The notes under the pieces: model-generated
The model's database searches: none
What the model was told of the DNA's origin: nothing
The model's input: the letters and a program-made list of their open reading frames with translations, nothing else
Made by a program: the position numbers and the translations under genes
In this document: in pieces, positions 1 through 52,708 of the stretch
How positions within the stretch are numbered: the first letter of the stretch is position 1
Layout: each line of letters opens with the position of its first letter
DNA from: Spirogloea muscicola
Taxonomy: Eukaryota; Streptophyta; Zygnematophyceae; Spirogloeales; Spirogloeaceae
Length of the DNA: 52,708 bases
Assembly (NCBI GenBank): GCA_009602725.1
Contig: WELB01000099.1
Location: forward strand, 1-52,708
Direction of reading: 5' to 3'

Positions 1-563
1 CCCTCCCCTCCCGCATCTTATCCGCTTACCAGCCGGCTCTCCTCGCCACCCCCCTCGCCGGTGCCGCTCGTGGTCCACCTTGTGATTAGAAGCTGAAATG
101 CTCTCCGGCTACTCCGGAGTACGGCTCTTCACGAAGATGGCGACGGCTGTACTTGGCCAGCCCAGGAAAAGTCATTCAATGTACGGCAGTACCATTTCGG
201 AGCATCTTTTGATCTGTTCTTGGGCTGAAAGGCTGGCCTTCCACAGGGATGATTTTCGGGCCGGCTTTCTACAGCCCTCCTTCCTTTCGGATGAGCTTGT
301 TTTTCTTCCCTTGGACACTCCTTTGGGCGAGCACTTCTTTTTCTTCTTTGGGCTGTCCTCTCACACCCGATGCCTTTATTTGGAGGGATATAGAATTTAT
401 TTAGAAGACCTCACCTTTTTAAAGTCCTTTGGGCGAGCACTTTCTTCCTTGGGCTGGCCTCTCACAGCCATTGCCTTATAGATGGAAGAGCAGCCTCTTT
501 CCCAGTCATAGCCACAGTGTGGGGGTCGAGCTCTCCCCAGTCCTCCGCTTCCGCTCCGCCGCC
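1..563. other. Non-coding flank with short direct repeat
   Basis: No convincing gene is visible here. The segment ctttgggcgagcac followed by a pyrimidine-rich run and a gggctg(g/t)cctctcaca motif occurs twice, near 311-365 and 427-470. The same GGGCTGG-type motif recurs throughout the window as part of a dispersed repeat family. It may be promoter or 5' untranslated sequence for the short reading frame that starts at 564, but no core promoter element is clear. Confidence 0.4.
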
Positions 564-854
564 ATGGCGCTGCTCGCGACGGCGCTGGCGCTCCTCGCCG
601 CCGCCGGTGGCGCCGCAGCCATCAGATCCGCCGAGGTACGCCCGCCTCGCCACTGTTGCGGCCTCGGCGGCAAGTTGATCCTTTCTGCTTCTGACTCCGT
701 CACCTATAATACCCATTAGCGTCCATGACGACAATCTCGACGGGGCCCGGCTTGGTTGCAGGGCCTCGGCGGCTTCAGAGCAGCCCTCTCCACCCGCCGT
801 GTGCTGCTCGGTGTCGTGCCGTATCCTGTCGACTGCCTATTTGTGTCGATCTGA
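564..854 (+). pseudogene. Signal-peptide exon fragment resembling the LRR gene starts
   Basis: An ATG at 564 opens a 24-residue alanine/leucine-rich stretch starting MALLATALALL, a good secretion signal. It ends exactly at a GT donor (gtacgc, from 636). A pyrimidine-preceded cag acceptor ends at 761, and the joined frame continues for 30 codons through S-T-R-R-V-L-L-G-V to a TGA at 852-854. Exon 1 of genes A and B likewise ends in G-R-R-L-L-G-V-H-P-D. No LRR N-terminal cap or LRR exon follows on the plus strand, so this is read as an orphan first exon, possibly a remnant of another family member in opposite orientation. The similarity is short and could be chance. Confidence 0.3.
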
Positions 855-891
855 CTAGGACCGCTGACTGGGCTTCACACTTGGCCTTACC

Positions 892-1003
892 AGGCTGACT
901 CATTCACTTCGGTGGGTGATTCACGCTGAGGATGAAGGACCACTTTTCTCCCTATGTGGCTCCTAGGCTGGGTCATACACTTTTGTGTGTGATTCACGCT
1001 GAC
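892..1003. repeat. Two-unit direct repeat
   Basis: A segment of about 38 bp beginning aggctg and ending tgtgattcacgctga or gtgattcacgctga occurs at 892-929 and again at 964-1003, about 72 bp apart. No gene is seen around it. The reading frames between 1000 and 1500 show no recognisable protein motif. Confidence 0.5.
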
Positions 1004-1831
1004 AATGGAGGTTCCACCCACCTCTGACTCTCTCTCTTAGCGACACCGACTCTCTCTTTCGGCGACAACAACGACATCGACCGCTCTTCCGATGCGGACA
1101 ACACCAACAACAACATCAACCACTCATCGAATGCGGACAACCACAACAACGGCGTGACTACAAGGGCCCAAGCCCACGCGCGACGCCAACCAGCCGAAGA
1201 CCGTTCAAGGCGCGACGAGGAATGCCCATCTACAGGTACCTCAACCACCAACAAGACCGTCAAGGTGGGCGCTATCGAAGCGGTGGCGGGGCGACCGTGC
1301 AGCGGACCATTGGATATGTTCATCTACGGTCAAGCCGACTCCAGGGTCGGAAGCGGTCCACGAAGGCCGACAATCCAGCTTAGCCAACCAGCGTAGCCAA
1401 CGGCCCGCATCTGGCCTATCAGGTAGCGCTAGGGTTTCACCGCGTCGGGCCCATGTCGGGGCGCGCGCTCTAGGCCAGGCAGTCCGCTTGGCAATACTCA
1501 CCCTCCTGCCGCGCCTGCGCCCACCGCGCCTGCGCCGATCAAGCCTGCGTCTACTCGCGCCTGCGTCCGCGAGAGAGCAGAGCCCGGCGCATACGGCGTG
1601 CGCGCATAGCGAGCCTTGCGTGCGGACCCGATGCGACAGCGAGAAGTCGTTCTATCTGTGTGGTAAGCAGCCTTTACATTGTGCTGTACTTGCCTGTCTT
1701 CACATTTGGAGAGTTGCGCTCATTGTTTGAGTGCCTGTTTCGAATCGATTGCTTGCGTGCATCCATTGGCTGCATTGCTTGTTATAATCACGAATACAGA
1801 AAAGGTGCGGGCTTGCCCGAGAACAATTGCT

Positions 1832-1963
1832 CGAGTAGATAGCGACCATCCTTCGGGGTGGTCACCCAATACGAGTAGATAGGGACACCTTGAGACTCAA
1901 TACGAGTAGATAGGGACACCTTGAGACTCGATACAAGTAGATAGGGAGACCTTGAGACTTCGG
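1832..1963. repeat. 31-bp minisatellite, three units plus a partial
   Basis: The unit begins acgagtagatagggacacct and recurs at 1871, 1902 and 1933 with a constant 31-bp step. A diverged partial unit (cgagtagatagcgacc) begins at 1832. The third unit has three substitutions. No gene is visible in 1400-2150 around it. Confidence 0.75.
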
Positions 1964-2459
1964 ATACTGGATACTGGTTACTGGGCACTGTCGCGCTCTC
2001 CTTTATATACTACATAGTCAAATTTCACACGTTCTTGAGTTGTTTATCTGTTGTGATCTTTGGCAACTGACAACAACTGTTGACCTTTATCAGACAGTTC
2101 GTCCTGTCAGCTGGCCAAGGTTTGTTATCGTCTAGACCTATCGACGTCATTTCGCACCGATGCCTACTCGCATGACATTGGCGACCCGACCGATCGTAAG
2201 CCCCGCACTCCGCCCTGGCTTTGCGCTTTGCTTAGCAAAAAGTAAAGATGCTGCTGCTGATGTCAAAAGAGCCTGCTGTACAAGCCAGCCAGGTGCATAC
2301 AGAGGGTGGCCTAATGCGGCACACCGACTGACGTCAACTGGCGCTTTCCTGGTGCCGACGAAGATGCCGACGCCAAAGCTGACTCTGCTGTCGACGCCGA
2401 TGCCCACCCAAAGCCCAATCGATTCTGACTTCGACTTTGACGCCGCCGCCCGCTTGTCC

Positions 2460-3115
2460 AGCCCCTCTCCTCAATGGGCGAGCCCTTTCTTCCTTCCACT
2501 CTCAGGGCTCCTTTCCACACGCAGGCTCGATCTCCCTCGCCCTCTGCTTCCGGCAGCTAGTCTGTCCGATTTGAGGCTCCTCACTTGTAGCTTCTGAGTA
2601 GTCCATCCTCCACCCGTTCTGCCTTAGCTTTTTGTATTCAGGATCTCCCCGAGCTGTTCGGCAGATTCCCACGTGTTACGCACCCGTTCGCCACTCTGTT
2701 CTGCTGTTTTAATCAGAACAGCGTTCGACTTGGCGTTTCAGGCCCCTCCGTCAGTTGGCCCCTTCGAACCTTTGTCAACTCTTTTCGGGCTGGCTTTTCA
2801 CAGCCCTTGCCCCTATTGGGAGAGCCACTTCTTTTGCTGCTCCCCGCGCCGCTCCAGCCGCTGCCTAGACGCTCTCACTCAGGCTGGTTGATGCGCGTCG
2901 TCGAAGTCGCGGGGGCAGCTTGGGCCACTCCAGCACTCCTCAGGCCTTAGCTGCATAATACAAAATGCGGCTCGCTTAGTTTGCAGCGCTCGCAAGCATT
3001 GGCCCTTCATCAACGTGCAGGGCGCCCTCTAAGTCAGGCCTCCCGCTTTCGTGGCGGCGCTCCAGCTCCCCATGTTAGCTTGTCTGATTTGTTTGTGCTC
3101 ACCCGTGGGTACTAA
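2460..3115 (+). pseudogene. Retroelement tail fragments ending in the S-L-S-D-L-x-x-L-T motif
   Basis: Two fragments share the C-terminal signature of a dispersed retroelement reading frame. The first ends S-L-S-D-L-R-L-L-T-C-S-F and a stop at 2595-2597. The second reads S-L-S-D-L-F-V-L-T-R-G-Y and a stop at 3077-3115. The same tail occurs at 12.99, 26.09, 43.44 and 44.98 kb. Copies of the family hairpin motif (gggctgg...ccagcc) also occur nearby at 2458-2515 and 2785-2830. No intact upstream coding region is seen, so these are broken remnants. Confidence 0.5.
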
Positions 3116-3944
3116 TGTCATCTTAGGCACCTCAATTTAGGTCTCCGTATTATGCAGCCTTGTTTAGTTTGCACTAGCCTCTGCCGTGAACACTGCATTG
3201 GCTTGAATTGGCCTCCCTTTCATTTCATGCGCTCTGCGCGCTTTCTCTCACTCAGCCTCGGCTTAACCGACCCCTCGACGCCTCCGCAGTTAGTGGTCAC
3301 CAGTAATGGCTGCTAGCCCAGATCTTTATCAGCTGGCGCCAGCGTGGCGCCCCGTGCGGGAAAAGTGCCACCTGGCAGCGAAGCTGGCAGGGGTGTGAAT
3401 GGGAACCCGGCGGGCGGAGGGCGGTGCATGAGGCGTCTGGTGCGGCGCGGGCTGCGGGCCGGTGGCCGCCACACACCGCCCCCGGCGAGCACCTCCCCCC
3501 CTCCCCACCCCCACCCCATTGGCTTACCGGTCAGCTCTCCCGCCCTCCCTCCCCGGCCGCCCTCCAAGTCTGGAGAGAAATGCAGCTTTCTTCATTCTTG
3601 ATTGAGTCTTGATTGATTCCTACTCATTCCTCTTGGGCACAGGAATCAGGAATTCAATTCCTATTTGACTATCTTCTTGGCATAATAAGCATGAATATTC
3701 AGGTCGTGAAGACGTTCTGGCAGCGTCTGGGCCCGCCCGGTCGGTCGGCCGCACCGAGGCGTACGTGGCGCGCGGTGAAAGGGATGACCGGCTTCTACAA
3801 CCTTGCGCGCCAGGGCGTGGTCACCCGCCACGGAGGCGCCACATCGGATGCTGACCAGGACGTTCCTTGCCCCCGTTAAGGAAAGAAAAGCGCTCGTTTA
3901 AGTACATCACTCCAGTACTCGTTCCAGTAAAAGTGCGAAAGCCC
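3116..3944. other. GC-rich repeat segment, no gene
   Basis: The stretch 3300-3570 is very GC-rich and resembles, in reverse complement, parts of 25000-25300. For example gtgccacctggcagcgaagc here matches a segment at about 25245-25270. The neighbouring 3240-3295 segment resembles 25390-25440 in reverse. 3600-3940 shows no repeat or motif I recognise. The short open frames here look like consequences of base composition. Confidence 0.4.
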
Positions 3945-4340
3945 GTCAGTCCGGCTGGTACATAGATCAAGCCCGTCAATCAATTATGTGCCACTTGACT
4001 GCATTTGCAAGAGCACACCACCAATGTCATCCAGCTGGCCGATCAGACGAGCACATGTGCACCAACTACTTTCCAGTCATTCTGCAGGAGCCAGAACCCT
4101 CTGGTACCACGTGAAGGACACAATTTATAACTAAGTCATACATTGGACAAAGCTCAAGCTTCAGACAGGGCCTATTGCTATCTGCTTGGTTCTCACATTT
4201 TCTGCAGCGCAAACATGTAGGAGATTGGGCAAGTCACCGCTGAGGCTGTTGTAATCCAGAATGCTGTGGAGGTGCAAGAAAAAGAGTGAGTCGAGGTCAC
4301 AGCAGAACTGAAGGCCGACAAGGCTAAGAAGCTGGGGTAG
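3945..4340 (-). pseudogene. Duplicated, decayed pair of LRR exons downstream of gene A
   Basis: This stretch is a direct repeat of about 7710-8095 inside gene A, covering the I-L-D-Y-N LRR exon and the Q-V-A-H-N LRR exon with the intron between them. The pseudo-exon ending at 4197 is 67 nt instead of 69, so its frame is broken by a 2-nt deletion. The one starting at 3998 reads Q-V-A-H-N and then TGA where gene A has a sense codon. Splice signals (GTGAGA donor, TGCAG acceptor) survive. It is a remnant of a partial tandem duplication, or of a fifth family member, just beyond the 3' end of gene A. Confidence 0.8.
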
Positions 4341-4434
4341 GAGTCTACCCGTTGGTCTGGTCCCAACAGTCCACTATTCACTGCACTAGTCTTCAACATT
4401 GGTCTCACTTCCTTGTTCAAGCAGCAGCAGATTG

Positions 4435-6513
4435 TCAAGGTGGCCCTGAATGATAACCGTATAGGTCGCTCACATTACCCCGGCATCGGCCACTGTAGTC
4501 TTGATAGTAGCAGGGGCCATTGTCGAAATCGCAAATTCCTTGGTTGTTGCAGAAGGAGCAGCACCCAAGATGACATGGACCATCGCAAGGCGTGTCGACC
4601 GGCTTGTAGCTGTCAACTTGGCATATGCCCTCACTGTGAAGGTGGCATCATGTCAGTACAACTGGAGCAAAAGTCGTGACTTGTGAGCATCTTTACAGCT
4701 CAAGCTTTGTTCCGATCCATGAGTTCCAAAATGACGAGGAGCTATTGTGCTTCGAAGTCCTGCAGTGATGACCCTTGGCGCAAAGGCTGGCAGCATGACG
4801 GCAAAGTACAATCAAAGTGGCGCAACCCAAGGCCTTCATTAGATACCTGCACTTGCCATTGACGCAGTCGGGATAGATTGGTCTTTTGTTGTCAGTTATG
4901 TTGCAAGGAGTACAGTTTGGCAGAAAGTTCAGCATGCACTTGCCACTCCTGTAACATTGACCACCCAGGATGCATGCTCAGTTGGTGCTAAGCTCTCATC
5001 TCAGGTCCTCCGCGTGCCAAATTCACAGATGCGGCAACCTGAAGCAGAGCTATTTGCGACTTCCTGATTCTGGTCGAGGCATATCAAAGATCCATGTACT
5101 TTACAATTCACACAGTCTTGTGGCCTACATGCACGAAGCAGTAGCACAGCCCATGTACTCAGTAAGGGGACCATTGTCTAATAAGGCACGCGCGCAATCA
5201 GTGCCATCTGGAAGTGGAGCGACCTGAGCACAGGTGCCATTCCTACATGACGAAGCACCAGACGCTTCAGATCAGTAGCTGGACCACATGCTGATACATA
5301 TGTCAGTGGCGCATGTAGCACACGTGCAACACAGCTGAAAGTGTCGCGCAGTCACACTGCTGCATGCAATGGTTTCAGGAGAGCATGTGGCACTCCATGA
5401 TACTCCCACGACATGGACGGTCATGCACCTGCACTTCAGCACGCTGCAGAAGTCATCCTCAGGGACGTAGTCGCAAGGTTTTTTCGCATTTGCAGCGTAG
5501 TCTTACCGGCAGTGTCCAGCACCACTGCCAACGAAGTATCACCCGTATTAGAGCCTGGAAATTATGCTTATGGCAAGTTGGGTGCTTTGAATGTGTCGAA
5601 TTGGCACATTTTAAACAATCAACCAATACTTGAGTAGACCTTCTCAAAAGATCAGACGCAGATGGTGGCGGGCTCACTTGCACACTCCGTTCAGCTCGCA
5701 ATGGTTGTAATTATCAATATTCAAGGAGCAGGGAGAGCCCGCGGAATAGAAGCTCATGACCACACATGACCCGTTCCTGTTGAGGAGGAAGATCAAGCCA
5801 GCAGCTGGCTTGTGAGTACGTGGCGCCAAGCAGATAGTCATGCTTGCATGCCCAACGACCTGAAGACAACAAACTACTGCTTCTCAGGGGCACAAAATGG
5901 AGACCAACGTCAGGACCAAGTTCAGCTACTCATTTGGCCCACGTCAATCTGTCAGGAACGCAATTCAGAGCTGCCCATCACTGCAAGGGTTATGTGAAAC
6001 ACGGCTACCGGGAAGAAAGTCAAAAAAGATGGGTGGACGATCTTGCTCATCTCAAAGCACTGACCGGCAACCGAGATTGGCGCAAGAATTGTCAACTCCA
6101 GGCAAAGAATCACAAAACACATAAGGGTGAGGATCCACAAAAGAAGCCCGTGCATATCAGAACGAGGGAACGAAGTTCACAGTGCTGAAGACACGCAAAG
6201 ACAAGAACACGATAAGGTTATACTCAGTGAAACACCCTACTAGTGCTTTAGAGGGATTCGCTGGCAGGAAGCATGTGCCATGTTCAGCATGCAAGAGGTG
6301 CTGAACAAAATTTCCTGTTAATTGAAACTTGCAGCTGATAGACGACCATGCAACAGCCCAAAAGCGTGTTCAAGTTCTGCTTGCAGTCAAGGACTTACTA
6401 GCAATATGCATAGGTACACGGGGCTCGGCTACGAGCTGGAGTCGAGTCAAGCAGATCAGGCTGCCAGTTCCGGCAAGTAAGTTTGTAGCTATCCTCCGCG
6501 CAGGCTGCAGATG
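4435..6513 (-). CDS. Gene A cysteine-rich exons 1-6, with two stop codons
   Basis: The exons are 6399-6513 (start tentative), 5678-5776, 5429-5524, 5129-5242, 4847-4948 and 4435-4633. Motifs in order are A-A-C and P-C-T-Y-A-Y-C; N-G-S-C-V-V-M-S; G-A-G-H-C, then C-D-Y-V-P-E-D-D-F-C; N-G-T-C-A-Q-V-A-P-L-P-D-G-T-D-C; C-T-P-C-N-I-T and P-D-C-V-N-G-K-C; E-G-I-C-Q-V-D-S-Y-K and G-C-C-S-F-C. Exon 1 ends in TA, which joined to the G of exon 2 makes TAG. Exon 3 contains CGG TAA GAC, whose GGTAAGA is also a perfect donor and could have become a new splice site. The DGTPC...CVNGKC layout recalls the cysteine-rich regions of ADAM/ADAMTS proteins, but only as a loose resemblance. Confidence 0.7.
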
Positions 6514-9500
6514 CTCAGAAAGATGTCTTACTAAGAGTATAGCTAGCACTTCGACCTGTCGTTGGGAAATACCAATAACTGCAGAGCACCTCTACATGAG
6601 TGGTGAGTGGCCTGATCATCCTGCACATACTCCAGAGTGAAAGCACGCAAACTGTTGTCATCTTGATGCAGGGCGCTTCATGCACTTCACGAGCGTTTAC
6701 AAGGAATGGACAGCGAGACGAGGGGTGTAAAGGAAGAAAAGCAGCACCACGGGGTGCAAGTAGGCCCGCACAGACTGAAGCTGGCCTCTGGTACTTCGCC
6801 GGACGGTCCAAGCAGTTGAAGTTGGCGTGGACGACAGCGCGCCCCTCTTTTGTGACATTGGGTGCTGCCCCAATAAAGTAATTCCTGGAGATATCCACCC
6901 ATGTCAGGTTCTGGGTTGAAGCAAAGAAGTCCAGCCTGAAAGCTCCTTGGAAATTGTTGTACGAAATGTCTCTGCCCCATCAATCAACAAGCGTGGCTTA
7001 GACCAAGAGCTCCCATTTCTGAGGAGAAAGAGAAGTAATTTAGATCGATTGGGCATGACAAAGGTTTGCTCTGTTGCTCCTTACAAATTTCGCAGCTTTG
7101 TAAGGTATGCAAAGGGTTTTATCCCCAATCCCAGATCTGGCAGCACCCCTTCAAATTGATTCCCTGCAATGTTGCTGCAGAAAGCAGGAAACTCGCAGGC
7201 AAACAAGTACAGTGAATGAGCAGCGCAGTACGTCTATGACGCAAGCATGCACATCCTGGTCCTTAACATGCTCATTTTCAAGAAAACAACCCCCTGCAAT
7301 CATCAAATCGTGATGCAAGTGGTATTGTGCAGACTTCCTGACAATCGCAGCAGTGAGCAGCAATCAAGGATCTTACAGGACTTGCAGATTCCTGCATTTA
7401 AGCAGCTCCTCTGGGAAGAAATATGCAGTGAGGTTGTTGTATGAATAATCCCTGATGTGCCAATGCATCATATACTTTGCCGATCAGCCATGTCAGCATC
7501 AAGTCAATTTCCAGAGCAAAGAAGCTCGTCAAACAATTTGTCTGTAGGCAGAAATATGATCACAGAAAGTAAGTTGCTTGCATCTGAAAATCTCATGTAA
7601 GGCAAAGGGAAGCTACTCTCCGAGTCATACACGTGGGTGAGGACATCATTGAAGGTTATCAATCCGGTTGAAGTAGTGAAAATGCTCGTCATTCCGCCTG
7701 GTACCCAGGCTGGGCCCGTCAGTCTGTTATGTGCCACTTGACTGCACTTGCAACAGCACACCACTCAGGGATCTAGCTGGCCCATCGGATGCGCACATGT
7801 GCAACAACCCTATCATCCCAGTCATTCTGCAGGAGCCAGAACCCCCTGGTACCACGTGAAGGATACAGTCTATAGCTAAATCATGCATTGGAGAGAGCTC
7901 AAGCTACAGACAGGGCCTACTGCAAGTGCTTGGTTCTCACATTTTCTGCAGCGCAAACATGGTGGTTAGGTCGGGCAAGTCGCCGCTGAGGCTGTTGTAA
8001 TCCAAAATGCTGTGGAGGTGCAAGAAAAAGAGGGAGTCGAGGTCACAGCAAATTTTGTGAAGGGCGACAAAACTAATAAGCTGAGGTAGACCTTGAGCTA
8101 TAGTTGGAGGGTGGTGGTTATGCAAGATCACGGCACTGAAAGTCTCAAAATAAGTTGTTATAGGGAAAGCCAACACACACAGGATGACAAGTCGGTAGAG
8201 TCGTGTGATGGTGGCCGGTACGCTGCCGGTGAGGTTGTTACAGCAGAGGTGGCTGGGTTGTAGAGCACAAAAGGTCCAACAAAGCATGTGAACAAAATCA
8301 GGACAAAGAACTAGGAATGTACAAATCAGGATGTTGCAAATCTTGCTCTTCGGGTGCCCACAGTAGAGCCGCATAGGCACCTACAGACTCACTTATGATT
8401 TGTGACACCATACCAAGGAAGATGTCATGTAGCAGAAGCTTCTATCTCAGGGTATTTTATCTACAGTATGTGCCTTTGGGTCAGGACAACACTTGCGCCT
8501 AGTATGCTGTTGTGAGATACGCCTAACAAGAACTCACAGCAGGGTCAGCGCAGATAGCTGCCCAATGCTCTCTGGAATACTCCCACTTAAGAAGTTATGG
8601 TCAAGGTTCCTGCAGGCAATCATGTGACAAAAGCACAGTGACTTTGCTTATCTACTATCTGAACACTCAAAGTAGTCCTCGGGACAGCACACAAGCACAT
8701 CAAAACAAGGTGAGCAGAGCTTGAATTTTATACAAAAGGTCCAAGTGGGCGAGGTTGCCAATTGTAGAGGGAATCATTCTGGAGAGCCGGTTGCCATAGA
8801 GATGCCTTGCACAGCAGGTACAAGAGGTGTGCTTGATAAGCCCCACTGCAGCGATCACACAACTAGCTAAAGAATTACAGGAAGCACCAGCTTGTGGATG
8901 GCTGCTGCCACGAGAACCTCGTAAACATGGCGAGCATGTTGACGGGACAGCAGTGTCTCACAAGCGTGTCAGGCCCGTCAGGTCGCCAATGGAAGCGGTG
9001 ATGCTCCCGTTGAGGTTGGCGTTCACGACCACTCTGTGTACGCACGGGCTTGCTTCATTCAGCATCAACCCCACGCTGAGGCTGACAAAGGTCTGCGGAG
9101 CTCGAAGTGTGCATTTCTGTGGACCGGGGAGGGTTCAGCGAGCCCAATGGCCAATGCCAGCACTGTGTCTAAGGAGCGAGCAGGCCGCCACTAACGGGCG
9201 GATCGGGCCCATTCTGAGCGCCCTCAAGGGCCAGCATGTGGCAGGGCATGGTTATACTCACAGCGAGCTGACGCGGCTGGTGCCCGGGTCGCACTCGATG
9301 CCGTACCAGGCGCAGTGGCCGCCGGTGGAATTGCAGCCGGCGCAAGGATTGGGGCCCACCCAGCTCGACAGAATGCTGGGATTGTGCACGCCAGCCTTGA
9401 AGCTTTGCAGGGCCGCCACTGCAGAGCCAATCACCGGCGGCGCAGCGTCAGGCGCGTGGCAAAGTGATGGCAAACTACCAAGAGAGATAGTTTGGAGTGT

Positions 9501-9896
9501 CACTTAGCGACGGCAGGCTGGCGAGGAGGAGGAAAAGGTGCGCGGTGCACATGAATTGGAAGGTTGGCCAACCCGTACGCAGTGCATTGTACAGGCGAAA
9601 GCCAGTGCAATAGTGGGACAGCTTGGAACAAAGCCCGATGCTAAGGTGGCCGCAAGGAGAAGGCGCGCGGTGCGCATGAAGTGAAAGGTGGCCATATCAA
9701 GCCAACCAAGTGTACAGGCAAAAGCTAACGAGAACTCACGGTCTGGGTGCACGCCAAGCAGACGGCGGCCGATGGGGAGCGCAGCTTCGGGCTGGCGCGC
9801 AGTAAGATGCGGCTGCTGCAATTGAGAGATGGAGGGTTCGGCGGCGGCGCCGGTGGCGAGGAGGGCGGCGGCGGCGAGGAGCAGCAGCGCCGCCAT
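4435..9896 (-). CDS. Gene A: secreted LRR protein with cysteine-rich tail, probably truncated
   Basis: This multi-exon gene has an ATG at 9896 and its last exon ends at a TGA at 4435-4437. The predicted order is signal peptide, LRR cap, nine LRR exons, six cysteine-rich exons. Exon sizes, phases and GT-AG sites match paralogues B, C and D. No transmembrane or kinase segment is visible, so an extracellular role in recognition or adhesion is inferred from the LRR family. Two changes suggest loss of function at the 3' end. The codon split by the intron after the first cysteine exon becomes TA|G (stop) where the paralogues have AA or GA in those two positions. A TAA lies at 5503-5505 inside the third cysteine exon. 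The product may therefore end after the LRR domain. Protein function is otherwise unknown. Confidence 0.75.
6751..9896 (-). CDS. Gene A exons: signal peptide, LRR cap and nine LRR exons
   Basis: Exons read on the minus strand are 9740-9896 (signal peptide, ends G-V-H-P-D, phase 1), 9262-9418 (cap with W-V-G-P-N-P-C-A-G-C and C-A-W-Y-G-I-E-C), 8962-9033, 8734-8805, 8538-8609, 8181-8252 (72 nt each), 7941-8009 (69 nt), one starting at 7741 whose 3' end is unclear, 7377-7451, 7085-7174 and 6751-6971. The LRRs follow the plant pattern N-x-L-x-G-x-I-P-x-x-I-G-x-L. The last exon carries D-I-S-Y-N-N-F-Q-G and then Q-R-P-A-S-V-C-A-G-L-L-A-P, probably the C-terminal cap of the solenoid. Most donors are GTGAGT or GTAAGN; 8734 uses GTATAA and 8181 uses GTGTGT. 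Confidence 0.8.
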
Positions 9897-10580
9897 GGCG
9901 GTTGTCGGGTGGGGGAGGTGAGATTGGAAGTGAGCGAGCTTCTCCATTGTGTACTTGCCTTTGTACTTGGCCATTTGGCCTTCGTTTGTTTCAAATACAC
10001 GAGATTCTCATCCGCTGTGGTCTCCTGCACCAGTGGTTATTAAGTGATTATCCGACGGAAAGCATTCTTGGGAAAGCGCTTTTTCGGCCCCTTCAGGCCT
10101 TGCCAGTTCTTTCCGGTCTGGCTGTTTCAGGGGAAGCCACTTTCTTCCTATCCACAGCCCCCGCCCCGATTTCCAACATTTTTCCATTTTCGCTTTTCCT
10201 TCATCGTTTCCTTTCTTATTTTCCTTTCTTAGTGCAAAAGAAAGTACAGCATTCCAAATGGGGGAGGGCGGGGAAGCCGGGTCTGCCGGCGGCGGCTGCC
10301 GGCCCGCTTGCTGCGGGGGGGCCGCGGCACATTCCAGATCCGCCAGATCCGCATCCCGCCACTTGGCTGGCCGGCGCCCAGTCCGGCCACCTGGAAGATA
10401 AAAGGCGCGTGGTGCGCATGAAATGAAAGGGCGGCCAATTTAAGCCAATACATCGTACATCGTACATCGTTCTCGTTCAAGAACGAGAAAGAGTGGCTCT
10501 CCCAAAGGGAATGAAGTGCGTATCGAGTGATGGAGGGCCTGAGTGGCCAAGTACGAAGGCAAGCACATGCACAGATGTGC
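9897..10580. other. 5' flank of gene A with dispersed repeats
   Basis: No gene is seen upstream of the gene A start. 9945-9985 carries, in reverse orientation, the dispersed motif ggccaagtacaaaggcaagc that also occurs near 10545, 11950, 22040, 24160 and 52515. 10255-10400 is GC-rich and contains ctgccggcggcggctgccgg, shared with GC-rich patches at 13.2, 20.3 and 44.1 kb. A segment near 10398-10440 (gcgtggtgcgcatgaaatga) resembles two tandem segments inside intron 1 of gene A (about 9537-9600 and 9657-9725). No TATA element is evident. Confidence 0.4.
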
Positions 10581-10619
10581 ATCAGCTGCTGTTAAGCTGA
10601 CCCGCTCAGTAACCACGAG

Positions 10620-11210
10620 TCAGCACAAAGAGGTCGCTAATCGGTGCCCGAACACCGACCGGCGATGGACAAGCTCGTGTACCACCAGCCAAGGCTCGAC
10701 CAGCTTTTGGATTTGGTCGAGTATTTCTGTAGGAGATGGTATTGGATGCAAAGCATGAGCCTGAGCTCGTTGCAAACAGGCTGACACACGACGTCGCAAA
10801 GATGACAAGTAGGCTGCCGGCATGCCCATCTGGCCTGGAAGCGTATCCTCACGTCGTGCATATCCTAGACCTATGATGTTCTGGGCATGGAAACGAGGAC
10901 CCATGCAGCCAAAGGTGTCACTTGTGGCTGGTAGGAGGTGATCTCTGCGGGGCTAGTCAGATAGAGTAGTATTGCAGCTTTCTCTGCTCTGCACTCCCCA
11001 CTGCTTGGCCAGCAATGTGGGTCGATGCTGGACTCTGTACGCCTCCGTCACAACCACATCGACCAAGGCTCGGGGGCCTCCGCCAGGTCTTACACCCACA
11101 ATATCTAGGATGTGACAGTGATGGCGTCCCTGAGCATCCGTGGTGATGGGCAAAGAGGGCGAGGGCTGTAAACAGCCCGAAAAGTGTCTGTTAAGGTAAG
11201 AAGGGGCCAA
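10620..11210 (-). pseudogene. Retroelement ORF C-terminal fragment, copy 1
   Basis: Two minus-strand pieces belong to the same broken reading frame. 10953-11210 contains L-D-I-V-G-V-R-P-G-G-G-P-R-A-L-V-D-V-V-V-T-E-A-Y. 10620-10904 contains M-G-P-R-F-H-A-Q-N and M-P-A-A-Y-L-S. The D-V-V-V-T strand preceded by a conserved L-D-I is like the C-terminal region found after the reverse transcriptase in many LINE-like elements of algae, and may have a PD-(D/E)XK-type fold; that reading is inference. It is frameshifted and lacks the polymerase part. It is closely related to the copy at 12010-12615 and in the same orientation. Confidence 0.5.
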
Positions 11211-11595
11211 AAAGCGTTTTCTCAGAAGCTTTCCCTGTAGGCTGTAGGATAATCACTCAGTAACCTCTAGCCACCTGGGCTCAGGTGAAGCGGCACGGGG
11301 TGTTCCCCCTGACAATCTCCCCTGCTGCGGCTGCTCCTGATATTGATCCCATCGGTCCTGCCTAGCCTGTGGCTCCGCTAAAACAGTTACAAAAAGCTCT
11401 GTATGCAGCTGGCTGGCTTTCACAGCCGCTCTTTGAAATATCAGCAGCCGCATTCTTTGTCGGTGTCGTTCAGCAGCCTCCGCTTCTTGTATCCTCCACT
11501 CCGAGTTGTCCACTGGACCATTTTCCTTTCTCTGAAGGACCCGCAGACACCCCTCGTCTCGGCGGTTCAGATGCATATCCCCTCACACAGCTTCT

Positions 11596-11862
11596 GACCT
11601 CACACAGATATGAATCACACTGTCACACAAACAGCTGAGAATCCGGCCTCACACAGAGTCCGATCTCACGCAGAGATCAGCGACCAAGTCAACACAAACA
11701 GCTGAGGCTCCGCTCTCAAGGAAATGCCGACCTCACACAGAGATCAGGCATACTGTCATACAGACAGCTGGGGTTCGGCCCTCACACAGATTCCGACCTC
11801 ACACAGAGATCAGCCACACTGTCACGCAGACAGCTGAGGCTCCGCCCTCACACAGTGTGGCA
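11596..11862. repeat. 66-67-bp minisatellite, four units
   Basis: Units start with ga(c/t)ctcac(a/g)cagaga at 11596, 11662, 11729 and 11795, a step of 66-67 bp. Each unit carries the shared words cacaaacagctgag or cagacagctgagg and ccctcacacag. The units differ from each other by roughly ten to twenty percent by eye. No gene overlaps. Confidence 0.75.
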
Positions 11863-12009
11863 GCCAGGGGAGGCTAAGGGGGGTTCCAGGAGGATGCTGC
11901 CGGCCAGGGAAGAAATGGAGTGTGTATTAAGAGATGGAGGGCCTGTGTGGCCAAGTACAAAGGCAAGCACATTGACAAATGTACGTCACCTGCTGCTAAG
12001 CTGACCCGC

Positions 12010-12615
12010 TCAGTATCCACGAGTCAGCTTATAGATGTCGCTAACTGATGCCCGACTACCGGACGGCAATCGACAAGCTCTTGAGCTACCAGCTAGGGCT
12101 CGACCAGCTTTCTGATACAACGCATGGGCCTGAGCTTGCTGCAGACAAGCTGACACTCGACGACGCAAGAATGACAAGTAGGCTGCCGGCATGTTCATCT
12201 GCGCTGGAAGCATATCCTCACGTCAAGCGTACCCCAAGCTTGCATTATTGTGCAGTAAGGTGTGGAAGCGAGGGCCCATGCAGCCGAAAGTGTCGAATGC
12301 CGCCGGTAGGATGTTATCGCTGCGGGGATAGTCAGAGTAGTGCCGGAGCTTTCTCTGCTCAGCACCTCCCACTGCGTGGCCAGCAATGTGCGTCGATGCG
12401 GAACTCTTGTATGCCTCCGTCACCACCACATCAATCAAGGCTCGTGCGCCTCCGCCAGGTTGTACACCCACAATGTCCAGGGTGCGACGGTGACGGCGTC
12501 CCTGGGAATCCGTGGTGATGGGCATTATATTGCTCACTTCCACAATGGCGCGGTAGCCGGCGTCGCGCATCAGGTCCGCTAGGGCGTCCCGTAGGAGATC
12601 ATGGACGCCCACCAC
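12010..12615 (-). pseudogene. Retroelement ORF C-terminal fragment, copy 2
   Basis: This is the best preserved copy of the retroelement C-terminal region. Reading down the minus strand: L-M-R-D-A-G-Y-R-A-I-V-E-V, then R-R-T-L-D-I-V-G-V-Q-P, then A-R-A-L-I-D-V-V-V-T-E-A-Y, then G-G-A-E-Q-R-K-L-R-H-Y, then F-G-C-M-G-P-R-F-H. After a frame change it continues M-P-A-A-Y-L-S-F-L-R-R-R-V-S-A-C-L-Q and A-G-R-A-L-A-G-S-S and ends L-T-R-G-Y with a stop at 12010. The order of an acidic residue, D-V-V-V-T and a later K fits a PD-(D/E)XK-like nuclease remnant, but this needs a profile search. No reverse transcriptase is attached. Confidence 0.55.
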
Positions 12616-12644
12616 CTCAGGGCCTGTGGGACAAAGAGGGGGCT

Positions 12645-12960
12645 AGCAAAGCCAGCCCCAGAAAAGGATGGGACAATATCCAAAAGGCCACAGAAAAAGG
12701 TGCCGAAAAGGGGGAACTACGCACCAGGACACGGGATGATGCAGATGGAAGCCCGCGGATCCGCCATGTAAATAGAAAAGCAAATGCATGTAAATGCGTT
12801 CAGTAGGGGGGAGGGGGCAGGGATTCTTCTAATTGGGGGGGAGCCCAAGAGGGGAGAAGGGCTCGTCCATTGAGGATAGGAGCTGGAAAAGCCAGCCCAA
12901 AAAAGAATGAACAAAGTACGAGAAGAAGGCCAGAGGAAGCGCTAAGAAGACAAAGCACGC
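12645..12960. repeat. Hairpin-bearing retroelement 3' module (minus orientation)
   Basis: 12840-12960 carries cgtccattgaggataggagc, then the stem-loop gctggaaaagccagc, then aaaaaagaatgaacaaagta. The same order, in direct or reverse orientation, occurs at 13.5, 43.4-43.8, 44.36-44.61 and 45.05-45.13 kb. On the minus strand this module sits immediately 3' of the retroelement tail that ends at 12987, so it looks like that element's 3' untranslated region. Confidence 0.6.
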
Positions 12961-12986
12961 AAAGAAAGAAAGCAGCTGCAAATCAC

Positions 12987-13280
12987 TCAGTAACCCCTGC
13001 TAAGCAGCCGCAGATCAGAGAGGCTAGGGTCCTGAAAGTGAGTTTTCTGGCCAGAGCCAGAGGCAGCAGCAAGAGCCCGGCCAGCACGAAGGTGCAGCGC
13101 ACGGGCCATTGACCGCTGCAGCGAGACGGCCAGGCGCATGCGATACAAAGAGGGGGGGCTGCCGGCTAGGCGGCGGACTGCCGGCCCGATCGTTTGCGGG
13201 CGCACGCCCCCGGCAGGACGGCTGCTTGGAAGATCACCATCATACGTGGCACACAACGCCGCCGCCACGTGCCTCTTCAC
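12987..13280 (-). pseudogene. Retroelement ORF C-terminal fragment, copy 3
   Basis: The minus-strand frame reads Y-R-M-R-L-A-V-S-L-Q-R-S-M-A-R-A-L, then H-L-R-A-G-R-A-L-A-A-A-S-G, and ends S-L-S-D-L-R-L-L-S-R-G-Y with a stop at 12987. Only this last part of the element remains upstream of the hairpin 3' module. The same peptide order is found near 26.8-26.95, 34.25-34.45 and 44.85-44.98 kb. Confidence 0.6.
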
Positions 13281-13675
13281 AAGGGGCTGCCGGCCCGGAT
13301 TCTGCGGCGGCGAGGCGCCCGGCGGCCGGCCTGGGAGGCCGGCGGTCCTTCCGACGCTGACGCCACCTGACGCTCGCCACGTCTACCTGACGCGCCTCAG
13401 CCTGACGTGCGTCAGCGTGCCACCCCTGGCGTCAGCGGCGGGCCCCGGCTGTGAGCACGTCAATCCGTCCCGACCCGAGAACGTCAAATCAGAAGATAGA
13501 GCTCGCCCATTGAGGATAGGGGCTGGAACAGCCAGATCCCCCCTCCACTCCACCTTCGTCGTCGTACTTACTTTAGTGCATGCAAGCCCATCGTCCCTCA
13601 CCGTCAGCTGCTCTTTTCGGGTTACTTTTCCCTTTTCGGATTAGTCAACCATTTGTCACGGCACCTGTTCATTAA

Positions 13676-14047
13676 CCAGTACTGTACATGTTTCACCTGT
13701 CTAAGCTTATGCGGTCGGTTGGGGAGGTTTGTATCACGATACACAGGATATAACGGTACACAGGTCGCACGGCCCCTCGCACGGCCGTCGCACAGCCGTC
13801 ACACGGTCGCACGCCGTCGCACGGTCTGCAGCACGGGCCGTCCGCACGGTCCGTCCATAAAGAATGCGTGTTATCAAGAGATATGCATAGGGTATAAGCT
13901 TATATTTGGGAAAAGTATATATAGTATGGAATTAGAGAGGATAATAAGCTTACGCCACTAAACCGACTCGGTTGGCCAGAATTTGATAATGTAATACAGA
14001 ATATAAGCTTATGGAGGATAAGCTTAGACAAGTTTGACCTGTACTGG
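13676..14047. mobile_element. MITE-like element with imperfect terminal inverted repeats
   Basis: The left end (13676-13710, ccagtactgtac...ctgtctaagcttat) and the right end (14018-14047, ataagcttagacaagtttga then cctgtactgg) are reverse complements with one short indel. The inside has a cgcacgg(c/t)cgt microrepeat (13765-13860) and an AT-rich part with tatatata at 13915-13922. It has no coding capacity. It has the size and layout of a non-autonomous DNA transposon. No clear target-site duplication was found. Confidence 0.5.
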
Positions 14048-14698
14048 GTCAAATCTGCGCGTGTCATAAGAGGTACCTCGAGCGGCACAATCTGACCACG
14101 ATTCAGTCCACTTTCTCTTTCTCTCTCTCTTTTAACGGGCCATCTAGAGTGATGAGCCCGCCGTCAAGACTACGTATGCTTGTGCAGCCTGGTCTGCAGG
14201 TAGCCATTGTACAAGCACCATGATCACGTTTGCCGGTCTTAGACTTCACTGCGATCCTTGCACTATTTTGTCCGTGCATTCCATGATTCTCTCCCGTCGT
14301 CGTTGTGCAGACGGCACAGTCGTGCCATTGACTCCTCACGCGAGCTAAGCATGTGACTATCTTACAATCTGCAGGCCCTCCTTGGAAAAGGTGATGTACT
14401 CCCAGCAACTTTACGAGTTCCTTTCACTTTTCCCTTGCAGTGGATGATGGACAACAATGGGAGGGCTCTTGTCATCGAGGTGTGTGCTCCCACTAAGCGA
14501 TGGTGTGGTGTGGAACAGCCTCATTGACCATGAGGACTCTTTGATAATTTAGGATATCTTGATTCACATAACATTATTGGAGACGGTTTGAGAGGTGGGC
14601 GGCACTTTACCCCTATTTGACAATTGACTAGCCTTCTTTTCTAACAGGTCCTCTAAGACTTCATAATGCTAGCTGCATCTTCCTCTGACAACAATACC
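14048..14698. other. 3' flank of gene B
   Basis: A short stretch just below the gene B stop, ggtgggcggcactttacccc near 14595, resembles the matching position in the conserved 3' flanks of C and D (gaggtgggcgacac near 46930), so a remnant of the shared 3' flank is present. A minus-strand frame at 14103-14408 contains several cysteines but resembles no family I know. No polyadenylation signal could be assigned. Confidence 0.35.
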
Positions 14699-16725
14699 TC
14701 ACTCAAAAGGGTCCAGGACGCAGGTAGTGCCCGAGCACTGGCCATCGTAGCCATTGATAGCGCATGGACCAGCGGTGTCAAAGTGGCACATTTGTTTGTC
14801 ATTGCAGAAGGCGCAGCAACCATAAGGACACGGACCTCCGCAAGGCGTGTCAACTGGCTTGTAGCTGTTAGTCTGGCATTTGCCCTCACTGCAAAGGTTG
14901 GCGATGTGTCATGTAAAGCTGGAGTACAATTCACGACGATGTGAGCAGCATAATAGCTCAGCTTTGCTCTTTACCATGAAGGAAACTATCAGCGTGACAT
15001 GACAGCTTATGCGTACCGGTCTTCTCTGATTATGAGCCCCTATGCGCAGGCTGTGCCAGTAAAGTGGCAAGATACATTCAAAGTATTGACTTCCAGGTCT
15101 TAAGGCAATACCTGCACTTGCCGTTGACGCAGTCGGGATACAAATCTGTGTTGATGGCAGTTATGTTGCAAGGAGTGCCATTCAACAGGAATTTCAGCAT
15201 ACACTTGCCATGCCTGTGATGTGGACCACCCAAGATGCAAAAGTCATGCTCAATTGGCGGATCCTAAGCTTAGGTCCTCACAGGTGCCAGGAAATGTTTG
15301 GCAGGACATACATGCTGATTGATGAGCTATGCTTACTTGTCAAGTCCTTCTTCTGTGTGGAGCACAAGAACTATGTTAGCTTACAGCTTACACAGATTCG
15401 TGACCTACATGCACGAAACAGTAGCACAGCCCTTGTAGTCAGCAAAGGGGCCCGGGACGCTGTTTATGACGTCCAAGGCTTGTGCGCAACTGGTGCCATC
15501 TGGAAGTGGAGAGACCTGAGCACAGGTGCCATTCCTACAAGACAAACAACCTCAGCTCTGACTCAGTAGCTGGTACACATGCTGGTGAAAGAGTCATGCT
15601 AACTACTGGCAGAATGCTCCACAACATCTGCAAAACAGGTTTGCCACGTTCACGGTGCGCATGCATTGGTCACAGAGCCTGTGCCGTTGCATGTCCTCGC
15701 TAAAAGCTTGGACAACAGATACACCTGCACTTCTGCACACTGCAGAAGTCGTTCCCAGGGATGTAGTCACAAGATATATTGTTCTTTGCACCGTAGTCGT
15801 AAAGGCAGTGTCCAGCACCACTGCCAACAATGTCTCGCCAGTGTCACAGCCCAAACAGCAGGCTTCTGGCAAGGTGGAATCCCTGATATGCTAGTGACAC
15901 ATATGTACAACTGCATTGCCTCTTCAACGATATTCATCAACGGTGGAGGCGGCCATACTTGCACACTCCATCCAGCCAGCACTGGTAGTTCTGGTATTCA
16001 GTTATCAATAAGCAGGAAGAATTAGCGGAATAGTTGCTCGTGACTGCACATGATCCATTCCTGTACAAGAGGACCACCAAGCCAGCACCATCTCAGTGAG
16101 CATTCACGAAAGTGGTCATGCTAGCACACCCGATGAAGTGAAGATCATCTGCTGTGCAAGTTGCCAACTTGACACCATGTGAAAATCAAAGCCAGTGCAC
16201 TACCTAGCTAAATATATCCTGCACAGGGTGGCCAGCTGCTCAACACCAGAACCACACAGCTACAGACAAGAAGGTCAAAGGACTAGCTCAATCGAGAGCA
16301 CGGACCGGCAGCCGAGAGTGGCGCAAGAGGAATCAACTCCAGGGACAGAAGGGCAATGTGAGCCGTCCCCAAGGCTAGCCCTTGTGCATTTCAAGGTCCG
16401 AGGGCTAGAGAGGCGCACAGACAAGCATCAGTCAGGATCACTAGAACCCCCTAGTAATGGATGTGAACAATAATACTATCAGGAGCATGCGGTTCACCAG
16501 CAAGCAAGCAAGAGGTGTCTGCACCTGATACATGACCGAGCAGATGCGCTCAACAGCCTCTGCAGTGGTGTTTGCAGTTTGGAGCTTACTTGCAATATGC
16601 ATAGGCACACGAGTGTTGGATAGCAGCAATTTCGTAACCAGGCAAGCTGGCTACCAATTCTGGAAAAACAAGTGAGGTTATAAGGGTCGTAATAGTCTGG
16701 AAAGCATGCTGCACATGCCCGACAA
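14699..16725 (-). pseudogene. Gene B cysteine-rich exons 1-6
   Basis: Exon 1 ends at 16590 (C-R-A-C-A-A-C, then a frame change before S-C-A-Y-A-Y-C). Exons 2-6 are 15959-16060 (N-G-S-C-A-V-T-S), 15725-15820 (G-A-G-H-C-L-Y-D-Y, then I-P-G-N-D-F-C), 15409-15534 (N-G-T-C-A-Q-V-S-P-L-P-D-G-T-S-C), 15112-15213 (G-T-P-C-N-I-T and P-D-C-V-N-G-K-C-R) and 14699-14888 (E-G-K-C-Q-T-N-S-Y-K, G-C-C-A-F-C, C-V-L-D-P-F-E then TGA). Apart from exon 1 all are open and keep every conserved cysteine. Confidence 0.7.
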
Positions 16726-17047
16726 AGATAATTTAAATCAGCACTATCATCTGTGACAAAGAACCACTGAAAGTTGCAGAGCACTCTGCATGGACTGGCA
16801 AAAAACAGTCTGGACTATATGCATACTCAAGGAGCCTGCTCTGTCTACTTCCAAACTTCAAAGAGCTCCATGCATCCACGAGATTCTACAAGGAAAGAGC
16901 CGAATAGCTGAATTGGCGCATGCGGGGACGAAGAGATCCTGAGAGATGGGTGTTGAGGTGGTTGAGGGCAGGGGGATGGGAGGAGAGGAGCATGGGGCAG
17001 GACGAGATCGGTGATGATAGTGGAGATGGGGCATTCGTAGAGCCCAC

Positions 17048-20000
17048 CTGGTGCAGGTACGGCCGCACAGACTGAAGCTGGCCTCTGCCACTTTGCAGGG
17101 CGGTCGAAGCAGTTGGTGCCGGTGTGAACAGGAATCCCCTCGATTGTGACGTTTGGTGCTGTTCCAGTGAAGTAGTTATCGGTGACATCCAACCACGTCA
17201 ATTTCTGAGTTGAACCGAAGAAGCTCAGACTGAAAAGCCCCTGGAATTTGTTGCGGGAAATGTCTCTGCCATCAATCGTGGCCAATGAGAGTGGCTTAGT
17301 GAAGGGGGCCTTTACACTGAGGTGAAAGAGAAGCATTTCTCATTGGTTGGGCATTGCATAGTTCAGGATGTCTCCCTTACAATATCCTCAGCTTTGTGAA
17401 GGTGGCAAAGGGTTTTTCACCTCCCGGCCCTGAATCTGGCAGCGCCCCTCCGAAAGTGTTCCCTGCGATATTGCTGCAGCAACCAGGAGCCTCGCAGGTA
17501 AGTATGTACAATTGCATCAGCAGCACATTATGAGCCTTGCTGCTGGCTGCTCTTTACATACAAGTGATGTCAATCTAGCCTTCTGTAAGTTAAGCACAAA
17601 TTTTTCTGGCGCCTGGCAGCTTGAAGCACCCTCAAGGACAGGACCCCCTGCCATTGTTCTGATGCATTTGGTGGTATTGCTAGGAGCAGCGCCGGTGAGC
17701 TGCGGTGTTCGATTTCATGCTAAGGCAATGAAGGACCTTACAGGACTTGCAAGTTGACGCAGCGTGTCAGCAGGTCTGGAAACAATCCAGTAAAGTTGTT
17801 GTATGAGAAATCCCTGAAAGAAGCGAGCAACATAGACTCTGCCAATCAGAGATGCTCTTGAAGACCATGTATGCATCTCGTCAATCGTTGGAGCAAGTAG
17901 CCTCCCTCATATGTTTGTCTGAGGGCAGCTCATATATCAAGTGGCAGCTTGCTTGCAGTTCAGAAGCTAAGCAAGGTAAGCGGAACATGGAAACTTGTCC
18001 AAGTCATACACGGTTGTGAGGATATCGTTACGATAAACGGGTCCGCTTGGCACAATGATGGGGCCCGTCAATTGATTGTGTGCCACTTAACTGCAATATC
18101 GAAGCACACCACCCATGAGTTTCTCATTTAGCAATCGGATCTACATATTTGCATGATCACATCGTGGATCTGCAGCTCTACAAGCCTTTGGCATTACGTC
18201 TTGTGTAAGATTAGTCGAAATGTCATGTGATGCCTGAGTTCCATATTCACGTGCGGACAGCGCTCAAGGAACAGCCAGCGTCTGCATGTAAAATCTTCAT
18301 TCTCACACTTTCAGAAGCCCTTGCATCTGTATGTTGGGAATGGTGCCGCTGAGGCTGTTGTAGTCTAATATGCTGTGGAGGTGCAGGGGAGAGATCGAGT
18401 CAAAGACACAGCAGAAACACGAAACACGAAACACGAAACACGACGAGGCCAGAGCTCATGGATAAGAAGCTTGAACACAGAGATTGCCGAGCTAAGTTGA
18501 AGGATGCAAGATCTGCATTTCACAGCATCAACCATCTCAAGCAAGGTGTGAAAAAGTAGCAACGTGTGAAAACGTGGCAACGTACAGAATGACAAGTTTG
18601 GAGAGTTTTGTGATATTGAGTGGTATGCTGCCCGTGAGGTTGTTGCAGCAGAGATGGCTGACACACACAGCACAAAGGACCAGTCAAGCATCTGCTCAAA
18701 TATCAGGGCAGGGAACTGGGAGGGTAAGAACGACATTGTAACATTGTCAAATCGCACTTGCGTGCTTCCTAGACGCCCATAATCAAGTAGCTTTGCCATG
18801 TGCCGGATTCAACTTTCTTAGTGATATCAATATGTTGGAGGAGGTCTTGAAACAACATAAGCTTAAGCATTCGTCTTGTGTATCCATCTACTGTATGTGC
18901 CACTAGGCCAGGAAGTTCTGGATCAGTTGCAGAGTGTAATTTTGCAGTCAACATCAGACTGAGATCTTCACACGAGAACTCACAGCAGGGTCAGCACAGA
19001 AAGCTGCCCGATGCTCCCTGGGATACTCCCACGCAAGAAGTTATGGTCTAGGTTTCTGCAGGCAACTCTGTGACATAAGCACCGATGCCTTGCTCTTCTG
19101 GGCCACAATTCTCAGAACAATGCTAGAGCCCAATGAAGAAGGTGAGTATAGACTGATCTCGCACAAAAGGTCGAGTTGAACGAGGTTGCCAATAGTAGAG
19201 GGAATGTTGCCCGTAAGCCGATTGCCATAGAGATACCTTGCGAAGCACATGCGAGAAGTGGCATCAGATACTCGTCAGTACAACTCTTTTACGACATTAT
19301 TTACAAGTATGTAAGGAACCAGCGCGTAAATGGCTGCTGGCAAGGGGACTACACTGTAAGTACTGCGAGCAGGGTGATGGGGAGAGCAGTGACTCACAAG
19401 CACGTTAGGCCCGTCAGGTTGCCAATCGAGGGGGTGATGCTCCCATTGAGGTTTGAGTTCACGACCACTCTGTGATTGCACGAGCTCGGCTGCACTTGCA
19501 TCAAGCAACGTGGACGGACGACAAAAGTCCACGGACCAAGGGGACTTCAAGAGCCTGGTGGTGGCGGAGTCAGAGGCAGCAACTTTCTGAAGGGGCGGGC
19601 AGAAGCCCGCCATCAAGATACTTACAGCGAGCTGACGCGATTGGTCGTCAGATTGCACTGAATGCCGTGCCAGGCGCAGTCGCCCCCCGTGGAGTTGCAG
19701 GCGGCGCAAGGGTTGGACCCCACCCAGCTCGACAGCACCGGCGGATTCAGCACCGCGGCCTTGAAGGCCTAGAAGGGCCGCCACTGCAGGGCGCGCTCCG
19801 CGCAGTGGAGGCTCAGCGGCTTCTATGCAGTCTCTTCGATCAAACAGGTCTTTAGCTAACGAGTAGATCACTGCAGTGGCGGCGGCGGGCAGAAAGGCTA
19901 AGCATCATTGAGCGGCTGTGAGAGCCAGGCAGGTGCATGCAGAGGGTGCTCATGAGAATATTCGTGGGCAGGCTGGGCTGCCAGCGGACGCACGGTCGGG

Positions 20001-20108
20001 GTGCACTCCGAGCAGGCGGCGGCCGGGCAGGAGCTCCGCGAAGTCAGCGGCGGCGGCGCCCGAGTCGCCGGCGGCGACGACGGCGGCGGCGGCGCGCAGC
20101 AGCGCCAT
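17048..20108 (-). pseudogene. Gene B exons: signal peptide, frameshifted cap and LRR exons
   Basis: The exons are 19994-20108 (ATG at 20108, ends G-R-R-L-L-G-V-H-P-D), 19626-19783 (cap, W-V-G-S-N-P-C-A-A-C, +1 frameshift), 19398-19469, 19165-19236, 18984-19055, 18586-18657 (72 nt each), 18307-18372 (66 nt), one starting at 18090 whose first full codon is TAA, 17742-17813, 17381-17473 and 17048-17265 (218 nt, ends P-A-S-V-C-A-A-V-P-A-P). The matching exon order to gene A is exact, including the L-Y-G-N-R-L-T-G unit that gene D lacks. Confidence 0.75.
18414..18445. repeat. 9-bp microsatellite-like tandem repeat
   Basis: The unit acacgaaac is repeated about three times in the intron of gene B between the LRR exons 18307-18372 and 18586-18657. 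A looser repeat of cgtgtgaaaa follows near 18548-18580. Confidence 0.6.
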
Positions 20109-21829
20109 GGCGGCGGGGAGAGGTGCGGCTGCCGTAAGATTAAATGAGCGACTTGTAAAGCCAGCCCGGTGCATACACAGTGGTGTGCGCTCACGACTTG
20201 ATTAGCGGTTTTCATTTAAACGGCCCGCGGGGTGGGGCCCGAGCTTGGGGGTCGGGGGTTCGACTCCCGCCGCCCCCCAGTGGCGCCGCTTTTGTGCCCG
20301 GCGAGTGCCCCCGGCCGGCTGCCGGCCCTGGCTTTGCGGCGGGTATGCGTGGCCGGCCCGCAGAGCCCATCCGCCACCGTGGCGGTCCAGCTGGCGCCGG
20401 CCAGGCCACGTAGGACCGCGTCAGCGTGTCAGGGCCCACGGCATCGACTCGCGGGGGTGACGACTGCCCCTCAGTTAGCGTCAGCGGTTTTCGGCTGTCC
20501 GTTGGTGGCGTAGTCGTGTTGGTCTGACGAGGATGGTGATGTGGCGGTACACGTAGACAGAAGAGGTGGACTTATTTTGGTCTCGTGTGAAAGGAGTCAC
20601 GACCAGGCTACCTCCGGTTGGTCCGGAGGGTTGTACATCTGCCACCGAGCCGTGATCTGCCGCCCGAATCGCTCAATGAGAAGCCCGAAGAGAAGGCGAG
20701 AAGCCCGTAAGCCCGCTTCAATGAGTGTGACCCGCCCTGACGAGAGTTGACGGGTAGCGGCCAGGCTACTCAGACTTGCATCTACTGACTAGAGGTTACT
20801 GAGAGTCCCCTTGCTGCTGTCTCAGTCCTTGGCACTCCGGCTCCTTCAGACCTTGTCCATTCCTTTGGGCTGGCCTCTCCCAGCCACCAGTTAATCTGGC
20901 CGCGCTTGCTCCAGGCTAGCGGCTGGTGAAGGTAGAAGTGATGGTCCCAGGCTACGCTGGCCTTGGGACAGGGGTGCCAAATGGGCCAAGTGGCCTGCCC
21001 CCAGAGACGATGTGATTATCTGCCTGACCGAGCATAACGGGTGGGGAGGGCCGGGGCCGAGCATCTTTTCGGCCCAGTCTTTCATTCTTGCCAGATGTGC
21101 GCCCAGCGCCGCCGCCGCGGCCGAATTGTCGACGGGCGTCTTCGCTCCTGTCGCGACACGCCAAGAAGGCGTGGGCTCATAGGAAGGGAAGCCGTGCAGC
21201 TAGAAAGCCTCACTCCGTGAAGCTCCGCATCCGGTTGCGTAAGACCTGCTCACACTTAGTATGCTACAGAGGTCGTGACCTTGTGTGTTTCTAAAGTGCA
21301 GCATTCGCACATCGTCTCGCTCGAGCTGCTTAGAGACTGTTGCATATTCTTGCTTCAATAACCCTCGTGTACGACATTTCTTGACTTCGTTTCGCTTTGC
21401 GGTACTAAGTGTGTGACTTGTCTCCCAACCTCTTCACCTTGGTAGTCAACGCATCATCCTTCACACTTTATTCCATGTCATCTGTTTCAATTTCTGACTT
21501 TTACACTACGCTACTTCATTTTCCAGACTTAATCTGTTGGTTCTGCCTGCCGCGTAGGCCCTGACACGTCACTCTTTCGTCTCAACCCGACCCATTGACG
21601 TAGTATGGCAATCAACGCTGTGTGGCACGACACCGCCCTGGTCTTCGCCAGGTCCGCTGTCATCAAACATCCCGTTGGTGGCTTATTGATGTCGATCTGA
21701 CAGGGCATGTGAGATGGCTGCACACGTGGACATCCGAAACACGTTACCTATTAATCTAATGTGAGACAGGATTTGCGATTACGGCACCTTCAGCTCATCC
21801 CCGGTCAGGTAAGTGCGCATTCGCCACTG
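20109..21829. other. 5' flank of gene B, GC-rich repeats, no gene
   Basis: 20215-20460 is GC-rich and shares ctgccggccc-type words with 13.2 and 44.1 kb. 20690-20770 (aatgagtgtgacccgccctg, then gcggccaggcta) resembles a segment found in both arms of the palindrome centred near 23.1 kb, so it is a third, partial copy. 20860-20885 carries the gggctggcctctcccagcca motif. 21080-21800 holds nothing I can assign. Confidence 0.4.
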
Positions 21830-24345
21830 CGTTGTCGATCCGACATTGGCGGGCAACCTTATTCTACCATCCCAACCGCTCAACAGAAGCGCGGACCTGC
21901 TGCTGAGCCGTCGATATGACATCGGCGGGCCAACCCCTTCCTATTGTCTCAACCAATCAAGTGCGTTATCTGCCGCTGAGCCGCGGATCTGGCTCCAGAG
22001 GGCAGACCCCATCCTACGATCTTAGATGTGCTTGCCTTTGTACTTGGCCATTTGGCCTTCGTTTGTATCAAATACACGAATCCTTTTATCCTACGACCGC
22101 TCAAAGAGCCCAAAGGGGAGCCAAAAAGCCCTAAGGCCCGCTCCAATGGGATGACCCATCCTGACGACCGAAGGCGAGTACCGGCCAGGCTAGCGGTGGG
22201 TAAAGGTCAAAGGATGAGGGGATAGCAATCCAGGCTACACTGGCCTTGGGGGTTAAGGGTGGAGGGAAATACGTGCATTTGAAAAGAAACGAAGGCCAAA
22301 TGGCCAAGTACAAGGTAAGCACATCTAAAGAAAGAGCAGCAATAGCCGTCTCAGGCTACACTGGCCTTGGGATCAAGGGTGGAGGGAGGAGCCAAATGGG
22401 CCAAAGAGCCTGCTCCAATGCCACACAATGCCATTTCTGCCGACCGTCACAAGCGAGCGGAGGGCTGGGACCGAGCAGTTCTACTCGGTCCAGTCTCGTT
22501 CCCTAAGCCGATTCACCGCCGCCGCCGTCGCCGCTGCCGCCGCCGCCCTGACCGCTGATACATCAGCGGGGATCGAGCTCGCACCCCGGACGTGCCAAGA
22601 AGGCTCGGGTTGCCGTGAAGGTCCGGATCTGCTGCTTGAGGAGCCTTCTACCAGAGAATTCCGTCACCGGTACGTAAACCAGCACATTGGCAAGGCACCT
22701 TTGTTCTTGCTTGATCTGACGCTCCGAACATTGTCTTGGAAGACGTCTAATATGTGGTGCTTACATCAATACCATATGTATAGGTTGCATTCTGTGCATC
22801 CTGCAAGTACTAACTAAGCAAAGACCCGAATAGGGCGTGCCGAGTTACTGAGACGTAAGTCCCATATAGGGCGTGCCGAGTCACTGAGACGTAAGTTCCG
22901 AATACGGCAAACCCTTGGTTACTGGACACTAAGACCCGAATAGGGCGGACTTGAGTTACCGGACACTGATACATTTGGTTCCGGTGCACAAGACCCTGTG
23001 TGGTCTCTAGAAGGTATCGGAGTCTGGTCTATGCATTGCTGTTGATTGCTTGGTACTTCCAACCGACCCCTTTCGCTCGGTCCAGTAAAAGTAGCAAATA
23101 GCAGTTCTACTCGATCCAGTAAAAGGGTCGGTGGAAAACCACCAAGCACTCAACAGCAATGCACAAACCAGATCCCGATGTCAATTAGAGACCACACAGG
23201 GTCTTGTGCACCGGAACCAGATGTATCAGTGTCCGGTAACTCAAGTTCGCCCTATTCGGGTCTTAGTGTCCAGTGCCCAAGGGTTCGCCCTGTTCGGGAC
23301 TTACGCTCAGTAACTCGGCACGCCCTATACGTCACTTACGTCTCAGTAACTCGGCACGCCCCTTTCCGGTCTTTGCTTAGTACTTGCAAGGATGCACAGA
23401 ATGCAACCCATACATATGGTACTGATGTAAGCACCACAGATTAGACGTCTTCCAAGACAATGCTCGGAGCGTCAGATCGAGCAAGAACAAATGTGCCTTG
23501 CCAACGTGCCGGTTTACGTACGGGTTAACGGTGTTCTCCAGTAGAAGGCTCCTCAAGCAGCAGACCCAGACCTTCACGCCTACCCGTGCCTTCTTGGCAC
23601 GTCCGAACGCGCGCTCGTTGCCCGCTGATGTATCAGCGGTGGCGGCGGCGGCAGCGGCAGCGACGACAACAGGAACGACGACGACAGCGGCGACGGCGGC
23701 GGCAGCGAATCGGCATAGGGAAGGAGACTGAACAGAGTATAATTGCTCGGTCCCAGCCCTCCGCTCGTTCATCTTCGGTCACAAAGAATGGAATTGTTTT
23801 GAGAGCAGGCTTTTTGGCCCATTTGGCTCCACCCTCCACCCTCAATTCCAAGGCCAGTGTAGCCTGAGACCGCTGATTTTGCTTTCCCCCTCACCCTTGA
23901 TCCCAAGGCCAGTGTAGCCTGGGACCGCCATTCCCTCTCCTAATTACAGTCACCGGCCGCTAGCCTGGCCGGTACCCGCCATCGCTCGTCAAGGTGGGTC
24001 ACACTCATTGATTCGGGCCTTAGGGCTTTCCGGAATCTCTTTGGCTTCTCCGTTGCCAGGACATTTGTAAGGCTAGAACTGGCCTCTGTTTCATGTGCAC
24101 CTTCTCTCTTCGGGCTTTTAGAGCTGTGAGTGTGTGTTAAGAGATGGAGGTCCTGTGTGGCAAAGTACAAAGGCAAGCACATTGACAAATGCACGGCTTC
24201 TAGAGCGGTTCTGGCGGTAGGATTGGGCCTGCCTGCCGATGCCAGATCCACGGCTCAGCAGCAGATACGCACTTCTTTCAAGTGATTGAGATTGTAGGAT
24301 TGGGTTTGCCCGCTACTGCCAGATCGACGGCTCAGCGGCAGGGAA
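21830..24345. repeat. Large imperfect palindrome, about 2.5 kb
   Basis: Arms of more than 1 kb face each other around a centre near 23095-23105. Matching landmarks outward are the ccgaccc(c)tttt/ctcg(g/a)tccag core, the agaccctgtgtggtctc word (22992 and 23185), the gccgagt(t/c)actgagacgta words, the cttggaagacgtcta word (22735 and 23447), a CGG/CCG-rich alanine stretch, the caggctacactggccttggg word (22354 and 23848 region), ccggccaggctagcgg (22182 and 23957), the tgcttgcctttgtac word (22030 and 24165) and a cggctcagc(a/g)gcag word (21900 and 24250, 24330). Each arm carries the same frame (22428-22817 plus, 23377-23772 minus) with A-L-F-L-L-D-L-T-L-R-like peptide; the arm differences change amino acids, so selection on it is doubtful. 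Confidence 0.8.
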
Positions 24346-26056
24346 ATTCCAAATCATAATCAGATTATCACGCCTTGCCATCTTACTAGTATTGACCCCA
24401 CCATAGATCCTACCAGACAATGCATCTCAGCACATTTATCATGTAAAATCTGTCATCGGGAAGACCAATTAGCAACAATGTTGTGTTCTGCTTGCAACGA
24501 AGGGTGGCATCTTCATTGTCTTACGCCACCACTAACAAGCATACCTTGCGATAATTGGTTCTGCCATGCTTGTGTGGATGCTGACCCAACTCTTCGGCCT
24601 GGTCAGGACTCATAGTTGTGTAGTGGGAATTCAGCAACCCATCCATCACAAGCTCCAGTCATTCAGATTATTCTATCGCACTGATATCCATTTATACATC
24701 TACCTGACTTTTTCGTTTTTTTGCCTTTTTTCATTATGCGTACGTTGCCAGTCACGTGGACTCTGACGCGTCACCTGAATTCCTTACAAATCTGCCCTAT
24801 CGACATTCCCTAGCAAATCGACACTGGATGGCACGACAGGCCCCCTTGGGACCGTGCCACGCTCCGTTGGCCTGGCCTTCCACAGCGATCGCGCCCTTGT
24901 GTAGTAATTGGACTCCCTTTGCCGTCGATCGCAGAGGGGAAGTCAGATGATAAACGAGGAACTTTCGGAGAGCGCCACTTTCCATCACTCAATGCACACC
25001 ACTTCAGGCAACCCCGCTGCGCCAGCCAGAGAATTGGGGAGAGGCGGCCGGGCTGTAGGGGAGGGAGGGCGGGGCGCCAGTACACTGCTCTGGGGGTGGG
25101 AGGAGGGAGGGTGGGGGAGAGGATCCACGGCGGTGGGGGAGGGGGGGCGGCCCCCTTTGGCGGACCGGCGGCCGGCAGCCGCCCCGCGGCCGGCGCGGCG
25201 TAGGCAGACCGGCCGAGCTGGCGCCTTGTGGATGGTCGGCGGGGCCACGCTGGCTTCCAGGTGGCACTTCAGTGGCGGCTCCGACCCCGACGCTTTCCCC
25301 CAGGCTCCGGTCATAGCGGACGAGCGGCGAAAGAATCTTACCTCTTCGGCCGTGTGGACGGCGGTGTTGTTTTCTGAGGGGCTAGCAGAGTCTCCATAAC
25401 TGCGGAAGCGTCGAGGGGTCGGCTAAGCGAGGGCTGAGCGAGAGCGTCTAGGCAGCGGCTGGAGCGGCGTGAGGAGCAGCAGAGAGCAAGGGAGACCGAG
25501 CCTGCGTGTGGAAAGGAACCCTGAGAGTGGAAGGGAACCCCGGCTCAACTGAGCTGTGGGGTGGGCAGTGCCCTTCTTTAGGTGGGGGTGTCCACAGTCT
25601 TTGAGCTCGACACGTAGCATGACACGCGTCACTACTGGACACCTGTCCCAGCAGGTGTCATGGTGCTGACATAAGCATCGACATCTGGCACCGCTAGGTG
25701 GCATCGCCATGGGCCCACCATCTACCTGGGTGAGATTAGCACTATGGCTTTCCATCAGCCAAGTCTACCTAATTAACCACAGGTTAGTCCCCAATCCACA
25801 ACAGGCGGCGCCGCCAACGTGGCGTGCCGTAGCCGACGTGGCATGCCACGTGGGGTTAAGCCGGACGGCGGGAGTCGCAGGTGGGCACGCGTCTGCTTCC
25901 GATACGCCAGAGTGAGTCAGAGAAGAAAGAACCAGAGACGACAGCTCTTTCGATTAAAGGGCATGGCTGTGAGTGGCCAGCCCAGAAGGGGCTCTCGTGC
26001 ATTAGCCCAGGCTAGTGGCTTCCGTGGTGGTGGTTTGGCTCCTCAGTATAGCTTGT
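24346..26056. other. GC-rich spacer without a gene
   Basis: 24400-24950 shows nothing recognisable. 25000-25300 is GC-rich and resembles the reverse complement of 3300-3570. 25390-25530 resembles the reverse complement of pieces at 2460-2560, 2840-2885 and 3245-3295, so a composite repeat has been inserted in opposite orientations at the two places. 25800-25870 holds a short palindromic word, gtggcatgccacgtgg. No intact reading frame with family similarity is present. Confidence 0.4.
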
Positions 26057-26962
26057 CAGGTATGCATGTCCTCACTCGGGGATATTAGTGTCCCCCCTAG
26101 CTAGCTCATCACCCAGTTAACAGGACATTTGTAAGGCTAGAATTGGCTTCCCTTTCACTTTCATGCGCACCGCACGTCTTCTCTCTGAAGGAGTAAGTCT
26201 ACACGGTCCGAAAGGGCAGGAAGGCGCAAAAGCATGAGAATGCCCTCAACGACTCCTGCGAGCGGGCACTCAACGTCGTCTAGTCAAGGAGTGCAGATCT
26301 GAATGACTAGCCACCGCGAGCCTATTGCCTATTGGGCTCGTGGTGGCTAAGAAAAAATATCAGAAAGAGGGCTTCAAAACGTCGCGCTGGCGGAACCCGA
26401 GGCAGCCGCCAAGGCGGCGCGGCCTGCCAGCAAGTGGACGGGAATGCCGAGGACCGCTGAACGGAGATGGCAAGTCGCATCCTGTGTACTTCAGCGAGCT
26501 GAAGCCGTGGCTGCTTGCTTGCTGCCCTTAGCGGCGGGACACAGCACGCCGAGCAAGCCGCTGGAGTAGGTCGAGCCAGCGGGAACCTAAGGTCCCGTGG
26601 ACGTCAGCTGCAAGCGCGACACACTCGTCGCCTGCAGGCTGGTCTGCGTGAGCCGCTTGGCGGACGGGCATCGGAAGACGGAGAAGCAGTCCTGCCCACG
26701 AAGCTCCAAACAAAACCGGCTTGTGCACCGAGCTGTGTCCTGCAGGCGGGGCGAGCAGGCCAACCTCAATGCCGATGGCTCGCTAGCACAGGTGCTTCGT
26801 ATGCGCCTGTCCACATCCCTCCAACGGTCCGTGGCCCACGCTTTGCTCCTGCGTGCTGGCCGTGCTCTAGCTGCGGCCTCTGGCTTCCACTGCTTTCCAG
26901 CGGCTAGTCTTTCTCACTCCGCGGCTGATAAGTCGAGCATGTTAAGTGATCATCCTACATGA
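26057..26962. pseudogene. Head-to-head remnants of the retroelement C-terminal region
   Basis: The plus strand ends a tail M-H-V-L-T-R-G-Y at 26088. 26370-26600 is similar, in the same orientation, to 34290-34510. On its minus strand it reads W-L-D-L-L-Q-R-L-A-R-R-A-V near 26528-26590. The plus strand at 26740-26962 reads A-D-G-S-L-A-Q-V-L-R-M-R-L, then L-L-R-A-G-R-A-L-A-A-A-S-G. The two halves of the same protein region are therefore on opposite strands, so the copy has been rearranged. Confidence 0.5.
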
Positions 26963-28731
26963 TGTTTGTTTACTTGGGAATTTGAGCGCTTTTCTGCTCT
27001 TCGGACCTTGTCGATTTCTTCCGGGCTAGCCCCCGTCGGAGGAGCTCACCTCTTTGGAAGGGGCGAGAGCTTTGGAAAGGCAGAAAACTGAAGAAGCAAT
27101 AAGTCTCAAAGGTAGAACGGATATCCAATGTGAGGCCATGGCTGTGAGAGGCCAGCCCAAAGAGAGTGAAGATTTCAAGAAGGGGCCGGAAGGTGCAGGA
27201 TACCGGTACTTCTCTCGGTGGCTTCTGCAAATGGACGCTCGATGATCTCTAGTCAGCAAATGCAGATCCGATTAAGTACAGGGCGGAGGAGCATGATCTA
27301 AACAGTAACTACCAAAGGTGCCTGCTCAGATATCCGCAGGGCAGGCTGGTGGATCTTCACAAACTGGTGCGGAAGCCCCATCTCAGGAGCCAGCACAGGC
27401 AACCCGACATGCGTACAGCGCCCAATTCGTCACCCACCAGACCCACTCGACCCGTCACCTAGGCGACTTTCGACGTCGAATCCGCTAGGTAGATACGTGC
27501 ATTGTACAGACGAAAACTTCTGTTAGTACGTTTTACGGGCATGGCACTCGCTGAAGTGGCAGTCAGCGAGCCGTCTTTGTGCGGCACGCCAGTGTCTCAC
27601 CTGGCGCCCTTCAGCGCAGCCAACTTGCCGCCCCTTGGCCACGGCGCGTCCCTGACATGGCTGCCAGAGTGGCAGCGCTGCGGCACATCGCCATCACCCG
27701 GTGTTATTACACCTGTGTTGCCCCCCTTTTGAAGGCCTCAATTTGGAGGAAACAGAAGCACGTTACAAAGAGGCGGTGGCTGCGAAGGCCAGCCCCAAGA
27801 GGTATAGACTCTGTCAGTGGAGGGCGATGGCCGTCATTGGCCAGACCAGAAAATAGAGAAACAAAGTTCCAAGGGGCCAGAAAAGCGCTAAAGCACAAAG
27901 CGACTCGAGTGGCCAAGTGGACAAGTTTCAGGGAGGAAGCCAACACAATTGTGCATCCACATTACATAATGCAGTGGCTAGTCTAGGTGGCCACGATGGG
28001 CCACAGATGGGCCATGTAAGGCTTGTCGAGAGGGAGCCTGTCAAAGGCCAGCGCCAAGGAATGGACAAGGCCTAAGAGGAAGCTCTTTGGGAAAACAAAG
28101 GCGCCTCCGCTTCGCAGACTCATGTGCTGTGCCCACAGCTGAGCAACGAGTAATCCCTGCACCAGCGTAGCTGACGGCAGGACGAGAGATGATGTGTCTG
28201 GCTAGACCAGTGCTGATATTGGTGTGCGCCAAACGACGCCGTAGGTGTCATGGAGTGTCTGGACAGAGCAGTGACAACGTCGGTGCACGCCTAGCAACCA
28301 TCAGTGCCGACGTCGGCGCATGCCAAGCGACCAACACAGGTGTGGCACGGCTTGCCAGACCTTGACCTGCCACTCGCCTGCCGTTGCAACTTAGTCCGAT
28401 GCGGGCCGTCCCTGGGTTGGGACGGAGACACTCGCCTGCCGCCGCCCAGGCGCGGCAGAAATCCGCCGGGTACGAGCACTGCTGAGGCTCGACACGCTAC
28501 ATCATGCTGACCCGCGACCTGTGACGATGATATCCCTGTACACCCAGTCGGGCTTAGAGCATTGGGGTTCGGACATGGAGCATTTCCAGCACAATCCTCC
28601 TACAGAGAGAAACGCTAGTGCACACAGCGCGCACACGCGCCGACAGCGCAGCGGAAGTCTCTCCCTACGGCACCGCCAGAAGGCGGGTCTGCTGTGGGTC
28701 AGCGGCTTAGAAGCTGTCCCCACATGGGGCG
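26963..28731. other. Spacer before the copia element, no gene
   Basis: Several copies of a short motif, (g)tggctg(t/c)ga(g)aggccagccc, occur at 27137, 27780 and 28035. A segment around 28195-28335 contains diverged direct repeats of a g(a/t)cg(g/t)tg(t/c)(g/a)cgcc type. The open frames here show no domain or motif that I recognise. Confidence 0.35.
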
Positions 28732-29024
28732 TGTTGTGAGAGGTCGATGAGACTCTTGCTCTTGCTAGCTCGTCTGATCTAGGTTCTAGAACTGTGTGTG
28801 GAGCCGCGGTACCACCTCCATGCGCGCATCACGAGGCCCATACACAGTGGAGCGTCGGCGGGGTACGGAGGGGCTCAGGGTATTCCTGAGCTTAGGGGAG
28901 TCCGGTGGTCTCAGCGGGCTGGTAGATCGATTGGATCTCCACCGCTGGCTTTGGCGCCGACCCGTGAGATCCAGAGCGTCGGCGCTAGGGCGCGCTGCCG
29001 GGCCCAGGGTTTAAGAGGCTGGAG
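28732..29024 (+). repeat. 5' LTR of the copia element
   Basis: It shares long stretches with 33821-34119, including gtgtgtggagccgcg, gtccggtggtctcagcggg and cgacccgtgagatccagagc. It begins tgttgtgagag. Similarity to the 3' LTR stops at ggctggag (29024). Confidence 0.85.
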
Positions 29025-29157
29025 GGGCTGCACCCCTGGCACTCTCTAGGGCGTACGCCGCCGGACACCGCTCAAGTCCAGCTCGCCGCCGCTGCAGCCG
29101 CCGCCGCCGCTGCCGCCGTTGTCGTCGCCGTGCTCGTCGAGTTTGGAGTTGCCAACA

Positions 29158-29800
29158 ATGGCTGCGCCATCTTCCTCATCACAATATGCTGCTTTTCTGG
29201 CTGTGTCATCCTCTGTGCATTTACATGGTACCAGAGGCTCGGTGACCGGAATCCAGCGCTTTGAGGGCAAGGACTGGCGTATGTATGGCGGCACAAGGTC
29301 GAGATGACGCCGGCTCTGGGGCGTCGTGCTAGGCGAAGGGCCGGCATCCGATGCGCCGGAGAAAGCCTCTCAAAGAGTGCGAGGAGCACGACGCCGTCGT
29401 CATTGCTCTTTTGATGGACAGCCTCGATCACTCCATCTCACTCAGATTGTGCCAGCAGGCAGTGCGGCAGAAGCTTGGAGAAAGCTTGGGAGCGTATTGT
29501 GAACCAACAGGCCAGCAGAAGATGCTTGCAGTATAGCAGAGGCTTCTTAATTTCAAGATGCAGGAGAGAGCAAAGCTGGCAGAGCATGAGATGGAGGCGA
29601 TTGGAGCAAGTATGGAGGCAAGCTTGAAAAGCTTCTAGATGGCAATCCTTCTCAACAGCTTGAAGCATACTCCCGGGTTTGCCGGGAAGACGATAGGTGG
29701 TGTTCGGGGGATCCAGGGACTTGTGGAACTACTGTAGACAGCCCGGGCACTGGAAGGCTCAGTGCCCTGCATTTGAAAGTAAAGATGCAGATCGACAAGC
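29158..29800 (+). pseudogene. copia gag remnant with degenerate zinc knuckle
   Basis: A frame starting at 29158 (M-A-A-P-S-S-S-S) leads to I-Q-R-F-E-G-K-D-W-R-M, which matches the usual copia gag start of a short acidic segment before a W. It then hits a stop near 29305. Further gag-like helices follow in shifting frames. At 29733-29765 the sequence reads C-R-Q-P-G-H-W-K-A-Q-C, a zinc knuckle in which the first cysteine of C-x2-C-x4-H-x4-C is missing. Confidence 0.6.
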
Positions 29801-29878
29801 GGCAATCAGGATAAACTAGTTCCTCTAATTTCTCAGCAGCAGGTGCAGTATAGTCAAGGAGGTCGCGAGTACAGCACT

Positions 29879-30480
29879 TGGCTAATTGATTCAGGCGCCA
29901 GTGCTCATATAACATGCAGGAAAGATTGATGCAAGACCTCATGAGGATTGCAGGCTGTCACATCGTCTTTGGGAATAGCACAAGTGCTCTCGCTGCGGGA
30001 CAAGGCACAGTAGACTTCATCGCCAGATTCAAGGGCAAGACCAGAAGAAGTACGCTAGAAGATGATCTCTGTGTTCCTCAGTTGGCCAGAAATCTACTCT
30101 CGGTGAACTCCTTCAACAACCGAGACATTTAACTCGTGTTGCATCCACAGGAGTGCAAGATCCTCTCTAGGACTGGAGAGGTGGTGGCTGTGGGGGAGAG
30201 GAGTGGTGGATTCTGCTGGCTTGCAGGTGAGACCTTGATGTCGGGAAGTCAATGCAACGTGGCGATGGCGAGCAAGAACGACAACCTGCAGCTGTGGCAT
30301 TGCAGGCCGGGACATCTACATGGTGGTGCTGTCAAGGAGATGTCAAACAACAGCTCGTGAGTGGTTTGGCACTTGGAGTTGATGGTCAGCTTATTCTTTG
30401 TGAAGGGTGTGAGCTTGGAAAGCAGCATCGAAGTTCCTTTCCTGCAGGGAGAGGCAAGAGAGCAGGCAGTCTTTTGGAGT
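29879..30480 (+). pseudogene. copia protease and integrase zinc-binding remnants
   Basis: At 29879 the frame reads W-L-I-D-S-G-A-S-A-H-I-T, the aspartic protease active site of copia elements, then a TGA a few codons later. The following frame (29914-30132) ends in L-A-R-N-L-L-S-V-N-S-F, the typical spacer before integrase. The zinc-binding H-H-C-C region is split: L-W-H-C-R-P-G-H-L-H at about 30292-30320 and C-E-G-C-E-L-G-K at 30400-30425 are in different frames. Confidence 0.75.
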
Positions 30481-30512
30481 TGGTGCACACGAATGTACGG
30501 GTCCAGGCGACA

Positions 30513-31530
30513 AAGATGACATCTTTGCTGAGCACAAAGAGCTTGCTTGCAGGATCCAACATTCTGTACCCCTTCGTGTCTGCATCGTACCCCACATAGA
30601 TGGCCTTGGTGCTCTTGGGATCCAGTTTGTTATGCAACCCAAATGGGCTTGTGCACATATGCATTACACCCAAAGACTCTCAGATGTGAGATGTCTGAAG
30701 GGAGGCAAGCGAGCAAGCAGTCTACTGGAGTTGGTGCACACGGATGTATGGGTCCAGCGCCAGTTCCATCACTTGGAGGGGGGAAGTACTTTGTGACCTT
30801 CAAGACTCTCAGATGTGAGATGTCTGGCTTTCGACCCGTCCACAATTAATCCGGCGTTCTCCCCTGCACTGCCCTCGTTTGACATCTTGCTCGCAGATAC
30901 GCCGCCGTAGACACAGCTTCACCCCAGGAGCTGTCAGGTCGTCTACTCTCCTGAAGCATGCACCTCGCAGCCTCCAGCAAGGTCCTGTTCATGCTCTCAG
31001 CAACGCCATCTGCTGGGGAGTATATCGTACCGTCCGCTCATGCTTGATGCCCTCTCGAGCCAGGAAGTTCTCGAACTCGTTGGACACGTACTCCCCACCA
31101 TTGTCGGAGCGAAGCACCTGCACCGGTCTTCCCACTTGCTTTTCTACTCCAGCCCGCCATCTCTGGAAAGACACTTGAAAGACACTCGACCTCTCCTTGA
31201 GTATATAGCACCAACATTTTTTGTGACATATCGCCGATGAAGGTCACAAAGTACTTCCCCCCTCCAAGTGATGGAACTGGCGCTGGACCCACACATCCGT
31301 GTGCACCAATTCCAGTAGACTGCTTGCTCTCTTGCCTCCCTTCAGACATCTCACATCTGAGAGTCTTTGGGTGTAATGCATATGTGCACAAGCCCACTGA
31401 GTTGCGTAACAAAGTGGATCACAAGAGCACCAAGGCCATCTTTGTGGGGTACGATGCAGACACGAAGGGGTACAGAATGTTGGATCCTGCAAGCAAGCGC
31501 ATTGTGCTCAGCAGAGATGTCATATTTGAT
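30513..31530 (-). pseudogene. Inverted integrase core between inverted repeats
   Basis: The integrase core reads on the minus strand, opposite to the rest of the element. It includes G-G-K-Y-F-V-T-F-I (about 31235-31250), L-R-S-D-N-G-G-E-Y (about 31090-31115), G-I-K-H-E-R-T-V-R-Y-T-P-Q-Q and M-N-R-T-L-L-E-A-A-R. It is flanked by two arms of about 270-290 bp (30513-30807 and 31236-31530) that are reverse complements. Both arms contain the segment for L-R-V-F-G-C-N and G-Y-D-A-D-T-K-G-Y-R-M. Frameshifts interrupt the core. The layout suggests an inversion with duplication of the ends. Confidence 0.8.
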
Positions 31531-32936
31531 GAAGTTGGCGTAGAAGTGAGAACGCTGCAGCAGATGAGAGGATTATGTTACGTTCTAAGGCCTGCTATGC
31601 TTGACTCTGAAGAGCCTGTCTTGTGTAGAGATGAAGATGAAGATTCAGAGGATGTCGATGGGCAAGAGCAGCCACTGATACCGCCACAGGACTCCGAGCA
31701 GCAGGAGGAGGAGGAGGCGCAGCAACAGCAGGCTGGACAGGAAGATATCCAGGCACAGCAACAGCTAAAAGAAGAGCAGCCGCAGCCTCAGCTGCAGCTG
31801 CAGTTGAGAAGATATACAAGAACTAGACAGGTCAGAGAGGATCCTGCATACTTGAATGATTTTGCAGCTGCCTTAGATGGACCCCTGACCATGGAGCAGG
31901 CAAAGCAGATGGAGGATGCTGCGCAGTGGGAGTTGGCCGCGGCTGAAGAGATGTGCTCCATTGAAGAGAACAAGACGTGGGAAGTTGTTGACATGCCACA
32001 ACGGCGGAAGGCAATTGCTTGCAAGTGGGTGCTCCGGCAGCGGAAGAGAGGTGCGGATGGGGAAGTTGTGAAATATAAGGCAAGACTAGTGGCGAAGGGA
32101 TTTTCACAGGTCGAAGGAATGACTACGATGAGACCTTTGCCCAAGTTGTCAACCCCAGTTGCAGAATATACCTCCATCCGAGTGTCTTTGAGTCTAGCTG
32201 CAGTCCTGAAATTTGGAGTACATCAGATGAATGTGACGACGGTGTTCCTCGATGGGAATCTTGAGGGAGAAATTATGATGATGCAGCCTGAGGGTTTCAT
32301 TGACCCACAGCAGCCAACCAAGGTCTGTCTCTTGAAGAATTCCCTGTATAGGTTAGAGCAAGCTCCAAAGATGTGAACTACAAGATCAATGACATGTCAA
32401 AGGAGGCAGGAACTGTGCGATGCACCAGCAACACCAGCGTATATGTGCTGCAGGAGCCAGCACAGCCTGTGGTGCTGTTGGCTCTGTACGTGGACGATCT
32501 GCTCATACTCAGCCCTAGTCTGGAGAGTGTCGACAGGGTGAAGGGGTTGCTGTGCGGCAAATTTAAGATGTCACACCTTGGGGAGGTGTCCTACCTGCTG
32601 GGTATGCAGGTGGTTAGGGATAGAAGGCGGAGGAGTATCAAGTTGGGACAGGTCCGATATGCTGAGCAGTTGCTGCAGCATTTCCGCATGGAGGGTTGCA
32701 AGCCGGCGTCGACTCCCATGGACCTAAAGCTGACATTGGCGAAGGAGCAGGAGCCACAGTCAGCAGCAGAGGAGGCCGAGGTGTCCAATATACCATATCA
32801 GCGGGCTGTGGGCAGCCTGATGTATCTAGCGACTGGGACGAGACCAGATGTTGCTGCAGCAGTTGGAGTAATTAGTCAATTCATGCAACATCCTAGGATG
32901 GCCCACTGGCAAGCCGTCACGCGAATTTTCTGGTAA
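31330..32936 (+). pseudogene. copia integrase C-terminus and reverse transcriptase
   Basis: The frame 31237-32376 carries I-S-H-L-R-V-F-G-C-N-A-Y-V-H-K-P, then a glutamine/glutamate-rich linker (31690-31800), then the reverse transcriptase start K-T-W-E-V-V-D-M-P and C-K-W-V-L-R. A local frame change occurs near 32115-32155 and is later undone. At 32230-32232 the expected catalytic Asp of motif A is Asn (H-Q-M-N-V-T-T). A stop near 32374 is followed by a shifted frame with L-Y-V-D-D-L-L-I-L (32484-32510), H-L-G-E-V-S-Y-L-L-G-M-Q and Y-Q-R-A-V-G-S-L-M-Y-L. The domain order is normal for copia, but the enzyme is inactive. Confidence 0.88.
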
Positions 32937-33800
32937 CTTGCTGGGACCACAAGTACGGGGCTTGCGTTTGGAGGAGAGAACGGACTCCAGCATCGCTCTT
33001 CTACAAGTGGAAGAACGCGGGCCCTGAACTCTTCAAACGATAGGGGACCTCCCAGGTTGTCTTCTTCTATGTCTTCTACTCTGACTGCTGTACAATCTAC
33101 GTTGGAAAGAAACTGGGCCCCGAGTCTGTCACAGGATAGGGGCCCTGGCAGGTCGTCCTGCTCTGCGCTGTCTGCTCAAACTGCTGCCTCAATCACTCTA
33201 AAACGAAACTGGGCCCCGACTCTATCACAGGATAGGGACCCTGGCAGGTCGTCCCGCTCTGTGTCGCTCTCTTTGGCTGCATCAGAAGTTGATGAGAAAC
33301 AATTGGGGAATAGTGTCGAGCGGTTTTCAACTCTCTATGGCCATGTTGATGCAGACTGAGGTGGGGACCTGAATACTCGAAGATCCACAGGTTATGTGTT
33401 CTTGCTGGGAGGAGCGGCCATATCTTGGAGCTGCAAGAGACAGAGATCTGTGGCATTGTCTACTGTGGAAGCAGATTATATGGCGGCTACCCAAGCAAGT
33501 AAAGAAGTTGTTTGGTTGACCAGAGTGCTCGGAAAATTGGGCTTTTCCTCAACGAGCTTCAACCCTAATCTACAGTGACAACCAGGGAAGTCTTGCATTT
33601 ATGACAAACCCGGTGCATCATAATAGGAGCAAGGATATTGAGATTCAGTGGCATTTTGTGAAGGAGCTCATTGAGCAGGTAGAGTCTGTTTCCAAAATTG
33701 CCCAACCGACAGCATGGCTGCTGATAGCTTGACCAAAGGAGCAGGCAAGCTAAAGCATCACAAGTGTGTTCAGCAGTTTGGTCTAGAGATGACGTAGACT
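32936..33800 (+). pseudogene. copia RNase H remnant with internal tandem repeat
   Basis: The RNase H part resumes near 33345 with V-D-A-D then TGA in place of the usual W, followed by [38 protein letters not shown] and, after a frame change, H-H-N-R-S-K-D-I-E-I-Q. Between the reverse transcriptase and RNase H lies 33010-33260, with three diverged units of about 96 bp, each holding gggccc(t/c)ga..ct and gatagggg(c/a)cc. Confidence 0.75.
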
Positions 33801-33820
33801 CATACTTGCCAGAGTGGGAG

Positions 33821-34119
33821 TGTTGAGTATAGAGAGTATAACAGGAACTCCCTTTATGCTAGCTCGTATGATCTAGGTCTAGTTGCTGTGTGTGGAGCCG
33901 CGCGGTACCACCTCAATGCGCGCCTTATGAGGCCCACACACAGCAGCGTGTCGGCAGGGTACTGAGGGGCTCAGGGTTTATCCCTGAGCTAGGGAGTCCG
34001 GTGGTCTCAGCGGGTTGGTAGATCGAGTGGATCTTTGCCGTTGGTGTGGCGCCGACCCGTGAGATCCAGAGCGTCGGCGCTAGGTCGCGCTGCCGGGTCC
34101 AGGGTTTGAGAGGCTGGAG
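33821..34119 (+). repeat. 3' LTR of the copia element
   Basis: It starts tgttgagtatagag directly after the purine tract and shares the gtgtgtggagccgcg, gtccggtggtctcagcggg and cgacccgtgagatccagagc segments with the 5' LTR. Similarity ends at ggctggag (34119). Confidence 0.85.
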
Positions 34120-34690
34120 AAAAGCGCGGCCGAATTGACTGGTGGCTGGGAGAAGCCAGCCCAAAAGGAAGGGACAAGGTCAAGAGGAGCCGAATGGCGC
34201 AGAAAGCAGGGGACTAAGTGCTAAGACGACAAGGAGGCTCTCAGTAACCTTCTAGTCAGCAAGTGCAGGTCAGAATAGCTAGAGGGCGGGAAGACGTCGC
34301 CCTGACGAAACCCGGAGGCAGCCGCCAGGGCGCGGCCTGCACGTAGGTGGACGGCACACGCAAGAGACCGCTGGAGGGAAACGGCAAGGCGCATCCTGAA
34401 CACCTGTGCGAGGGACCCGGCGACGTTGAAGTCAGGCTGCTCGCCGTGCTGCCCGTGGCGGCGGGCCACCGCACGGCGAGCAAGGCGGTGGAGAAGGTCG
34501 AGCCATTTGGTCCCAATGGAGGGGCTGGACCCCCGGCACTTGGAGTTGCCCACCATGGCAGAGCCGCCTTCGTCTCAACAACGCAGTGTACCAATCGCGG
34601 TCCCGTCCTCGTCCCGACAGAATGGTGCACCAAACGGCAGGGCCATCCTTTGTACATCACCCAGGGCTTAGCGGACGATGTAGCGGTCAA
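34120..34690 (-). pseudogene. Retroelement ORF C-terminal fragment, copy near gene C
   Basis: The minus strand reads W-L-D-L-L-H-R-L-A-R-R-A-V-A-R-R, then F-N-V-A-G-S-L-A-Q-V-F-R-M-R-L-A-V-S-L, then H-L-R-A-G-R-A-L-A-A-A-S-G-F and S-D-L-H-L-L-T-R. It loses the usual tail through a one-base frame change. The flank 34140-34175 has the gctgggagaagccagcccaa hairpin motif of the 3' module. Confidence 0.5.
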
Positions 34691-34804
34691 TGACCAGAGA
34701 CGCCGGTGAAATGAAGGATCTCGCCCAAATTAAGAAGGTGGCTGCGAAAGGCCAGCCCAGAGAAATGTACAAGGTCCAAAGAGTCGGAACGCGCCTGGAG
34801 CCCA

Positions 34805-35485
34805 CAGCTGTGCATCTGCTCCACTTGGGCCAAGCTGTGCAACGCCAACAATGCAGCGATATATGCAGTGTTCAAGATAAGTATTGAATGCTGCGAGCTT
34901 GAAAGCAATAAAAGAGGCTAACAACATTCAAAAAGATCAGGAGACTTGGCCCTCGACCTTTGCCATTGAAATTTGTGCTACCACCTGTGCGCAGGGCTTT
35001 AGATCAGATGTCATTTTTACATTAGAGTTGCGTAAGTCCGATGAGCTCCACATGTTGTAGTGTTCAATTGAGGTCTTAGTGCTGCGAGCTCGAGATTGCC
35101 AAAGAGATGCTCGCAAACATCACAATTACTAAGAATCCGGGCTCAAGTGTTTGATCAACAATCTCTCAAGCTCTATTTCTGATAAGTTTTCTTGCTGGTC
35201 TTAGCAGCAGCACATCGAAAAGGAGGGCGAACTTGGAGGATTTGATGAGGGTGGTACTGAGCAGCCTCATAGCTGCAAAGGATTCGTCCACTGGTGTAAA
35301 GGACTTGCATTGAAGCTTAGACAATCTAAATCCTCTTGATCTGAAGACGAGGGTGGTCGGAGAGGTGGGGCAACACATTGCCTTTGCCTGACCATCCCAT
35401 GAGGGTCTTGTGAAGTGAGTAGCCATCCCATATCGGAGGGTCTTGTAAAGCAACTTTGACGAGCTTTGCTTCCGCTCGTGTCATG
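34805..35485. repeat. 3' flank of gene C, shared with gene D
   Basis: This stretch of about 680 bp is a direct repeat of 46380-47069, at the same position relative to the stop of gene D. Shared words include ctgctccacttgggccaagc, tgctaccacctgtgcgcagg and cagcctcatagctgcaaagg. It may be 3' untranslated region or additional untranslated exons on the minus strand, or merely duplicated spacer. Similar peptides occur in more than one frame because the DNA is so alike, so coding is not shown. Confidence 0.8.
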
Positions 35486-37812
35486 TCACTTCCCAAATTC
35501 GTCCACAATGCAGGTAGTATAGTCACATTGGCCACCATAGCCATTGATGGCGCAATCGCCAGCTTGGTCAAAGATGCAGGTTCCTTGTCCATCACAGAAG
35601 GCGCAGCAACCATAGGGGCAGGGACCACCGCAAGGCGTGTCGGCCGGCTTGTAGCTGTCAGTCTGGCATATGCCCTCACTGCAAAGGCGGCATCATGTCA
35701 AGTAATGCTGGTGAGCATTCCAAGAGAAGTGAGCAGCTTTACAGCTCAGCCTTGCAATGATTATCCATGGAAAATGCTATCAACTCATGGAGAGAGCTAT
35801 TCAGGTATGAGTTCTGCAATGCTGAGCCCCTTTCCACAGGCTGTGGCAGGAGAATGATGGCAAGATGCAATGAAAGCAGCTCAGCTTCATTTCTTCACTT
35901 CACCTGCACTTGCCATTGACGCAGTCGGGATTGGATGCCGTATTCAAGCCAGTTACGTGGCAAGGAGTGCCATCTAGGAGGAAGGTCAGCGTACACTTGC
36001 CATTCCTGTATTGTTTGACACAAGGATGACACAGTCGAACTCAAGTGGGAAGCCCAGGTCCTCACGAGTGCTAGAACATGTTGCAAGATTGGAAGGATGC
36101 CATCTGGTAAATGAGCTACTTGTGAAGTCCTGGCTGGGTTTCATACTAGAATTTATGTTTCTATGGCTCACACGGTTATGTGACTTACTTGCACGAAGCA
36201 GTAGCACAGCCGTTGTGCTCAGCAAGGGGACCTATGCCGTAGCCGGGCCGATAAAGGTCCAAGGCCTGTGTGCAGTTAGTGCCATCTGGAAGCGGAGAGA
36301 CCTGAGCACAGGTGCCATCCCTACGTGAAGAAGCACCAGAGGCAAGTAAGACTAGCACACATGCTGATGAAGGACGTTAGGCTGAACGTTGCCACATGTA
36401 TCACACTACCTGCACAAGGTAATGCCATTGTCACACTGCACATGCATGTGTCATGAAAGAGCATGTGCCATTGCATGATCCTCGCGCATCATGCACGGGT
36501 TATCTACCTGCACTTCTGGACGCTGCAGAAGTCGTTCCCAGGGATGTAGTCACATGTTCTGTTGGCAATCTCTGAGTCGTCGTACTTGCAACGTCCAACA
36601 CCACTGCCAAGGATGTCTCACCAGTATTAGTGCCCAGCAGAAATGCTCACAGCAACTCGGGTGCTTGGATGTCAAAAGGATGTCTCTGTGCAATCTTCTT
36701 AATGCTTCGCGAGCCCCTTCAAGAATCTTCAGACACAAATGGTGCCCTACTCGCATGCTCCCTGCAGCTCGCACTGGCTAATATGATAGCCGAGGAGCAA
36801 GTAGCAGAGAGAACCGGCAGGATAATAGCTCATGACTGCACATGACCCGCTGGCGATGGTGCATGATGATGGTAGGCTCACTCGCAAGATCCAAGAAGGT
36901 AGCATTGGGGATTGTACTGATCCTCATCTGAGTTGCATGAATACTCAACATTGATGTGCGTCACGGCACACGACCCAATTCTGGCGCATGACAGATCACC
37001 AAGTCAACAACCGCTTGAGGCCACAACTGAAGTGAGACAAAGTGAAGCCTGCACGCCCAGTGACAGTAACTTGGAGGCAACTGCCACCTGCTTTCTGAGA
37101 AACGCCGACTAGTGGCAACATCCCGCGCACATAGCAGCAGTTTTCAGAGGCATGCTTTCGTAAGCTGCAATCATCGCAAATTGGAAGATTGTCCAGCTGT
37201 TGCAAGGCAAGCAGCTTAGAAAGATTTGATTGCAGTTAAGTTCCGCTGACCTGCAGCCAACAGTCACACATTGTGGATGTAGTCCTCCAGGCACAGGGAA
37301 ACACCTCGAGCCATCGTCCAAGGCACGTTGTGCACATCTCGAAGTTGAAGCGCTAGAGAGTTGCAAAAATAAGTATGTTCAGGGCATTGCTGAACCTCCT
37401 CATCTTCAATGAGGTGCTCCTACATTAGCACAGCATACACTGGAAGCCGGGGACGCTGATTCCTGTGCATAAAGCTGCAGCTCATTGTCTACCTCTGGCT
37501 GGTTGCTACTCGAATGTAACTCACAGCTTCTTGACATTCGTCGGGAACTTACTTGCAGTATGCATAGTTACATAGACCCTCATTGTAAGCTGCACCAGTG
37601 AAAAGTAGACCAGGCCGCCAATTGCTGCAAGTGAAATCTGACGTCGGCGAGCAGGCTGCACATGCCCAGCAAGGAGTCAGGATACCAGCATGAGGATCAA
37701 GGGCAACAGCAAAAGCGGAGATGTTGTGCTTTACATCAACCACCTTCTTTGCCATTGATACTTCATGTATAATCAACCAGAATGACACTTTCGATTTTGC
37801 ACAGAAATCCAT
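35486..37812 (-). CDS. Gene C cysteine-rich exons 1-6
   Basis: Exon 1 ends at 37553 (W-A-C-A-A-C-S-P and L-C-N-Y-A-Y-C-K); its 5' end, somewhere up to 37812, is not settled. The others are 36751-36849 (G-S-C-A-V-M-S-Y-Y), 36508-36603 (G-V-G-R-C-K-Y-D-D, I-P-G-N-D-F-C-S-V-Q-K-C), 36189-36320 (G-T-C-A-Q-V-S-P-L-P-D-G-T-N-C, G-C-A-T-A-S-C), 35904-36005 (L-L-D-G-T-P-C, P-D-C-V-N-G-K-C-R) and 35486-35678 (E-G-I-C-Q-T-D-S-Y-K-P, P-C-G-G-P-C-P-Y-G-C-C-A-F-C-D, stop). All six are open and keep the conserved cysteines. This gene and D are the best templates for the domain. Confidence 0.75.
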
Positions 37813-40800
37813 GCACCTTAGAGAAAGTTCAACTCCAGGATGAGTTAGGGAGAGGAAACATCACGAGAAGGGAGAGCTGGTAAAGTGGGCAGTAGAACAA
37901 AAGGGAGGGACCGTTAAGTTGGAAAGTTATTCTCTTACCAATTCATCCTTGTTATAAGTACTCGCTACGGCAGTAGCTCTACCTCTATCATGGAGGAGGA
38001 AGGCTGAGGGTGGGCAAAGGAGTAGAAGTGGAGAGCTGATGGGGAATCACACACAAAAGTGGGAAGTGATTGAGATACCCACGTGGTGCAAGTACTGCCG
38101 CGCACTCTGAGGCTGGCCGCTGGAACTTGGCGGGGGCGCTGAAGCAGTTGTGGCTGCTGTGGATGAGGCACCCGTCTTTCGTGGCATTTGGCGCTGCACC
38201 GTTAAAGTAGTTACCGGTGATGTCCACCCAGGCCAAGCTCGGGTTCGACCTTCCGCCGAACAGGCTCACATTGAAGAGCCCCTGGAAGTTGTTGTAGGAG
38301 AGGTCACTGCCACATACGAAGGTTCAGGGCTTAAGGTTAGGATTGAGGGTTAATGTATTACGGTTAGCGTTTAGGTTCAGGGTTTAACATCATCGCCACT
38401 AGACATGCCTTTCAGACATCAGCGACTGGGCCCCCCTTCCCCCTGAGGGCAAGGGGCAGTCATCCCTGGTAAGACAGCCGAGAGCCACTTAGGCGTGAGA
38501 GGTAAGGGGAAAGCAGACATTCAAAAGGCTCAGTCTGTTGGCCAGCCACTTACACTTTCCTCAGTCGATAAGCTAGCTCAAAGGTCTCGTAGTAGCCAAA
38601 GCTAGAGGCACCATAGGGGGGGGCGTCTGGCAGCGTCCCTTCTAAATGATTCCCTGCCAAGTTTCTGCACGGATACAAGCACATGTACACAGGTGTAACA
38701 GCGGTTCGGGTCTGGGCTGAGTTGCTGACACCACTCTGGTTCAGGCCAGTCCTGCTTGTACCACAAGCTTGCCCACTGTTTCCGTACAGTATGCGCGCAA
38801 CACAGATTTGCAAGCCTACAAAATGATTCCCGGATTGCGTAGTGAAGAGTATGACATGCAGACTTTACGTGCTTTGCCTGCAAGATGAGGTTATTGACTT
38901 CGAGTTTGCTCAGGCAGCCAAAAAACTTACAGGACTGTCAGAAACTGGCAGGCGACAAGCGGTTCAGGATAGAATCCAGTGAGATTATTGTATGACAAAT
39001 CTCTGAAGGTCACAATGCAATGTGAAATTGGGTGTCAGAAATGTTCTTGATGACCGTGTGTCTAGCTCGCCACACCCTTACATCAAAGTAATGCCTCAAT
39101 TGTATGTCTCTGGGGACCTCATCTGCAGCTTTGAACATGCCTATCAGAAGCAGGCGGAACAGAATAGAAGGGAGTAGTGCAAGGCATACATGACTTGCAA
39201 ATATATGCAGCTGCCACCACCATCCAACGTGGTGATAGGGCCACTTAGCTTGTTGTGCGCGAATTGACTGCAGTATCAAGGAACACGAACTCTCAAAAAT
39301 TTAGCATCATCCTGAACACAACTATGAGCTGGCTACTTCCAGGAGCAACAGTCATTCTGGTTGATGGGCTTGTCAACGCCCTTCTTGGTGTCTGCAAAGC
39401 TCAATGACTGTTTTGCCGGTCGTGATCGTCTAGAGCTGCAGCGTTGCACAACTTCCTCATGCAGAAGTTCATACTTACTATTTCTCGAGCGCATTCGGAT
39501 AGTCTAGGATAAGTGGGGCGCCACTGAGATCGTTGTAGTCCAGAATCCTGTCCAGGTGCCAGAGATTGAGTCAAAGTGGCCTAGGGTCAAATCTAACTAG
39601 CGGAAGCACAGGTCGGACTGGGAGCTGATGTTAAACTATGGTCAAGATGTATGGTGACCACGTACTAGCTGTCTCAGCAGATGTAGCAAGAAAGAGCCAC
39701 TCACAGGATGACGAGCTTAGAGAGAAGTAGCAAGACATAGCCACTCACAGGATGACGAGCTTAGAGAGTAGTAGCAAGAAAGAGCCACTCACAGGATGAC
39801 GAGATTAGAGAGTTGTGCGATGGTGGTCGGAATGCTGCCCGTGAGATTGTTGCAGCATGCATGGCTGCAGATAGGAGCGCAAATGGTGCACGCAAGCGTG
39901 TGACAGGTCACGGATAAGGCAGGGTGCTTGGGAGGGCTCAGACTTTTCGCATGGGCACAGCTTTCCACAAGTAGCTGCCAATGCAACTACAGAACTTGTG
40001 TGTCGATGCGAAGGCGAACACGGACGCAGAAAGAGCATCTTGTGCATCTGTTGAAACTGCCTTATAATGTGTGCTCCTTTGGGCTATAAAGACGATGGTG
40101 TGCTCCTTGTAGGTTCAAATAGTCATCATAGAAGAACTTACAGTAAGGTAAGCTCGGATAGCTGCCCAATGCTTTGTGGGATGCTCCCCGAAAGGAAGTT
40201 GTGATCAAGATTCCTGCAGGTACCCATAGTCAGAGGTGCGCCTTGCATAGCCTCGCACTTTGCAGGTCCCACAGCAATAGCAGAGAAGAGAGGCACAGGC
40301 ACAGCCGCACATTGACCAAAGCCAGCAGAGCCTGAGTGCGCACAGAAGGGAGAGTTTGGTGAGATTGCCAATGGTGGAGATGATTGGTCCTGTCAGCCGG
40401 TTGCTGTTGAGATACCTGGTGCATCATTGCATGTCAAGTGGGAGTGGTCAAGGCTAAGGCCACAATCACAAAGATGAGTACATCAGCTTATGTCTGGTGG
40501 CTGCCAAAGAGGCGGAACAAGAGCACTAGAGGAGCCACTCACAGATTAAAGAGGTTGGAGAGTTGTGCGATGGTGGTCGGTATGGTGCCCGTGAGATTGT
40601 TGCAGCAGAGATGGCTACAAAAGGCAACGCACATTCCACAACATAAGGTATGTGACCATGGAAGAAACAGGGACCTTGAGAGGCTGAGGCTCTTGGCATG
40701 GGCAGCTTCCTACGCCTGAGCTGCCTGAGCAACCCCAGCAAGTTGCTGTCGTTGCCTACAAACGGTGCAGCACAAGCATCGTGAGCATATTCGCATCATG

Positions 40801-43241
40801 TATTGATTGAAGTGTTTTCTAGCTTCTGGTCTTGACAAACGCAACTGCTCCTGAAAGGCCACGTTGATCCTCACAGAAGAACTCACAGCAAGTACAGGTT
40901 GGAGAGCTGCCCAATGCTTGGTGGAATGCTCCCCGTCAGCAAGTTGCTGTCGAGGTTCCTGCAGGCACCCACGTGACCTTGGCACCTTGCATGACTTTGC
41001 AGTCCTCGGATCTCAAAGCACTAGCCCATACAAGAGAAGCACAGGCACAGCCGCAGACCACCAACAGGGGTGGAGGCTGAGTCCGCACAGATTGACGAGC
41101 CTGGAGAGGTTGCCGATGGCGGAGGGGATTTGTCCTGTCAGCCGGTTGTTGTTGAGATACCTGGTGCATCATTGCACTACATAAGTGTGAGTGACAAGCT
41201 AAACGCACAACCACAACAATAAGCAACACCTGCTTGTGTGAGGCGGCTGTCGAAAAGCTCAATGTGAGCAAGAAAGCGGCACTTACAGATCAGTAAGACC
41301 CAAGAGCTGACTGATGGTGGTCGGAATGATGCCCGTGAGATTGTTGTAGCAGAGTTGGCTGCAGAAGGGAGCACAGTCAAGCACGTGACTGATCGTGAAG
41401 TGGACAAGGAGCTTGGGAGGGCTCAGACTTCAAGCATGAGCACAGCTTCCCACAACTGAGCTGTCTGAAAACCATCCGCCGAAAAGCCGGAGAACAAAGG
41501 TGCAGCACAAGACATCGTTTGCATCTGAGCAGACTGGTTTGTTGTGCGTGCTGGAGCCTTTTGGCCTTGACAACGCTGATGGGCTCCTAGCAAGCGATCA
41601 TCACTGAAGAACTCACAGCGAGGACAGCCGAGGGAGCTGCCCAATGCTCTGTGGGATGCTCCCCGTTAGAAAGTTGTGGTCCAATGACCTGCAGGCTCCA
41701 TGTGACACTTGCACACTGCATGACCTTGTGTCCTCGGGTCTCATGGCACTAACAGAGAAGAGAAGCACAGGCACAGCCGCACATGGATCGAAACGAGCAG
41801 AGCCTGAGTGCGCACATGGAATAGAGATTGGTGCAATTGCCAATGGCGGAGGGGATCGGTCCTGTGAGCCGGTTGTTGCTGAGATCCCTGGCGCAGCAAT
41901 GTATGACAGTGTGTGCGTCAGGGAGAGAATGAGCATGGGGCACGTCCAAGAAGATGGTTACCACCAGCTTTTGTGCGGCGGCTGCCAACGATGCGACATG
42001 TAGCCTTGAGCCACTCACAAGAGAAAAAGCTTAGAGAGTTGTGTGATGGTGGTCGGTATGCTGCCTGTGAGGTTGTTGTAGTCGAGAAAGCTGCAGAAGG
42101 GAGCGCAAAAGGTCCAGGGTCAAGCATGTGACTGATCATGGATTGGACAGGGGACTTGAAGGCTCAGACTCTTGGCATGGACAGCTTCGCACGACTGAGG
42201 TACTGACGCAACCACAGAACTCAGCTGTTGATGCAAAAGAGCAACAAGGGTGCAGTAGCAGAGAAGAGCAGCAGCACAGGCACAGCCGCACCATGACCAG
42301 AGCGAGCAGAGCCCGACAGCGCACGAATCAGAAGGAGTGGCGAGATTGCCAATGGTGGAGGAAGTTGGTCCTGTCGGCCGGTTGCTTTCGAGCCACCTGG
42401 TGTTACAGTGTACGTCGAGCAAGAGTGACGAAGCCCAAGGCCACTACTGACTTCGGGGCAGTGGCTTACAGGTCAGACAGTTCCGTCAGGTTTCCAAGGG
42501 AGGGGCTGATGCTCCCGCTGAGGGTGGCATTTCGCAGTTCTCTGAGGGTGCACAGAGAGCCCACGTCACCCCTTGGTGAGAAACCGGCGATGCCTGCGGA
42601 GCTGGGCTTGTGCATCCCCGCCGACTGAGGAAGCCGTATCCTCAGCTTTCACCACCAAGGACCGAGCGAGGACATCAGGTAGATGGCAGGCACACCTCAA
42701 GGGGCCTGGAAAACCCAAGGCGCAGTACTTACAGCCAGACGACGCGGGCGGGCTGTTGGGCGGTCTCCGCCTCGCACTGCACACCGTACCAGGTGCAGTA
42801 TAGGTAACCACCGTTGTGGCAGCCGGCACAAGGGTCGTCCCCGACCCAGGTCGACAGGACCGGCGGGTCCAGCACGGCGGCCTTGAAGTGCTGCAGCGCC
42901 AGGACTGCAGCATGCGCCACCGTTAGCGCGCCCGTTAGCTCGGCCTCGGCAGCACGCAGTGGCGGCGCTGGGCTGGGGTGAGCAGACTGCGGCTGCCGTT
43001 ACTGAGCGAGCGGCCGTTAGCGCCAGCCGTGGGGCTAACGGCAGCTGGGCTGAGGAGGCGCACGGTCGGGGTGCGGGGCGGCGAGCAGCCGGCGGCGGAG
43101 GGGGCGCTCCGCCGCGCCGCCGTTAGCGGCGCCGTCAGCGGCGCTGTTAGCGGCGGCGGCGGCGGCGAGGAGGNCGGCGGCGGCGGCGGCGGCGGCGGCG
43201 GGGGTGGGGGTGACTGGCGGGGTCTCTAAATAAAGCTCCAC
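35486..43241 (-). CDS. Gene C: LRR and cysteine-rich protein with expanded LRR block
   Basis: This is the longest family member, with about 25 exons: signal peptide, LRR cap, 17 LRR exons, six cysteine-rich exons, and a stop TGA at 35486-35488 after C-I-V-D-E-F-G-K. Phases and splice sites agree with A, B and D. The cap exon has a five-residue insertion (A-E-T-A-Q-Q-P-A). No ATG is found in the first exon; the frame (M at 43241 only if GTG) runs into a poly-alanine stretch with one unresolved base at 43174, so the true start may lie in another exon or be lost. All other exons I could define are open. No transmembrane or kinase region is visible, so a secreted protein is inferred. The LRR array is about twice as long as in its paralogues. 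Confidence 0.75.
38083..43241 (-). CDS. Gene C exons: signal peptide, cap and 17 LRR exons
   Basis: The exons are 43064-43241 (5' end uncertain), 42733-42904, 42470-42541, 42325-42396, 42019-42090, 41816-41887, 41617-41688, 41287-41358, 41089-41160, 40887-40958, 40543-40614, 40344-40415, 40142-40213, 39793-39864 (the LRR exons from 42470-42541 to this one are 72 nt each), 39479-39547 (69 nt), one starting at 39267 with an unclear end, 38931-39002, 38554-38664 and 38083-38306. The LRR at 42325-42396 has lost several consensus leucines (L-A-T-P-S-D-S), so one unit may be decaying although the frame is open. The final exon reads D-L-S-Y-N-N-F-Q-G and ends A-V-L-A-P before a GTGGGT donor. Confidence 0.8.
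38320..38388. repeat. Short degenerate telomere-like tract
   Basis: Within an intron of gene C the sequence reads as diverged (T)TTAGGG-type units: ggttcagggcttaaggttag, then ttgagggttaatg and ggttagcgtttaggttcagg. No perfect tandem run is present. It could be a decayed interstitial telomeric repeat, or chance in a simple-sequence tract. Confidence 0.4.
39683..39814. repeat. 44-bp tandem triplication covering an exon end and donor
   Basis: The unit starting gtagcaag and containing gccactcacaggatgacgag recurs at 39683, 39727 and 39771, an exact 44-bp step. The third unit includes the real 3' end of the LRR exon 39793-39864 and its GTGAGT donor. The first two are copies of the exon end and donor lying in the downstream intron. 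Confidence 0.85.
40142..42396 (-). repeat. Amplified three-exon LRR cassette in gene C
   Basis: Three exon types recur in fixed order: N-x-N-R-L-T-G-P-I-x-S-x-I-G-N-L; N-L-D-x-N-x-L-T-G-S-I-P-x-S-I-G-Q-L; and C-x-N-N-L-T-G-x-I-P-T-T-I. The first type lies at 42325, 41816, 41089 and 40344; the second at 41617, 40887 and 40142; the third at 42019, 41287, 40543 and (just outside) 39793. The spacing of the last three cassettes is about 0.73 kb including introns. The first cassette lacks the middle exon and is about 0.2 kb shorter. Genes A and B carry this cassette once, and D carries its second and third exons. Confidence 0.85.
43079..43205 (-). repeat. CGG/alanine microsatellite in exon 1 of gene C
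   Basis: GCC (CGG) triplets encode poly-alanine in the putative signal-peptide exon. One ambiguous base (n) lies at 43174. A related CGG-rich stretch encodes the same region of gene D at 52640-52708. Slippage here could explain why the start of gene C cannot be read. Confidence 0.7.
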
Positions 43242-44357
43242 CTCCGCTAAAGTCTCTCTGTGTGCTTTAGGCGCCTCTCGGGCTCGTTGCGCGAGCGATT
43301 TCCTTCTCGCTCTTCACTTTGGACCTTGTCCATTCCTTTTGAAGAAGAAGGCTCGCCCATAGAGAAAAAGGGGCTGGCCTTTTGGGCTGGCCTTTCCCAG
43401 CCACCTTCTTTCTCGGACCTGATGTTGCTCACTCGCGGGTACTGAGCTTCCCTAGTATGTTGTCGTGATTGGTAGTGTAGAAGAAGAAGAAGAAAGGGCT
43501 CGCCCATTGAGAATACGGGCTGGAACAGCCAGCCCAAAAAAGAATGAACAGAGTACAAGAAGAGGGGGGGGGGAAGCCAGTAGAGGAGTCCTTCCTCGGC
43601 ATCTCATTCTTCGGCTTTGGACATTGTCCATTCTTTTTGGGCTGGCTTTGCCAGCCCCTCTTTCTCTATGGGCGAGCCTTCTTCTTCTTCTTCTTCTTTT
43701 GTCCATTCTTTTCCGGCTGGCTTCTGCCAGCCCCTCTTTCCCCTATCCTCAATGGGCGAGCCCCTTCTTCCTCTTTTCTATGGGCGAGCGCATACTTTCT
43801 TACAGTGGGCGAGCTTCCTCACTTCCCAAAGGGAGGAACGACTCGTCGACTGTGGGGCAACGGCGGTGAGAGGCCAGGCCACGGGAAGGACAGGGCTGCG
43901 AATGAAGGGCGACGTGACCAAGGGCCGCTGGCTCCAAAGTAGCGGCCTTCCCCCAAATCTGGGGAAGAGGGCCCAAACTGGAGGGGCCCACGAGCTTGGG
44001 GGCTCGAAAAGGGAGGGAGGTTGGCGGCGGCTGGTAACAACATTGATGTGAAGTGGAGGGAGGGCGGGGGAGGGGGTGGGCAAGCTGCCGGCCCGGGCTT
44101 CCCGGGCACCTGCCGCTGCGGCAGGCCGCCACGTGTCCTCGGGATCGGATCGCCGCTTCCCGCGAGATATCAGGTCGGGCCCCTGGCCATCGAGTGCTTG
44201 CTGCGGCCGGGGCCCACGATCAAGCAGTCAAGCCGTCAGCTGTTGATTCTTTTGCCTGGGCTGGAGCGCCCTCTCCAGCATCTCTGATCTGCGGCTGCTT
44301 AGCAGGGGTTACTGAGTGTCTCGTTGCAGCTTTATTTCTGTTACTTAGCGCTTCCCC
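43242..44357. repeat. Retroelement tails and hairpin 3' modules upstream of gene C
   Basis: 43410-43445 reads S-D-L-M-L-L-T-R-G-Y and a stop on the plus strand. 43498-43578 carries the hairpin module in minus orientation and is almost the exact reverse complement of 45048-45128. 43617-43690 and 43700-43770 are two plus-orientation copies of the tgtccattctttt, stem-loop, tgggcgagcc module. 43800-44090 shows nothing assignable. 44090-44200 is GC-rich (gcaagctgccggcccgggct) and shares words with 13.2 and 20.3 kb. 44275-44316 repeats the S-D-L-R-L-L-S-R-G-Y tail. Confidence 0.6.
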
Positions 44358-44541
44358 TGGCCCCCTTCTCGTACTCTGTTCATTCTTTTTCGGGCTGGTT
44401 GTTCCAGCCCCTATTCTCAATGGGCGAGCACTTTCTTCTCCAGGAAGCGTCAGTGGGCGAAGAAGAAGGGCTCGCCCATTGAGGGTAGGGGCTGGAAAAG
44501 CCAGCCCAAAAAAGAATGAACAAAGTACGAGAAGAGGGCCA
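44358..44541. repeat. Inverted repeat with about 72-bp arms
   Basis: 44358-44429 and 44470-44541 are near-perfect reverse complements separated by about 40 bp. Each arm holds its own small stem-loop (gggctgg...ccagccc) and the words cattctttttcgggctgg and ctcaatgggcgagc. A further minus-orientation copy follows at 44555-44610. Confidence 0.8.
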
Positions 44542-44793
44542 GAAGAAAGAAGAAAGGGCTCGCCCATAGAGACGAGGGGCTGGCAAAGCCAGCCCAAAGA
44601 GAGGAAGCGCCAAGAAAATAAAGCACACATGGGCGAGCCCTTCCCTCTTTCTTCAGCAGCCAAAGCTCAGCGGACAATGTAACGGTCGATGGCCATCGGT
44701 TCGGCGTAGGCCCTACACCTCGTGCTTTCTGCACGTTACAGTGGTGGAGACGCCGGGTATAGTCATAGGCATAGCCGGATGTAGCGAGGGTCG

Positions 44794-45135
44794 ATGCCCG
44801 GACTGGCAGAGTGGGAAATAGCGGGGGCCAGAGGAAGAGCTCGCTGCAGAGGTCCATGGCCCGTGCGCTGCACCTGCGTGCTGGCCGAGCCCTTGCTGCT
44901 GCCTCTGGCTCTGGCCAGGGGACATACTTCCAGGAGCATAGCCTCTCCGACCTGCGCCTGCTTAGCAGGGGTTACTGAGTGGTTAGTAGCTGCTTTGTTT
45001 TTTCTTGTGTGCTTGTCATTTCTGCTGCTTCGCCTTAGGGCTTCGCCTGGCTTCCCCCCCCCTCTTCTTGTACTCTGTTCATTCTTTTTTGGGCTGGCTG
45101 TTCCAGCCCATATTCTCAATGGGCGAGCCCTTCTT
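44794..45135 (+). pseudogene. Retroelement ORF tail followed by its hairpin 3' module
   Basis: The plus strand reads A-V-H-like M-A-R-A-L-H-L-R-A-G-R-A-L-A-A-A-S-G-S-G in one frame around 44850-44920 and then S-L-S-D-L-R-L-L-S-R-G-Y with a stop at 44976-44978. About 70 bp later the module gttcattcttttttgggctg, stem-loop, ctcaatgggcgagccc follows (45075-45128). This is the clearest example of the coding tail and the hairpin together, in the same order as at 12.99-12.84 kb on the other strand. Confidence 0.6.
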
Positions 45136-46379
45136 CTTCGAGGAAGAAGGGCTGGCCCGACGGTGGCCGTCGCGCCTTGGACTGAGCCCAATCCTTCGGG
45201 CTGGCCAATTCCCGCCAACTGCGGTCAAATCGGGCAATTCGGAGCTGCTGTCAAATCTCACCCGGCCAGGGGGGCTCGGGATTGTTCCATCGACGACGGC
45301 TGACGTGGGCAGGGACAGGTGGCACGCGCACGGCCCCCTCGCTCGTGACGCCTCCGGCCGGCACGGCGGCGGACGCGGGCCGGCAGCTCCCCCCTTCCCC
45401 GCCACCCTCATTACCCCACGGACTCGATTCAGCGGTTCATTCAGCTCCGCCATGTCATTTCCGGAGACCCTCTTCATTCACCTGCCCGGCTTTCAAAAAC
45501 ATGTCAGCAGCCGCATTTACGTTTGTTTGCTTCCCTTTTTAGGGGCTCGAAGCCGGGCCGCGATTGGTGGCCCCCGCGCCCGCAATAGCGGGGTCCCGTC
45601 CCATTGGGAAAGGGGACGCTAGCTCCACTCAGTGGCTTCTGTTCTGGACCTTGTCCATCGTGTAGAGCGTTGGCTCCTGAACGCCCTGCAGCCTTACCCA
45701 ACAAGGACAACCCACCCCTTAGTGAGCGTGTATGGGCAGGTTGCTACATGCAAGATCCTTCTGGACGATGCTTCATGCGCCTCAATAGTCTGGGATGTAA
45801 TTGCACATTCGAGAACGCACGCATCTGTGCGCCTCGAGAATCTCTGGTGCACCGGCATGATGTCACGATCGTACTCACGCTGATCAGCGACTTCGGCATA
45901 TGCTGTCATCCTGGCAAGTGCTGCTTCACTGCATGATCACAGCGACAATTCGTCAGAAGGTAGGCTGCCTTCAAGCGATGCAGGGGTCAAGTCCTTTACT
46001 GCCAGAGCACTGTAAGTGTTAAGGAGTCATTGTGGAGATGGATAAAGCTTATCATCGTCAAACTTTTGATCCTACCTGAATTGCTAGACATTTGTACAAC
46101 CCACGAAGGAAAGTGGTACCTTGGCACATGGGATGCGAGTGAAGTTGCTGTCAGCAGACCACAGACGCCCCATTGCACCGCATGCTCGACGACACGATCG
46201 TCCGTTCGTGGACCAACCCGCGTTCAGTCCCATCGGATCGAGCATTGATGATTGATCTTAAGAGACTGATTGGATTTACCACGCTGTGATCTCGTTCTTG
46301 CCTTGCTACAAGGCCGCTCTGGCCCTCCGTCCCCCAGCTCACGCAGCCCTCTACCTCGCAGCCGCGTCTGCCATTCCGT
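45136..46379. other. Spacer between genes C and D, no gene recognised
   Basis: Frames at 45600-45940 contain several cysteines but match no family I recognise, and differ in composition from the LRR-gene exons. 45140-45600 is GC-rich without repeats that I could link to other places. Nothing else supportable was seen. Confidence 0.3.
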
Positions 46380-47069
46380 CTGCATCTGCTCCACTTGGGC
46401 CAAGCTGTGCGACGCCCACAATGCAGCGGTATATGCAGTGTTCAAGATAAGTCTTGAATGCTGCCAGCTTGGAAGCAACCATAGAGAAGAACAACATTCA
46501 GAGAGATCAAGAGACTAGGCCGTCGACCTTTGTCACTGAATGTTTTGCTACCACCTGTGCGCAGGGCTTTAGGTCAGACATCACATTTACAGTAGAATCA
46601 TGCAAGTCCGATGAGTACCAAATTCTTTAGTATTCAATAGAGTCTTTAGTGCTGCAAGCTCGAGATCACCAATGAGAAGCTCACAAACATCATAAGTATC
46701 AGGAATCCTGGCTTATGTCTTTGACAATCTCACAAGCTCTACTAGTTATGTGTCTTCTTGCTAGTCTTAGCAGCAGCACATGAAAAGGAGGACGAACTTG
46801 GAGGCCTTCACAAGGGTGGTATTGAGCAGCCTCATAGCTGCAAAGGAGTCGTCCACCACTGTGAAGGACTCGCATTGACGTTCAGACATGCAAATTGCTC
46901 TTGATCTGAAGACGAGGGTGGTCTGAGAGGTGGGCGACACATTGAAGTTGCCACCCATATTTGAGGATTGCCGTCCCAAGTTTGAGGGTCTTGTAGATTG
47001 AGTAGCCATCCCATAATCGAGGATCTTGTAGAGCAAATGTTGATAGCTGTGTCTTCCGCTCATATAATG
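46380..47069. repeat. 3' flank of gene D, shared with gene C
   Basis: This is a direct repeat of 34805-35485 immediately downstream of the gene D stop. Shared words include gctccacttgggccaagctg, tgctaccacctgtgcgcagg, cagcctcatagctgcaaagg and gaagacgagggtggtc. It shows that the duplication that produced C and D included their 3' flanks. Confidence 0.8.
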
Positions 47070-49192
47070 TCATCCTTCGATGGGAGTGCAGTTATTGAAC
47101 TCATCACATTGGCCAGGGTAGCCATCTTCGTAGTCGTAGCAATCGGAAGATTCGTTAGGAGGGCAGAATCCTTGTCCATCACAGAACTTGCAGCAACCCG
47201 TTTCGCACGGGCCACCGCAAGGCGTGTCGTCCGACTTGTAGCTGTCAGTCTGGCATATGCCCTCACTGCAAAGGCGGCATAACGTCAAGTAAAGCTAGAG
47301 AGCATGTTAAGAGAAGTGAGCAGCTTTACAGCTCAGCCTTGCAAGAACCCATGGCACATGCTATCAACTCAAGGAGACAGCCATTTAGGTGTGACATCTG
47401 CAGTGCTGAGCCCCTGAGTCACACAGGCTGTGGCAGGAGAATAGCAAGATACAACAAAGCAGCTCAATTGTATCTCTTCGCTTCACCTGCACTTGCCAAT
47501 GACGCATTCGGGACTGATGAGTTCTGTAAGTTCTGTATTTAAGCCGGTTATGTTGCAAGGAGTGCCATCTGGAAAGAGGAGGCTCAGCGTGCACGTGCCA
47601 TTCCTGTATTCGTTAGCACAAGGATGACACAGTCAAACTCAAGTTGAAAGCCCAGGTCCTCACGAGTGCTAGAATATGTTTGCAAGAATGAAGGATGCCA
47701 TCTGAGAAGTGGGCGCACTTGTGAATTCCTGGCTGGGTTTTGTTCTACAACCATGATTTATGGCTCATATAGGTGGGTCTCATTCTACAACCATGTTTCA
47801 TGGCTCACAAAGGTATGTGGCCTACATGCACGAGGCAGTAGCACAGCCCTTGTTCTCGGCAAAGGGACCTGGGTATAAGCCGTCTATAACATCCAAGGCC
47901 AGTGCGCAATCGCCGCCATCTGGAGTCGGATAGACTTGAGCACAGGTGCCGTTCCTACATGAAGAAGCACCAGAGGCAAATAAGACTGGCACACATGCTG
48001 ATGACGAATGTCGGGCTAAACATTGGCACATGTACCACAGTGTGTGCACAAGGCAATGGCATGGTCACACTGCGCATGCATGGGTCATGGAAGAGCATGT
48101 GCCACTGCATGGTCCTTGCGCATCATGCACGAGTGATCTACCTGCACTTCTGGACGTGGCAGAAGTCATTCCCAGGGATGTAGTCACATGATGTGTTGGC
48201 GGTCGCAGCGTAGTCGTAAACGCAATGTCCACCACCACTGCCAAGGATGTCTCGCAATTGTCAGTGCCCAGCAGAGATGCTGACAGCACCTCGGGTGCTT
48301 GCATGCTTGGAAGGCGTGTTTGTACAATCTTCTTTATGCTTCGCGAGCCTCGTCAGAAAGCTTCAGATACAGATGGTGCAGCCTTACTCGCATGCTCCGT
48401 TCAGCTGGCACTGGAAATTATTGAAGTCGGGCTCCAAGTAGCAGGACAAACCAACAGGATAATAGAACATGACTACACATGACCCGTCCCTGTAGAGCAT
48501 GGCCACCATCCAGCAGCTGACTTGTGAGTACATTGCTCCAAATCGATCAGGTCATGCTTGCATGCCCACTGTCTAAAGGGCATGAACAGCTGCTTAGCAT
48601 AGGTACCAACTAGAGACAACTCCATATCCAGTGGATGATTTTGTCCAGCTCACTGTCTTAGGCACAGGGTGCCGATCTGCTCAATAACTCAAGTTAACAA
48701 GGAGCACATTGCTTGGCAAGAGGGTCAGAGCACTGACTGGCAGCCGAAATCTGCGCAAGTGCGGTCAATTCCAGCAACAGGAGTATTACAAAACGCATCA
48801 TCATCTTTATTACCCCGCGTGCACTGTAAGGTCGTAGAGCTGGGAGGGGCAGAGACAAGCAAAAACTTGAGGATGCAGTTCTTACAGCGCCCTGTAACTG
48901 TGATGGAACATTCTTACAGTAGGAGACATGCAGTACTACTTAGCAAGCAAAAGGTGCTGAAATAAGGCTCCTGTTCTCTGATGTCTCCAGCTGACAGATG
49001 ACCAAGCGGCTGCGCTCAACAGCCTCTCAAGGTCTGCAGTCAGCACTTACTTGCAATACGCATACATACACGACTGTTGGATAGCCAGATCCTGGCCCAG
49101 CAAGCCCGGCAGCCAGTTCTGGCAATCGTTGTCAACTGAGCAGGCTGCACATGCCCACTGAGAGACATTTTCAACACGAACCAGCAATACAT
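47070..49192 (-). CDS. Gene D cysteine-rich exons 1-6, all open
   Basis: The exons are 49051-49192 (W-A-C-A-A-C, Q-N-W-L-P-G-L-L, S-C-M-Y-A-Y-C-K), 48388-48489 (D-G-S-C-V-V-M-F-Y-Y), 48142-48237 (G-G-G-H-C-V-Y-D-Y, C-D-Y-I-P-G-N-D-F-C), 47826-47954 (R-N-G-T-C-A-Q-V, G-C-A-T-A-S-C), 47487-47603 (L-L-F-P-D-G-T-P-C-N-I-T, P-E-C-V-I-G-K-C-R) and 47070-47265 (E-G-I-C-Q-T-D-S-Y-K, C-C-K-F-C-D-G-Q-G-F-C-P, C-D-E-F-N-N-C). Each boundary inside the module is phase 2. Exons 4 and 5 share an N-G-x-C...D-G-x-x-C...C layout and may be an internal duplication. The domain is unlike the usual malectin, GNK2 or EGF domains of plant receptors. Confidence 0.82.
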
Positions 49193-52100
49193 CTGTCCAT
49201 ATACTCCAATGCTTGTAGAGCATCCTGCATGGACTAATCCATCTTCCTAAGAGGTTTTGGCAGACCAGATGCAACTGACATGCAACTAACAGGAATTCAG
49301 GGCGCTTCATGCGCTCCACGAGGGTCTACAAAGACCCAGAAGAGCCGGGACAAGGGGGGGGGGAGTGACTCCTGATTGAGGGGTGTTTAGAGAGCACGGG
49401 GGAAGGAGCATGGGGCAGGATGAGGGGGGTGAGCACCCACGTGGTGCAGGGAGGGCCGCACAGACTGAAGCTGGCCTCTGGTGCTTGGCAGGGCTGTCGA
49501 AGCAGTTGGTTCTGGTGTGCACAGGGCGCCCCTCGATTGTGACATTGGGTGCTGGCCCAATAAAGTAATTGCCGGTAACATCCAACAATGTCAAGTTCTG
49601 GGTTGAAGAGAAGAAACTCAGACTGAAAACGCCCTGGAAATTGTTGTAGGAGATGTCTCTGCCACAAAAACGATAATGGCCAAGACATGTGACTTAGAAA
49701 GGATCCGCCTTCTGTGATGGGAACGGAGTGACATCCCTGATTGGCATCATATGCTTCAAACAACGTGCCCCTTACAACGTCCTCAAACTTCCAAGATATT
49801 TAAAGGGCTGTATATTATCAAAGGCCAAGTCTGGCAGCGCCCCTCCAAACTGATTCCCTGCAAGGTTGCTGCAAGAACAGGGGATACACAGGCACACACA
49901 CATAATCGATAGCAGCTTCAAAAGCTTGATCTTGTTGTGGACTGCACTTCTCACATATCTGGAGGCTGCCTTGTCCTCCTGTGACTCAAGCATGCACATC
50001 TGGTGCCTAATGTGCTTTTTGACTCTCAGGAATACAAAATACCTGGAATTGTTACGCTGTGCAACAATTGGTAATTATCTGACTTCCTAGAAGCGTTCAT
50101 GATCCGTGACAGTTGCTTTGCTGCTCAGGCACTGGGGGGTCTTACAGGACTTGGAGGTTGGAGTCTCCATCCTGTACAAGATTAACTGGAAACGATCCAG
50201 TGAAGTTGTTGTACGAAAAGTCCCTGGATGGAGCAATGCAACAAAAAATCTGCCAGTAAGTTGTGCTTCTGAGACCATGTCTGCAGCTCGTCGGATCGCA
50301 GAGCAAGGAGCTTGCACCACCAATCTGTCTGTGGGCAGCTCATAGATTGAAGAAATTCATGCTTGCAACTCAGAAGCTTATGCAAGCCAGGAGGGGAGAT
50401 GAATGGCGAGTGATACACGGTTGTGAGGGCTGTTTCCACGTATAGAATGTCAGGATATACGATGATGGGGCCAGTCAACTGATTGTGCGCCATTTGACTG
50501 CATTGGCAAAAGTACACCGCTCATGCGGGCAAGCTGGTGGATCAGCCTTTCACGTGCACGACAGCTTCATCTGACATTCGATCTTGATACAAGCGTTTGG
50601 TACTACATGTAAGTGTCAGATTGATCTTGGCGTATGGGATGGTGGCTGAGACATATGAATCATGAGCGGACAGAGCTCACAACAAAGGCGAGCTCTGCAT
50701 GCAGATGCTTGGCTCTCACATTTTCTGAAGCGAACTCATAGTTTGTAGGTTGGGAAGCGCACCGCTGAGGCCGTTGTGGTCCAAAATGCTGTAGAAATGA
50801 AGTAAAGGTACAGCAAAGTATGAAGGCCTAGGCTCAAGGCTAACAACTGGAGTACCGGTAGCATGCGAGCTAGATCTGGAGGATGGCAAAAGATTATGTG
50901 CAAGAAGGTCTACAGCACCAATTATCTCGAGTAAGGTGTGAGAGAAACTAGCCACGCACAAGATAGCAAGCTTAGAGAGCTGTGTGATGGTGGTCGGTAT
51001 GCTGCCCGTGAGATTGTTGCAGCAGAGATGGCTTTAATGTTGAGCATCAGAAGATCACAGTTGAGAATAGGTTAATAACAGGACAAGGATGTGGGAGGTA
51101 AAATCTCTCAAGTGCACATCATGCTGTGCAACTGCCCCTACAATTAGTTGGAATAGGCAGCTGCAGGATTCAGCTTTCACTAGTGATATCAATACAAAGC
51201 GGAGGTTATGCAGCAGAGGCTCAGAGAATTGCACATATGCGATCTTTGTACCTGCTTCTACTGTATCCGCCTCAAGGTCAGGACAACACATACTTGCACC
51301 TATATGGTAGCTATGATGCACATTGGGATACTTAAAAACAAGAACTCACAGCACGGTCAGCACGGAAAGCTGCCCAATGCTGTCTGGAATGCTCCCACTT
51401 ATGGAAGTCTGATCAAGGTTCCTGCAGGCGCACACAAGACAAAAAGCACTTTGACCTTGCTTGATCTTCATCTGGCCACTCGATTCCGAACGCAGATCAC
51501 CACAGAAGCTCATGCCAGAGACACTGTATGCAACCAATTGACAAGCACGAGAAGCACCAGCTTGTACATGGCTGCGGCCAAGAGGAATCTTCTGTGGGTA
51601 CCCCGAGCAGGAGGTTGTAGAGAGCAGGTCTTACAAGGACGTCAGGTACGTCAGGTTGCCAATGGAGGCGGGGATGCTCCCGTAGAGGTTGGCGTTCACG
51701 ACCACTCTGTGATGCACAGGCTTGGCAGCACTCGGATCAACCCATGTCGACGGACCACGGTTCTTTGCGGAGCTTGGTATGTGCACTTTTGTAGATGACC
51801 TCGCAATATCCGTGCTTGCTACCATACTCCTGGTGATGACGATTGAGACACACAACAGCGAGCCCTCGTCCTCGTGAAGGGGCGTGCAGTCCACCACCAC
51901 CACGGGGCTCGAACGCCGCGCCCGTCTCGAACGGCCTCAAGGGCCAGTACATGGCGGTGCATGCTCACAGCGAGTTGACGCGGTTGGCGTCGGTGTTGCA
52001 CTCGATGCCGAACCAGTTGCAGCGGCGGCCCTTGGCATTGCAGCCAGCGCAGGGGTCCGGCCCCACCCAGTTCGCCAGTACTGGTGGGTACGACATGGCG

Positions 52101-52708
52101 GCCTGGAAGTCCTGCAGGGCCGCCACTGCACAGTGCACTCTCGCCGGCGCAGCCTCAGCGGCAGCACGCTGGACTACGACAGCAGACAAGGCCCTTCTAA
52201 AAGGGCCCATGGCTGCGAAGCCCCAGGCTGAGGAGGAAGGACGAGAGGAGGACCCTTCCAGTAGAGGGTGATGGCTGTACTTAGCCAGCCCAGAATAAAG
52301 CCCCGAACAAAGGGTCCAGAGAAGCGGTTAAATCTCACAGCGACTAAGATTGGAAAGGACCGAAGGACCGAAGGACCGAAGGACTGAAGGACTGAAGGAC
52401 GAGGTTCTTGAAGGGCCGGAGAGCGCAAGAAAGCTCTTCAAGAAAGGCCCGTGGCTGCGAAGCGCCAGGCTGAGAAATTGGATCGTGAATTGAGCGATGG
52501 AGGGCCTGAGCGGCCAAGTACAACGGCAAGCGCATCGACAGGTGTACAGGCAGAGCGTCCGAAACGGCAGTCAATGGTGGTGGCGCTCACGGTCGGGATG
52601 CGGCGCAGCGTCGAGCAGGCGCCGAGCCGCGCGGCCGCCGCCAGCCGCGCCATTAGCTGCGCCGTTAGCAGCGGCGGCGGCGGCGGCGAGGAGGAGGGCG
52701 GCGGCGGC
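47070..52708 (-). CDS. Gene D: secreted LRR protein with cysteine-rich module, 5' end cut
   Basis: This is the most intact family member. Its first exon runs off the window end, and the last ends at TGA 47070-47072 after N-N-C-T-P-I-E-G. All exons I could define are open, with conserved phases and good GT-AG sites. The order is alanine-rich signal region ending A-A-P-H-P-D, cap exon, eight LRR exons, six cysteine-rich exons. It lacks the L-Y-G-N-R-L-T-G LRR exon present in A and B. No transmembrane, GPI-signal or kinase segment is evident at the C-terminus, which ends in a polar tail. A secreted, disulfide-rich recognition or matrix protein is inferred from the LRR family. The ligand is unknown. 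Confidence 0.85.
49441..52708 (-). CDS. Gene D exons: signal region, cap and eight LRR exons
   Basis: The exons are 52591 to beyond 52708 (ends R-R-L-L-D-A-A-P-H-P-D, GTGAGC donor), 51969-52125 (cap, W-V-G-P-D-P-C-A-G-C and C-N-W-F-G-I-E-C), 51635-51706, 51350-51421, 50960-51031 (72 nt each), 50720-50788 (69 nt), one starting at 50497 (Q-M-A-H-N-Q-L-T-G-P-I-I, 3' end unclear), 50146-50223 (78 nt), 49776-49868 (93 nt) and 49441-49658 (218 nt, D-I-S-Y-N-N-F-Q-G, N-Y-F-I-G-P-A-P-N, ending A-L-P-A-P). The exon starting at 50497 shares an L-T-T-V-Y-x-like segment with A and B beyond the LRR, so it may be longer than one repeat. Confidence 0.82.
52353..52401. repeat. 9-bp tandem repeat in intron 1 of gene D
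   Basis: The unit gaaggac(c/t)(g) is repeated about five to six times (ggaccgaaggaccgaaggac and following), with a c-to-t change in the last units. Confidence 0.75.
52475..52560 (+). repeat. Dispersed repeat with ggccaagtacaa core
   Basis: The segment gcgatggagggcctgagcgg then ccaagtacaacggcaagc resembles 10508-10600, 11905-11990 and 24126-24200, and in reverse 9945-9985 and 22025-22060. Here it lies in intron 1 of gene D. It is about 70-90 bp long with no coding frame, and could be a SINE- or MITE-derived fragment. Confidence 0.6.

Follow-up and report, generated by a model that had tools for sequence, protein, structure and literature searches.

Putative secreted LRR proteins of a streptophyte with a tail of four-cysteine modules encoded by phase-matched exons

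Four genes on the minus strand of the window, the whole stretch of 52,708 nucleotides that was analysed (C99:1-52708), follow a common plan in which a signal peptide is succeeded by an LRRNT_2 cap, plant-type LRR exons, a cysteine-containing last LRR exon and small cysteine exons. The predicted product is an LRR protein with no anchor, composed of a signal-like start, the LRRNT_2 cap, an LRR solenoid, four-cysteine modules and a ten-cysteine end. The reading that best accounts for it, at a probability of roughly 0.45, is that of secreted LRR recognition proteins carrying a disulfide stalk, a family that would have expanded in a streptophyte through duplication of phase-2 exons. The models of genes A to D and of their paralogues were read from genomic DNA alone, and the whole-genome searches covered 153 Mb in 471 contigs of the same organism. 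Its RuBisCO small-subunit exon scores 120 bits against the best PDB chain, a chloroplast small subunit 1A, and 88 bits against the Chlamydomonas chains, which makes this relative of land plants, probably an alga, most likely a streptophyte.

The initial annotation had described four minus-strand genes with a single exon plan; they were found where it had set them, with corrections, among them the number of cysteine exons, given there as six and counted here as seven (m1-m7), or eight in gene C. Growth and decay in place, also proposed there, is supported; gene C has copies of an LRR block and a second m3 exon, and genes A and B are broken. The features are as follows.

47070..52708, minus strand: gene D, spliced model with GT-AG borders and no frame break
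52708-52591, minus strand: D signal-peptide exon, start beyond the window
52125-51969, minus strand: D LRRNT_2 cap exon
51706-51635, 51421-51350, 51031-50960, 50788-50720, 50223-50146, 49868-49776, minus strand: D LRR exons
49658-49441, minus strand: D last LRR exon with cysteine cap
47070..49144, minus strand: D tail m1-m7, 34 cysteines in seven modules, with 0 Pfam and 0 NCBIfam families
49144-49051, 48839-48738, 48489-48388, minus strand: D m1, m2, m3
48237-48142, 47954-47826, 47603-47487, minus strand: D m4, m5, m6
47265-47070, minus strand: D m7, stop included
35486..43190, minus strand: gene C, outer 5' border approximate, exons read singly, not joined
About 42904-42733, minus strand: C cap
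42090 to 39793, minus strand: C LRR array, three-exon block amplified
38306-38083, minus strand: C last LRR exon
37655-37553, 37352-37251, minus strand: C m1, m2
36980-36882 and 36849-36751, minus strand: two C m3 exons
36603-36508, 36320-36189, 36005-35904, 35678-35486, minus strand: C m4, m5, m6, m7
14699..20108, minus strand: gene B, broken, 5' border approximate, frame breaks in cap exon and m1
19469-19398 to 17265-17048, minus strand: B LRR1 to last LRR exon
16404-16306, 16060-15959, 15820-15725, minus strand: B m2, m3, m4
15534-15409, 15213-15112, 14888-14699, minus strand: B m5, m6, m7
4435..9896, minus strand: gene A, broken, 5' border approximate, in-frame stop in m4
From about 9896, minus strand: A signal peptide
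9418-9262, minus strand: A cap, followed by LRR exons to 7085
6971-6751, minus strand: A last LRR exon
6504-6399, 5776-5678, minus strand: A m1, m3; borders of m2 not resolved
About 5503-5505, minus strand: stop in A m4
5242-5129, 4948-4847, 4633-4435, minus strand: A m5, m6, m7

The 16 exons of gene D join through GT-AG borders to 594 residues and a single final stop; its start codon is not seen, the DNA past the window end being a run of N (assembly gap). Pfam scores for D are 26.8 bits for LRRNT_2 (cut-off 20.7; E 6.2e-6), 59 bits for LRR_1 (cut-off 20.6; E 4.3e-17) and 47.9 bits for LRR_8 (cut-off 27), which class it as a plant-type LRR protein, defined by LRRNT_2 and LRR matches above the Pfam cut-off. 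In gene A the LRRNT_2 match at 9288-9419 also exceeds the cut-off, and signal-like N-termini were recognised by eye in genes A and B. Read one by one, the exons of gene C contain no break, with one N in the signal-peptide exon. The paralogous loci L001, L002 and L003 retain all 15 exons past the signal peptide, stop-free and in the expected phases, when read without joining them into one frame; L001 is a close paralogue of gene B, and its 15 exons show no break.

The arrangement of exon phases is regular. In all seven tabulated genes (A-D, L001-L003) LRR1 to LRR3 are of 72 nt and phase 2, and LRR4 to LRR6 vary from 66 to 111 nt. The last LRR exon contains two cysteines and ends in phase 1, the phase in which m1 starts, while the junctions from m1 to m7 are all of phase 2, so that m2 to m6 are phase 2-2 exons like those of the LRR part. 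Because the LRR exons and m2-m6 have intron phase 2 in common, duplicating one exon or a block of them leaves the reading frame intact. Gene C shows this for its LRRs: the extra LRR exons are a tandem three-exon block, three copies of which, introns included, are 74-76% identical over 705-717 aligned bases, and its m3 exon is the only one for which module duplication is shown. In the same array a 44-bp unit occurs three times at 39683-39813 (93% matches), across the end and donor of the C LRR exon 39864-39793; since the unit spans the donor site, this donor may occur in several copies.

The cysteine modules obey a strict pattern. The consensus of m3 to m6 is G-x-C-x(10-11)-C-x(8-22)-C-x(4-5)-C, the glycine and the four cysteines being the sole invariant columns in the alignment of the 16 window exons of these types. 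Cysteines were counted over 11 genes with seven modules each. Of these 77 cells, 70 were usable; in the other seven (A m2 and m4, B m1, L004 m7, L005 m2 and m4, L007 m3) the exon was broken, could not be located or had ill-defined borders. Four cysteines, no more and no fewer, were found in 59 of the 60 readable exons of types m1-m6, and ten in nine of the 10 readable m7 exons, both exceptions lying in the broken gene A; these counts may be biased towards the cysteines of D because exons were picked by their similarity to that gene. The G-x-C start is present in all 41 readable m3-m6 exons from the 11 genes and absent from m1 (0/10) and m2 (0/9), and in m1 the first gap is shorter, mostly 5-8.

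A chance origin of the modules was rejected. The strict pattern of acceptor, module and phase-2 donor, composed after the window was seen, gave 108 sense-strand matches in 36 stretches totalling 172 kb (the four window genes and 32 loci) versus one on the antisense strand of the same stretches. No match was found on either strand of the 27.3 kb of the window between the genes or of seven other loci, and the mean over 10 first-order Markov sets was 0.0. Of the 108 matches, 87 lie in loci fetched for their last LRR exon, 16 in the window and five in L029, fetched for m5.

Profile comparison joined m2 to m6, together with four module types from distant paralogues, by a chain of matches (m3-s_b, E 1.3e-6; m6-s_d, 1.7e-5; m5-m3, 3.8e-5; m2-s_b, 8.1e-5; m4-s_c, 8.4e-5), the E-values being those of single pairs of short profiles; the best value of the LRR and cap controls was 0.024. 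Many single pairs were insignificant (m4-m5, 0.16). Shared descent of m1 and m7 with m2-m6 was not shown by these profiles, whose best values were 0.010 and 0.0027, respectively; with values so weak, the kinship of both is suggested by cysteine pattern and position alone.

In plant LRR recognition proteins the LRR part is generally followed by a kinase, by a membrane anchor or by no more than a short tail. Against PDB the LRR part matched plant receptor ectodomains (FLS2, 4.7e-103), and with LRR receptor kinases and receptor-like proteins such as FLS2, PEPR1, ERECTA-like and TMM the family shares the LRRNT_2 cap, plant-type LRRs and a strong LRR sequence match; it differs from them in the series of cysteine modules after the LRR and in that neither membrane segment nor kinase is seen. 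The cysteine tail stands where one or the other would be expected, in agreement with the initial annotation: in gene D the last cysteine lies 5 residues before the stop that follows m7. At eight loci of the second subfamily or more distant, no more than about 25 residues separate the last cysteine from the stop in the frame of the terminal module, and this frame contains no membrane-like stretch, L022 being broken inside this module. At the level of the genomic sequence these endings, with no kinase on C99, C20 or C453 among the matches listed, speak against an LRR receptor kinase, and a receptor-like protein would likewise be discarded, as no C-terminal membrane segment is seen in D or in the eight loci.

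No known domain was recognised in the tail, which fits the earlier description of the cysteine module as unplaced. Pfam returned no family at E <= 10 for the joined D tail (300-residue query) and only weak matches for 16 single modules (best E 0.028); NCBIfam returned 0 families for the joined tail and one terminal module, and a PDB sequence search, run with the joined tail and an alignment of the modules, gave two insignificant matches. Such results do not mean absence from other algae, the only eukaryotic genome searched being that of the same organism. One local match to the tail came from the tick evasin P974 in PDB (E 0.095) and is likely due to chance or a shared motif. The m7 alignment found no relative in viral contigs or prokaryote genomes, nor did the last-LRR alignment in viral contigs. 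AlphaFold2 models were of low confidence (pLDDT 56.5 for a single module, 53.3 for m7) and give the stalk role proposed below no structural support. The cysteine-rich domain of ADAM/ADAMTS, which we take the tail motif DGTxC...CxxGxC to resemble, was discarded, the 300-residue tail query giving 0 Pfam families. Among the titles and opening lines of abstracts listed in the literature search, none describes such a tail; supplementary files and most subscription papers fell outside its scope, so it is not proof that the tail is unpublished. A survey of plant surface receptors includes algal LRR ectodomains with no membrane segment or kinase, and the word cysteine is absent from its main text (PMC10834447).

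Across the genome, the search with m7 of gene C located 12 places, spread over C99, C20 and C453 and including a partial one, and that with the terminal module of the second subfamily gave 19 rows, two overlapping on C77, and hence 18 places, some with internal stops. As the two sets have no place in common, there are at least 30 terminal-module places, some broken, and C81 and C455 hold further terminal modules beyond both sets. The last LRR exon gave 41 rows at E <= 0.01, two overlapping on C20, and hence 40 places, of which 32 reach E <= 3e-5. Four lie in the window; 31 of the remaining 36 were fetched, five being left aside. At least one strict module is present in 27 of the 31 fetched loci; none was found in L008, which has candidate modules in a looser scan, in L013, in L017 or in L031, only 415 bases at a contig end. 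The tandem clusters contain broken copies, and m7 of L004 is broken. Three modules and a terminal module were found at L049 and L051, where no LRR exon was recognised in roughly 6 kb upstream, and L050 has the terminal module alone; these three loci look like partial gene copies or a tail-only form, and the existence of such pieces at L049 and L051 counts against the preferred reading. The tail pieces are at L049 6163-6942 and L051 6248-6993, and L048 is 44% N.

That the LRR exons and the cysteine exons are two neighbouring genes, as the tail pieces lacking a recognised LRR might suggest, is very improbable, given that the last-LRR donor and the m1 acceptor of A, C, D and L001-L007 are both of phase 1, that in D the 296 nt between the last LRR exon and m1 fall inside the range of its other introns (117-496 nt), and that the pair of last LRR exon and module recurs in the fetched loci.

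Selection was estimated as Nei-Gojobori dN/dS over all 55 pairs of 11 genes; broken or missing exons were left out, the LRR part of L005 and L007 was represented by the last LRR exon only, the pairs are not independent and the values are pairwise averages over gene parts rather than per site. The median was 0.37 for cap and LRR and 0.49 for the tail, with values below 1 in 55/55 pairs for the LRR part and 53/55 for the tail. Selection on both parts is therefore purifying on average, which points to functional proteins, tells against positive selection on a broad scale and does not bear out the earlier view of genes under changing selection; local positive selection at single sites may be compatible with such averages. 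The two tail values above 1 belong to the pairs A-L005 (1.21) and D-L004 (1.10), and since one member of the first is gene A, with its stop in m4, and one of the second is L004, with its broken m7, they are more simply explained by relaxed constraint. In 48/55 pairs the tail has the higher dN/dS, the LRR part, the expected recognition surface, being the slower one; because it evolves faster, the tail may itself be an interaction surface.

Among the ligands of plant LRR ectodomains are peptides, glycans and other ectodomains, and rows of small cysteine modules form stiff stalks. In a secreted recognition protein of the kind preferred here, the LRR arc would bind an extracellular partner, be it a peptide, a wall glycan or the ectodomain of another receptor. 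The tail, with its even cysteine numbers and N-glycosylation sequons, may be regarded as a disulfide-bonded stalk that would space, multimerise or tether the LRR part in wall or mucilage. The protein, free or held in wall or mucilage, could serve as recognition protein, co-receptor or ligand decoy and would not by itself be a signalling receptor. Candidate receptor partners exist, since the genome holds LRRNT_2 exons followed by kinase exons on the same strand (C416:21408 and 24469; C5:289411 and 293141). No kinase was found on C99, C20 or C453 among the 118 matches listed (125 of 772 candidates scored). A kinase exon at C244:16019-16282 (minus strand) follows the terminal module of the family gene C244:23711 at a distance of about 7.4 kb on the same strand and is taken as a putative separate gene; it counts against the preferred reading in so far as splicing could run past the stop to a further exon. 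Large clusters of LRRNT_2 exons on C2 and C330, with kinase exons on the same contigs, are probably LRR receptor kinases.

Tentatively, the family may also be seen as an animal-style modular extracellular family that arose independently in the plant lineage, in which a plant LRR and a new four-cysteine module, one exon each and in the same phase, would let exon duplication alter the lengths of LRR part and stalk, in a system serving recognition at the wall. Animal Slit-type proteins consist of LRRs plus EGF modules, the EGF module having six cysteines. The likeness is in the order of LRRs and small cysteine modules; here the modules have four cysteines and the tail has no Pfam match, and EGF-type modules were discarded on these grounds. 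LRR exons of fixed length with phase 2 introns, together with exon shuffling, are also described in the accessible parts of the reports on brown-algal ROCO genes (72-bp phase-2 exons, one LRR each, shuffling, diversifying selection; PMC11378527) and Tetrahymena LRR genes (90-bp phase-2 scheme, mostly purifying selection; PMC6564038), and LRR1-LRR3 fit the definition of phase-2 exon-shuffled LRRs with 72-nt exons given in the first of them. As described there, exon repetition in those other lineages concerns the LRR part only, whereas the present family has a second, unrelated one-per-exon module, also in phase 2.

A role as soluble immune-type recognition or inhibitor proteins, PGIP-like or acting as receptor decoys and diversified by gene and exon duplication, is doubtful. 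PGIPs and other secreted LRR-only proteins end soon after the LRR C-cap and share with this family a plant-type LRR with no anchor. To our knowledge PGIPs have no series of cysteine modules, and in D 271 residues (complete module codons) follow the LRR. The LRRNT_2-capped LRR, the presence of a PGIP among the PDB relatives of the LRR part (1ogq, 2.3e-22) and the tandem clusters with their broken copies are consistent with such a role, as is the three-exon LRR block of gene C when compared with the ROCO LRR genes of brown algae, for which an immune-receptor function has been proposed (PMC11378527). Nevertheless, the average LRR dN/dS reached 1 in none of the pairs.

An unlikely alternative is that the proteins act in mating or cell pairing by binding or buffering a secreted signal of the partner. 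The model for it would be CpRLP1 of Closterium, a streptophyte-algal LRR receptor-like protein of 589 residues with a signal peptide and no kinase, which tunes the sex-pheromone response and whose knockout severely reduces conjugation; it is an example of a streptophyte-algal LRR protein that tunes signalling without having a kinase (PMC5736609). Yet a membrane segment is predicted in CpRLP1, along with a short cytoplasmic region, neither of which is seen here, the accessible part of its description makes no mention of a cysteine module series (PMC5736609), and thirty or more places are many for a mating pair.

It is more improbable still that these are structural glycoproteins of wall or mucilage in which the LRR part is merely an adhesive module. 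Cysteine-rich repeats, N-glycosylation sequons (11 in gene D, counted over its joined exon translations with the residues at the junctions omitted) and the lack of a visible signalling part agree with it, while the stronger conservation of the LRR half points to a binding surface that has been kept. A family of at least 30 places with a repeated four-cysteine module where a kinase, anchor or short tail is usual would add a domain to plant extracellular biology, bring exon-phase modularity of the animal kind to a streptophyte and offer a testable set of soluble receptor-kinase partners near the origin of land plants.

Other elements were found around the genes. Just 3' of gene A, positions 4046-4340 hold a decayed second copy of the region of its LRR4 exon, mostly 64-93% similar to 7788-8089 in translated frames. 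Between genes B and C an open frame at 24298-24612 (plus strand) contains a PHD finger (1.1e-6). Remains of a Ty1-copia-type retrotransposon occupy 31201-32936 (plus strand), with two overlapping RVT_2 frames (8e-35 and 9.3e-16) and an SH3-like domain of retroviral type, and a repeated element is present at 28788-29024 and 33884-34119, its copies being 59-100% similar in short translated stretches.
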